Shown here: piece by piece, positions 1 through 64,000 of the stretch
Position numbering within the stretch: position 1 is the first letter of the stretch
Layout: every line of letters starts with the position of its first letter
Assembly (NCBI RefSeq): GCF_037975245.1
Contig: NC_092576.1
Location: 45,686,111-45,750,110 of the forward strand
Source of the DNA: Apostichopus japonicus
Lineage: Eukaryota; Echinodermata; Holothuroidea; Aspidochirotida; Stichopodidae
Reading direction: 5' to 3'
Length of the DNA: 64,000 bases
The notes under the pieces: model-generated
Database searches by the model: none
What the model was told of the DNA's origin: nothing
Seen by the model: the letters and a program-made list of their open reading frames with translations, nothing else
Translations under genes and position numbers: made by a program

Positions 1-132
1 CCATCATCACCGCCATTAAAACCACCAGCACCAGTACCATCACCACCATCACTTTCACCATCCTCATTGTCATTCTCATCATACTCATCCTCATCATACT
101 CTTTCTAATCATACTCATACTCATCCGCATCC
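1..132. repeat. Trinucleotide (CAT/CAC) microsatellite
   Basis: An imperfect run of ccatcatcac, caccatcat and tcatcctcat words fills the left edge and stops just before the element starting near 144. It has no coding character. The array may extend beyond the window. Confidence 0.85.
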
Positions 133-143
133 CAAGGGCACTA

Positions 144-954
144 TGGTTCCTTGCTTGTAAGGAATATTTGCAAGGGAGCAGCACTGTCTTAAAATTGTTA
201 TGTGGTCCGATGTTCACAATATTATTGCCAAAAATATCACAAATCAACTGCTGGTCCTTTTGAGAACCTGTTGAGGACCAGGTGTCCGATATGAGCAAGA
301 GTTTTTTTTACAGAACTCGCAGAATCATCCTAACTGTACTTACTAAGAATTTTAACAAAACCAAAGAAAACATTGATCTCAAATAACTTCGCACATGGAG
401 GTTGCAGAGGAGTCAACCTATGGACAATTTAGATTGGAATATGGCCACGAAACTTCAAATAATCAACTTGAAAGATACTAATACAGGTCCCTGGAGGTCA
501 ATCTGAGGTCAAAGGTCACCCAAATGCAGGTCGGTTACAGGATTACAATAGCGTAACTCCCAACCTTGACGGACATTTTGCTCTCAAGTTATTGCAAAAA
601 TACTAGTTTTGACCACTAATTCCTTTGTTGACCTTGGATCACATGACCGTTATGTTTGGAAACGATCCCTTAACCCATTTACAACTAGGCCTACTCCCAA
701 AATATCAATCATCTCGGACCCTGTCAATGGGAGTTATTGCTTTTTTTAATTTTGGTGTTTGGCCTCCAACTGACCTTTGGTGACCTTCACAGGCACCAAA
801 AACAAAAGGGCACACCTTCTCACTATATATACCTAGTTTGAGTTTAGTCCAACTTTCCCTTGTTGAGTTACAGTGTACCCAAGCGAGTGTCGCAGACACA
901 CACACACACATGCCAACCTGACTACATAGGTTCCTTTGCAAAAGCAAGGAACCA
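144..954. mobile_element. Non-autonomous DNA element with GGTTCCTTGCTT termini (copy 1)
   Basis: The left end reads tggttccttgctt and the right end its exact inverse, aagcaaggaacca, so the element is bounded by terminal inverted repeats of at least 13 bp. The interior shares long stretches with the larger copy at 22410-25882 (for example ttgaccttggatcacatgac, the spaced aggtca words, and a CA-repeat before the right end). It has no transposase ORF and is about 0.8 kb long, so it is MITE-like. The single-unit interior suggests this is closer to the unexpanded form of the family. Any mobilising transposase is unknown. Confidence 0.7.
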
Positions 955-967
955 AAAAGGTGCTTTT

Positions 968-1364
968 ACTTAATAATAATAATAATAATACACAGTTCTT
1001 ATAAAGCGCAAATACACACTTAAGTCTCAGTGCGCTGATAATTATTAACCCCTGGTCATTGGTAACTTGTCACACCCACACACCAAAGTGTGCACAATTT
1101 AATCAATCTCTCCTGGGGCACCACAGTGCACCACAACCACGTGTCCCCCGGGGGACTTCCCATAGGGTGCAGCCACAAACCGGCGCACGCAACTATATTT
1201 ACAAGTTACCTCGCAGGTCCCCATTTATACACCTGGGTGAAGAGAGGCAATGGAGATAAAGCGCCTTGCCCAAGGACACAACGCAATGATCTGGCCAGGG
1301 CTCGAACCTGTAATCCTTAGATCACAAGTCCACTGCCTTAACCACTTGACCACAACGCCCTCCA
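968..1364 (-). mobile_element. tRNA-derived SINE
   Basis: Read on the minus strand from 1364, the sequence has an A-box-like tggtcaagtgg, a B-box-like ggttcgagccc, then the core gtgtccttgggcaaggcgc, and ends near 968 in an (ATT)n tail. This is the layout of a tRNA-derived, Pol III-transcribed SINE. A fragment of the same core occurs at about 8430-8485 on the plus strand. It is not a functional tRNA, because the cloverleaf is degenerate and it is fused to a non-tRNA body. Confidence 0.75.
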
Positions 1365-2804
1365 GATCTATAGTGGAACTTCAAAAAGATGATCATCTAT
1401 GACATTGAAGCAATCCTTTGCTGCAGTCTTTCACCATGTTGGAGGTAAGTTTACAGATTTGACTTCAGATAGTGATCTCTGAGAACATCGACCTCTCTCT
1501 TCCAGGGGAATCCTCATTTCCTCTGTACTCATACAGTATAGGCAACAGTGAAGGCCTACAGTAATATATATATAAAGATAAGGATAATGGCACAGTTCTT
1601 ATAATGCCTTGATAAACAGAGAACATGCTATCATTATTTCATGGTGAAGACTCAAGTCTGGATATTTGAGTTTCATCAGATTAGCCATTGGGGGGGGGGG
1701 GGGTTGTGCAAGGGGGATCCCAATTGAAATTTGGACCCTTTCAAAAATAAAAGGTAAACCAATTGGAAAACTGTTGAACAAAGACCCTTCATAAATTTTA
1801 CTCCCCACTAAAAAAGAAAGAAACCAGAATGAAAACATTTCATGGTTCCTTGCTGCTGTTCATTAGTTCCATTAATAGGGAAATTTCTAAGAAAGCCCTA
1901 ATACAACAACAGCAATTCATGGACACAAACTTTTGTTACCAATTAGTAATGCTAAGCCCTGCCCTCTCATAAATTGGTATCACATCAATTGCAACATACA
2001 GCATGTGTATAGACTATCTACCAACGTCACTATACCAAGTTAGGTGATATTCCAAATGATGCTTGCCGTTGTGCCCCTGTAAAATACAGTCAACCGACGG
2101 CAAACAAATTGCCATCGTGCTCTTTTTGTTTGCCGTCGGTGCCCATCTTTCTGTTCTGTACATTTGTACACTAAAGTTACAACAATCTTGAGATTTTTTA
2201 AAATTTATTCGTCCTTCGCAAATCAGGAATCTTTCCACTGTAATTTTCGCAGTTTCTGTCATCTGTGTGCTGTACAATGTGTGTACTCACAAGGTGTATG
2301 ATGCCAAAGCAAAAGATGCATTTTGCGGACGGGACAGAGAATACCCAGTATCATCTTACCTGGCCATAAAGAATGCTAGATATGCTAGTTGCAACGTTGC
2401 AACAACGTAGGCAAGACTGTTAGCTAGGAGCCTGCGTGTCTTGTTGGTCGAACATTCCAGTAAGCGATTGTTCAGGTCGATCCAGTTTATGACTGAACAA
2501 GATAAAATATTTGGGAAGTTTTATAACCCATACAATGAGGAAGAAAAAACATTGTATTGAAAAGGGTTCTAGTAATGTAAACTCGGAACTCTACTCGCTG
2601 AAAAATGCAAGTGCCTTAAATTTTCCCTTGTTGAGTTACCATACATACAAACGTTTCATACCGTAACATTACTAAGCCTGCCCCTCATAGATATGCATGA
2701 TATCAATTGCAACACACATCAGGTAGCATACGCCCATTAAAAGCCCCATTGACTTACACACTAAATCACAAAAGTAATGTGGTCTCTAAGTCTAGATAAA
2801 AGTT
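1365..2804. other. Non-coding stretch with repeat fragments
   Basis: I see no supported gene. It contains a 14-nt poly-G run at about 1690-1703 and short fragments (near 1950-2060 and 2680-2720) of the repeat family seen at 4888-5692. The short open frames here have no splice-site or domain support. Confidence 0.5.
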
Positions 2805-3188
2805 TTCACTAGCTAAACGCTACCCATCACCGGATAGCTGACAAGTTGGCCATTCATGGCACCATCAATTTTCCGTACCATGACCGTGAAGACTTTTTGC
2901 TATCCGAGCCGGAAGTTTTCGTCACTTGTAAACAAACCTCTTCACTCAGTGGTAAACAAATTTCCTACGCTGCTCCTGGGAGGCCTAAAGGGGTCTAAAA
3001 TTGCCTCAATTGACCCAATTTTTTCACCACATGTACTTCCATTCATGCTCTTCAACATGCAAGCCACAAAGAACTAGATTATGATTGATAACAGGTCACA
3101 AAATATGTTCTCCCGCTGCTTTTTGGCACTTTTCCTGAAGGAGAACAATCGAGCAGATTGATATAGACTCTAATAGGAGTATGCCACC
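2805..3188. repeat. 384-bp dispersed repeat, copy 1
   Basis: The segment from ttcactagctaaacgctacc to ggagtatgccacc recurs at 4503-4886 at the same length with only scattered substitutions. No terminal repeats or coding function were seen. The small open frame inside is conserved only because the DNA is duplicated. Confidence 0.85.
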
Positions 3189-4502
3189 TTAAGTGAAAAA
3201 TGATTTTTTTTTTTTACCAAACTGATACTTTTCATAGTCGTCACAATATAAACCACAACAGAATTCTATGCAATTATCATTGTAGGTCCATAAAGATGTA
3301 TTTTCAGAGATTTCAGTATGCACAGTGCAGTGTGTAAATACACATATGAGCAATACTGTGTAAGCAGTAACCAGGTCGACGTCTGCAACAACATTTCCAG
3401 TCACCAAGTTTGATAAGCTTGACCAATTTGGGTGCATTTATGGTTCTTGCAGGTTTTATTGGTATCCCTGATCACAGTCCACTTGGTCTGGCTTGCCCTA
3501 CCTGCAGAAACATCATCCAGAGAAGGGTCAGTGGGGATGGCTTTTTCGTCTCTGGCTCTGAAAAGTGATGAAAACTACTTTTGTTTAGCTCAGCTGATTC
3601 CTCCCAAACTGACCTACAGGACATACCCTAATGTATTCCTGAACTGTTTGGAACATTTTAAACTGATATTGCATGTCACTCCAGTGCAATTGTTAAGTTA
3701 CTAAGAATAAGAGAAGAGAATTGAAGGTGTTCTTTGCCAAAACTGGATCATCAGGATTTGTAAACAACAGCCTCACTGTAAGGGGTATTACAGTAGTCAA
3801 AAGGAAAGCTTCCTGGAATGCTATCTAGATACACTGTTCACCTCAATAGCATATCCAGTCCATTTAAAGGTTTGTGCATAGGTTGTTACAATGTATTAAA
3901 GACAGTTATAAGAGAAGAGAAGTGGATGGGGGGGGGGGGGGCATATTTCATGATAAAACATTCAAATGTGTTGCTCGGCAGAGAACAACAACGTCAAATT
4001 ACCTTATTCTCCATTGGTGGCAAGCACTGGTTCCTATAGTTACTACAGTAGATCTCCCATGGAAGCATCAGGACATCTCTTTCTGCTGTCAGAGTTGTTT
4101 GGGATTTGTTGTTACCTCATCTAACCAGTTGAGTCCATTGATACCACACCCATTCAAAGTATGTAGCTGTGAATGCTGAGGACTTAGCACATCAACTTTC
4201 TCTGAAAATTGACTAACAACAGAAAATTGATGAGGAGTGAGTAGGCTCAAAAACCCCTTGATGTACATATGCAGGAGCAGAAAATCCATACCTTTGTGGA
4301 TTATTTGCTAAATAAGACTCAAAATATTCTCTGTGTAAGTTATTAGCACTCAGCAGCCACTCCACTTAGGATACAGACCTCATACAACATTGTGCTACAG
4401 CTGGTGTAGACTTGGTCTAGGATACCAACATAGCGTCATTATGAATCTGAGGCCTAGGCCTAGGCTAACAACATTAGGGGTATTTCATGCATTGAAACTG
4501 AG
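3189..4502. other. Non-coding spacer between the two 384-bp repeats
   Basis: I see no gene. It contains a 14-nt poly-G run near 3928-3941. Short open frames have neither splice context nor recognisable domains. Confidence 0.45.
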
Positions 4503-4886
4503 TTCACTAGCTAAACGCTACCCATCACCGGATAGCTGCCAATTTGGCCTTTCATGGCACCATCAATTTTCTCTACCATGACCGTGAAGATTTTTTGCTA
4601 TCCGAGCCGGAAGTTTCCGTCACTTGTAAACAAACCTCTTCACTCAGTGGTAAACAAATTTCCTACGCTGCTCCTGGGAGGCCTAAAGGGGTCTAAAATT
4701 GCCTCAATTGACCCAATTTTTTCACCACATGTACTTCCATTCATGCTCTTCAACATGCAAGCCACAAAAAACTAGATTATGATTGATAACAGGTCACAAA
4801 AGATGTTCTCCCGCTGCTTTTTGGCACTTTTCCTGAAGGAGAACAATCGAGTGGATTGATATAGACTCTAATAGGAGTATGCCACC
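4503..4886. repeat. 384-bp dispersed repeat, copy 2
   Basis: Near-identical to 2805-3188 and in the same orientation, about 1.7 kb away. The equal length with few differences implies a fairly recent duplication or two insertions of one family. Confidence 0.85.
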
Positions 4887-4887
4887 A

Positions 4888-5692
4888 TCAGCATGTGTAC
4901 AGGCTATCTGCCAATATCATCATACCAAGTTTGACGAAATTCCGACTAATAATAGCCAAGTTATTGCGATTTGGGCATGTTTTCGTTTAACACCATGACC
5001 TCATGAATATTCATGATATGAGCACCAAAATCAACTGACAGGTTGCATCTACTCACTATGGGCCACTCACCCACTAACTATGGTAATGATCGGTCATTCA
5101 CTTGTGGAGTTATCGTGCATACAAACTTTTCATACCGAAATATTGTTTAGCCAGCCCACTCATAAATATGCATGATATCAATGGCAACACACATCAGTGT
5201 GTGAAGACTATCTACCAATATCATCATACCAAGTTTGACGAAATTACGACTAATAGTAGCCAAGTTATTGCAATTTGGAGTTTTACAGGTTTGACCCGGT
5301 GACCTCATTAATATTCATGATATGAGCACCAATATCAATAGGGTTCATCTAGTCACTATGGGCCACCCATTCACCAAGTATGGTAATGATCGGTCATTTC
5401 CCTTGTTTAGTTATCGTGTATACAAGCTAAAGCGTCACACACACATTCACGCACACATGTTTGTATTACATGTATTCAGACCGAGGACCCCATTGTATTT
5501 TCCATTGTTCAAATCCACATACCCTAACCTTAAAAATACCCCATACAATAGAATTCTTCGGAGGACGTGGTGAGTCTTTAGAAATCACAACCAAGGACCA
5601 GGAATTCTTTTGTTCAAGTCCTCGATCAGAATACAAAACAAACGCACACACACACACGCACACACACAAACCTGAATACATAGGTTCCTTTG
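4888..5692. repeat. Tandem ~300-bp repeat family ending in a CA-rich element end
   Basis: Two related copies (about 4888-5130 and 5195-5430) share agcatgtgtacagg/agtgtgtgaagac-type starts, catcataccaagtttgacga, cattaatattcatgatatga and tggtaatgatcggtcatt. The right part (5640-5692) ends in cacacacgcacacaca followed by tacataggttcctttgca, like the right ends of the elements at 954 and 25882, so it is probably a truncated relative. Confidence 0.6.
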
Positions 5693-6918
5693 CAGTCCCA
5701 TACCTTGACTCATTTGGTCTGAAACGAATAACCTACATAATCAATAATGAAATTACCACTGGCTCCTCTAAGTCCATAAAACAATTAAGACAAAGATTTC
5801 CATAGTCCCCAAACATGAAGATTGGTAGTTTCTCCTCTCCGTAAATGTAAACAAAGATAATGAAGCTATTAGTTCCTTGCTTATAGAGGGCGTGTAAGAT
5901 TGCCACTTCTAGTCAAAGTTTAGTACCTTTTCTTAATGACTAAATGTAAACTTACATTTGCTTCACTACTTACTTCCACTCTACTTTGGGTTACTCCATG
6001 AGTTGTTCCTCTCTTGAAGTTAGCTCTGGAGTCATCAGCTGGAAATATGGTGACCACAACAGTGTTGTGGTGGAATCAGCTATTTTGGAAAATCTGCTAA
6101 AAGTTTCCCCCATCCTTGCTAGTCACATCCAACTTTAATCCAGATCTCATCAGCGGGAATCAAATATGTCCACTTGAGAAGATTCTAGTCTATTTAAAAG
6201 TAAACATAAAAAGTACTTGTTATGGGTCAATTTCAATGAGCAGACATTTAATCACCAGCTCAATTCATAGCTCATAATATTTCCCGAAGTGTCATAACTT
6301 ATTGCTTTTAATTGTATTAATAGTGGTATTCCAACAGTAGAAAATTTAGTACGATTCTAGGAGATGTTTTTATTTTCTATTTTGTTATTGTTTGTACTAT
6401 TATATATAGTGGTATTCCTACAGACTCAAATTTGGTAAGAGTCTGTAATAGGTTTCTTTTAAATTGTTTTGTTTAAATGTTATGCATAGTGATATTCTTA
6501 CAGCAGTAAATTGGGAAAATACCAAAACTTAATGTCAATGCAAAACACTGTTAAAAATAATATACTAACAGAAGTCAGTGCCGAGAAAAAACATTGAACT
6601 CCTCAAATTGCAACAATAAAAACATATTAAAAGACAACCTCCTTGACTCCCATATTAAAAATTTCCTCTTTAAATATATAATTAATAAATCATATACTAA
6701 GAATGATTTAAAATCCCCCTTAGAAAAGCTCATTTTTTTTTTTAAACTGGGAGGAGGATTTGGCTCTGGCAGGGGGGGGGGGGGGGTAGTTTAGGAACTT
6801 TGTGGCTAGAAGTTTTGTGAGTCAAACTCCAGAAGTTTACCTCTGGGAAAAAGTCCAGCTCTGGGAAGGGATTGTTTTGCCTTATCATCATGAAGATATT
6901 CTCACAGTACCTTTCTAG
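5693..6918. other. AT-rich non-coding stretch
   Basis: No gene is supported. It includes degenerate repeats of a tagtggtattcctacag-like phrase at about 6320-6500 and a 15-nt poly-G run at about 6772-6786. Confidence 0.45.
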
Positions 6919-7092
6919 TCAATGAAGCTGTTGAATGATCTTTTCTTTCAAGAAATTCACACTAACCCATGGTGTCTTCTTGATGATTGTACCATCTTCC
7001 TCATCTTGGTTCAGAAGAGATATCCACTCTGCTCTGACATTGTTACTGACAATGTCCTGCATTGATCCGATCACATTCAGCATAGATGACAT
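6919..7092 (-). CDS. Unassigned 57-codon open exon, possible terminal exon
   Basis: On the minus strand an ATG at 7092 opens 57 codons ending in TGA at 6919-6921. Two candidate splice acceptors (a ttttgttacag and a ctgaaacag) lie just upstream, so this could be a last coding exon or a first coding exon with a GTTAGT donor after the Trp-Val region. The composition is protein-like (acidic QDEEDG patch followed by KKTPW). I do not recognise the family. It is not the ATG101 C-terminus and cannot be joined in frame to ATG101 exon 4 through these acceptors. It could be a chance frame. Confidence 0.3.
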   Translation of the reverse strand: MSSMLNVIGSMQDIVSNNVRAEWISLLNQDEEDGTIIKKTPWVSVNFLKEKIIQQLH

Positions 7093-8618
7093 ACTGTTTC
7101 AGCAACAACCTGTAACAAAAACACAAGCTCCATGAGTGTTTATCTTTACAGGTGAATTAACCGAGTTTTGCGACTGTTGTTGCAGTTATATATCCAGTAG
7201 TAGGTATGAAGGCAGAAGGTATATTAACTGTAATTTTATGCTCAAGTAGATTTGCCGGTTACTCTTTTTGATAATCTTGTTTATTGCTTTAAACAATTGA
7301 TTGAGGGTTTTTTGAAAGTATTTTTACTTAACTTAAAGGAGGTGACAAATATGTTATACCATCCAAGAGTTATAACAGGATATGGTTGCTATGGAAACCA
7401 GACTTGTCAATCTTTAGTTCAAGTTAAACTATTGTATTTTGTTGTTCAATTTATGGTTTTGGTTCTTTGTTGATTTTATTAAAGAGGACATTTGCATTAC
7501 AGTTAGTAGTACAATTCTGACATTTGTGCAAGTATCTTTTTGAGTGAATTGTTTTATATTAATCGTTGCACCTGGCATGTTACTCTACAGAACCTCCAGA
7601 CTATCAAAATACTTCAGATTCTCCAGACTTACCAGATTTTTATCTGAGGTAAAGAATCTCCAGATTCTACTAGTGATTGAGGTTTACTCCAGTCTGGAGA
7701 ATCTGAAGTATTTTGAATACTAGCCCATCACTGAAAATTCTCTACAAGCTAAAAGTACAGGTTCCCCGGCCAGTTGAGCTTAAAGGGTACGTCAATTTCC
7801 AACAGATAGGTCCATCTCCGAAGAACAGTTTGCCCTGATGAGCCTAGAGGTGCAGATTATCTCCTGAGGAACTCTTGTCAACAGAGGTATGGTTTATCTA
7901 GGCATAAGGCGATACCAGCTGTGTGATGAATTTTCTGAAGTTGCGTTCATGGGGGACATTTTGTCTACTATTGATGAATATAGCGTGACGAACTTACCAA
8001 CTGCCGGCACTTAACATTGTTATTAGGTATTAATAATCACCGTGCCCTTAAGATTCCATTTACATTAATAACTGTTTGTAATTAGGTCTCAGGGGGATAC
8101 CGGTATCTCTAACCTTTCTTCCCTTTATTTGGAAATGTTTGAGAATCATGACATCGACACAAGATTATTTTTCTGTGATTGTGAAATATGCTATACTGGA
8201 CTCCTCACAGTTAACTGTTTAGTTTTATTCTTATAGTCCTCTTGTTTCAGGATTGCAGGATTGTGTGTTTTTACATTAAAACCTGGGTTACACTCGTATT
8301 CATGCTCATCCTAACACCAACGTGAATTCTCCATGTACACATGTAACATGTAACTTGGATGTGTGGGTGTGACAAATTACCAACGGCCAGCTGTTAACTG
8401 TTATAAAGTCATATGAGAAGGTCTTGCCAAGAGTGGTCATTATGTTGTGTCCTTGGGCAAGGCACTTTATCTCCATTGATTGAGACTTTTACCTTTAACT
8501 TTTAATTCATATTGCTTTTTAAATTTGATGGAGTTTCACCACCAATGCCAACATCACTGAGTCGAGTCCTACAGCTGGAAAACTTTAATACAGTCCTCAT
8601 AGCAACAGAGAAACCCAC
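7093..8618. other. Non-coding stretch downstream of ATG101 exon 4
   Basis: It holds a plus-strand SINE core fragment near 8430-8485 (gtgtccttgggcaaggcac) and an inverted pair around 7595-7720 built on ctccagact/agtctggag words. The remaining ATG101 exons expected here by transcription order were not found. Confidence 0.45.
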
Positions 8619-8726
8619 CTGTCCACTTTGGAGACCTGCGTTGACATCTGTGGATCGTAAGGCATCTTTAAATGCTGAGACTTCTCGTCGGAGGTTTTTG
8701 TCTTAAGTTGGGGAGTTGCATCTGAC
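8619..8726 (-). CDS. ATG101: ATG101 coding exon 4 with in-frame TAA
   Basis: Exactly 36 codons between a cactcatag acceptor and a GTGGGT donor, with [12 protein letters not shown] matching the family. The eighth codon is TAA (8703-8705) at the position of a conserved leucine; one base change from TTA would explain it. No alternative acceptor restores the frame: the only other nearby AG shifts the frame. Confidence 0.82.
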
Positions 8727-11063
8727 CTATGAGTGGGAAATTTGAGGGATTTGTTAATTTTATATCATATAAATACATTTTATTTTTGTGGTTTTCAATC
8801 AGACTTGGGGTATAAATACAAACAGAATCAATATGACTATGAGTACATATTTGACACTAGAGTTTCTTTATGTTTTTGTTCTAAAAGAAGGATCTTACAA
8901 AAATTCATGTTGATTAGTATGTGTAAGGTAAATTTGCTAACATAACATTACCAGAATAGACCAACCACAAATCTGGTTTAATTCTGCCATCTTGGATAAC
9001 AGTTCACATTAATGCACTGATTGCATGTTTGGTTCATAATGTATTAATCTATAAGTCTTAACACTACTGCATGCAGTTAAACTGTAGCCTGACTGTGGAT
9101 CTAAGATTTAGTTCAACAGGAGAATGTGACTGTGAGGTCGTTGAAGTGGACTATCGATATCTATATGTAGGGGGATCTGGAGATCATCCGCCAAACAGAA
9201 TTAACTTTTTAGTTTTGCAAATTGTGCATTATGAGGGATATTTAGGCTGTAAATTAGGTCTTAAGATTAGATATACACAAGGGCTGTGCCAATATCTACT
9301 TTTAATTAGTCTGTGGTGTTGAAAAGTGGAGATGGAATACACCCCCACCACCCTACCACCACCCCCTGCCTCTGGATATATGGCGTACCCAATTGTATGG
9401 AGGTTGCAACGAACATCTGAAGGATCAATTTGTGTTCAACTATATAGCTCTTTTACACACATGTATACCAAAGATAATGAAACATGTATAAATGTTTTAC
9501 TTACATAAGTCATATCAACAAAGTCACAATCAGTCTCGACCACACCGACAGTACCGATGAGGAAAGCACCTTCCTGTTTGTAGTGAAACTGCAAGAACAA
9601 TTTAAAGGTTATTTACGGATGTATTATTTACAAAGTGTGTAACTCAGGACAGGAAACATTGCTGTAACATGAGTACATGTACAGACATCTCACTACATGA
9701 CTACAGTACAGTAAGAACAAGTTACACACAGAAATGGAAAATTGGAAGTGTTCCTGTACCCTTCCTGTGGTTCTGTGGAAAAGTATGGTATGAAATATGC
9801 TGTTGACAACCTCCTCTAGCTGCTTACTCTCAACAGTCTGAAAAAAAGAGAAGAAATGAATGAGAAAAAGATCCACAATAAAATGGAAATCAATGCAAAA
9901 CAAGAAATTGTTGGACAAATTATCAGCTTGATTAAGATGAGAAGGATTGGCTAACAAATTACCAACAATGTGTCTTTTGGGCCAGTACGGTGTCTCACAC
10001 TGACAGAAAGGAACATACAGTACAACCATTGGTTCAATGTGATGATCATACAGAACTCCCACTGTTCCCTCCTTAACATTATTACATAACAGTAGAGTAA
10101 GACCGCATTCTCAATGAGGTCATTTCCCCTATCACCCCTCCTCACCCATAGGTACTGTATTGTTTGTATTTAAATATAAACTAAAGAATAACATGTGATG
10201 ACCCTACAGTCCCGATGCGCCCTCCAAAGCTAAGAACTACAATACAGTACCCAATCGCAGTGAACCCTTTTATTGCACAAATAAGCACCAGCCCAGGAAG
10301 TTCAATAAATAAGCACAAGCTAACCTAACATAGCATTATTCATGTAGGCCCTTCTGTTACGTGTAAGGCAATACTTCAAATAAGCACAAGCTAACCTACA
10401 GTAACATAGCCTAGACCAAAGGTTATTCAAATAGGCCCACCTGTTATAAAAGAAAGCAAAACTGTACACGATACAACATTAGTCAGAATAAATATGGTTG
10501 CAAATAAAGGTGGCCGAAAACAAAACTTCATGGTCTATTGACATTTGCTGAAACTAACAGAACTGTAAAGCAACAGTCAAGGTGTCAGTCCATAAACATT
10601 ACAACCTGAACTTTACAGAACCAAAGTGTTTGAGATTGCATGTTGTACTGCTGTTTATGTTATATTTGTTTCTCAATAGGGTCAGCATTGTGCTTTGTGT
10701 ACATCACTTTTACATACATGTTAATTGAGGGCAGTGTAACTTACGGCAGGGAGGTATTAAAAGGAAAAGTCATTTCCAGGGAGGGAGGGTCTGAACAATC
10801 GTAGATGATGTGCAGTACATCCAGAAAGGAATAATTTGTTACTTTAAGCAATTAAAAAACTCTGCACATATTTAAACTTATCATGTCAATATGTCAACTC
10901 TCATACCTGCAATGCTTTGAAATAATTAACATTTAACAGTATCATGGTACTGGATATTGTGTTATTGATATCACTAAGTAGTAACTCCTAATTAGGTTCA
11001 ATAACCAACTAAATCAATATATTGTTATCTTACTAGTTCAAAGACTTGAGATCTGGCATTCAT
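8619..11063 (-). CDS. ATG101: ATG101, autophagy-related protein 101 (5' part; in-frame stop)
   Basis: Four in-phase exons on the minus strand (11034-11063, 9760-9837, 9505-9588, 8619-8726; 300 nt, 100 codons) encode the N-terminal half of ATG101. This is the HORMA-fold subunit that binds ATG13 and stabilises the ULK1/ATG13/FIP200 autophagy-initiation complex in the cytosol. Recognition rests on the start [10 protein letters not shown], the stretch [18 protein letters not shown], then [15 protein letters not shown] and CDFVDMTY, and finally [11 protein letters not shown], all at the spacing expected for the family. Introns are GT..AG and phase 0. Two oddities: exon 4 has TAA (8703-8705) where the family has leucine, and the exons for the remaining ~120 residues (including the WF-finger region) are not recognisable in the window, though they could lie left of position 1. 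It could be a pseudogene, a null allele or an assembly error. Confidence 0.88.
9505..9588 (-). CDS. ATG101: ATG101 coding exon 3
   Basis: Exactly 28 codons between a gttcttgcag acceptor and a GTAAGT donor. It encodes [15 protein letters not shown] and CDFVDMTY, the most diagnostic ATG101 stretch. Phase 0 at both ends. Confidence 0.92.
9760..9837 (-). CDS. ATG101: ATG101 coding exon 2
   Basis: Exactly 26 codons between a ctctttttttcag acceptor and a GTACAG donor. It encodes the helix containing [18 protein letters not shown], a conserved ATG101 segment. Phase 0 at both ends. Confidence 0.9.
9838..11033. other. ATG101 intron 1
   Basis: Non-coding intron of about 1.2 kb. I see no element beyond short AT-rich sequence and repeated aataagcacaagctaacct phrases near 10300-10400. 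Confidence 0.6.
11034..11063 (-). CDS. ATG101: ATG101 coding exon 1
   Basis: Encodes [10 protein letters not shown] from an ATG at 11063 and ends in a GTAAGA donor, phase 0. The start is chosen because the N-terminus matches ATG101, which begins MN.RS.V.E. An upstream ATG at 11098 is out of frame (see the uORF). Confidence 0.85.
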
Positions 11064-11098
11064 CCTTCTATTAAGTTTTCTTCTCCACTACTCGCCAT
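11060..11098 (-). other. Upstream ORF overlapping the ATG101 start
   Basis: An ATG at 11098 opens 12 codons ([12 protein letters not shown]), and its TGA stop overlaps the ATG101 start in an ATGA arrangement. If this segment is in the mature 5' leader, ATG101 translation would depend on leaky scanning or termination-reinitiation. The transcription start and any 5' leader splicing are unknown. Confidence 0.4.
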
Positions 11099-11324
11099 GT
11101 AAGTCTAAGTTAGCTGTGCTGCAATACAAGAGTGCAAATATAAAATACTTGCAGACATAAACATGGTAGAACACATCTAGGAATTACATAACAGTACATC
11201 AAAACCAGGTTCTCAAAGAAGATAATCCATCTATGGTATATATTGTAATCTTCATTTGAAAGGATCATTTTAACCAAAATTATGGACAGCAACCATGATT
11301 GTAGTACATTCCAAATGTACTTAT

Positions 11325-11680
11325 CAGTGGCCTACAATTAACCTTATGAGTTGTTATGATCCTATACCCTACACATGTATATTAAAAACACTCTTCTACT
11401 TCTCATAAAGACACAGGTACATAGCTATAGTCATCCCACCAGTGTCCTACAGCATACTTTGGGGTCATTATGATCCTATACCCTACACATCTATACTAAA
11501 AACACTCTTCTACTTCTCATAAAGATACAGATACATATCAAGAGTTATCCCACCAGTGGCCTACAGCATACTTTGTGAGTCATTATGACCCTATACCCTA
11601 CACATCTATACTAAAAACACACTCTACTACTTCTCATAAAGATACAGGTACATATAAGAGTCATCCCATCAGTAAGCTGA
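11325..11680. repeat. 115-bp tandem repeat, three copies
   Basis: The phrase tatgatcctataccctacac recurs at about 11354 and 11469 and, with one change, at 11584, an exact 115-bp period. The units differ by scattered substitutions. It lies just upstream of the ATG101 start codon. Confidence 0.85.
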
Positions 11681-13659
11681 TGGTAAGTAATATCAATAAA
11701 TTGCCAACCATGTTACTGTGCAGACAGTGGAGTATATATAGTATACACTGTTATTTATTTTGAAGCAATTCCCCCAACCTCTGTCCCCCCATTGTAAGAG
11801 CTGGGTCACATCTTAAAGTGCAATATTAATCTTTCAGTCAATGTGCAATTAAGACAAACTGGCTTAAAGCAAGAAGATTGTTGAGTAAAGTCTGCGAACT
11901 GATAGTATCAGCAATGTTTGGTTTGCAGGTTTACCAAAGTATTGAACCAGTCTCGCTAAATTAGATGTGTTACCCTCTGACTAGTGAACAAAATTGGCCA
12001 GTATAAGTAATGTAATGAGCATAGATAGCCTACTGTAGCAGTTTAGCAAAGCTGGATTGACAGGTATAACTACACTGTTATATGTGGTCAACCAATAATT
12101 GATTACTGATGAAGTAGTCTAGAATTAAAATCCTCCAACGAAAGTTTCAAAGAGTTCCTTATAAAAACATAAGAAAATCACTTTGTTACATCTCTAATCA
12201 CTAAAACAATGTTTTAAACTGCAGTGTTAATAACATGGCATTTCTGAAGTTAGGGGTCTAGGTAAGTTGAGGCTGAAATTCCAGTATTTCCACTTTGGAT
12301 TACAGTAGTCCAACACTGAACCTTGTCTTTTTCTAACATGTAAATAATGTGTGTCATACATTATGCGAGCATGTGCTCCAACCAGCTGAACCATCACGGT
12401 GAATATCCCAAGCAAAGGTTAAAATACTCTAGTCCTAGCACAGGAACTATCCTGCTACTGCAAGGCCAAAAATACACCTATCATTTTTTCACATTTGATT
12501 CTGAATGTTTCTACTAGTACTAGAACTAGGAACTGTAATAGTAGATCCTTATTATAAACACTAGCCAAATGTTCAACTTGACGTAACGCTACGGGTGCTA
12601 TGCTAATTCAGCCTGTTCTTTAGTACTGTAAAGTGTAAATGCACTATCCATTAAAGTTACTCCCGTGAGTATCATACAGTAGCTACTCGCTGAACTAGTT
12701 ACTGTAGCATACACATGTATCGGCTTAGGCTAGATATAGGCTAGGCCCTGGTCTAGTCAGTGGGCGAGTGGAAGGGTTAAAATTAACTTTTACTCACTGT
12801 TAGGCCAGGAAATCCTCTGCAATGGCGAAGATATGTTGAACAATAAAGATGAAGCTTAAACATTACGAATGTATATTAACAAGCTTTACAAATCACTGCC
12901 CAAGCTTATCGTGGGGTATCTTCCATTGTATCGAGATAACGTACAATTGTGCACTAGACCAAGAAAAACGTAAACATTGGCCTATGACGTAATAAAACAA
13001 TGTTTTTGTATCATCGTAGTTCATTATAGAACGCCGAATGGGTAAATAATTATGGGAACAAGAACTTGCTGTAATTACAAGTGGATGTTGCTGCATGCTG
13101 TAGTTTAGTTACATGGATATAGCCTATACATAATGATCCTCATGTGATACAACTTACATCTTGAAATAACGACCAAGAGAACGTTTTCTATAACTTGCAG
13201 TCTTTCCACAAGAAGGATGCACTTGCATTTATGAAAAACTCGGGAAATGGATTAGCCAGAAAGGGGTAATTACTTGGAAAATTTCACACGTCCACTTACG
13301 GTAGCTAATACAACCATCACATCACAAGAAAACTATCGACTAAATGATTCTTTCTCGAATGTGAGATCTGAGAATAGTATTTGAGTTACTCGTGTATTTA
13401 TTCCTACGCAATTTAAAATTATAACATTCGCAAAACGTTATGTTGCCACGTTGTATCGCATTACTCTGCAAATTGTGCAACGTTCTAACATTGCGAAATC
13501 GTAAATAGAGGTGATGAGAAGGTCCGTAGTATCACACCACACTTCTTCAAAATAAATACTGTCGAAAGGAATGTAACAGGTTCGTAGCTGTAGCCTGCCC
13601 CTGAGATTTCCACTTCCTAAATGAAAGTAGGCCTACGATAATATGAACGCCTGGTTAGT
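11681..13659. other. Non-coding stretch upstream of ATG101
   Basis: No gene seen. On the minus strand a GTGAGT donor near 12790-12800 and, farther upstream (about 12975-12995), an inverted CCAAT word next to a TGACGTAA CRE-like word could mark a 5' untranslated exon and promoter for ATG101. This is a weak, motif-only suggestion. Confidence 0.25.
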
Positions 13660-14240
13660 ATGCGTATTTCAGTTAGTTTTAGCGAATTGTTCATAACATT
13701 TCTTCGAGTTTCGTTAGTCAGTAGAGTGCATGCACTCAGGTTGCAACCTGAAGATTCTAGGCTCGAATTTAGGAATGGCGCTCAAAAAGGACACAAGGAT
13801 TATTTTATCCGCTAATCTCGCATTTGATTTTTACGAGTTTTGTTAGAATTAAAATAAACGTAGAGAATTCCTAAGATTCAAATTACGTGAAAAGTGTAGC
13901 TGTCTAATGTGAAACTACGGTTCATAACTATATGTGTTACATCTATATATGTGTTTGATATAGGCCTATCAGCTACAGTGTTAACCCCTATATCAGTGTC
14001 TCATTGTTTTAACTGAGAATATCGAATCAATGCGAATATTAGTATATACATACAGGGCCATTTTTTTCATCCTAATTAGAGGGGGTGTGGCCCCCAGTCC
14101 CCTACACGGCACCCCCAATCAGCTAATTGACCGCTCCCCCCAGTATGCCCCTTTTTGGCATGTAAAACAAATAATGATAAAAAAACCTAACTATTAATTG
14201 ACACCTAAATTCCCCTAATTATGAGCTACTATCAGAATTC
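13660..14240. repeat. Diverged duplicate of 27550-28140
   Basis: Ordered matches to 27550-28140 include ttagttttagcga, the cgtagagaatcc/cgtagagagtcc region, the cctacacgg/cctctacacgg region with a following C-run, tttggcatgt and the atta.ttgacacctaaatt region. The copies are clearly diverged, with indels, so this is an old duplication or an old repeat family. Confidence 0.6.
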
Positions 14241-14326
14241 CCTAGCGTACATTTGCATCATCAAATTAACAGCGTATAAACAATGTATAAAACAGAGCTT
14301 TTAAAATAATGTGAAGTTCTACTTTT

Positions 14327-14878
14327 CCCAACAAAGTGATTTTACCGATTTTCTTTCTTCCTAAATTACCTTTGAAATTTGGATGTGTAAATTTCTAAAA
14401 CATGAGATCGCAAAATAAAATTGCAGATATCGTGAATTCAATTTCAAATATCTTGAATTCAATTTCAGATATCTCGAATTCAATTTCAGATATCTCGAAT
14501 TCAATTTCAGATATCTGAAATTCTCTGATATTTCGAGATATCTGAAATTGATTTTAAGATATCTGTAATTATTTGTAGTTATCTTTAATAAATTGGAGAT
14601 ATCCCAACAAAGTGATTTTACCGATTTTCTTTCTTCCTAAATTACCTTTGAAATTTGGATGTGTAAATTTCTAAAACATGAGATCGCAAAATAAAATTGC
14701 AGATATCGTGAATTCAATTTCAAATATCTTGAATTCAATTTCAGATATCTCGAATTCAATTTCAGATATCTCGAATTCAATTTCAGATATCTGAAATTCT
14801 CTGATATTTCGAGATATCTGAAATTGATTTTAAGATATCTGTAATTATTTGTAGTTATCTTTAATAAATTGGAGATAT
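14327..14878. repeat. Perfect-looking 276-bp tandem duplication of a palindrome-rich unit
   Basis: The unit starting cccaacaaagtgatttta at 14327 restarts at 14603 and appears identical through 14878. Within it, gatatct/agatatc words alternate with gaattcaattt words, and atttcagatatctgaaat is a perfect 18-bp palindrome. It is probably a young tandem duplication within a foldback-type repeat. Related gatatctgaaatt words continue to about 14925. Confidence 0.9.
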
Positions 14879-14929
14879 CTGTTATTTAATTTGAGATATC
14901 TGAAATTATTTCGAGATATCTGAAATTCC

Positions 14930-17900
14930 TTATTAAATGTTAAAACGGCTTTTCATACGCCCTCCCTAGTCTCTATGGCTACGATGAAAAGTTAAATAAC
15001 TTTCCAGTGTCCTCTTTACATATAGCCTATGTATATTGAAGTGTACGTCACGTATGTTTATATTATGTATGTAGCCTATGTGCTTATATGCATGAGATGT
15101 ACGTATATATAAGAAATATAGCAATGATCAATGACCAAAAAGTTGGTCTATAAGACATCCGGGATTGTAATATTTTTTTGAGGGCGCTTCTTAGCTTTGT
15201 TACCAATCCGTGCCCGTTGTGTTCAAACAGCCAATATTGTCGTGTGGGTGGAAAAAAGTGAAAGGGGGCAACGGCGAAGGATATGCGTTACAAACTTATA
15301 GTACACCGTATTCAATCCCCCCCCCCCCCCTCCCCTGAATGCTACATCTGTAACACCATACAGATTTTTTGTCATTTCCTGAATAAGGGTCGAGTTATCA
15401 GTGCTTCGTCACGTGGTTTAGCTAGTTAATGTGAATTATTTGTCTCTAAAACAGTATTACATCTAATAACACCATTTTTTGGAAATAGTCTGTTTATTCA
15501 AACGACGCGACATTTACAACCAGATATAACGAGCGCACATGACTCAAATGAAAAGGATAAAGGGTGTGAAGACTCGCGCAAAAAGAAACGTCTAATGCCG
15601 GTAACTTGACCTAGTTTCGAATGAGGTGTGACAGAAGTGTTAAACACCACCATCGATCCCAGAAAATACACACACAGCTTGCTACGTCGGTAATTAGACA
15701 CTAGTGTAGTCAGTACATACAGCTGCGGTCAATACCCACAGTACAGTATACAAACGATACAGCGATGGACATCTCAGGTCCAGCTTAAGATAACAAGGTA
15801 TCACGTTTCATTACTGTCTGCATTTTGTAGCGACACGAACAAAACGTCACTTGCAAGCAACAGAAAGTTAACTTTTTCAGACGGCCGCTGCGAGTCTTCA
15901 ATGCCTTTAACAGGTGGTGGGGTTGCGTGGGGGGGGGGTGCACTCCTCTCCCGACTGGTTATCTTATGGGTCTGAACCTTTACGGAAGTTGAACGGCTAT
16001 TGGCGATTCAATGATTTTGAAATGAGGGGTGCAACCTTGGGATAGGTAAGTCCTACTCCCATGTAAAGGATATGGGTGCGCCCTCCACCCCCCCCCCGCC
16101 CTCCCTATCCTGCAAAAAGTCAAAGTTTAGACGTCAATGGTGCATTTATCGAAAGTATAACTTAACTTAGGTCTATATTAATAACTCTTTAAAACAAAGG
16201 TAACACTAATAATTATTTTGTGTGAGGCTGAAGAGGCAGGTGGAAGGGGTGAGGGCATGCACCCGTAGTTGTGAACAAATTTCCCTGGTTGAATGTTTAG
16301 ATGCCCCGACTGCACATTTTACCCGAATGGTGATAGGAAGTTTGTATGTGGGAAGGGGTTAGGGGGTATTTTCCCGGTGATTCTTTGCGCACGGCACTGA
16401 AAGGGTGTTAATATCTTGCTACGTAATCAAATGAGGTAGCAGCAAACCATGATTTGATTTCATTTATTCATTCCAGAATTAAAATAAAATTTATAAAAAG
16501 GAGTTGTAAAATACGATAACAGGAAGTATAACTAATAAAAGGTGAAATCATATACATCGTGTACTTCAAATATGAGGAGGGAAATCAATATAACCCCAAG
16601 TATAGTATATCCATTCTTCGTGCTTATGCAGCGTTAGACCGTACAGTGAACGTATTGTTTGATACACAGTTGAATAAGCCATTGCTCTGATATAAATTAA
16701 GTTGTTTCACTGGGCTGTCGAACTTCCGACAGATTATATACCCACATATGGAACGTTGTCCGTGCATCTGTCCGCTACAACTACGGTGTCCGTTAATATA
16801 TGCATTTTCTCATGCACAGAGTTATTGGCTATTGGCGCTGCGCATCAAGTCCCTTGACACCCGTAACTCTTCAGGACACATGAGAGTCCCCACCATACCA
16901 TGTAACATGAATCGTTTATTAACATCATCACCTGTCTCAAAGTTTTACATCCCCGCTCATTTGTGCACTTCCGTATATCCATAGAGAATACTTCTGAATG
17001 GGTCTATCAATTAATTGACATTTTGACCTTTAACTCCTGGTCAAGTAACGCCCTATTATAAAGTTGGTGAAATCACGCGGGAAGACGAATTCGTGTTGAA
17101 AACACAAAAACAATTAAGGTGTTAATGAAGTAAATAGCAAACTCACAGATAATTTACATTGTGAAGTTATTGATTTTCTTGTTGTTCTAAATCGTAAGAT
17201 ACTTGTAATTTTCCAAGAGATGAGAAGACGTACTGATTAAGTTCGGACATTTCAATGACGTAACCAAATCGTCATATTCTCTCGACTCCAACACTGATTC
17301 CTTGACTGACACCATCCATATCCACTCACGTATCGAATATCGCTCTCGAAGTACTATAGTTTATATGAAAACATATATCGCAAAAGTAATTGCCACAAAG
17401 GTAAAATCCATAAAGACTGTTAAAGGAGAGTTCTTTCTTTTAAGATTCCTGGTTTCATGATGGTTGGTGTTTGTACTTATGTGACACCAACAGTTACACA
17501 TTGGAAACGTGAAAATACCATCTTTCTAATACTACCACGAACCTTAACTTTATATTCAGTGTTACGTAACCTTCTATCAAACTATACCTATGTCACAATG
17601 TGAAATCTCAAAACCGAGGCAGCAAAACTCATCAAGATTCCATTTTCTTTGCAATTACTCCATCAAGAACAATTCGATGAAAAAGTATTTCTCAAATAGT
17701 TTTATGATTCTTTTCGGGTATAACTTATTGATAAGCACGTCATTCTGACATAAATGGTTCCTACTTTATAATTGGCAGAAGACATATCCATGAAGTGATA
17801 CAAGAAAAAAATTGCTTAACAGAATAAACAAATTTGAAAACCTCAGCATAAAATCGAGTGAGTTAAAAACAAGTATGATAATTTAAACTAACTACATAAC

Positions 17901-18002
17901 TAACAATCCCCTAAGGAAGAAATGTTAACAAATATCGACACATAGTATATGAAAACAGCAAAAGTGATGAAAACAAAGTAAAAGATTTAAAGAGGACGAT
18001 AG
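14930..18002. other. Non-coding stretch
   Basis: No gene recognised. It holds poly-C or poly-G runs near 15317, 15930 and 16090. Open frames at 15498-15701 and 16748-16984 lack splice or domain support. Confidence 0.4.
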
Positions 18003-18205
18003 CTAATGTTGTAACAACGTCACAATTATATATAGAGACCCGAATTCCCCTTGAAGTTTCCCAGTACACTCCCAACTTGTTTTGTGTAAACCTCGGGCAA
18101 GCAATTTTCGATGAACTGAGTGGTGTATAATAACTCCAGCGGGATCAGAACAGGTTGTCTTCAGAAACATGTGCTTGCATAATTCATCTACCAGGATCCA
18201 ACCTT
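18003..18205 (-). CDS. Possible terminal exon of the Ig-DED-LRR gene
   Basis: On the minus strand a good acceptor (ttctttgtcctgtag) at 18206-18207 opens a frame of 66 codons ending in TAG at 18003-18005. A short piece, TTCSDPAGVIIHH, resembles the D-type LRR-module exons (VMCSDGLIIHRD at 35033-35152). However, its entry phase is 1, which does not fit the phase-0 donor of the last recognised exon (20940-21010), so another exon or alternative splicing would be needed. It could be a chance frame. Confidence 0.28.
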
Positions 18206-19239
18206 CTACAGGACAAAGAAGAATAAACCATGCAAACAGATTAATTGGGTATTAGGCCTAGTCATTTACATTATTATTGTTTTATGTTAGTGTTGGGGGC
18301 GGGTATAATGATCATTTTCAGATATTTTTTTAAAATATTATATATTTTAATATTATCATAATTGTTAATGATGTGGAAGTATAAGTGTGGAATTATAATA
18401 AAGCGGAATGATGTTTACTAATAAGTTACTGTTTTTTCCCCTCTATACATTAAACCTTATTCAATCAGAATGCGTGGATTTAAGGCCTAATAATTGTACA
18501 TGATATTTTTTTGGTGGGAGGGGGGGGGGGGGGTTGGATGATCATTACTTTTAGATATTTTGGTGTATAAAATTGGAAATCATGATTAAAAATATTTAAC
18601 TCTTACAATCAATTATATGTAGCATATATAGCAGGGAATTCATTAACATGACATTTCAGTTGCTCATTAGATAGGTAAATATATGTATATGTGTGTGCGT
18701 TTTTTTTAAATGTACCTTTAGTTACCGAGTGCTTGATTGGATTCTTATAGATATGTGATTGATTACTAACACTTTACTCTACTCATTGGATGATGGGAAG
18801 TTTGTGTTCACTTCGTCATTTAAACCAATATTTTTATGATTGTTTAGTTTTATTTGTTCTCTACATGATTGTAAACCTCTCTCTGTTAGGTATGTAATAT
18901 AAATTATACTAATACTTCATCACTTTACCATGGTGACTGTTACTAGTACACTTTATACTATACCCATTTGAAGGCTTGTAACATATGTTTAATACATTGA
19001 AACTGTATTCAGTCTACTCTTATGGAATGAGTTACAGTTTGCTGTTCAATAATGTTTATAAATGTTATGTCAATCCAATCCATTTATTGCATATTTAGCA
19101 ATGATTGCTTACTAAATCACTTTAATCCAACCATTCAATAATAAGCAATATTTAATTAGCTCATTTTAATCAACTCACTGCCCTATATCTTTCTTTCTTC
19201 ATTGATCACAATACCAATTTGATCAATTCAGTAAAAATG
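18206..19239. other. AT-rich non-coding stretch
   Basis: No gene seen. It contains a poly-G run near 18521. Confidence 0.4.
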
Positions 19240-20520
19240 TTGAAATATTTGTTGACTACATCACTCTAATCCATCCATTGATTGTTTGCCAATAACTGTT
19301 GTCTCATCCTGTTAATCCATCCAGTGTATATTTAGTAATACATGTTGACTACATCCCTTTAACCCACTCAGTGTATATTTCGTAATATTTGTTGACTACA
19401 TCCCTTTAATTCTCTAAGTGTATGTTTTATATTATTTGTTGACTACATCCCTTTAATCCACTCAGTGTATATTTAGTAATATTTGTTGACTACATCTCTT
19501 TAACCCACTCAGTGTATATTTCGTAATACTTGTTGACTACATCCCTTTAATCCACTCAGTGTATGTTTAGTAATATTTGTTGACTACATCCCTTTAATCC
19601 ACCCAGTGTATATTAAGTAATATTTGTTTACTACATCTCTTTAACCCACCCAGTGTATATTTCGTATTCTTTGACTACATCCCTTTAATCCACTCAGTGT
19701 ATTTTTATTAATATTTGTTGACTACATCCCTTTAATCCACTGTGTATGTTTAGTAATATTGGTTGACTACATCCCTTTAATCCACTCAGTGTATGTTTAG
19801 TTATATTGGTTGACTACATCCCTTTAATCCTCTCAGTGTATGTTTGTATTATTTGTTGACTACATCGCTTTCATCCACTCAGTGTATGTTTAGTAATATT
19901 GGTTGACTACATCCCTTTAATCCACTCAGTGTATGTTTGTAATATTTGTTGACTACATCCCTTTAATCCACTCAGTTTATGTTTAGTAATATTTGTTGAC
20001 TACATCCCTTAAATTCACTCATTGTATGTTTAGTAATATTTGTTGACTATATCCCTTTAATCCACTCATTGTATGTTAGTAATATTTGTTGACTACATCC
20101 CTTTAATTTACTCATTGTATGTTTGTACTATTTGTTGACTACATCCCTTCAATCCACTCAGTGTATGTTTGTATTATTTGTTGACTGCATCCCTTTAATC
20201 CCTCAGTGTATTTTTGGTAATATTTGTTGACTACATCCCTTTAATCCACTCAGTGTATGTTTGTACTATTTGTTGACTACATCCCTTCAATCCACTCAGT
20301 GTATGTTTGTATTATTTGTTGACTGCATCCCTTTAATCCCCTCAGTGTATTTTTAGTAACATGTGTTGACTACATCCTTTTAATTTACTCATTGTATGTT
20401 CAGTAATATTTGTTGACTACATCAGTCTAACCCACCTGTTGCTTGATTGTAATACTTGTTCACTACATCTCTTTAATTCTCTTATATTAATTTTAGTAAT
20501 ATTTGTTTACTACATAATGT
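19240..20520. repeat. Minisatellite, ~46-bp unit, about 25 or more copies
   Basis: The unit is built on ttgttgactacatccctt followed by taatccactcagtgtatgtt and tagtaatat. It is repeated head to tail for nearly 1.3 kb with small length differences. Edges are ragged, so the copy number is approximate. It lies just downstream of the last recognised LRR exon of the minus-strand gene. Confidence 0.92.
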
Positions 20521-20939
20521 GAATCACCATTGCCTATTTATAAATATTTATTACTATTTAATTTCATCCAATCACTTATCGTGTTTTGCTCACTTATCTC
20601 TGCTCTCTGTATTGACGTATCGGCATACGTCAATACTTTCTTTTTACTGCTTCTCATTCAGAAATCTTTAACTGATAATGGATACATGACTCAATTAAAC
20701 ATTTATTGATATATCACAGTTATAGTTAGATCATCGGATGACGTCACTTTCTGTTAGTTACTTTGACTGAGCCATGCTGTGTTCATTACAGTGACATGCG
20801 CTGAATTAAAATGTCTGGGTGTACTTAAGTACCGCGTCAGTGTTATTACCATGCTCATGCTAGTAATTACAGTATCGATATGTCATTAAAACAAATATAA
20901 TTAAATAATTATTATACAGGAGATGTATTGATTACTTAC

Positions 20940-21010
20940 TTCCCAAATACCAGAGTCGAGATCAAGCCTATAATATTCATCATTCTTAGCAGAATCAGGG
21001 AACCAGAAAA
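20940..21010 (-). CDS. LRR-module exon C3 (last recognised exon)
   Basis: 71 nt, phase 1 to 0, acceptor gtttcttacag and donor GTAAGT. Encodes FWFPDSAKNDEYYRLDLDSG then IWE, with the LDL.SG.W core of C exons. The donor implies at least one further exon to the left, which I could not place in phase. Confidence 0.75.
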
Positions 21011-24000
21011 CTGTAAGAAACAAATAAGATTAATAAACAATATTTATGCTTTAACGAATAAAAGAATATCAATGATGTATTAGTGCATGAACCATTTTGA
21101 ACAATACACAATAGAAACAACCATATCACGTTTTACTAAGAGCTTTATTGTCTCTAGGAATTGCATATTCTTTCTTTTCGCTGAAATATTTTGAGTTGTT
21201 ATGGTGTCACATGTTCTTGTGAATTTTGAGAGGATGGGTTAAGTCAGACAAACTGTAAGTGAGCTACACTTGAGAATGCATTTTAAAAACACATAAAAAT
21301 GCTGTAGATATTCCCAATGAATCCCTCTATACGTTCTAGTCCCTGGTTAGCACCCAGATACCTTGACATATTAAATAAACTATAAATCTGTTCAATGTAA
21401 CGCGATAAGATCATCACACATTAAAAAAAAAAAATAGGTATTTTTATCTGCAATATTTGACCTTTATTAACTAGTTGTTTAAATTTGCTAGTGATTACCA
21501 TTCAGTCAAATTTCAAACCTTGAACGTCACGTCGTTGTACATATACCTTGAACATCGGCCGTAATGAACACGGAGCATATCTATCTCACACTCCGATACA
21601 GCAGGTATATAAAGATAAAGTACTTTTATTTCAGATTTTTTTTCAGGAAAGATCTTAATCGTTAGGAAAAGAATAAAAATTTACTTATTTCACAAATACC
21701 CGACAATGTAATTAGTCTGCGTGTTAAAGTGTTAACGATGTTGCAATACATGTGTCATTTTATGTACTTTTTGAAACCATCCAATAGTGTTTGTCAGTAC
21801 TTTCAGCGTTTTCATAGCCGTGTATTCATAGCACAATACCAGGCCAAAGGGAGGATACCAACACTTTTCAAAATATGTTTTTCGCGGGTACAGACTTAAT
21901 CTTCTGCCCTTCATTGTATGTTTAACTAAAGGATGCAATACAAGGCAGTGCTAGATCATACAGTTGGATCATTAGTCGCAACTCTGTAATGGTGTGAGTT
22001 GATTTCCATACGTTTCTTCATCCGTCGTGTTTCGACTTTTCTCAACTTTTTGTCAAAATCTACCAGTCTAACATAGAAGTCAACTTTAAATAGATGGGTC
22101 TATAAGGAACTTTTGTCAACAATTTTCACAATTCCAATGATAAACATCAATTAAAAACGTATTTACGGTCATAATTAACAAAGTAGACTTTCCGACAAAC
22201 ATCGTCAAATTTTCGATAAATTAGTCGACTAGTTGTGAGAGAAGTCAACATTTCATTGGTGCTACTTTATGATAAATAGTTGAAAATTACAGAAATTTAT
22301 CCAAAATTTTGATATTGAAATTATGAATTTTCGGTATAAAATAGTCACATTTCCAGTGTCCTACTTGAGCCACCGTAGTTCCGAAAAAAACAAGAGCCCA
22401 AGGGCACTGTGGTTCCTTGCTTGGGGTGTATGACAATACACATCATATTATCAAGCAAGATTGGGCTGAAATAGTCCAAGTAATTGTCCTACATGTTCCC
22501 ATAAAGTAACCAACACTATAGCCAACACTTTTGTGATCACAAAATGTGATCGGATTTTTTATCAAAAGGCACTTTTGAGATCTATATATGGCGTCGAAAA
22601 TGTAAGAAATATAAGAGACCTACAAGCGTGTCAACAGATATGATAACAATGGTGACCTCAGATGACATGACCTTTAAGTTTCAAAATGTTCCACCACCCC
22701 ATTCACAACTTGTCCCAAAATATCAACCATGTCACACCTTGGCATTGAGATTTAATTGCATTAAATGTCAAAAAATTAACTTTTGAACTTGTATGTAACT
22801 TCACACACAAAGGTCACCCGGAGGTCAACCGATTGACATTTTTGATCGGTGAGACCTAAATAGAGCATGACTGTAAAAATTCAAACATTTTTTCTTTGCC
22901 CATTTTCTCCCCCCATAATACTAGTTTTTTAACATTAATTGACCTTTGGTGACCTTGGATCACATAACCGTTAAGTTTGAAAATATTCCCCTATACCATT
23001 TGCAACTTGTCCAAAAAAATCAACCTTGTCACACCTTGGCACTGGGAGTTATTGCATTAAATGTCTGAAAATTAACTTTGACCTCAAATAACTTCGCACA
23101 CGAAGGTCAAATGGGGGTCAACCTATTGACATTTATGATCAGAAGGTACCTTTAACATCTGAAAATAGCATCGAAACTGTAAAAATCCCCAAAACACGAA
23201 AAGGTCACCAGAGGTCAAATTGAGGTCAAGGGTCACCCAGATGCGGGTCGACAATTGGATTACATTGAAGCAACTCCCAACCCTAACGGACAATTTGTTC
23301 TCAAGTTGTCACAAAAATACTAGGTTTTTATCATTAATTGACCTTTGGTGACCTTGTATCACATGACCGTTAGGTTTGAAAATATTTCCCTATACCATTT
23401 GCAACTACTCCAAAAATATCAACCTTGTCACACCTTGGAACTGGGAGTTATTGCATTAAATGTCCTTAAAATTAACTTTGACCTCATATAACTTCGCACA
23501 CGAAGGTCACACAGGGGTCAACCTATTGACATTTATAATCAGAAGGTACCTTTAACATCTGAAAATAGCATCGAAACTGTAAAAAATCCACAAAACACGA
23601 AAAGGTCACCAGAGGTCAAATTGAGGTCAAGGGTCACCCAGATGCGGGTTGACAATTGGATTTCATTGAAGCAACTCCCAACTCTAACGGACAATTTGTT
23701 CTCAAGTTATCGCAAAAATACTAGTTTTTTATCATTAATTGACCTTTGGTGACCTTGTATCACATAACCGTTAAGTTTGAAAATATTCCCCTATACCATT
23801 TGCAACTACTCCAAAAATATCAACCTTGTCACACCTTGGAACTGGGAGTTATTGCATTAAATGTCTGAAAATTAACTTTGACCTCATATAACTTCGCACA
23901 CGAAGGTCACACAGGGGTCAACCTATTGACATTTATAATCAGAAGGTACCTTTAACATCTGAAAATAGCATCGAAACTGTAAAAAATCCACAAAACACGA

Positions 24001-25776
24001 AAAGGTCACCAGAGGTCAAATTGAGGTCAAGGGTCACCCAGATGCGGGTTGACAATTGGATTTCATTGAAGCAACTCCCAACTCTAACGGACAATTTGTT
24101 CTCAAGTTATCGCAAAAATACTAGTTTTTTATCATTAATTGACCTTTGGTGACCTTGTATCACATAACCGTTAAGTTTGAAAATATTCCCCTATACCATT
24201 TGCAACTACTCCAAAAATATCAACCTTGTCACACCTTGGAACTGGGAGTTATTGCATTAAATGTCTGAAAATTAACTTTGACCTCATATAACTTCGCACA
24301 CGAAGGTCACACAGGGGTCAACCTATTGACATTTATGATCAGAAGTTACCTTTAACATCTGAAAAAAGCATCAAAACTGTAAAAATCCACAAAACACTAA
24401 AAAGGTCACCAGAGGTCAAATTGAGGTCAAGGGTCACCCAGATGCGGGTCGACAATTGGATTACATTGAAGCAACTCCCAACCCTAACGGACAATTTGTT
24501 CTCAAGTTATCGCAAAAAATACTAGTTTTTTATCATTAATTGACCTTTGGTGACCTCGGATCACATGACCGTTAAGTTTGAAAATATTCCCCTATACCAT
24601 TTGCAACTTGTCTCAAAATATCAACTGTGTAACACCTTGGCACTGGGAGTTATTACACTAAATGTCTGAAAATTAACTTTGACCTCATATAACTTAACAT
24701 ACAAAGGTCACCTTGGGTCAACTTATTGACATTTTTGATTGATGAGACCTAAATTAGAGCATCAAACTGTAAAAATTCCAAAAAAAATTTCTTTGCCCAT
24801 TTTCTGCCCCCAAAATACTAGTTTTTTGACATTAATTGACCTTTGGTGACCTCGGATCACATGACCGTTAAGTTTGAAAATATTCCCCTATACCATTTGC
24901 AACTTGTCCAAAAATATCAACCATGTCACACCATGGAACTGGGAGTTGTTGCATTAAATGTGTGAAAATTAACTTTGACCTCGTATAACTTCGCACACGA
25001 AGGTCACACGGGTGTCAACCAATTGACATTTTTGATTGGAAGGTACCTTTGATATCCAAATCTAGCATCAAAACCAAACATTTTCTTTTTTGCTCGTTTC
25101 CTCCCAAAATAAGCACATTTTTTCTAATGTGACCTTTGACCTTTTGACCTTGGTTTCAGATGTAGTTTAATATCCTGATTCCAAAAAACAAAACGAAAAG
25201 TCTGTACAACCATCCTAACTCCGACCGAAAAACTTTGACCCCATATAACTTCGCACATAAAGGTCACACGGGGTCAACCTATTGACATTTATGATCAGAA
25301 GGTACCTTTGACATCTGAAAATAGCATCGAAACTGTAAAAATCCCCAAAACATGAAAAGGTCACCAGAGGTCAAATTGAGGTCAAGGGTCACCCAGATGC
25401 GGGTCGACAATTGGATTACATTGAGGCAACTCCCAACCCTAACAGACATTTTGTTCTCAAGTTATTGCAAAAATACTAGTTTTTTATCATTAATTGACCT
25501 TTGGTGACCTCGGATCACATGACCGTTAAGTTTGAAAATGCTCCCCTAACCAGTTCACAACTTGTCCCAAAATATCAATCTTGTCGCACATTGGCACTGG
25601 GAGTTATTGCAGTTTTAATATTTTCGGTTTTTGGACCATAACTGACCTTTGGTGACCTTTGTGGGCACCAAAAACAATAGGGCACACCTTTTCCATATGG
25701 CGGATCTATAGTCCAAGTTTGGCCTCAATCCAACATTCCCTTATTGAGATAGAGCGTACCCAAGCAAGTGTCACAG

Positions 25777-25807
<31 letters not shown>

Positions 25808-28800
25808 TACATACATACATACATACACACACACACACGCCAACCTGACTGCATAGGTTCCTTTTGCTAAAGCAAGGAACCAAAAATCAAGACCTGTAAA
25901 CCAAATCGCTTTCTGTCTCCTTATGTTTAAATCGCTTCCTACGATATTGTTTTCATTGCTATTTCTAATCAGAAAGCCTTTCTTCAATATATTCTAGTTA
26001 TGTTATCTGTATGATGGGTTCGATACACAGTTATATGTACTTTTATTTTAAATAATATAGGATAGTGATGGCCCATATCAGTCTTTAATGCAGCAGATTG
26101 ACTTTATCAAGAAAACCAATTTACTCAACTTGTTGCAATGTAAAATTTTACCCTGTATTATACAACATCAACACAAACATGGTATCTCCCAAATTTTCTG
26201 ACTTATGAATATCTGTCAATGTTTACTGCAACAGGCAATGACGCCCGGTGATATAGCGCCCTCACTTTGACTGAAACCAAAACCCCATCAAATGTCGTCT
26301 ACGAGAATGGTTCGAACTGCTAACAACATGAAACAGTCATAAACCGATTAGAACTTTACCATTCACTGCCCGAGATTTCAGTGTAGATAGAGATGGTCCG
26401 ACGGGTATCGATGAGGGCAGCACACAGTCCCTTAGGCTATAATCAGAGAAAGAAATAGAATCAGTCATTTGTCATTACATCTTTCTTTAATTGTAACTAT
26501 CTTGGATAAAGTATAAAGGTTAACTCAGAGAACGCAATATACATCAATAGTTGTTCCTTAAGGCCTCTGTTACAACCTCACATATCATTAAAAACAAATT
26601 AGGAAGGCTCTGGGACACTCCGGCTACGGACAATTCTGAAAACAACTATAAAACGGTTATTTGAAAATGATGGAAGTTTTGTTTACGAAGAATAACCTTA
26701 AATACAAATGTCTCAAGAAGGTTCTATTATGACGTCGAACCTTAATTCAATCGGAAACTTATGATAAATTATTACAGTGGGGCAACAGTGAATAGATAAA
26801 TTTAAGTACGGCTCTGTTTTATTCTTTTCAACCCACCTAACCACCGCCCTCCTCTCCTTTCCCACCAGCCCAGCCCGTTCCGTTCGTTGTCGGGTGCTCA
26901 TAAACGGCACCACAGTATTCATGTCCAAACTAATGTAACCTGACATGTTTTCCAACTCTATCTGAAGGAAGAAAGTTTACAAAATGTAAATCATGCAAAT
27001 ATTTCCTTTTACATTATCCATTTGTATATTTTTGTTTATCCGTTATTAAAAATATAAACGATCATTTTCAACATACTTTAAATAGAAGGTATATCTGATT
27101 AATCAAGGACCCTTGAAGGGTTGGGGAGGGGAGACCGTAAAAAAAAAGGATCTGATCAGTGTTTTATCTCTCAATTCGTTTGAATATAATTGTAAGTTGC
27201 CGACTTAATTTTCTGCATGTTAAGTTAATCTCACTATGCACAAACAGACCCATGAATAAGCTAACCAACAAATAAAAAAAAACATGAATCTTCGTTACGT
27301 CATCAATATATTGTTAAGGCATTTAACATAAAAATGGTCGAATATTTTTTCCACAAATTTATAGCTGACATCGCAAATTTACATTGTTGTCCTCTATATA
27401 TTGTCAGCTTTTATGAAATGTATCATTAAAGTTACATTTTGTTGTTAGTCTTATTCGGAACGACCTAAATAGCATTTATACATATACATTGAAGACGCGG
27501 TAGTATATCTCCTGTTAATAGTTTAATACACACGGTATGTTTTATATCGCAAGTTTTATTCGATTAGTTTTAGCGACGGTCATATCAAGTTTCTTGTGAT
27601 ATCATTAGTATAGTGTACAACCTCGAGATTCTTGGCACGTATAGGAATGACGTAAAGACAGAAAAAAAAAGGTTTATTTTAACCTCTCATCACGTGTATG
27701 CACGAACGCGATGCGATGAACCTGCGTTTTTTTTGTTGTTGTTTTTTTTTTTGGGGGGGGGGGGTTCACAAGTTATGTTACAATAACAATAGACGTAGAG
27801 AGTCCCTAAGATTTAACCAGCGCGAATAATGTAGCAGTCTATTGTAAAACTACTGCTCATATATGTATTGATTACGTCTATGTGCTCCATGCAGGTCCTT
27901 CAGTTTCATTGTTAGCTCTATATAAGTGCTATAATGATTTAACTAAGAATATTGAAGCACTGTGAAATACGTATAACAGGGGACCTTTTTAATATACAAT
28001 ACGTTGGGTCCTCTACACGGTCCACCCACTCAGCCCATTTGCCCCCCCCCCCCCCCGTAGGGCCATTTTGGCATGTTAAGCAAATACCGATAACACAAAT
28101 CTAGCAATTAATTTACAACTAAATTATCCATACGGCTTCCCTTCAGCATATATAGGCTATGCGGCTAGCGTGCTTTCATATCTTTACTTACATGAATAAA
28201 ACAATGAATAAAGCAGACCTTATAAAGTAACGCAATGTCCCATTAACCTTACAAAGTATTGTTTACCGAATGTTTGTTTCTAATTAACGTTTCTTTATTT
28301 AATTGTTTTTTATAATGGGAGGGGGAGGGGATGTTACATTTCCGGCAATCTGGGTGGTAAACTTGACAACAATGTTCTTGATACGTTACGCGCAAACCGG
28401 TGGTGGCGCTTCACTTAAATTGTGTCACAATGGCATCTTTTGGGAAATGACCCACTCACTAAAATATCTCTCAAACCAGTCCTGGTATTTACGCACAACA
28501 GAGCATCACCAACATTTGGACGATACATATTATTTATGGCTGTTCCTTAAACTGCCCCCCCCCCCTCCCCTCTCTAGGGCATCTACCCAAGCTAAGGCAC
28601 TGAAAGGAATGTCATGCCATTTTACAGGAGTCTTAACAGAGTTATAGCTGGAATTGGGACGGGGGGGGGGGGGGCGGGAGGAAGAGAATAAAGGAATCGT
28701 GGTTGATATATCTTCCAAAATAAAGCTACTGTAATTTCGAATACTCAAGAATTACCGTATGGCAGTAATGTTTTACCTCTCAACTCGTTAGCACTTAATT

Positions 28801-31800
28801 GTAAGTTAAATATTTAATGTTCCGCGAGATTATTTAATGTTACAACATACTTACAAACACACGAAGAAGCAATCCATAAAACTGCAGATGAACTTCATTA
28901 CGTCATCATCTTTCTACATCATCACATTACACGTGTTTGTCAGTGAGTCGATTCCCCAATTGACACTGCTCGCATTACTACTATACTATCAACTGTATGA
29001 TGCATATATATGCCATGGTAAATTTATTCAGATCTTGGTGGACTATGAACATATCTTTAAAATATTAAATTAGGATTAATCGAATAACGTTGCGTTCGTT
29101 TGTGTCGTCAAGATATTAGGATAAAATGGTCGATACTACTTTTTTTCAAGTTGATACCTCACATCGACAAGTTGTCTTTATTTTCATTCATATTGTCAGC
29201 TTGCATGCATGTTTAGCTCTAATCTCAGAAATCAATCAGTATGTTCTGCTCTGTTATGTAGCCGTGTAATTTAATCTTCTATTTATTTTTATCGTCTAGA
29301 CTACTGTCATATCTTATCTAAAGATACGAGCAATATCATTGGAAAATGAAATATTCCAGAAGTGCCTTCAAAGTCAGTACATAATTAGAAGGTGTAGGCA
29401 ACGCAGATACACCTCTTCTATTATTAGCAATGTGCAGTGTGCGTACATTTTAGGAGTGTTGGTTTTTCCGGCAATTTCATGTTTTTGTTTAACAAACTGA
29501 ATGCACAGACAACACATTGATGGACATAAAATAAATATGATGTTCTCTGTGTAAGCATGTAACCGACATAAACACACAACTTAACTCAAACAAATGTAGG
29601 ACGGCGTAGTATTATCTAGTAAAGGGTTTGTTGCCCTGGGGTCATTCAAGCCAAAGGCATTGGGGTTCTAACCCAGAAATAAGAATGTTTAGACGATTTA
29701 TAGAGTGTGGTCCCTAAACGCAATGTTTTGCTATAAGAAATACGCTGTGGGCGGGGGGGGGGGGGCACCAGTAGTAATATTCCTATTCTTCCCTAGCAGA
29801 GTCCAAAAATCTGCCGACTGAACAATATTCCCCCAATTTATTAAGATCGTTTTTGATATAATAATACTAGGCCTAGGAGAAGCATTGAGACATACTGCTA
29901 AACCAAAAGGAAGGCCAGAGACTACCTTGCTTGGAAGAATAAAGTCGCAATTTAAGGACGTTAACATTAACAATTTCGAGGAAGCAATAAACCTTGCGCA
30001 AGATCGTGATACGTGGCGGAAGTTAATCACTGAGCATGTCGGATGGACGAGACTCAACTTACTGCTACTACTACTACTACTAATGAAATCGTATAAGATG
30101 TTAGAGTATCGTTTTCTTCCAAACATCGTGTGGCTAACATTATAATAAAATAGAGACAGATTTAGTACTTGTCAAAATGACCTTCAGAACAACAGATCAT
30201 CGACGTATCCAGATATCGAAGCTGCAGTCGTTTAGTCACGTGACGTATTACAGTGCGATTGACAGGTCATGTACAAAGAATACAATGAGCTTGATATACA
30301 GTGTACATCATTATATTAATAGAGATTATAATGAAAGGAAAGTTAACATTCACTAGTAGGTCTGAACACAGATGGCATATGTTTTATGTATACAGTGTGT
30401 GTGTAGGTACAGCGTGAGCATAGGCGTAGAAGCCCAATTTGATTTGGGGTGGGGGGGGGGTGAAGCGCTGTAATAACTTGCCCGAAAAATATAACCAAAA
30501 TTGTTAGCGCGCTCCGCGCGCTTTCAAAATCTTCATGTACATATTATATAAGCATGCACCGGTTATTACATCGCATGCCAATTACATACAATTTGCCGTC
30601 TTATTTCCCTTCCATATTGGCTATCATTTTTGGGCAAGTCATTACAATATAATGATCATAATAATAAAAAGTTTAACCATTGAAAAAAAAAAAAAAAATT
30701 CAGTTGGTGCCTGACAAATTCTCAACATATTGCCCAAATGTTCCCAAATATAATTTTGTTTGGGGGGGGGGGGGGGAGGGCTGCATACTTTTGTATATGC
30801 TGACCTTGGTGCTTTCATCCGTTGTTATAACTCGTGTAAAAAATTATTTCCGTCTTAAAAAAATCCTTTATTGTCCAAAAGAAGTCCAATAAGGAACTTA
30901 ACTGATTTTTAGACTTTATGGGCCCAAGTATAGACCTGGTGCACACTGCATACTATATTATAAAAACCATGACTTAAAATCGCTGATTTGGACGTATTGC
31001 TTTTTGTTGGACAAATAACCAGTTATGAACAATTCCCCGAATTCCATAATGTTTAAGTTTGTAAAGTTATAAACAATATATATTTGTATCAAAAGCTTTT
31101 TCAGATCAATGAACCATCAGTAATTGATTTTATATGATCTAGTGGCATTATGGTGTTTTCCAGTATATAAATCTAATAATGCCAAAGATGCAGACCGTCC
31201 AGACCTGAAATCTTACGGACTCTCAGAAAGGACATGGTGCTTGGCAGGAAAGTTATCTAGACTGTTAAAAACAACTTTTGGTTAACAACGGTAGTGAAGG
31301 TGGATTGGCCATAATTTATAATCTAAATGTTGATACTACCCCACCCCCCCCCCCCCCCCGTGATAACCACGAAAGCACACAACTTCATTCACCATGTGAT
31401 GTTCGTTTGGTGATAATCAGTCACAGGTACTTAAAATGAACAGCTTTATCACAGTGTCATTAACTCCTTGGACTGGTTTGTTTGTTTTGGGAATTTCATA
31501 GTTCTTAACTAGTATAAAAATTAAACATTTACTAATTTTTAGTGCATATGAAAACAAATTATAAAATAAGTATGTATAATAACTGTCAAATATTTTACAG
31601 ATTGATCACAATTTGATCTTTTTTTTTTCATTTTCCCTATACACTTGTTTCCCTTTAGTTTCCTTTCTAATTAATTTCATACATACCCTTATATTTTCTC
31701 TTTATCCTTTCTTATATAATTATTTGTTTCTCAAAAGGAAGAAAAACAACAATAAACAAATTTAACTTAAAAAAATAGAAAGATCTTCACAATTTAGGGT

Positions 31801-34800
31801 CAATATCATGCATGGCCTTCCAAAGATTTAAAACCAGACAGTGTCTAGACGTGACGTATTCATTGCAATCTCCAGGTACTTGTTTGTCAGTAAATTCCAG
31901 GTGCTTTTATAAAGCACGCGCGCGCGTCTCTTATATTGAACACAACTTCTTTTCATTGGAAGGCGCTCGCGTCTATTCCATTGTGTTGAACAAAAGAAAA
32001 TGTTAAACTATTGAAAGTGTCAGTACAGTCAGTGTACATCTTTAGTAAGAAAAAAAAATCATGAAATAAGTTCAATAGACTTTACGATAAAATAAAACGT
32101 GTTCTGAGTAGAAAAGAGTGGAATTTTTTAACGTACAAATGTATGATATAAATGTGTACAGTATTGTGTATATATGACAGGTTAGATTTAACAAATGGGA
32201 ATATGGTGACAACAACACACTGTAGAGTATATAGAGATAACATAAGGGCTATTGGCCTTGTAGGTTTGGGAGGGAGGGTGCATTGGGGAGTGGGGTGGGG
32301 GAGGGTGGTGGGTTGGGAAAATGGGGGGGTTGTTTGGTAGACAGGAGAATACTGCAATGTTAGTAAGGATCTGCATTAAAATCTTAGAGATTATTCTTTA
32401 AACAGATCTATGTACTGTGTTTGTTTCTATTAGTATATTCGGCAATCAATGAGAATAGATGAGAAAACATATATACGTGATTTGAGTGTTATTTCTAAGA
32501 GTTGTTTGTCGCATGGCGACGGGGTGGGGGGGGGCAAGGGTTGGAGTGGAGGAGGTGGCGACATGTTGATCAGAAGAGACGGACAATACTAGTATGACAG
32601 GTGACCTTGGTGTGTGTGTGTGTTTGGGGGTTTGTGTGTGTGTGTGTGTGGGGGGGGGGGAGGAGGGTGTTGTTAACAAGATCAGTTTCCAAGTGTTATA
32701 AACATGGTAAATGAAACGGGCGGGGTAAGTGGTCTAGCATAGTTTGATTTAGGGGTGGGTGTGAGGGGTTGGATTAGAGAAAGCTTAAGGTAGTATAGTT
32801 GAGAGGGGTGCCGTATTATTAGATGAGGCCAATTACAATCTGTTTAATTTACATCACTGTCTTTCTTTTACTTTAACATTAATTTGCATTTATTATTCGT
32901 TCATTTATAAACTAATTAAACAAAATTTTCTCCCGATAAAGAAAAGAGGAAAGTATTGACCTTAGGCTTTAGTATGACAAACTTTCTTTTTTTTTTCTTT
33001 CTAGTTTATCTCCTCATCATTTTTCTGTAAATGTAACTCATCAAAGTTTGTTTTTATTTATTTTAGGTAGATTTTGGCAAAGTGTCTTTTCATACCTCTA
33101 AGATGATAATAACTGAAATAATTGATTCCTCATATCTTGGTCGAATAACATCCTATTTTTGGGGGTTATTGTTTCAATGAGATATATTGTTTTGTTTTAC
33201 ATTTAGGCTAGGTACTCCTATCTCTTTATTTCAATACATTTCATTTTTGTGAAGAATTAATTGTTAAAGTTTGAATTATTAATCATATTCCTTACATGAT
33301 GACTGTTCCGTCATTGTTAGTTTATTTATTGATTCAATTTCTTCTTCATTTGTTTTGTTTTACTTCTACAATTATCTAAACCTATCAATAAATCCCTTCA
33401 GTAATTATTAAATATAACTATATTAATAATTCCTTTCTTGTTTACATCATTACTATTAATTAGTTATTTTATTAAGTACTAATATTATTTACATATTTAT
33501 TAATTATACTTACTTCAGTTCCTTGAATCTTTGAGAGTGTTGTACATAGTTTAATATTCCACTAACTTCATGTTTATTAATTTCTCTCCCTTCCTCTGTG
33601 TATATGCTCATCCTCTCTATTGATGTTATGATTGGTAGAGAGAGACCAGAGGAGAGGATAATGTTCCCATCTTCATCAATCTTACAAAAGGACCAGCCTA
33701 GAGTCACCCAGTATATAGGAATCTGCAGAAAGGAAATAATAAATAGAATTAATATCATCATGTTTGTTTACAGGATAAATACTTGAAAATAATAACATCA
33801 TAATTAATTTAGAAAGATTAAACTAATGTATTGTTGTTTTCATTTCATATTAATCAAATAATATTTGTTTATTTTAATCATATTTTGTTATAGTTGTGTT
33901 AATTATTAAATAATTAGTGGTTTGAATTTGTAAAAATTGGATGATTTTATCTGTAAAGTTTGTTTTATCTTCGCTTTATCTTTGGTTTGATTTCAAGATG
34001 TTAAAGAGTAAACAAGAGGGTTAGGTTTATTACAGAGATCAGTTATTGTTATTTCTGTAGAATAAATTAAAGGTGTGTAAGAGGGGTGAGGGATGGACGG
34101 TACAAGGGATGTCAGGGGTGTAGGGAGGGGTGTGTTATGGTAAGGAAGGGTGTGTTAAGGTTTAGTGATATTTGGTAGGGGTATTAGGAGGGTGTCTTAG
34201 TGCGGGGGGGGGGGGGCGTGGATATGGTTTACCCTAGTAAAAGTTATGTTGTTATTGTCAAAAGTGATAGATAAAAGGACCGATGGGTGTCGTACTGGGT
34301 AGGGGTGGGTGTGGTAGGGGTAATGAGGGGTGCTTCAGGGTTTGGGGAGCAGGCAGACGGCTTAAACATATTTAATGTAATTTGTTTTTGAAGGGTGATG
34401 AGAAGGGTGGACATGAGCCCGAATTAATATGTATTATTTAATTTATGTAATTTATGATGGGTAGAACAGGTTAAGATGGGCTTGGTTTTTCAGTAAACTG
34501 TTAATTAGTATACATTTTATATTTAGGTATCAGTTTGTTTTTGAGGTATTCTAATACTAAGGTATGTTTATCAATCACTTCATTTATCTCTGTTTTAATT
34601 TAAACGTAAACTGAAACAGAAAAAAAATATCCGGCCGAATCCGTAAAATAGGAAACAATTCATTGACCCTTTCTGTCTTGAATTATTATTTTATACTTAA
34701 CTTTCTGGGAAGATTTTGAAAGATAAAATTAATGGAGGTAAGATGAACAGGAAGTATTGCTGAATAGAAACCTTGAAAAAGAATTTCAAAATGATTATTT

Positions 34801-37800
34801 ACATGTTTCTTATCCTACACACTATATCCAGTACTTGCTTTGTATTTGTTTGTTTATTGTTTGTATTTGCGATCCAATTTGAACCTGTATTTCCTTGTTC
34901 TAATTTAAACAGTTTAATATTTAATAACTAAAGCGATCTAATCTCTTATTAATTTCATTCAACGGTTTTATCTAATTTTAACTTGTATTGATTGATGTAT
35001 TTATTCAATATATCCCTTTATGTTTCACTTACGTCATGATTGGATGCTTCCACCAGGAGCTCTATGACTGACCTCTGTACAGACTTACTGCTGTCTCTGT
35101 GGATGATCAAACCATCTGAACACATCACTGTTATAGTCTGGATGTCATCAGGCTATTGAAAGAAAGAAATAGTAATTATTTAATAGAATACTATTAATGT
35201 AAAATTGAAGAGTTAAGGAGACAATGAAATTTGGTGTTAATAGCGGAGTTTAATAAATTGATTAATTCAGCAGATATTTAAAACAAAGTTTACAATTAGT
35301 TAAATATTTCTGTTTGAATTTGTATGATTTACTTCCTGCACAATGAAGCAAAGTACGATAACAGTTGAGTGATTATCTAAATTAATCAGATTAAAGAAGA
35401 AAAAAAAGAAGTATTTTAAAGAACAGCCGGCATGATGACTTTACACGACTTCGACTGAGATACATTTCCTGGAATAATGTAATTAATTAGCTTCAAATAA
35501 ATGTATCTAGAGTTTACAGCAAGATATTGTTTTTTTTTCCTGTAAGAATCATATTGTCTGACACCAGAATATTCCATACTGGGAGACAATATCTGCCATT
35601 AACTCTCAAGGATGCTGGCTTTTTGTGATTATGTTTTGAAAATTGATCAACCCCTCTATACCCCTTCACTGTTATGCATGTTACTAATAATAACAGTATC
35701 ACAGGAAAATGAGAAAGCAACTAACATTATTAATGATTATAATTTACTTAAAATATATAAGATATTACAAACCTTCGTCCATTTACCAGTTGATAGATCA
35801 AGCAATCTGGCTTCACTGGATGATATGACTGTAAAAATTGATGAAATCAATAACATCAATAAAGTATTATAGAAATACATGACATATTTTAAACAATACA
35901 TAAGATTCAATATTAATTTGTTTCATATACTTATAATGTTAACAGTCAGAGGTAATGTACCTGTACCAGAGGGATCGAATATCAGTTCTCTCTACTAATT
36001 AATTAGTAAAAAAGTACTAGAAAATTAACAGTCACTAGTAATCTAACCAATAATTATATTCTCTTTGTTACCTAACAATTCCTGCTTACTTCACAGTCCT
36101 TATTTTATAGGGTAACAATAATATATTAAGTAACTCAATACAATAAATCTCTTAGATATTCTTTTAATATGTGACTTGATAGAAAGCTCTTTTAAATCAG
36201 CTTAAGGAACACCAACGAAGGAACTTTTAGGAACTCCAACCCCTCCCCCCCCCCATCCACCCTACACCCACACAGGACCACTTTCCTCTCTTGTCACAAA
36301 TATGTGAAACGTTACATTAAAAACAATCTACTTTATCAATAAATCTTTTAATTCTTATGTAAACATCGTACCTTTAATATTCCTTAATCTTGATTCTTCT
36401 GGTATGATGTCTGGATTGATCGATGACGGCAGTTTACAGTTATCAAGCCTTCAAAGGTAAAGAAAATATAAATAAAAGGAAAGTAAATATTTAATATTTA
36501 TAAAATAAATAAAAATCTGATGTCATCACTGTAATAAATTACATTAAGGTCAATGAATTTGCCTTTTCGTTTATTATGGTAAAACAGCTGTTGACAAGTT
36601 ATAAGTATCAGCCATTAGTTATTATGGTCAAACAACCCTTCCACCACCCCTCCTTACACCCCCTCCCATTAACATTTGATTATTTGATATTTTTAACTAT
36701 TTCTATTTATTAATAAATGTTGCACAACTCTTGCAAATATTTTTCAATTTATTACAACTGATACTGTATTTTAAAATACACAATAGAAGTTTTCGTTTCA
36801 TGTACTTGAAATCTTCCCATCTTTCGTTTCAGTTTTTGAGTAATAATTTATCTTTATAAAGGTTTCTTGTAGTTTTATTTCGTTTATAAGTTTTAAGGTT
36901 ATTTGTTTTCCTATTATACTGACCCCCCCCCCACCACCAGCAACTCACCTTGTTACATCCTAATGTGTGGAAAAGCCTAACGATGTGCTGTAAACTGCAC
37001 AATCAGTAATGAAATAAAATGTTAACACATTTCCCAGCTTAAAACGAATTCCAAATATGGCAACATTTCAAACCGTCTCAACACAAGACTTGTACATTCA
37101 ACTAAAATAAAAATATCACTGCACAGTACCAGTACCTTATCCCCTCCTATAAACCCCATACGCTAACCCTCTGACTACCCCCCCCCTTTTACCCACAAAT
37201 TATCAGTCAAGGCCTGTCACGATGTTTTTCCCTCACCATAGTTCCTTGAATATTGGTGACTTTATTCCATAGTTTATTAATCCGATCACTTCTTCTTCTG
37301 TTAATTCTTGTTCCAGTCTTCCTTCATTGATGGATATCTTCTCTACTGATGATAGGTTCGATAAACTAAGACCGGACTCAAGTCTGATATCTTTACCATC
37401 AAATCCACTGAAGGACCATTCTAGGTATAGATGAGATATTGGAATCTGAAGAATAGGAAAGAAAGATCACAGTTACTTATCTTATCGTTCATCCATGATG
37501 GATAAATACACATGACGATTATCCAAAGTATGTGTAATAGAAGACAAAAACGCATACAAAATCTACAGAATCAATCATTAATTCTAACAAAGAATTGTAT
37601 GTGATTTCTTATTTTTTCGATTTTCATAATATTAGGAATTTTATTTTATTTCAATTATATAATAAAAATAAAAAAGAAGAGTGGTGCCTTATTCAAACTT
37701 GCTTGCCAAACGTACCAATAGAAAAGCATGATATAATAATGATTTTATTAAAATAAAATTCGTAAGCTGACGAAATTCAGATAAAAGTAAAAAACAATAT

Positions 37801-40800
37801 CTCAAATATTTATATTTGGTCTGTAATATTATATTTAGCACATACATTTAGTATTTCTGTAGTTGTCATAATATATGCTATTGTTTCATTCCTATCAGCC
37901 AGTGCATAAATTCCTACAGCATACACTAGCGGAGACTCGACAACGTTCCTGCCGTGAGTGACCCACTACAAAGGAGTTTCCTTCCCGGGAGATACAGCAC
38001 ATCTCGATACGTGTGTTTATCTTATACGCCTATACCTTACTTGCAATCGATTTCGTAATAATAAATATAAAATCATTTCCAATCATTGTATGACGCAAAT
38101 ATTATATAGGGCTATATTAATTTCGTGTCGTACATAGGTAAAACTTTCCATTCGCCAGCCGACCGACAAAACCAGTAGCGTATGCAGATAGCCGACCCGG
38201 TTTAAAATAACATAGCCAAGGCCTACACAGTATGAACGAAGCCAGCGTAATATCTTATTTAAATGTAATTGTATAGACTCATTTAAGTTTCCCATTTAAT
38301 TTTCCCTACCCCTAAATTTGACACCGTTTACCTGTAATATTTTGATCTCTCACTTTTGGCCTACTGTAAGCCTAGGTCTAGCCTAGATCCGTTAGAAACA
38401 TCCACCCTTACTGTTACCAACTTTACCGCATTTGTCTATTTAGAGTAGAATCACACTTCACAGTTTATAATTTATTTAGGATAACGTTGGAAGCGAATCT
38501 TATGACTGAGACTATAATTAAATCAAAATTAAATGGCTGACGGAGGATATACAGGCTATATATTGCTATATATTCTAAGCTCTTACTTTGCCCGGTAAGA
38601 GAATCGTATACTAGCCGTAGCTAACGGTTAAAGTATAACGTTACATTACGAAGGCTAACACATTGATCATAAAACACTTGATACCGTGAATGTAACGCGG
38701 ACACTGTCCGGTAACATGTGCCGTGTTTAAGACGTAGCCTAGGCCTACGCGTGTGAAATGTATTTGATCACAAACTGTTTGCTTCTTTTTATTTTCCTTA
38801 AAAAACTAACGTTATTTATATTAGGCCTAGGCCTATACCTAGCCTACATTTTTTTTACAACTAACGTTAGGTTACCACGTCAACCAATTAAGAGGCACTA
38901 ATACATATGTAACGGTCTCAAATAAAACAGAAATAAAAAATGATTCATTCAATTGATGAGCTAGATAGCCTACATGCTATTATTTTGTCTGGCTAGAAGT
39001 TGTCTAACAAATTGAACACACAAAAGAAAGTTTACCAATACTAACAGATTACCGGATGTCTATGTTTGAGTACACATATACCCTAGGCCTACTTGTTCTT
39101 TTGTGCGTTCAACAAGCTCATTTTTTAGATCTAATTTCTGGTTTATCATTTAACTGTTTCATGTAATTTCTACTCTGCTGACGTTTCTATATTGTTTTAC
39201 TTCTTTATGCTCCAATTTCAAGAAGAACAAACGTAAGCTAAGTGTAGGCTAATACAGTCATTTCAGAAAGGCAAGGTTACATAAGAAGTAGGCCTAATAC
39301 CTTCTAAATTCATGCAACGACAAATCTTACATAAAAGACAAAATCTCTCATGCCTAGGCTAGGCCTATAGTTGTTGACGTTAAATAGGCCTGTAATTACC
39401 GTAAGTCAATATAAGCAAACAGCAGCAAACCATACGCGGTGTAAGTCCATTAGCAGTCATATCGTATAATGATAAACATGTATATGTGTACGTGTAACTA
39501 GTGACGAACTGAATCTCCACACTGCAGAGTGTACGTACATACTTTTACGTGACCCGCCCTGCGGGAATCTATACGTAAGTCTTCGTGCGCAGATGGTCAA
39601 CGTACACTGTGCGGCTGTGTTTGAATTTGAGAACAGGTGTTTTGTTGTTTGTGTGTAATGGTGAAAGGAAGCTTCCAGATGTTTTAAATTGTCTAGTCTT
39701 TGGCTATTCTTCTGCAAACATTCCTTCTACTGTACCAAATAACATGAAACTTCTGTAAATCATTAAATTAGCCAATATTAGATGGAAAAAACCAAATAAA
39801 TTCCCTTTTTAATCTAAAATAAAGAAATAAATTGGCGCTTACGTAAATAGGCATATTCAAATACTGGAATATATCGACTGGTCGTGCCAACAGAGGGCGC
39901 ACTTCCTAAACAAATGTTACAGACGAGGTGGATATATCGGAACGATTACCTTCATGATAGATTTATATTTCCTTACAGTTTGCAGGGTTCCAACTCTTTG
40001 CTAAGTAATGATACTTCTGAAACGTTTGGAGATATATGATCGGTCACCTACCGTGTTTGTTTCATAGTATACCATACATTAAGGAATGTGTCATCAAGTT
40101 AATGATAATATTTCTTAGGCAAATGATGACGTCACTATGTCATATCAAGGTGTATATTATTTGTGTGTCGTGGGGTGTGTAACTAGTGAAAACTGATATT
40201 TTCGGCTGCGTATAAAGGGAGATTGTGTATAGGCGTAGAAGGCGGGGGCTGGAGGGGGGGGGGGCTGCAGCCCCCCAACCAAATTTTTTGGTGAAAATTC
40301 GGGCAATATGCTGACAATTTTTCGGGCACCTACTGAAAGAAGAAAAATCTGCAGTGTGTTTTTCAATGGTTATAATGATTATTATCGTTATTATTGTAAC
40401 GACTTCCCCAATAATTATAACCAATATGGAAGGGTAATAACACGGAAAACATATCATTTTTTTTTTCATTTCTTTTCGCGCGCTCCGCGCGCGTTCAACA
40501 TCTTAATGTGCATATCATATAGGCATTTATCGGTTATTTGCATGTGATGTAATACCCGACGAACGACTATATGAGATGCACATTAAGATGTTACACGCGC
40601 GCGGAGCGCGCGAAAAAGTTTGGCTATATTTTTCGGGCAAGTCGTTACAGCCCCCCCCCCCCAAATCAAATTAGGCTCCTACGCCTATGAGATTGTGTCA
40701 CATTTGTGTTAAATCACTACTTACTCAGACACTGGCTCTGTTAATAAATAACATTTAATCATCTCGGTCAAATTTGTAGCCTTAGATGTAGTATAATATT

Positions 40801-43800
40801 CGTTGCTTATAATGGACACGTGGTACTACAAGTATCGTTATATGAATGGTTAGTGATGCCTATATATATGTTTTCATTTAAAGTGACAAACAATTTAATT
40901 GATAAATAATCTAAATAAATTGCAATGATCTAATAAACTTGAATATTTATATGGCTGTGTTGAATTATAAGTGACTTACGTTGTGACTTGATGCAATTTG
41001 AAGGAGCAATATTGTAGACATCTGGAGTTGTTTACTATCAGTTTCCCTTAGATTCACAATACTCGAACACAGAAGTCGTAAACTGCTTTGATCCTTAGTC
41101 TGGAAATGAATATAGAAGCGTCTTGAAATAATATTGAACGAACTTGAAGTTATAATATTTTAAAATTGCTTCCTTGAGTATCACAATTTCACATAATATT
41201 AACGGTAGATGAACGCTGTGAGGGGGAACTGATAATCCCGCCAATATTGTATGATTAAGTGAACTTAAATTAAATAAGCACTTTGACTTTTGACTTGTAG
41301 ACTCTGCTCTATGGTACCGATTTCATTTTAAGGCAAGGGAGGGGTGGGGGTGCAATGACATTTCTGGTTAGGAGTCTAAGGGGAGGGAGATACCCTTCCC
41401 TTGAGAAAACTTTAATTTAGGGGGATAATATTCAAACTGGTGCTACCACCGGTCACGGAACGTAATTAAAGTTAACGATTGTATTTATATGAGTCTTATT
41501 GACACCATATAGGCTCTATACACTCTGTTACGTATTGACGTTTTAAGGCTGTAGGGGGAGAGGACAATTGATTATGTTACTACTCGTTTTGTGGGAGGGT
41601 CTGAAATCGAACCGAGTTAAACTGACACCATATTTCAAATGGATGTTGATCGAAATCGACACCGAGTTAAATTGACTATCTGAGCAACAAAAATAAGAAA
41701 AGGAGCAAATTGGCTGTTAATTAGTACTGTACATTGTTCTTGGCTAGGATTAAAGGACCCCCAGAAGTTGAAACACGAATAGATAGTTCATGTTCGCCAA
41801 AGTTGCAAGTTTGGATCACAAATACATGTCAGGAGGAGAAATTACACTTATATTTTTTACTTAAATGTATATCTTGTATTAGTGTAGCTATTGTAGCGAA
41901 AATACTACTGGTTACTCCCGTTGTACGATTTGCCCCTCGTATGTTTAATTTAAACGTCCATTGAGCTCCGCAGAGACAGCGAACTATTTTTAGAGCCAGG
42001 TCGCACAACGGTACGTAATAGTTCATATCGTTCTACTTGTGATTGAGCATTCTCCCGGAATGGTCCGGACAGGCAAGATACTGGGTGTCTCGGTCAACCC
42101 CATTGGTCACGGCAAACTGTAAGACTGTGAGGGTAGTCTATGATTGGCCAAAAAGCATACATTTTCCTGCATTTTGTATCGATTAGGTGCGTTACGAGAC
42201 ATAGTATGGTAGCTCGCACGGCGTATGATAGAAACAGCACAAGCGACTTTAATTAAATCAAAGAGATGTATAGTTTTCATGGCGCTGCAGTACAGAAACA
42301 TGTGCTGCCCAGCGCATTTGCTGCCCGACGCCTGCGGATTACCTGACGCCTGCGCATTGCCCAACACCTGCGCTGCCCGAGACCTGTGCAGTACCCGCCG
42401 ATACCTGTGCAGTACCCAAATCCTGCGCAGCGCCCGAGAACTGTGCAATTCCCGACCCTTGCGCTGCGCGATTGTTGGGCTGCATGCTATAGTCGTTAAT
42501 GGTGCCCTCTAATAGCGCGGCGATGTGTTTCATATTTACAGTGTATTATATAGTGTAAAGATCGAGTTGAGAATTACATGTCTATTAAACCTTGCACTTT
42601 CAATGTCTGTTGTCCGGTTTTGAGTATTGTTTTGTATACCATCTCCTTCTTCGTACCTTCCCCGGCACTTCGGTTGGTTCCGGGACAGGGAGTTCCCCAC
42701 ACCAGGACGTTGGCAGCGTTTTACTATCTTAACCTTCTACAGACATTCCTTCGTTAGATTCCAATTTCTATTGATTCCAGTTTTAACCTGGTTCAGTATT
42801 TTGTTTTGTTACCAACAGAAAGAGAAAAGGGGACGTAACCCCATTATTGCTTTACCGCACCGGACTGGGGGAGGGGATAACTTGATGAGAAAATGGCCTA
42901 TGACCGCTCTCCACTCTGGCGCCGGGACCGGTATCAAACATGATATGTATCAAAGCAGTGATTTGTAAACGTGCCAATAAGTTTGCCGTCCCAGTTTCGT
43001 GTACAAAAATATCCAAAGTAGAAGGGAGCTTTTAGAATTATCATAATTCGTAGAAAATGTTGGTGATCAGCCATAACAATTTTTGTTTTAAATTATGCAG
43101 CTATAGCATTGTTTAAATGTTCTAGTGATAAAGAAGCTTCCGATTTCGACAAGCGTGCGATTGCTGAAACAGTACGCATGTATAGACGTCTTCAATGTGG
43201 TTAATTTATATGTCTGTTACGGCATTTTATGTTTCTCTGTCTTTCCAACAAACATGGTTTTTCTATTCAAAATCAAATTCAATAGTATTTTATTTTGTAT
43301 GTTTTATATTGGCTATTTCCATGACAATCATTTACTTGACTGGTGAATTCCGCACAACTTACAATGTGCTATTGTACCGTCTGACAAGGTAGATGTTAAT
43401 TGGATGATCTGTCATGGGTTTATCAGGGTTTAAATATTTCTCGCTAAACTAATAAAAAACGTACTCCGCGGACAGTATTGCACTCAAGAGAGTGGTAAAC
43501 GACTTACTTCAAGTGTTGTGGCTTCCTTGGAGTTCGACACCCATTTACCTCTGGAAGAATCTAAATGGAAACCATGTTCAGTCGGTGTCCATGAAACTGG
43601 AAAGAAATATTATATAACGATTTTTTTTTTTTATAGATCAAGAACGTGGCATAAAAAACGGTATACATAATTACAAGGTAAATGTCAAATATTGATTTTC
43701 TTCGTTGACTTCTGCAATATAAAGATATAACCCTATTGAGTATTCCACAGAGGATCACAAATTGCTTGTGATGAGTAACACATTTAGTTATTTCTATATT

Positions 43801-46800
43801 CTCACCTTGAATGTTACGTAACTTCGTAAGAGGAGAAAGAGAACCCACGAGAAGAGACAGAGGTAACAAACAATCAATGAATCTGTAAAATAAAATGTGA
43901 TTTGTGGGTGTTGAATACGTTATATGATTGAGTTGTTTTGATGTTATCCACCATTTATAAAATAATTATAGTGTAAAGTTAGTGATGCATCAGTCATTAA
44001 GTATTGTTGCGTTCCGAGCTTCTCTGCATATGTATTTATTGAGTGTGCTCGCCTGTTCTCAGAGAGAACGAATCAGTTTTTGCTTTAATGTCTCATTCTG
44101 GTGTTCACACTACACAATAGTAAAATACTACACATGAAGTACAATCCCTTTAACTTTTTACTAAACAACGACAACAACACTATCACGTTACAGTATGTAT
44201 ACATCATTCTTCTAGCTAAAAGTTACCGTTCATTCAAGAACACAGTTCCACAGTTTGCTGGTTTGTAAGTAATCGATCATTAATTAACGTTAATAAATAA
44301 CATAACAGTAGTGGTATGCGACTACTTACGTCAATTTCCGCAGCCGTTGGCATTTTTGTGAAAAAGACAATAATCCTATGACTTGGTCCTGGGTAAATTC
44401 TTTTCCAATGTTCGTTTTGATCTGTAGTTCCTCTAAGGTGGACGATACAGGTACAAGTTTTCCATTTTCCAGAGTTATGTTATGTTGGTCTGCAGAGCTA
44501 AATGATGCTAGTCCGAGACTGGTAAACTTAATATAAGGAAAACACGTTTTAGAAATTATTAGACAATCGTGCGCAGTCAAGAGCAATATATGTTCATATC
44601 GATGACTGTGACTTTTTACATATCAGACAGACAAGATCGTCCATGCAAGCTTAATTGATGATGTACCAAATCACAGAACTTTAAACCGACGGAAAATATG
44701 GAAAAGTTAATGTGTGTAATATTGTTTTCGATTATACGAAAGCATATAGGAATCAAGCCCATCCGTTGCTCGGAGTCGTATAATCACTACCAACCGTTAT
44801 TATTAAAATAATGTACTCCAATTACAAACATTTCTCGTTGCATCAGTACTGAGAAAACAACAACTTAGAAATAGTAGCTTAAGTTGTCGAACTATAGACT
44901 TGGTCTAGCACAAGCAGCTTAATGTTTTAAATAATCTTATTCTACATAAGCAGGTAACGCATTTGTTTCTAGCTAAATATTTCAATTTACTCACGTCAGA
45001 ACTGAGAGATATCTTTGAACCGAGATCCAGTTTGTCAAACTTAAGATCTGTTGGAAATACGTAGATAAAAATAAATGATAACAAAGTGTTAACGTTTCTG
45101 TTAGCATCAAGTATTAAACACTTGATGGTTTATCGGTTACTTCATCAACTCATATTGTCATATTAGTTCATTGTTATGGATGTTTCAAGTGTATCGTTAG
45201 ATTGTTGGTACGGCAATTGTACATTGTATACGTTTTCAAAAATGGAAGGTGATGATTGATATGAATATGTTTTATACTGTATATACATGAAATGTTCTTG
45301 AGAATCATATACTAACCTTCTGGTTCTTGTATAGACTGATCATCACCTGTACACCGTTTCCCTGTATGACGCTCGAACATTGTTTGCACCCTTTCATGTA
45401 TCCCATTAAGATTACACGCTTTCAAAGCACGTAGAAGAGTCGTGATATCTGTTTCTGTGATTTCCCCTCTCTCCTCCAAATATTGAACCATACGGTAATT
45501 ACGACCATCCTTATTTTGCAGCAAATCGATTTTTGCGGGTGGATAATTAAGGAAGGTTGCAAGGTGCAAAATATTTTCTCCAGTTAGTATATCAACTAAT
45601 TTAGCTTTAAAGCTACCAAAACCTGGTAAAATAAACAATAACACGAAGAATTCACTTTTCACATATTCCGGATCAGGTGTAAGGGGCCTTATGACTACTT
45701 CATGAACAATACAATCTACATGTATTAAATTTAAGTAAAATACATATTAATTCACGAATGAGAAGAGAATGGTATAACTAACCATATGTAGGCCAAAAAT
45801 GAAGAAACAAACGGACCTGTGCAGATTGTATACCAGTCTAAGAGACTGTGTATAGTCTAGATGTCGTTTGAATGCATATCAGTTAATCCGAAAGAACAAT
45901 CTCTCCCCCCCCCCCCCCCCATTGATGTTACTTTGCTGATGTGTAATTTCCAATTGCTATTCAATATATTGATAACCGTACCTGTTGAATTCTTCTTCTT
46001 TGCTGTTTCTACCACATGCTTGAAATTGGTAGCCATCGTACCTGAAAATTGTAATAATGTAGCGTTTATATTTACTGCTAATACGATAAATAGCAGTAAA
46101 ATTAGTCAAATATTACAGGAAATGCATTTGATCAATATGGTTCCTTCAGGCTTATGAGATTGAGGGATGAAACTGGTTTTAAAAACTTAAAATTCAGCAC
46201 ATTATGTTGCTGCTGCGTTGTCTAACAATTACAGAAGGATAACGAGTTTGTAATGATCCATCGCTTTTCAATGAACTCTCACAATGAATCACAAATGACG
46301 CTAATGTATTATTTGTGCACGAGAAAGCAGTATTGTATATCACAATATTGCAGCACATTTCACTCCAGCTTACTCTGCTCTGCTGAAATCGACCCGACCG
46401 CCGAGACATATGTTTCTATAGTTGATCAACATGTATATTCTTGAATCTGACAAATTCACACTTAATAACGGTGATCCAGCATAAACAACTGAGTTTCATT
46501 AATATTCAGTGTCTGTTTAGGCAACATGCAAATGTATATTGGATGATTTGATGATGGATTGATTACATTTGTTAAACAGCTTTAGTCGGCAGACGTCCTA
46601 CACCGCCAATTACCAGTTATACAAACGCACATGTTGGCCATGATGTTTATAGAAGCTTTGCCAAAATACAACTGTCAGTTCCAAATGAGTTGTCGTGTAT
46701 TCTTGGGCACCGTCGACCAACCTAACATAGCACAGCCTGAGTTACACCCAATTACTGCATGTATATAGCTAGACATTACAACGTTATATATACTTCACAG

Positions 46801-49800
46801 TGACGGAGATTCGCTGTTATTCCCTAAGTACATTGGTGTATTGGTAGTATATACAATCAGGAACCTACCTTTACTGGTTGTCTGGGCAGGCTCTGATGTA
46901 TCTAAATTGTTGTAGTAACTTCAAAGTGGTGTTATGTTTCTAGACACGACTACAGTCATTCCATGATTCGTCAAATAAAATGGCGTTTAGTTCTTCCATT
47001 CATCTCTCTCAATGCACTGATCCTGTAACAGTATCAAAGTTCATATTTACATTAACCAAATATTACTTATCAGTTGGATATTTATGTGTTTAGGCTTACA
47101 CTGAAATATTTTAAGGTTATCTTGGCATCCTTATAAATATTTGTGAGGATTTGGGATTTAAATTACGCCAATTCGTCATGCCAAGAACAAAGAATGATCA
47201 TGTTCGGGTATATCCATAAACCTATACTTATAGGATACTTATAACAAAAATGGTTGTTACAACAACTACTGTTCAAGTCCCACAACCGAGCATCAGTAAT
47301 TACTACTTCTGTGTTCGTAGCGCGGTAACATGTGTTACAGGTAGAAACAGTAGTTACTGTACTAGCTATGATTATCTGGTGATTATGTTAAAGCTCGCGG
47401 TTCCATAAACTAAAATACTTGAACTACAGTACTTAAGCTACGGTATTTAAACAACGGTACTTAAACTACGGTATTTACACTACGTTATCTGAACTACGGT
47501 ACTTAAAGCACGGTACTTAAACAACGGTACTTAAACTACGGTATTTAAACTACGGTATCTAAACTACGGTATTTAAACTACGGTATCTAAACTACGGTAC
47601 TTAAACTACGATACTTAAACAACGGTATTTAAACTACGGTATCTAAACTACGGTACTTAAACTACGGTACTTAAACTGCGGTACAAAAATATCGGGACAA
47701 AAACATCGGTACTTAAATTACGGTATTTACACTACGTTACTTAAATTACGGTTCTTAAACTACGATACTTAAACAACGGTACTTAAACAACGGTACATAA
47801 ATATCGGTACTTAAAGTACGATATTAAAAGTAAGATAATCAACCTACAGTACTTAAAACTGCTGTACTTAAACGAAAAATTTTCCTTATTCAATCAACTG
47901 GATTGAAAATGTAAATTACTTCATGAGCACATGATATGCTTTGTTTGATGTATATAACATTAATGCGATAAGTTTTGTTCTAAGCATCCATATCAATATA
48001 TATTGGCGATATTCTGAGTTACCGGGAAAAGAACCATTTAAAAAAAAAAAAAAAACTTTTCCTCTTCAAGAATTGTTTGATCTTCTAAGCATAAGAACAC
48101 TCAACTTTTAGAATAACACCAAGGGCAACTGAATTATTTCCTTAAACCTTCGCTAAGGAAATGTTTATAAAGGCTACCATGCGTCTTGTATTCGTACCAA
48201 TTCATTCTTTTTTGTATCCAGGAAAAGTATTTTTGAGCCTGAGAATATTACTTAAAGGCGTATGAGTAACATATGAGTACTTTTATGTAACTCATATTAT
48301 TCAGGACACGCCTTCTGATTGGTGGCTAACAAATAAACGCCCAGTGTAACGATCACCTTTAATTAGAAGTGACCAATCAAAATGTGACATTACTGATATG
48401 AATGGCGTACTTCAGATTTGTAAACCTGACAAGTCCTGTAAGCAATCATAACATCGTCGCTTCTTTATTCTTGATCTACCAACCATAACCACAAAACATA
48501 ATGTTGAGTTTAATAGAGCCCTCTCATAGAGTGTATTAAATACTGATCTGTGTTCCTCTATTTTACGTCGCTATTATAGAAAAGCAAAAAAAAATTAAAC
48601 ATAAACATAAACACGTCCTATACCATATGGAGTTTACTATATTTTCCTTCATAACCAACATGGTATTACCTATTGTATGTTTCTGTTTATTGTATGTTTC
48701 TGTTTATCTGATATTGTTGCGTACAAGTGACTTTACAGGTATTCAAATGCGGTGAGAGGAGGGAAAATTCAACTTATCCACCGAATGTCTAGCAGCTTGA
48801 ACTTTGTTGAATTGACCACATGCGAATAAAGGGTTTTATAAAGGAAGGTGACTGTAATGGAACCATAGCTGTCTCCTTCAATTAAGGGGGTATAGGGGTT
48901 TTATGCAAGAAAACAGTTAACTTTTAAACTTCAATTGGTGTATTCTAATTCATATTTCGATATTAATGTTTGGTCTATATTAGTAGAATAAACCCCAAGA
49001 TTGTGCAATACAAAACACCATTATTTCCTTCGCAATTGACCTGAAACTTAAAGGAGACCCATTTTCGAATGAAGTTTTTTATAAACGGGTGGAGCTGCCG
49101 TGGGTTCATTGAAGCTGAATATCATGTTTTGGATTTAGGAATACCATACAAAACAAATGCAAGCTGAGACGTAAAATTGTGTATTTTGAGGCATATTTAG
49201 ACTAAAAATAATCTATAATCAGCAGCTATGTTCACGACGCTTAAACGATCACATATGTGGGCTTATGGCTTATAACTTACCAGTCGGGTGGCTTCCAATT
49301 CAACAATTTAACTCAAATTTTGAGTCTGAAAAATTTAGGAGGTCATTTCAGATGGGAAAATCGTAGATTGCTCTTTGATGGAAAACCTACCTTACTATGA
49401 CCCTGCCGAGTATCGAACCCAGAGCCTACCAATTGCTAAGCATCATTGCTTCAAATGCCACCGCTGTTTTCCACTTGGCCACAACACCTATAGAGTAGGT
49501 ATACATACTATTAGTCCTAAACTAAAGGTTGGCTTATAATGATTTATGTGATATATGTCCATTTTTTACCCGGCTGAATCCAAACTTGAAGTTCATGGGA
49601 GGGGATCATGCACCGTATTTTTGCGGACGCGTTGTCTATCTGAACTGCTCATTGTAGCATTATATGCTTTATACTTTTTACATTATATTTGTGTAGTGTA
49701 TCTTTGGAGTTACGCAATCATCGAAAAGAAACATCATCTGTGCAGATTATTGTTTTCTAAGGTTGTATTTTCTTGTGTTTAAATATTACTAAAGACGTTA

Positions 49801-51284
49801 AACGCTGGGAGTTATTTGCATTTAGGAAAGCTTAAATTTCAGGAAGTTGTTTTTTGGATGATATCTTCTTTTATTTCTAGATGACAACACATAAATTGAA
49901 GAATGTGCATCATGGATTAAATAGCAGTAATCGCCGACAGAAAGAAAGAAAACAGAAATACTGGAACTGATGGTTAAACGAAACTAATTCGTCGCCATGG
50001 TGACGACTGTTAAAGACGAGCAGTGGATTTGTTGTTGAAACACAGAACAATATCCATATACTATGTTTTTATATAAGCAAGAAAAGAACAGAATATTGGA
50101 AAGATGAAATTTTAACAATTCGCAGATCGATTTACAAGCATAAAACCTTGGAAAATCCCGAATTACTTTGAAAGGATTTATGATCGATGCAATCTTATCT
50201 AATATTTTTTTGAAATGTTCATTCAAAACGTATTTGTAACAAATCAACGTCAATAGATCGTCTTCGTTTCTTGTAGATGATTTAGAGATTAACTTAATGT
50301 GGAACTTGTATTTGTAATTTCCGTCACAGAGTACCGTACAACGCGCATTATGTACATAAGCATTATATATGAAGTTAAATCGGAATGTTCATGTCAGGAA
50401 ATTGTTTTTAATTACGTGCATATATCTTCCGTATATAGTCTACAAATCTAAGCGTTCAACAGATAATAAAGAAAACATTAAACACATTTTACCCATCCAG
50501 CAATGCAATAATTACAGTACATGGAATATTTAACCTAGCAGAATAAATAAACAGTATTAGAAAGTAGTACGACCATTCCCAAGAATAACTTTTTTTTTTT
50601 TTCTGACATTTGTTCTATAGTTATTTTTCGAATTTGATGTTTCTTTTCGAACAAAAACGTTTTTTTTATGAAGCACTCGCTTAGTAAAGATAACATATAC
50701 ATGACTACAGGATACATCTTGTCTTTCTTTATATAGTTGCTAAAGTTTCTTAAAAAAATGTGTTTTTTAGTCATATGACACTAAAAGGTCTATCATAAAA
50801 ACAGTATGTTCTATATATAAATCACATAAATGCGAATATTATTTATAGATTTGCTTCTTGTGTTGGGTCATATGACTAAAACTAACAAACTCAAGATATT
50901 AAGAAGAATTACGCTTTAATATATCTAATAGTTTTAATATTTAACATTGTGCATACTTTACTAACCTTGTACGTGTAAAGTGTAATTCTTTGTAACTACA
51001 GAACCACACATACACTGATATGTTCCTTCGTGTGGTAATCTTACTGGGTTGATTATCAAAGAATTGTCATCGGAGAGAGAAATGCTTCCATTGAATTCCT
51101 TAAACACAGTGATCTTGTTGAAGAAAAGTATTTTGTCTTCAAACTTCCAGTTATGGTGTTCACCGGGCTCGCAACAGTTTTCAAAGCAGATAAATTTGGA
51201 CAGTTCCGAGACGTAATGATATTCATCGCAGACAACTTGAAAAATTGCAGTAAGTAAATAAACGAAAGATACATTTAATAACAT
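20940..51284 (-). CDS. Ig-DED-LRR receptor-like gene (composite model, 16 exons)
   Basis: Sixteen minus-strand exons with consensus splice sites join in phase into 2073 nt (691 codons) with no stop. Order: signal peptide (MLLNVSFVYLLTAIF) and V-type Ig domain; two short linker exons; a 102-codon exon with a DED-like death-fold; then LRR exons in the order C, A-B-C, D-A-B-C, D-A-B-C. By analogy with NLR and Ig receptors it may sense a ligand and signal through DED contacts; that is inference. Exons A and B give LRR text (FKEL..L.DC.LPSSI). No NACHT ATPase and no membrane helix were found, which is odd for an ectodomain-containing protein; a transmembrane exon may lie unseen in the 46-51 kb introns. 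Alternatively, the DED exon set could start separately at the ATG inside 45982-46041, giving two genes. The 3' end is not established. Confidence 0.6.
21011..22409. other. Intron sequence between C3 and the TIR element
   Basis: No exon recognised; AT-rich, with one 12-nt poly-A run near 21423. Confidence 0.45.
22410..25882. mobile_element. 3.5-kb TIR element with internal 400-bp tandem repeats (copy 2)
   Basis: The ends are tggttccttgctt and aagcaaggaacca, as in 144-954. Between them, near-identical units recur at about 22925, 23325, 23725, 24125 and 24524 (400-401-bp spacing), with a shorter unit near 24820 and another near 25484. Each unit carries clustered AGGTCA-type words. A (CA)n/(CATA)n tract (25778-25838) precedes the right end. 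No transposase is encoded. It lies in the intron between exons B3 and C3. Confidence 0.85.
26360..26436 (-). CDS. LRR-module exon B3
   Basis: 77 nt, phase 2 to 1, acceptor tctctgattatag and donor GTAAAG. Encodes LRDCVLPSSIPVGPSLSTL then SRAVN, the continuation of FKEL from A3 across a 7-kb intron. Confidence 0.8.
27130..29290. repeat. Diverged duplicated intron block
   Basis: 27150-27480 and 28765-29210 share ordered matches (the ctctcaa.tcgtt region, attgtaagtt, cattacgtcatca, aaaatggtcga, attgtcagctt). 27550-28140 is in turn related to 13660-14240. There are poly-G/C runs near 27752, 28044, 28553 and 28663. No coding exon is supported, and long open frames at 28303-28647 and 28530-28748 are not conserved in any recognisable way. 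Confidence 0.55.
29878..30145 (+). mobile_element. 3' end of a truncated LINE (non-LTR retrotransposon)
   Basis: The plus strand encodes KPKGRPETTLLGRIKSQF then EEAINLAQDRDTWRKLI. This is the GRP...L..A.DR..WR signature found at the C-terminus of many LINE reverse-transcriptase proteins. It is followed by an (ACT)n-type trinucleotide tail at about 30060-30085. It is a 5'-truncated, dead copy lying in an intron of the minus-strand gene. Confidence 0.7.
30419..30787. mobile_element. Foldback MITE related to 40229-40688 (copy 1)
   Basis: Begins cataggcgtagaagcc and contains gcgcgctccgcgcgc and a tgggcaagtcattaca motif like copy 2. Its right part carries, in inverted orientation, the g-run plus gggctgca segment that is at the left of copy 2. 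The right terminus lacks a clear inverse of the left, so this copy is probably truncated or rearranged. Confidence 0.65.
30788..32239. other. AT-rich intron sequence
   Basis: No exon or element recognised apart from a poly-C run near 31343 and a short alternating CG stretch at about 31916-31926. Confidence 0.4.
32240..34350. repeat. G-rich, G-quadruplex-prone intron tracts
   Basis: Clusters of GGG/GGGG runs on the plus strand occur at about 32262-32340, 32518-32560, 32610-32670, 32750-32815, 34080-34220 and 34295-34350, including a TG repeat followed by a 12-nt poly-G. They flank exon A3. The gene is transcribed from the minus strand, so these G runs are on the template strand. Confidence 0.7.
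33514..33722 (-). CDS. LRR-module exon A3
   Basis: 209 nt, phase 0 to 2, acceptor cctttctgcag and donor GTAAGT. Encodes IPIYWVTLGWSF, SGLSLPIITSIERMSI, then VSGILNYVQHSQRFKEL. Near the same as A2 in length and pattern. Confidence 0.85.
35033..35152 (-). CDS. LRR-module exon D3
   Basis: 120 nt, 40 codons, phase 0 to 0, acceptor ctttcaatag and donor GTAAGT. Encodes IQTITVMCSDGLIIHRDSSK then VIELLVEASNHD. Same length and pattern as D2. Confidence 0.8.
35773..35828 (-). CDS. LRR-module exon C2
   Basis: 56 nt, phase 1 to 0, acceptor aatttttacag and donor GTTTGT. Encodes ISSSEARLLDLSTGKWTK, with the LDLS.GKW core. Confidence 0.78.
36372..36448 (-). CDS. LRR-module exon B2
   Basis: 77 nt, phase 2 to 1, donor GTACGA, acceptor tacctttgaag. 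Encodes LDNCKLPSSINPDIIP then SRLRNI, a clear LRR continuation of the KEL ending of A2. Confidence 0.82.
37237..37445 (-). CDS. LRR-module exon A2
   Basis: 209 nt, phase 0 to 2, acceptor cctattcttcag and donor GTGAGG. Encodes IPISHLYLEWSF, SGLSLSNLSSVEKISI, then TEEEVIGLINYG and IFKEL. Same length and layout as A3 and as the A exon at 62621-62829. Confidence 0.85.
37446..40228. other. Intron sequence, TAGGCCTA-rich
   Basis: No exon recognised. Between about 38340 and 39370 the words taggccta and cctaggcc recur many times in both orientations. The open frame at 39457-39717 lacks splice or domain support. Confidence 0.4.
40229..40688. mobile_element. Foldback MITE with ATAGGCGTAG termini (copy 2)
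   Basis: The ends are ataggcgtag and its inverse ctacgcctat. Inside, a long inverted repeat pairs 40477-40520 with 40568-40612, built on gcgcgctccgcgcgcg plus catcttaatgtgcat. Poly-G and poly-C runs lie near the two ends. It lies upstream of exon D2, in the D2-A2 intron. Related to 30419-30787. No transposase. Confidence 0.8.
40980..41099 (-). CDS. LRR-module exon D2
   Basis: 120 nt, exactly 40 codons, phase 0 to 0, acceptor ttcatttccag and donor GTAAGT. Encodes SSLRLLCSSIVNLRETDSKQ then MSTILLLQIASSHN. It aligns with exon D3 and with the last ~35 residues of the NACHT exon of the plus-strand gene. Confidence 0.78.
42308..42475. repeat. GC-rich minisatellite in the C1-D2 intron
   Basis: Imperfect repeats of gcccgacgcctgcg- and acctgtgcagtaccc-like units. 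The open frames on both strands (Cys/Ala-rich) come from the repeat and are not credible proteins. Confidence 0.75.
43508..43596 (-). CDS. LRR-module exon C1
   Basis: 89 nt, phase 1 to 0, acceptor tttctttccag and donor GTAAGT. Encodes SWTPTEHGFHLDSSRGKWVS and a short tail. It is the longest C exon but keeps the LD.S.GKW core. Confidence 0.72.
43806..43882 (-). CDS. LRR-module exon B1
   Basis: 77 nt, phase 2 to 1, acceptor tttattttacag and donor GTGAGA. Completes the codon left by A1 and encodes TFIDCLLPLSLLVGSLSPL then TKLRNI, matching the L..C.LP.S motif of B exons. Confidence 0.75.
44330..44526 (-). CDS. LRR-module exon A1
   Basis: 197 nt, phase 0 to 2, donor GTAAGT. Encodes TLEELQIKTNIGKEFTQDQV then LLSFSQKCQRLRKL, the same layout as the 209-nt A exons (GKEF...V.GLL.......L..L). 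The acceptor (ccttatattaag) is somewhat weak; the 12-nt difference lies at the 5' end. Confidence 0.75.
44995..45047 (-). CDS. LRR-module exon C0
   Basis: 53 nt, phase 1 in and 0 out, acceptor tttccaacag and donor GTGAGT. Encodes DLKFDKLDLGSKISLSSD, matching the LDL.S..W core of the other C exons. It connects the DED exon directly to the LRR array, with no NACHT between. Confidence 0.65.
45317..45622 (-). CDS. Exon: DED-like death-fold domain
   Basis: This 306-nt exon, phase 1 to 1, encodes one six-helix death-fold. Visible elements are SFKAKLVDILTGENILHL then ATFLNYPPAKIDLL (helices 1-3), RNYRMVQYLEERGEI (helix 4 and turn), TDITTLLRALKACNL (helix 5) and IHERVQTMFERH (helix 6). The pattern resembles FADD and caspase-8 DEDs. 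The canonical RxDL motif is not intact (ACNLN in its place), so a divergent DED or Death domain is possible. Donor GTTAGT. Confidence 0.7.
45982..46041 (-). CDS. Exon: basic linker containing an alternative start
   Basis: A 60-nt exon, phase 1 in and out, acceptor caattttcag and donor GTACGG, encoding TMATNFKHVVETAKKKNST. Its ATG could be the true start of a DED-LRR gene independent of the Ig exon. A second acceptor 33 nt upstream (right end 46074) is also in phase and would add VNINATLLQFS. Confidence 0.6.
46142..47149. other. Intron sequence around the linker exons
   Basis: Apart from the 33-nt linker exon at 46869-46901, I see no exon. No transmembrane-coding exon with phase 1/1 was found here. 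Confidence 0.4.
46869..46901 (-). CDS. Exon: short Ser/Thr/Pro linker
   Basis: A 33-nt exon, phase 1 in and out, between acceptor aacaatttag and donor GTAGGT, encoding DTSEPAQTTSK. The composition suits a stalk between an Ig domain and what follows. It is accepted mainly because its sites and phase fit both neighbours; at this length chance is possible. Confidence 0.45.
47150..47410. repeat. Interspersed repeat shared with 58840-59290
   Basis: Contains ttacgccaatt, a gttcgggtatatcca motif, gttcaagtcccacaaccg and acatgtgttac..agtagttactgta. The same blocks occur, partly inverted, at 58840-59290 in the other receptor gene. Confidence 0.65.
47415..47870. repeat. 14-bp minisatellite (cggtacttaaacta), about 30 copies
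   Basis: Head-to-tail units of cggtacttaaacta and cggtatttaaacta, with occasional cggtatctaaacta and acaacggta variants. It lies within the first long intron of the composite minus-strand gene. Confidence 0.9.
47871..50965. other. Long intron downstream of the Ig exon
   Basis: Besides the SINE head, I see only AT-rich sequence. Open frames at 49555-49782, 49984-50253 and 50535-50774 are AT-rich and carry no domain pattern or paired splice sites. A missing transmembrane exon could hide here, but none stood out. Confidence 0.35.
49380..49495 (-). mobile_element. tRNA-derived SINE head
   Basis: On the minus strand the sequence begins gttgtggccaagtgg (A box region) and contains gggttcgatactcgg (B box). 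The intervening spacing is longer than in a true tRNA. A different SINE family from that at 968-1364, or a diverged copy. Not a functional tRNA gene. Confidence 0.6.
50966..51284 (-). CDS. Exon: signal peptide plus V-type Ig domain
   Basis: The ATG at 51284 begins a hydrophobic leader (MLLNVSFVYLLTAIFQVVC). The Ig domain follows, with the first Cys in KFICF, Trp in HNWKFED and the classic end DDNSLIINPVRL then HEGTYQCMCG. A GTTAGT donor leaves phase 1, the usual phase for Ig exons. The SL.I..VRL.HE..Y.C ending is shared with the Ig exon at 57253-57897 of the plus-strand gene, so the two are paralogous. Confidence 0.8.
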
Positions 51285-51689
51285 TTTGAGAGCATTTCAT
51301 GGAATTGACACTGAAAACAAAATATACACTGAAAATTCTAATATTTCATTATGACATATTTTGAAGTTCGGAAAAAAGATATACAACTGTCCTTGAGTCA
51401 AGCGCTCTCTGAAATAAAAACAAATCCTACGGAGTCCTTAACAAGCCGTTAGGTGTATGATTTGTTTATTGATATTCAAACGTAACATTGAGCAGGTTAT
51501 TTGAATTCCATTGCGGTATAATTGCAATGTTAGTGGAGCCTATTGCAGCCCAGTGCACATTAGTACATACCAGTCTTAAGATGGGACTGAGTAGAGTGTT
51601 ATGTGATACATTGCAGAGTAGTACATAAGACTACGTGGAAAGTACAATGAGTGTTGTGTAGTATACATATCCGCGCAGGACTTTGCTGT

Positions 51690-52050
51690 GGTAGGACGCT
51701 TGGGCTAGGACTGTGGTGGGAAGGAAAATGGTGGGTAGGAATTTTGGGTAGGACTTTGGTGTGACAGGACTGTGTGGTAGGACTTTAGTGGGGTAGGACT
51801 GCGGTGGGTAGTACTGTTGTGGGGTAGGACTGTGGCGGGGTAGGACTGTGGTGGGTTAGGACTGCGGTGGGTAGGTCTGTTTTGGGGTAGGACTGGTGCG
51901 GTAGGACTGTAGTGGGGTAGGACTGTGGTAGGGTAGGACTGTGGTGGGTAGAGCTGCGGTGGGTAGGGCTGCGGTGGGTAGGGCTGCCGTGGGTAGGTCT
52001 GTTGTGAGGTAGGACTGTGTTGGAGAATCACTGGTGCGGTACTCTTGTGG
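51690..52050. repeat. Minisatellite of ggtaggactgtggtgg units
   Basis: G-rich units of 13-18 bp repeated more than 20 times, about 0.4 kb upstream of the Ig start codon of the minus-strand gene, in the region between the two divergent receptor genes. The proline/serine-rich frame on the minus strand is a by-product. Confidence 0.88.
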
Positions 52051-53194
52051 GCGGCTCAGTCCGTTTGTAGCCTACTTTTTTCAATCAAATGGCGGTCAGT
52101 AGTACTGGTTAACCATAAACTAAGTGTGGTTGTTGTACTAACATTGTGTACAAGTATGAGACAAACTGAGAGCCTTAATATTAGTTCATAGTAAATGTGA
52201 CCTAAACGTCTGTCGCCTAGAATTTAATTGTCTCTTACATAATCGAGTACTTTATCATATTAAACAAGATCTATAAACATTTCATATGAAATATATGTGT
52301 TCTTTCCCTTGATAGTTTGTTATATGGACTATGATGGTAGAAGACCAAAAACCGCATGGCTTTAACAGACACAAGATATGAATAAAAAAAAGTTCTGCTT
52401 AAGCTGTTTCACAGTGAGGTAAGGAAATACTTTAGTCTAAAATGTCTTCATTGTAAAAGTAAAATAGAAAGTATTAAGAATCTATTGTGACCACACAAAA
52501 GAGTTGTACGATGCATCGATTACTCATACAGAAATAGGTTTCGAAGTTGTGTGAATATACTTGTTATTTGCATATAAATATGTTAACCGCACAAAGGAAA
52601 AATTATCTCTTTGAAACTACTAATTTCAGTTTCAGATCATTATTACTCGAGTGGATGAAGAAAATGAAATAGAAAGAAATCGTGCCCATATATGGCTGCA
52701 ATCATCGTGTTAATCTTATCACAAATAAAATCAAGTATCAATTAACAATATACACGCTCTGGCCTAATTTCAAACACAGGAAAGTAATTTGATTGCTTGA
52801 GTTCATAGCTTTAACTTCTGTGTCATATTTTGTAATATAGCAATTGCTAAGCACCACCAGTGATGATCCGATTGTCAAAGTTGAGTGTTTATTGCTTGTT
52901 TTGTCCAAAAAAAAAATTACATTTAATCTCAGCCTTTTAATTTTAAACTGTGATTATGTTCCTAAAACAATGAATGCTCAACATAAATGAGACAGACCCT
53001 GATAGCAACAACAATTAACAAAATTGGGAATGATAAGGATATTCTACTCGGTCAATACTTACCATTCTCGCTGTTTCTGTATGTGTCACGTTGCTTCGTA
53101 TATGCATAGTTTTGGTATGAAATGTGCCTTGTAATATATACGTTAAATGTAGGAGACACAATAGCTTATTTATAATGTAATACACACTGTGGTG

Positions 53195-53560
53195 TGGTTG
53201 CGTCGCATTGCGACACTTTGCATGTATATGTTATGTAGTTTGTCTGGTTTATGAATGTGGCACGTTCCTTTGTAGGCATAATTATCATACAATCAACTAG
53301 TTATATGTCTGTGACACATTGTGTGGTATGTCTTCATGTCGTGTAATGTACCTGGTATATGTGACACTTTGCCTGTTTATGTTATGTAGTTTGTCTAGTA
53401 AATGAATGTGGCACATTACTTGGTAGGCATAATTATCCCACAATAAACTAGTGATGTGTTTGTGACACATTGTGTGGTAGGTCTTCATGTCATGCAATGT
53501 ACCTGGTATATGTGACATATTGCCTCAATATGTCATATTATATACCCAGTATATTAGATT
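53195..53560. repeat. ~173-bp tandem duplication
   Basis: Blocks such as tatgttatgtagtttgtct, aggcataattatc, gtgacacattgtgtggta and aatgtacctggtatatgtga occur twice at about 173-bp spacing. The acctggta/atgta words resemble those in the repeats at 55210-56050. Confidence 0.8.
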
Positions 53561-55099
53561 GACGTATTGCCGACTTGGTAGGCCTATTCATTGTGTATTA
53601 CACTTGATATATGAGAGGGCCAATGTTTTGGAGTGCAAAACATGTATGTTATGGGCCTTGTAAGGAAACATATAAACTGATTTATATCATGCAATGTTCC
53701 TAATATGAACATGTGAGACAACGTTACAGCGGGATATTGTTCAGGACCTTCACGTGGAAAATGTAATGTTATTTCTCGAGAAGACTAGTCCACTTCTCTG
53801 CCAAATTTTCACATATGACATTTTTGTCATTAAATTCGAAACCTGTATATCTGCGTCCTGTGTGTTACACTATATACCGTAGGTTCAGCATACGAAGAAT
53901 AATACCGTTGATGCTTGTTTGTGATAAACTCATATTTGTTTACTGACGAATTGACGACCAGACTGAATCACAAACTGTATGCACGTAGTATATCGGTATA
54001 TTGATATTCGTTTACAAGTGGTATCAGATAAAAGGTCAGATCAAAGTCTAACAACGTTTATCTATACCTGCGCCATTTTGTTCATACAGCTTATGAAGAA
54101 GTTATTCTCATGATATGTTCCTTCTAATTGAGGTAAGTTTACAACTGAAACATAATCTAAAATTACTTGTATCGAACGATGAATGTATTCAATGGTGTCT
54201 TCTTTAATAATTGATAATAGATTACATTTATAAAGCGCTGAAAACAGCGTTTCAAAGCGCTAAATACAGTTCGTAACAGTTTGTAACTTTTACAGTTCGT
54301 AACTAAAAGAACATGATGCGATACATAGTTGCACTGTCGTGTGCTTTTCAAGTTAACATAAAGCATCGTGCTGGCTTTAACAATGTGGTGACAATCCTCT
54401 TAAAAATTGAAAATTCATAGTACTAGTAAGCTGGTATCTCAAATTTTAATTTTGTGTCTTAGCAAATGATATTGAATTATTTTTTTTTAAATGAATAGGT
54501 ATCAGTAATAATCAAATGTGTAAAATATTGACTTTCAGCACCCTTTATTCTTTTGGTGATGTGATTCTGATATGTTTAATTGCTATCGGAGGTTTGAAGC
54601 TGACCCTGGACTGGGAGAAGCTAAATATATTAGTCAAACAATGGTTTCCTTCATTTTGGCAACGTTCATTAAGCATAGTGACAGCAACAAGTATGTCTAA
54701 CAACCATACCAATTATATATAAATAACGTAAGCTAAACTACTCAGTAACTTGTGTTAGTGTATATGTGATTTTGCTCTCAAAGCATTATTGCGATTACCG
54801 TTCATATTTGTTAAGGCTATTAGGTTTTCTACTAATTTACTATTGCTATGTTAGTGGTTTTGATATATTCAATAAAATGAGATGATATGAAATGAAATCC
54901 ATGTAAAATACCAATAGGATGGTTTATACTTTGCAGTCTCTTCGGATGGGCAACGGTCGCTTATATTTAAGTTTAATGCACCTGTTAAAATATGTAGTGT
55001 CGAAGTAGAAGATGTTACTCTGATTACTTCATTGCGTCTCACACACATGCATGTTTTATTCTCTTTTTCCAGTTGTAGTTTTGTCCGAAATATAGCGAG

Positions 55100-55160
55100 A
55101 TGTTGAACGGAGCAGTTTTTAAGGCATTTATTCTTATCCTCATATTGAACTATTTCTCCG
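55100..55160 (+). CDS. Exon 1: signal peptide
   Basis: ATG at 55100 encodes [20 protein letters not shown], a typical leader, then a GTAAGT donor in phase 1. Phase 1 matches all the following Ig exons, which supports this start. Confidence 0.8.
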
Positions 55161-58100
55161 GTAAGTTGACCTCCAGCAGTATCTTATATTAAGAACTACG
55201 TTATGTTCTAAATTGTTCAAGAATGGATTATGTAATGTTCTTGTTATATTACAGACAATGCATTGAGCTACTACAATGTGCATGGTATAGGCCACGTAAT
55301 AATTACGCTATATTTCATGTAATGCCCATGATGTATGCTAGTTAATGTACTTGATAAATGTGTTGTTATGCTCTCGGTACACCGTATGTATTATATATGT
55401 TATATACCATTTATTGTCCGTCATGTATTATAATAAATGTACACTGCATTGTTTGTTATATTCATGGTATGTCTTATGTAATATGTTTATTATATTTCAT
55501 GTAATGTCCCTGATGTATGTAAGTTAATATACCTGGTAGATGTGTTGTTATGCTCATGGAATACCGCATGTAACACGTGTGTTATATTTCATTTAATGTC
55601 ACTGGTGAATGTCATTTAATATACATGATAGAGGGGTTGTTATGTTTATGACATACCGTGTATAATATGCCTGTTTCATCCCATGTACTGTCCCTGATAT
55701 TTGTCAGTTAATGTGCATGGTAGATGTGTTGTTATATCATGATACACCGTATGTCATGCAATATGTATACTATGCTATGCGCTCTACCAGTAATACCACG
55801 CTGTAGATCTGGTAAAGTCCATGCGATATTGGGGGTATGCGCCATGTACTATACCTGATATACGTTTCTTAATGTCGGTAGTCTAGTTCATATAATTCCT
55901 GTTGAATACAGCATACATGGTAGATGATATATCAAGTAATGTGCACGTATAGTGCTATATAATCTACCAGGTATTATCATGTTCATGATATGATTTATGT
56001 AACGTTCAGATTATAAATCATGTAATGTGTATAGCACATATAACGTATCCGGTATTAGTCATAAGATTTGCCTTACATATCCCATATAAAGTATTTGATG
56101 GAGTCGTCGTATGTATTAAGTAAGATATCGTGTAAGTTACTTAAGGTGTGGTTTTCACTGTGTTATAAGCAGAATAAAGGACAGTGGTCCTCTGTGATAT
56201 CATGCCAATAGGTCTCTAGGTTCTGTACAAGTATATTGTGTACGTAAAATGTCACCCGTGCATATAATGGCATACATCCGTTATGTCTTATAACAATATG
56301 TGTATAATATGCTGTAACCCTCACCCGAACCAATGCCTCTGGTTTGTGAAATGGATAAACATTTAATGTGATGCATGTAACTTCTCCAACGTGGTACAAT
56401 ATGTTTCAGTTTAATGGATTAAAAGGCTCACGTTGTTCCCTCTCCAATGAAGCACACGTAGATCACATGCCTAACTGACATATCTCTCTTGATTATATTT
56501 CTCTGTTCTCAGTTTTATCTGAAGAGAAATGCCCATCTCCACAATACCTTGAGTTTGGAAAAGTAGGAGTCGTTTTCTGTGAATTTGAGACCGCAATTTA
56601 CAGCATCCACTGGTATGATACAGATGACGTCACTGCTTCGAAACCAACTATCGAAGTAGATAGCGATGGCACCATAGGTGGACCTGGTTTTACATCCGGG
56701 GAATACAACATTAACCCTGATGGATATCTGGTTGTCAATAACGTTTCTGTTCATCACGAAACAAAGTTTACAGTTACTAAATTCAAGTCTACTTCAGAAT
56801 TACCAATTGTACTTGTAATAGAGGTTAAAGTCATAGGTAAGCATTTCAGTAAGTGGCTATTGCTTCTCGGCCTTTTGGCTAAGATCATGTGTAGTATATG
56901 TTCCCTTTCGAGGGGAATGGTGATGCACACACGACGATGATCACACAGTCACAGTCTCGATTCAAGGGGACTGGGATTTTGAGCGGATCAGTCGGTTTGT
57001 TGTTAGGTATTTCGTGCCCAGGTTCTTTCCGGGGTGATTTTTCGTAAATAATATCAATTTTGAAATTTTATGAACAGTTCAAGTGGTTATTAAAATTACT
57101 GATTTCCTGTTTTTGTCATTACACAACATTTAAAAAATGTATCTGCTAGCATACTGTTCATCAGTAAAGATAATTCAGTCATTGTTCTAGTATTGATGAT
57201 GCGTTCTTTAACAGTAAATATTGTTATTTTTTTGTTTCTATACAATGTACAGTAATACCGGTTTTAGCTTATCCTGTTATTGACCAGTGTTCAACACAAG
57301 AGGAAACATGTTTCACTCGTCTTGGCTGGAATGAACAACTTACATGTAGAATAGCCGACGCCAGACCGCCAGTGAATTTATCATGGCATATGTTGACCAA
57401 GGCAGGACAGACATCTATCCCGTTTACACGTTTCATAACCAATGGCACGATAACCCAGTCATCATATGTTGAAGTAGCCGATGTGTTTGAAAAGTCACCG
57501 AGTGTGGTTTTGCTTGTTTGTAAAGCAGAAACCGACGCACCGTTGTTGAATCGTCCTGAGTCGTTTGTATTGGCTCAGAATCAAAATATCGATCTTATTG
57601 ACATTATCGTTTCTGACGTCATCGTTGAAAAGGGACAGTGTGTAAATCTTACTTGTTCCAATGCTGATATTGATATACTTGTCTGGGAGAAACGTGATTT
57701 AGAGAATAACTTTGAGACAATCGCATATTACATTAACTTTGAAACCTTGATTCATAAATCCCTAGATGAAAGTGTTGAAATTAGTAACCAAGGTTCTTTG
57801 GTCATACCCGACGTTCGTTTGGAACATGAAAGTTATTACAGATGCCTATACAACAACGGAACTGGAGATGTAGCTGCATTTAAAATAGCTGTATATGGTA
57901 AGAAAGCTGCCTTTAAAATGTATGTACATGGTTAGATTGCTGTATTAAAAATGCATGTCGATGTTAAGATAGCTGCATTAAATACATATCTATGGTAAAA
58001 TAGCTGCATTAAAATACATGTCTAAGGTATAATAGCTGCATTTAATATGCATGTATATGGTACGATAGCTTAGTATCAAAGTGTTCTTGCTGTGTCGAGG

Positions 58101-60453
58101 ATGATTGCTGAACGCTGTGTCCTAATGATATCAAACAAATATACAAACACGTGTATTACTGTAGCCTTTCATGTACTTTCTCAACAGTTTACTGATATAA
58201 TGTAATAATGTATGCAATGTGATGATCATCAGATATATTACAAATTCTTTAAGGAGTATACTACTTAGCATATTTAACTGAACAATAGAATGTGTCATTA
58301 TATATAATTTCGTGGTATGATAAGATCCATTTATTTTAATATTTCTGATCTTCAATGCAGTTAGTCCGTCGCCAGCTTATCCAGTAGTTGACGGGTGTCC
58401 ATCCGATCGGTACTGCACGTTAAATGTCGAACGGCAAGGAAATTTAACGTGTACAGTTAAAGGCATACGACCGGCCATTGAACTTCAATGGATGGTGCAT
58501 TATGAAGATTCTATTGATCAAATATCATTTCACAATCAACAAAGTAAAATATTAACTAATGACGGGACTTCAGATGTTATCCACACAACAGAGTACAAAG
58601 TTCGAGATACTGCCAGTGACAGAGTAACAGTGGAGTGTTACAGTATTGGTGCACGAAAAGATTCGTTGGCTTTGAGCACCACCATCGATCTACTGATTGC
58701 TCGTGGTAATAATATATAACATTTACTCAATATGAAATGTGTATTGAGATCCAGCAAACTTGTATAAGAATCAATTGTGTTCATTACAATATACGTACGT
58801 GTTTACCCTTCACTGCTACCCGACTCCGCCCTGGGCCTACCCAACCACGTATGACCAATCACCCGATACTCATGGCTCGTACAGTAACTACTGTTCATGT
58901 CCTGTAACACATGTTACGAACACAAAGTAGTAATTACTAGTGTACTGTTGTGGGACTTGAACGATAGTTGCTGTACCAGCCATGGAGTCCAAGTTCGTTA
59001 ATACGCGAAAATAAGGTCTCAACTTGGCTTTTGAATGCTATAAGTAGGCCTAGATGGATATACCCAAACATGACCTTTCTTCGTTCTCGGCATGAAAAAT
59101 TGGCGTAATTTAAAGGAGAGATGTCAACTGGAATCAAGCGGTATCGTACCTACTTTAATTCAAATACATAGCTAGTACAGTAACTACTGGTCCCACAACC
59201 GTGCATCAGTATTTTTAACACGATGAAATATGTTACATGTGTTACCAGTAGTTTTTGTACCAGCTACTGAGTATCAACCGGATCAATCAAACTGTCTGTC
59301 GTATACCAACCAGTGTAATTAAAGAAACATTCCCAGTTAATGTGATCTTTGTTATTTGTGTCTATCATCAAGTGAACAGTTATATACATTTTCAGCTTTT
59401 ATATTGAAGCAGTGTTCCAGTAATCACGCCTATTGTTTCTCCCTTTCATAGATGACGTCATACCAACGGCTAAAAATCAAAAAGAGACTGGATTCCCAAT
59501 AATAATCATCGTCATAGTACTTGTTGTTAGTTTTATTCTACTTGTAGCTGGGGTGATATTCGTCATAATAAGTGAGTAACTACACATGTTATTGCAATGA
59601 AAACACAAAGTCTATAAATGAGATAAAACGACTGTATGTACTTTCATTGTATATCTCAGTTTTTATTCATGAATTGTCGCAACATTGCACCACAATTACA
59701 GTTTGACGATGATTTCTAGTTGTGCGTATCACATCAACATAGCCTCACATGTATTAATTTACAAGATAAATTATCTAAGAATATATTTTGGCACGTTTGT
59801 TTGATCTAGTTGTCATCCTTGTGTTTTAATTTAACGAATCAATGTTTATTCATTGTTTAAATCACGTCACTAGGATATGATAATACTTTAATTTCATGTA
59901 ATATCTTCTTATTTATTAGAACTCCGGAGAAGACCCAAACCAGACACTTTGAGCAATGAAGAGGTAATACCAGATAATTATATTATCAAATTGATAAACA
60001 GTTGTCATAATGAATGTATTCTTTCTCGTAGAAGTTTGTTCGTTTAAGGTTGTAACAAACTGATAAAGTAAAAAGTTCAACCAAAACATGATCCAATTGT
60101 ATTAAAGTTATGATATTGATGTTGGCAATTGTACAGTAAAATACAATAGCAATATAAAGAATGGCAGCTGTTCATAGAGAAAGCATTAAAGTGTACCGTG
60201 TACGAGGAAAAACAAGCAGTAAAGTTATATTGCTATCGGTAAGTTAGCGTCGTGTGATAATGTAGCAAAAGCCACTCTTGTCAGATATATCAACTCTAAA
60301 GTTGTCAGACTGCAACTGTATTCTGCTTCATTGTTTTCTACCTTTGACTTTCTTTAGAATTTTGACCTGAAAGAAACATTACTAAACCAACCTGAAGGTA
60401 TGTTAATATATGTATGTATGTATATATGTTTATATATATATATATATACATAC

Positions 60454-60511
<58 letters not shown>

Positions 60512-63500
60512 TTGTTTCGTCAAGTTCATAGTTTTGATATTTCTTTTATAAAAACACATTTAATAAATCATGAAGAAGTAGATTCAAATTAAATGTAAAC
60601 CACATATATTTATGAGCCTACTTTTGTGATTTTTTCAATCCAAAATATGTTTATTATGATATATAATTTGGTGTTTAACTTTGTAAATAAGTTGAGTTTA
60701 ATGATATCAAATGGACAAAGACATTATATGAATTATGTTAACAAGTTTATTCTGTTCTCTTAGTAGTTTATGGATAAAAACAGTATATCTAAATTTTCGC
60801 TTTGCTTTACACGCCAGTCGCAAAAAATAAAACCCTTTTGGTAGAACAACTAAAAGGAACGTATGCCAACTTTTACAACGCTATAAAACCAGTTCCTTAC
60901 CAGCGGGAAAAGACGTACTGTGTACAATCTGTATTTGTAGAGGGTGGCATGTCTTGCCTAGAAGACAAAGCACTGGGAGACAAAGAGACATGGGAACCGA
61001 TACAATCTTACCAGGATATCTGGACTGATCCACGACTAAGATCGAAGAGAAGGATCATTGAGGGAGGTCCCGGTTACGGAAAGTCCACACTTTTCTTACA
61101 AATGGCTCATGATTGGTGTTCTAATGAAGGAAAGTCAGCTTTGAAAAATGTTCAAATACTCATTCTATTGAAACTTCGACAGTTAGCAGGCATCAGCTCG
61201 ATATATGAAGCTATCAGGATATTTCTCTTACCCAGGAACTCTAAACTTAAAAATCAAGACATTGAATCGATCTTGGACCAGTCCTCCTCTGTTGTAATGC
61301 TGTTCGACGGCTTTGACGAATATCCGGACTATGAAAATACAACAGATATTTTAGACATTATCCAGAGCAAAATGTATCCAAATTTTGACGTTATTCTGAC
61401 GACACGATTATCAGATCTTCCAAAGGACTTGGCCGCGGAAACAAAACGACTACGTCTCACAGGCTTTGGTAGTGAGGCTCAACATACTTACTTGAAGAAG
61501 GCAGTGACTAAAGACGATGTAGCTGCTGGTGAAAGGATTCAAAATGTTCTTTATGAAAACCCCATCTTCAGAGACCTCTGCCAAATTCCTCTCTTTTTTG
61601 TCATGTATGCCCATCTCAGTCAGAGGAGTAAGGAGTTACAGACTTGCACATCGGCTACAAGTTTCTTTCGTTATATGGTGTCATCCTTACATCAACATCT
61701 TAAGAGGAAGTTCAAAGATGAAAACGTGGAACAGGTCGATTTGCTAATAGAGAGAGAACATAAATCATTGGATAAGATTGCTTTTGAAAGCATCAGCGGA
61801 ACAGAACGAAAAACTTGTTGGAAGAGGAGTGACATCGCCGATTGCTTGGGAGAATCTTTGCTTGTTCAGTGTCTACGTGTTGGCACACTACAGGAAGAAG
61901 AGTTGACAGAATTCCACGACAGCCCTGGTATCAGAGCTCATGAACATGTAGAATACATAACCAATGTTACATTTTATCACGAGCTATTCTGCGAGTGGTA
62001 CGCAGCACATCACTTAGCTGATGCCGTAGAGAAGTTACACAGTAGCAGTGATGAAGGAGTTAGTGACGTATTGGATATTGTAGATCCATCCAAGCATCAG
62101 TATGTGTTTCGATTTGCTTGCGGGATCAACCTTACTGCTGCTGACGTAATCATAAGATATTTGAGCGGACTGATTGGAAGAAGTGAGATTGTTATTATGT
62201 GCATTCTTGAAAGAATAGGCTCTGTGGACAAGATTCTTGATGTCATGGAAAATCTGTGCTCCAATCCTATCCAAATCAAAGCGGATAACTCAAAAATACT
62301 TAACAGATCAACCCTACAGCTGTTGGAAATTGCTGACTTAAAAGAGGTAAATAAATCATCGAATTAAAACAAAATGGTAGCATTGTGTAGCTGAGAAACT
62401 TAACGATGTAATTAGCTACAGGAAAGGCACATTTGTGCTGTTTTTGTCTTTATGTTTCTCTTTCTTGAATAAGAATTACTGCCAACAGAGTTGAAAACGA
62501 TTTTATTGATTCTGGTTTTAGAAGTAGATCTGTTTAACTTTACACCATCTCGGGTCATGGTAGATATCATTACATGTGTGGAAACATCGTGGTAACTATT
62601 TTGTTGTTTCATCCCTATAGGTTAGCGTTTCAAGCTTGATTGTCAGTGAATGTTTCCACGCTGTCGAAGAGTCCCAGAAAGCGATTCTATTGACGTTTGA
62701 TCTTCAATTACCGATTCTTTCTACACTTAGAGAGCTTATAATTGATCAAAGTGGGAAAGAATTTCAGGAGGAGGAATTGAACGACGTGTTTACATACATT
62801 GCTAACTGTATACAATTAAAAATATTGAAGTAAGAGAATGTGTTTCTATGCTTATTGCTATACATCAATCAATCGATCATTCAAAAAACATTTATATATC
62901 GTTAATATCAACAACACTTGTTCAAAATGCACTACCAGACATATTAATAACACAACCGCAACTTATTTATCCATAGACACATTATTGAAACAGCAGCGAC
63001 TATGCTTGTTAAATGAAAGAGTTAATGACACTGGTCTAAGACAATCTACATACATAAAGCCAAAAATGTAAAACCTGGCTCATGAGTACAATTGGACGAG
63101 GTTAAGGAACGTCATATTTCTGGACTCACTCCACGATTAACAAGTATTGCTTAGTAATAAACTGTTTAGTGTCTGGCAGGTAGACAGATGCAGAACGAGA
63201 AATAAAGGACGTGCGTTCAGAAATGAACTGAATCAATGTCAGTAAACTTAACCTGCATAACTATGCGTAGTTACAGCACGTACCTGAAAATCGTGAATCA
63301 GAGAGTAGATATACTAAGTGAACTAACGAGCATAAGTTTAGTGAAGTTAACTAACTGTAGACAGTTATCTTTAAGAATGACAGTCATTTCTTGTAATACA
63401 TTAATTTCATTCATTAGGTTAAATCTGCATCTCTATCTTTGCTTTCTACTTAAAATAATATCATGTTATTGATGAGAGTATAGCAGTATCCACTGTCAGA

Positions 63501-63673
63501 AACAAGTACATGCCTTAAAATCAACAGTATATGTGATGTTGTTGGAGAAACTTCGCGTTTGGTATTTGATGTCGTTATTTTTTGTTTTGTTATTCATAGA
63601 TTTTCCGGATGCATTTTGCCTGACGTCATTAGGTCGACGTATTTGACAATTTTCTCTACAAGCGGTGCAACAG
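55100..63673 (+). CDS. Ig-TM-NACHT-LRR receptor (runs off right edge)
   Basis: Ten plus-strand exons join in phase (3391 nt, about 1130 residues so far). Residues 1-20 are a signal peptide; ~21-128 Ig V-like; ~129-343 C2-like plus V-like Ig; ~344-458 C2-like Ig; ~459-498 transmembrane exon with [19 protein letters not shown]; ~499-526 a short basic/acidic linker ([14 protein letters not shown]); ~527-1036 NACHT; then LRR exons A and B. The NACHT has Walker [10 protein letters not shown], Walker [11 protein letters not shown], an ILTTR sensor strand, an IPLFF GxP-like region and a winged-helix [14 protein letters not shown]. The product should be a type I surface receptor with an intracellular STAND NTPase that oligomerises on activation; this role is inferred from the domains. 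There is no death-fold or other effector domain between membrane and NACHT. The gene continues past the window with a phase-1 donor. Confidence 0.85.
55210..56050. repeat. Degenerate minisatellite filling intron 1
   Basis: Recurring phrases such as catgtaatgtccctgatgta, gttaatataccTGGTAGATG-like words, gtgttgttatgctcatgg and taccgtatgta recur at roughly 95- and 180-bp spacing. Copies are diverged. Confidence 0.7.
56513..56836 (+). CDS. Exon 2: Ig V-like domain lacking the second cysteine
   Basis: 324 nt, 108 codons, phase 1 to 1, acceptor ctctgttctcag and donor GTAAGC. Has the first Cys (VVFCEFE), Trp (IHWYD) and the late-strand pattern [15 protein letters not shown], but V stands where the family has the second Cys (compare [10 protein letters not shown] in exon 3). 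The usual intradomain disulfide is therefore missing. Confidence 0.8.
56859..56903 (+). ncRNA. U2 snRNA 5'-end fragment
   Basis: The 45 nt starting attgcttctcggccttttgg and continuing through ctaagatca and gtgtagtat match the 5' end of metazoan U2 snRNA with about three differences, including the GTAGTA branch-site-pairing segment. After ttc the match stops, and a ttccc/gggaa hairpin follows instead of U2 stem IIa. It lies in intron 2, 22 nt past the exon 2 donor. Most likely a U2 pseudogene or part of a chimeric retroposon; not a complete U2 gene. Confidence 0.75.
57253..57897 (+). CDS. Exon 3: C2-like plus V-like Ig domains in one exon
   Basis: 645 nt, 215 codons, phase 1 to 1, acceptor tacaatgtacag. 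The first half ([24 protein letters not shown]) is a C2-like domain related to exon 4. The second half ([30 protein letters not shown]) is a complete V-like domain related to exon 2 and to the Ig exon at 50966-51284. Two domains in one exon imply loss of the intron between them. The donor sits inside a small tandem repeat. Confidence 0.85.
57866..58075. repeat. Minisatellite spanning the exon 3 donor
   Basis: Units of about 33-40 bp built on atagctgcattaaaatacat then gtctatggtaa. The last coding bases of exon 3 (gtagctgcatttaaaatagc) are the first unit. Several units carry atggtaa- or atggttag-type donor-like words. Confidence 0.8.
58361..58705 (+). CDS. Exon 4: C2-like Ig domain
   Basis: 345 nt, 115 codons, phase 1 to 1, acceptor atcttcaatgcag and donor [27 protein letters not shown] and VTVECYS align with the first half of exon 3, so V-C2 is a duplicated pair. 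Confidence 0.82.
58840..59290. repeat. Foldback repeat in intron 4
   Basis: Two inverted halves (about 58855-59000 and 59165-59290) share gctcgtacagtaactact / gtagttttt-type blocks, cccacaaccg and tgttacatgtgttac. A block near 59050-59110 is the inverse of 47155-47210. No coding content. Confidence 0.6.
59452..59571 (+). CDS. Exon 5: transmembrane helix
   Basis: 120 nt, phase 1 to 1, acceptor tttctccctttcatag and donor GTGAGT. Encodes [14 protein letters not shown] followed by about 24 uninterrupted Ile/Val/Leu-rich residues. One helix, with a basic stretch (KLRRR) at the start of the next exon, giving type I topology. Confidence 0.88.
59920..59963 (+). CDS. Exon 6: juxtamembrane segment
   Basis: 44 nt, phase 1 to 0, acceptor tcttatttattag and donor GTAATA. 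Encodes [14 protein letters not shown]. The Arg-rich start is the cytoplasmic stop-transfer signal. Confidence 0.7.
60358..60397 (+). CDS. Exon 7: short cytoplasmic linker
   Basis: 40 nt, phase 0 to 1, acceptor gactttctttag and donor GTATGT. Encodes [13 protein letters not shown]. Fits the phases on both sides; short, so chance cannot be excluded. Confidence 0.6.
60400..60510. repeat. (TA)n/(TATACA)n microsatellite
   Basis: Alternating TA for roughly 90 nt in the intron right after the exon 7 donor. Tyr/Ile-repeat open frames on both strands are artefacts. Confidence 0.95.
60818..62346 (+). CDS. Exon 8: NACHT ATPase domain
   Basis: 1529 nt, phase 1 to 0, acceptor gctttacacgccag and donor GTAAAT. 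Walker A ([10 protein letters not shown]) at 61063-61092; Walker B ([13 protein letters not shown]) near 61290-61329; DVILTTR strand near 61390; [20 protein letters not shown] region near 61560-61617; winged-helix [17 protein letters not shown] near 61975-62023. All residues expected for nucleotide binding and hydrolysis are present. The last ~35 codons ([14 protein letters not shown] then [13 protein letters not shown]) align with the separate D exons of the minus-strand gene. One large NACHT exon is common in animal NLRs. Confidence 0.92.
62621..62829 (+). CDS. Exon 9: LRR-module exon A
   Basis: 209 nt, phase 0 to 2, acceptor tcatccctatag and donor GTAAGA. Encodes [33 protein letters not shown] and QLKIL. 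Same length, phases and layout as A2 and A3 on the minus strand. Confidence 0.85.
63600..63673 (+). CDS. Exon 10: LRR-module exon B
   Basis: 74 nt, phase 2 to 1, acceptor gttattcatag and donor GTACTT. Encodes [18 protein letters not shown], matching the L..C.LP..I core of B exons. Later exons lie beyond the right edge. Confidence 0.78.
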
Positions 63674-64000
63674 GTACTTTATGTTGATGTTATATCAGAA
63701 CACTGTTGTCTTCTATCATTGTGTTTTACATATTGATTTAAAATAAATATAAAAAATACTTCAGAATAAGAAGCGAGTCATCAGAATGAATTGTGAACAT
63801 AACATGCATGAAGCGCAAATAGCGAAACATAATGTCTGTAATGGACTATACAAGGCTTTGTTTAGATGCATAATTTTTTGCGGTATTATATTAAAAAAAA
63901 AACATCTGATTTAGAATACAAAAGTTTTTGTTTTGTTTAAAGTAAATACACAAGCGGGCACATAAACTAGCTGGCAATGTGATATACAACATATATTTCA
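63674..64000. other. Start of intron 10
   Basis: AT-rich sequence with a poly-A run near 63893; no exon seen before the window ends. Confidence 0.5.

Follow-up and report, generated by a model that had tools for sequence, protein, structure and literature searches.

Plants carry head-to-head paired NLRs, in which two immune receptor genes, a sensor and an executor, are transcribed divergently in a recurrent arrangement. Ig-TM-NACHT receptors, with Ig domains, a transmembrane (TM) helix and a NACHT domain on one chain, are known from a few sea cucumber papers. AjNLRC4 of Apostichopus japonicus has an Ig domain at 251-353, a TM at 483-503 and a NACHT at 600-757, and its surface location, microbe binding and role in actin-dependent phagocytosis have been published (PMC8699970). 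In AjNLR-new (PIK48001.1) topology prediction put the Ig inside and the NACHT outside (PMC13133943). NLRs with an Ig V-set and NLRs with Death/DED have been counted in the holothurian Chiridota heheva, and the passages giving these counts mention no pairing (PMC8913654). The architecture itself is thus already known, and a sequence-only reading of the present locus, which had named no animal counterpart, is superseded as far as Ig-ectodomain NLRs go. No description of a head-to-head genomic organisation of such receptors was found in the literature searched.

We analysed a window (the whole stretch of DNA considered here) of 64,000 nt from the sea cucumber A. japonicus (GCF_037975245.1, NC_092576.1:45,686,111-45,750,110, forward strand). 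It holds three units, not two: a plus-strand Ig-NLR gene, a V-type Ig (V-Ig) exon diverging from it and a separate DED-LRR gene. The head-to-head pair of Ig-ectodomain genes is genuine, and the death-fold gene is a separate neighbour outside the recurrent pair. The reading that we favour, and consider rather likely, is that the Ig-NLR was duplicated together with the head-to-head V-Ig gene, its putative partner, and that the DED-LRR gene stands apart and is adaptor-like.

The plus-strand Ig-NLR gene

Ten exons with GT-AG borders, all joined in frame, encode a signal peptide, four Ig domains, one transmembrane helix, an intact NACHT and LRRs; the gene extends past the window end, with a further LRR-linker exon some 100-200 bases beyond it. 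The annotated A. japonicus relative P0001 (94% identity over 90%) served as its structural model.

55100..55160, plus strand: exon 1, start codon and signal peptide (GT donor, phase 1, in-frame join; helix 4-19 in the P0001 model)
56513..56836, plus strand: exon 2, first Ig (Ig1), without its own Pfam match, kept in relatives
57253..57897, plus strand: exon 3, Ig2 (C2-like, under the Pfam cut-off) and Ig3 (V-set, Pfam 1.2e-6)
58361..58705, plus strand: exon 4, Ig4, C2-like, under the Pfam cut-off
59452..59571, plus strand: exon 5, transmembrane helix (hydrophobicity scan; helix 476-500 in the P0001 model)
59920..59963, plus strand: exon 6, KLRRRPK, basic cytosolic stretch (in-frame splice)
60358..60397, plus strand: exon 7, cytosolic linker (in-frame splice; 100% in P0001)
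60818..62346, plus strand: exon 8, NACHT (Pfam NACHT 1.3e-14) and the helical part after it
62621..62829, plus strand: exon 9, LRR A exon (in-frame splice)
63600..63673, plus strand: exon 10, LRR B exon, gene continuing beyond the window

The NACHT passes the Pfam cut-off with intact nucleotide-binding motifs, and residues G614, K615, D690, D693 and E694 (P0001 numbering; GK and DxxDE-type) are invariant across 70 aligned proteins. The P0001 model shows strand-rich, Ig-sized blocks and a NACHT part nearest NLRC4 and NOD2. A C-terminal LRR, as in other NLRs, is provided by the in-frame LRR A and B exons, and of the 102 fetched proteins that combine Ig and NACHT, 90 match an LRR profile; the place of an N-terminal death-fold effector is taken by Ig-TM. 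A P0033-type Death domain was found nowhere in a 263-kb region that is N in part. The transmembrane exon between the Ig exons and the NACHT is absent from the sequence-only reading.

The Ig-NLR shares with AjNLRC4 a signal peptide, Ig ectodomain, TM and cytosolic NACHT on one chain, and in P0001 these lie at similar positions in the same species (V-set 250-331, helix 476-500, NACHT 606-757), whereas AjNLRC4 was described without LRRs (PMC8699970) and the window gene has LRR exons. The two are probably different genes, since none of 162 fetched proteins contains any of the three motifs that the AjNLRC4 primers encode (a shorter part of one motif occurs in seven, P0001 not among them). AjNLR-new, from the same species, likewise has Ig, TM and NACHT on one chain, but its predicted topology differs, as the signal peptide and single TM of the window Ig-NLR would put the Ig outside and the NACHT inside; P0005 and AjNLR-new are equal in length (1197 aa), a likeness of length alone. 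Judged from its sequence, the Ig-NLR would be a single-pass cell-surface NLR with Igs outside and NACHT and LRR inside. By analogy with AjNLRC4, its ectodomain may sense microbes, and the intracellular part may oligomerise and drive a phagocytic or inflammatory output.

Recurrence of the divergent V-Ig exon

The sequence-only reading had two genes pointing apart from 51284 and 55100, each beginning with a signal peptide and a related V-type Ig, the plus-strand one with an intact NACHT and no death fold. Borne out were the diverging starts, both signal peptides, the minus-strand V-type Ig, and the Ig domains, intact NACHT and missing death fold of the plus-strand gene. The ATG at 51284 (minus) and the start at 55100 (plus) diverge with a spacing of 3.8 kb, and the minus-strand exon is related to the third Ig of the Ig-NLR (37% over 46 aligned columns, E 1.5e-5), its own Pfam matches all lying under the cut-offs.

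50965..51284, minus strand: V-Ig exon of a recurrent family, encoding a signal peptide and a V-type Ig, with a phase-1 GT donor and lying head-to-head with the Ig-NLR

Each of the four (4/4) Ig-bearing NACHT genes of the 263-kb region has an opposite-strand V exon upstream of Ig1, at a distance of 4.3-5.3 kb. Eight further V exons were fetched with their upstream DNA; five faced a divergent Ig ectodomain, and upstream of the other three no Ig1 was found within the 6 kb read. A NACHT lay behind the ectodomain in 3/3 of the further pairs tested, the check covering seven pairs altogether. Genome-wide, 33 of 80 V matches had a divergent Ig1 exon within 10 kb and 47 had none; there were no convergent and no same-strand upstream arrangements, and one same-strand downstream. 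On the main chromosome (contig C16) 30 of 72 V matches were divergently paired, far above the chance expectation from 300 shifts (mean 0.7, maximum 4 pairs) or 300 local jitters (mean 1.6, maximum 6 pairs). These counts, made in the one genome of A. japonicus, used 150 scored Ig1 matches of 321 candidates, 32 distinct ones being in a listed pair; the unpaired majority includes an array at 5.17-6.06 Mb whose 35 matches all lie on the plus strand.

V and Ig1 distances were correlated across nine pairs (Mantel r 0.72, p 0.002), as were V and Ig2-3 distances across eight (r 0.85, p 0.004). The data show that divergent pairing of the V-Ig family with Ig-NLR-type genes has recurred often in this genome and that the two have duplicated together. 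The arrangement resembles plant paired NLRs in comprising two divergently transcribed immune receptor genes and in being recurrent, but differs in that it pairs a single NLR with an Ig gene, no NACHT being found behind the V exons in the regions read.

The partner gene and its possible role

In two copies near the window, c3 and c4, the exons behind the V exon identify the partner as a V-C2-TM-kinase-like receptor, with a Pfam PK_Tyr_Ser-Thr match (5.3e-7) on one exon of c4. At what we take to be the position of the catalytic lysine both read VLIT, and no catalytic-loop exon was recognised in either. These copies resemble Ig-type receptor tyrosine kinases in having Ig exons, a hydrophobic TM-like exon and kinase-like exons; the window copy differs, no TM and kinase exons being found downstream of its V exon. 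No convincing C2, TM or kinase exon was seen behind the V exon in the window, in copy c2 or in copy h1, so that the window V product may be a relic. With only the first exon recognisable, the window V-Ig is one of two things: a stand-alone Ig gene, secreted or diverged, or what remains of such a receptor. What faces the Ig-NLR in these pairs is a gene with a V-type Ig, which in some copies has kinase-like exons, and not a DED protein.

Because read-through of the donor meets a stop at once (the window frame ends HVQG, then stops), the V exon could be a complete tiny gene for a secreted single-Ig protein of ~107 residues. We think this unlikely, as the frames of c2 and c4 run on past the donor, the four local copies keep a donor, and c3 and c4 have further receptor exons behind the V exon; nor was a carrier of the window V exon found among proteins of 178-565 aa.

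Greater weight, if less than even, goes to passive pairing, in which ancestral neighbours duplicated as a block, the pairing persists simply because both genes duplicate together, and the window V exon is the leftover of a lost receptor-kinase gene with no function alongside the Ig-NLR. The correlated divergence fits block duplication; the missing C2, TM and kinase exons noted above, the V exons found partnerless, and two long LINE-like frames inside the c3 kinase-like gene also speak for this reading. However, the V exons of the nine pairs are open in 9/9 at identities of 31-62%, and the GT donor is kept in the four local copies, unlike decaying exons; orientation and neighbourhood have also persisted in those four copies despite intergenic DNA without similarity detectable by blastn at E up to 1e-3.

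Under the favoured reading, co-duplication of the Ig-NLR with a partner V-Ig gene, the shared intergenic region would co-express the two, and the V-Ig product may be a partner, co-receptor or ligand for the Ig-NLR ectodomain; in some copies the V-Ig exon forms the tip of the V-C2-TM-kinase-like receptor. A recurrent divergent partner is a candidate co-receptor for orphan Ig-NLRs, and makes the question of an Ig-ectodomain partner directly testable. More tentatively, and on the doubtful side, holothurians may possess two-gene receptor units, in which a co-expressed divergent pair of Ig-TM-NACHT-LRR and V-Ig (ancestrally kinase-like, possibly pseudokinase) would assemble through Ig domains and diversify in specificity as matched pairs. 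If this is true, animals too would have a counterpart to the paired immune receptors of plants, present about thirty times over in one genome.

The neighbouring DED-LRR gene

Spliced together, fifteen minus-strand exons running from 46036 down to 18188 reproduce exactly the annotated A. japonicus protein P0121. This protein of 577 aa has its own start methionine at 46036, begins MATNF, ends KVGSW and contains no Ig.

45982..46036, minus strand: first coding exon of the annotated protein, MATNFKHVVETAKKKNST
45317..45622, minus strand: death-fold (DED-like) exon
44995..45047, minus strand: KLDLGSK linker exon, DED to LRR, at the NACHT position of DED-NACHT-LRR relatives
44330..44526, minus strand: LRR A exon
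43806..43882, minus strand: LRR B exon
43508..43596, minus strand: linker exon
40980..41099, minus strand: exon before LRR A
37237..37445, minus strand: LRR A exon
36372..36448, minus strand: LRR B exon
35773..35828, minus strand: linker exon
35033..35152, minus strand: exon before LRR A
33514..33722, minus strand: LRR A exon
26360..26436, minus strand: LRR B exon
20940..21010, minus strand: linker exon
18188..18205, minus strand: last coding exon, KVGSW and stop

A like start (MATN, MAAK or MASN) occurs in six of the ten DED-LRR paralogues (P0122, P0123, P0124, P0127, P0128 and P0129), and none of the ten has an Ig. Pfam finds DED in 8/10 members of the death-fold exon family and Death in 4/10 (E up to 1), the first member lying under both cut-offs; the exon models as six helices (pLDDT about 61-75), with matches to the p75NTR death domain (E 0.004) and c-FLIP (E 0.13). 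The LRR exons are related to those of the Ig-NLR, and the P0121 LRR module models as LRR and matches NLRP and TLR.

The sequence-only reading had joined these exons to the minus-strand Ig as one Ig-DED-LRR gene without NACHT, using the same A/B LRR exons as the plus strand and perhaps forming with the Ig-NLR a split receptor in which NACHT oligomerises and the Ig-DED-LRR product signals. The death-fold exon and the LRR exons, related on both strands, stood, but the annotation places neither the LRR exons nor the death fold with the minus-strand Ig. A single gene has compatible phases in its favour (an exon 46041-45982 could start in phase 1, the phase in which the V exon ends), and P0125 and P0138 have predicted residues before the TMA..N stretch, so that the first DED-LRR exon may be internal in paralogues; the related LRR exons on both strands would suit a split NLR. 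Against this stand the Ig-less P0121, with a start of the kind common among its paralogues, and the absence of any combination of Ig and DED in the 162 fetched relatives, so that the evidence lends no support to a receptor split into NACHT and DED halves. On the minus strand, scanning 50960 to 45700 for phase-1 acceptors with fair splice sites revealed no transmembrane exon, and the death fold of a joined product would therefore be secreted. A DED gene, moreover, adjoins only one of the four divergent pairs in the 263-kb region. We consider a single Ig-DED-LRR gene acting as half of a split NLR very improbable; the locus, per annotation, encodes no Ig-DED-LRR protein. The parts in question also occur together on single chains, as DED-NACHT-LRR (3/162) and Ig-TM-NACHT-LRR-Death (2/162).

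The DED-LRR gene is instead best taken as a separate cytosolic gene without a NACHT exon, which may serve the same NLR family as adaptor or regulator. It shares a related death fold and LRR with the holothurian DED-NACHT-LRR proteins P0116, P0117 and P0162, but has a short linker exon in NACHT's place. Among the fetched relatives, LRR modules of one profile sit behind Ig-TM-NACHT, Ig-TM alone, DED alone and DED-NACHT, a spread that shows reshuffling of holothurian NLR parts.

Architecture of the Ig-NLR gene and published Ig-NLRs

Within the window (G000:C16:45686111-45750110 of the 671.6-Mb assembly, G000:C16 being the contig handle), the Ig-NLR gene at 55100-63673 (+) comprises ten exons with in-frame joins and GT-AG borders, encoding in order a signal peptide, Ig1, Ig2 plus Ig3, Ig4, TM, two short cytosolic exons (the first beginning KLRRRPK), NACHT (1.5 kb), LRR A and LRR B. 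The gene extends beyond the window, with an LRR-linker exon of the type seen in relatives about 100-200 bases further on. The annotated close relative BSL78_15342 (P0001) is 94% identical over 90% of the length, and its AlphaFold model (70 sequences; mean pLDDT 84) contains strand-rich blocks at residues 31-456, compatible with four Ig domains, a helix at 476-500 and a NACHT part for which NLRC4 and NOD2 were the top PDB matches. P0001 shows no LRR because its C-terminal residues read a different frame of the window's NACHT exon, so that the protein ends early. An LRR profile was matched by 90 of the 102 fetched annotated proteins having both Ig and NACHT, and LRRs are therefore the norm among those fetched.

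The Ig-ectodomain NLR architecture of this gene is already known. AjNLRC4 is described as a membrane receptor with an Ig ectodomain and an intracellular NACHT that binds microbes and acts in actin-dependent phagocytosis (PMC8699970), AjNLR-new as a second receptor of this Ig-NACHT architecture (PMC13133943), and V-set NLRs as present in Chiridota heheva (PMC8913654). For the receptor, then, the statement in the sequence-only reading that no animal counterpart was known does not hold. According to PMC8699970, AjNLRC4 lacks LRRs, in contrast to the LRR matches in 90/102 of the fetched Ig-plus-NACHT proteins. Motifs encoded by its primers did not identify AjNLRC4 among the 162 fetched proteins. 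The topologies of PMC8699970 and PMC13133943 count two membrane helices; if one of these is a signal peptide, the ‘extracellular NACHT, intracellular Ig’ arrangement of AjNLR-new may be inverted.

The neighbouring DED-LRR gene

The minus-strand gene had been read as an Ig-DED-LRR receptor starting at the V-type Ig exon (51284-50965, hereafter the V exon). However, P0121, an annotated A. japonicus protein of 577 aa without Ig, was rebuilt letter for letter by exact splicing of fifteen minus-strand window exons. This exact match, together with the 94% identity of P0001, assigns the window to Apostichopus japonicus.

Features of the DED-LRR gene encoding P0121 (window coordinates)
46036 (-): P0121 N-terminus, begins MATNFKHVVETAKKKNSTG
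(-): P0121 order, death-fold exon, KLDLGSK linker, three LRR A/B units
18205-18188 (-): P0121 C-terminus, KVGSW plus stop, exact splice

A splice-site scan that recovers the TM exon of the plus-strand gene found none between the V exon and DED, although it would overlook a TM exon with weak splice sites or a different entry phase. With P0121 lacking Ig and having its own start, and with no TM exon found between Ig and DED, a single Ig-DED-LRR gene is rejected. Six of ten DED-LRR paralogues, all predicted models from two naming sets (BSL78 and NCBI models), begin like P0121 (P0122, P0123, P0124, P0127, P0128 and P0129), whilst P0125, P0126, P0138 and P0154 have different predicted N-termini, none with Ig. 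The death-fold exon itself leans to DED and is not firmly DED; matches to Pfam DUF2095 and, over short stretches none of which was significant alone, to THR6 in the PDB were set aside as chance.

Domain combinations were counted in 162 fetched proteins, listed by two length-limited searches (120 of 187 matches and 42 of 42) and so not an unbiased survey, with TM and SP labels assigned by a plain hydrophobicity rule. Ig joined to DED occurred in none of the 162, DED-LRR without NACHT in 11, DED-NACHT-LRR in three, Ig-TM-NACHT-LRR-Death in two (P0051 from Holothuria leucospilota and P0033, nearly identical at the start) and Ig-TM-LRR without NACHT in two (P0131 and P0132). The KLDLGSK junction is common to the NACHT-less DED-LRR and Ig-TM-LRR proteins, P0131 and P0132 carrying the KLDLGSK-LRR module also present in DED-LRR proteins. 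P0033 and P0051 hold ectodomain, engine and death fold in a single chain, with the Death domain C-terminal (Pfam Death 1.2e-11 in P0033).

A receptor split between NACHT and DED partners is thus not supported, and a death-fold output from the DED gene as a conserved trait of the pair is rejected on the map of the 263-kb region around the window. The earlier observation is partly confirmed, and its interpretation survives only as a divergent pair of Ig-ectodomain immune receptors, where it is better supported than could be known from the window.

Other features were noted in and near this gene. A tandem array at 22917-24734 (period 400, 4.5 copies, 95% matches) lies inside DED-LRR intron 26359-21011, and minisatellites occupy 19244-20515 (period 47, 27 copies) and 47416-47873 (period 14, 33 copies). 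An open frame at 29822-30145 (+) resembles in pattern the final part of a reverse transcriptase of the non-LTR retrotransposon kind. An open frame of 134 residues at 49984-50388 (-), in the stretch that separates the DED gene from the V exon, had no Pfam match above the cut-off. Outside the window, at G000:C16:45649931-45658061 (-), two DED-like exons share their direction with a NACHT exon; together they likely form a DED-DED-NACHT gene, which lies some 73 kb to the left of the DED exon described here.

Head-to-head pairing and co-duplication

Six NACHT exons were mapped in the 263 kb around the window, four of them with an Ig ectodomain, and in all four an opposite-strand V-family exon lies 4.3-5.3 kb upstream of Ig1. 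Eight further V exons, the best matches outside this region, were examined upstream: five had a divergent Ig1-2-3 ectodomain beside them, three also with Ig4 in the stretch read, and NACHT followed in all three of these five that were examined; for the other three no Ig1-4 was found in the 6 kb read.

Genome-wide, with 150 of 151 V candidates scored (80 matches) and 150 of 321 Ig1 candidates scored, a divergent Ig1 lay within 10 kb of 33 of the 80 V matches and 47 were unpaired by this measure, with no convergent, no same-strand upstream and one same-strand downstream arrangement. On C16, 30 of 72 V matches were divergent, whereas randomised positions gave a mean of 0.7 (maximum 4) with circular shifts and of 1.6 (maximum 6) with local jitters, 300 of each. 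Some divergent pairs on C16 are very tight, among them 32922591(-)/32923734(+), 22887575(-)/22888663(+) and 37503072(-)/37504499(+); their V and Ig1 exons lie about 0.85-1.2 kb apart, which makes them candidates for true bidirectional promoters. Only 32 distinct Ig1 matches of the 150 are represented in the pair list; 35 Ig1-type matches, all (+) and some about 1.1-1.4 kb apart, form an array without a listed V pair at G000:C16:5167452-6058200 (5.17-6.06 Mb; 57 of 150 Ig1 matches taken in). No description of head-to-head pairing of V-Ig and Ig-NLR genes was found in the literature searched.

V/Ig-NLR pairs duplicate as units. V distances followed those of Ig1 over nine pairs (Mantel r 0.72, p 0.002) and those of Ig2-3 over eight of the nine (r 0.85, p 0.004). 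The V/Ig1 correlation is also what passive co-duplication of the pair, with no joint function, would give, a reading we consider a serious possibility without favouring it, as V exons are open in 9/9 pairs despite identities of 31-62% and blastn (E up to 1e-3) finds the four local copies to share no similarity in the DNA between the two genes. The GT donor is kept in all four local V exons. Beyond the gene structures, recurrence, orientation and co-duplication, which are observed, we favour joint function, in which divergent transcription would co-express the V-Ig and Ig-NLR genes and the V-Ig protein may be a partner of the Ig-NLR ectodomain.

Nature of the V-Ig partner

In c3 and c4, two of the four local V/Ig copies (c1-c4), same-strand exons for two or three C2-type Ig domains, a hydrophobic TM-like segment and kinase-like regions lie downstream of V, the kinase-like exons being conserved between the two copies. 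Against Pfam, one c4 exon matched tyrosine kinase (5.3e-7), one was weak (0.015) and three had no match. The expected place of the catalytic lysine reads VLIT in c3 and c4 and no catalytic-loop exon was recognised in either, so the partner there is possibly a pseudokinase.

No convincing C2, TM or kinase exons were found behind V in the window, in c2, or in the 9.8 kb read for h1, to which the V exon of the window is most closely related. The window's V exon may therefore stand alone as a gene, belong to a gene whose downstream exons have diverged, or be a relic. In c2, a match to a C2 query some 9 kb beyond V was rejected as chance (low-complexity, E 1e-3, 22% identity), and none of nine candidate proteins of 178-565 aa carried the V exon.

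One kinase-like exon had 23 matches genome-wide. When all 23 were set against 23 of the 80 V matches, hand-picked for nearness, five of the six strongest on C16 lay 7-11 kb downstream of the nearest same-strand V exon, c3 and c4 being two of the five. The c3 kinase-like gene also contains two long frames, which we take to be LINE-like.
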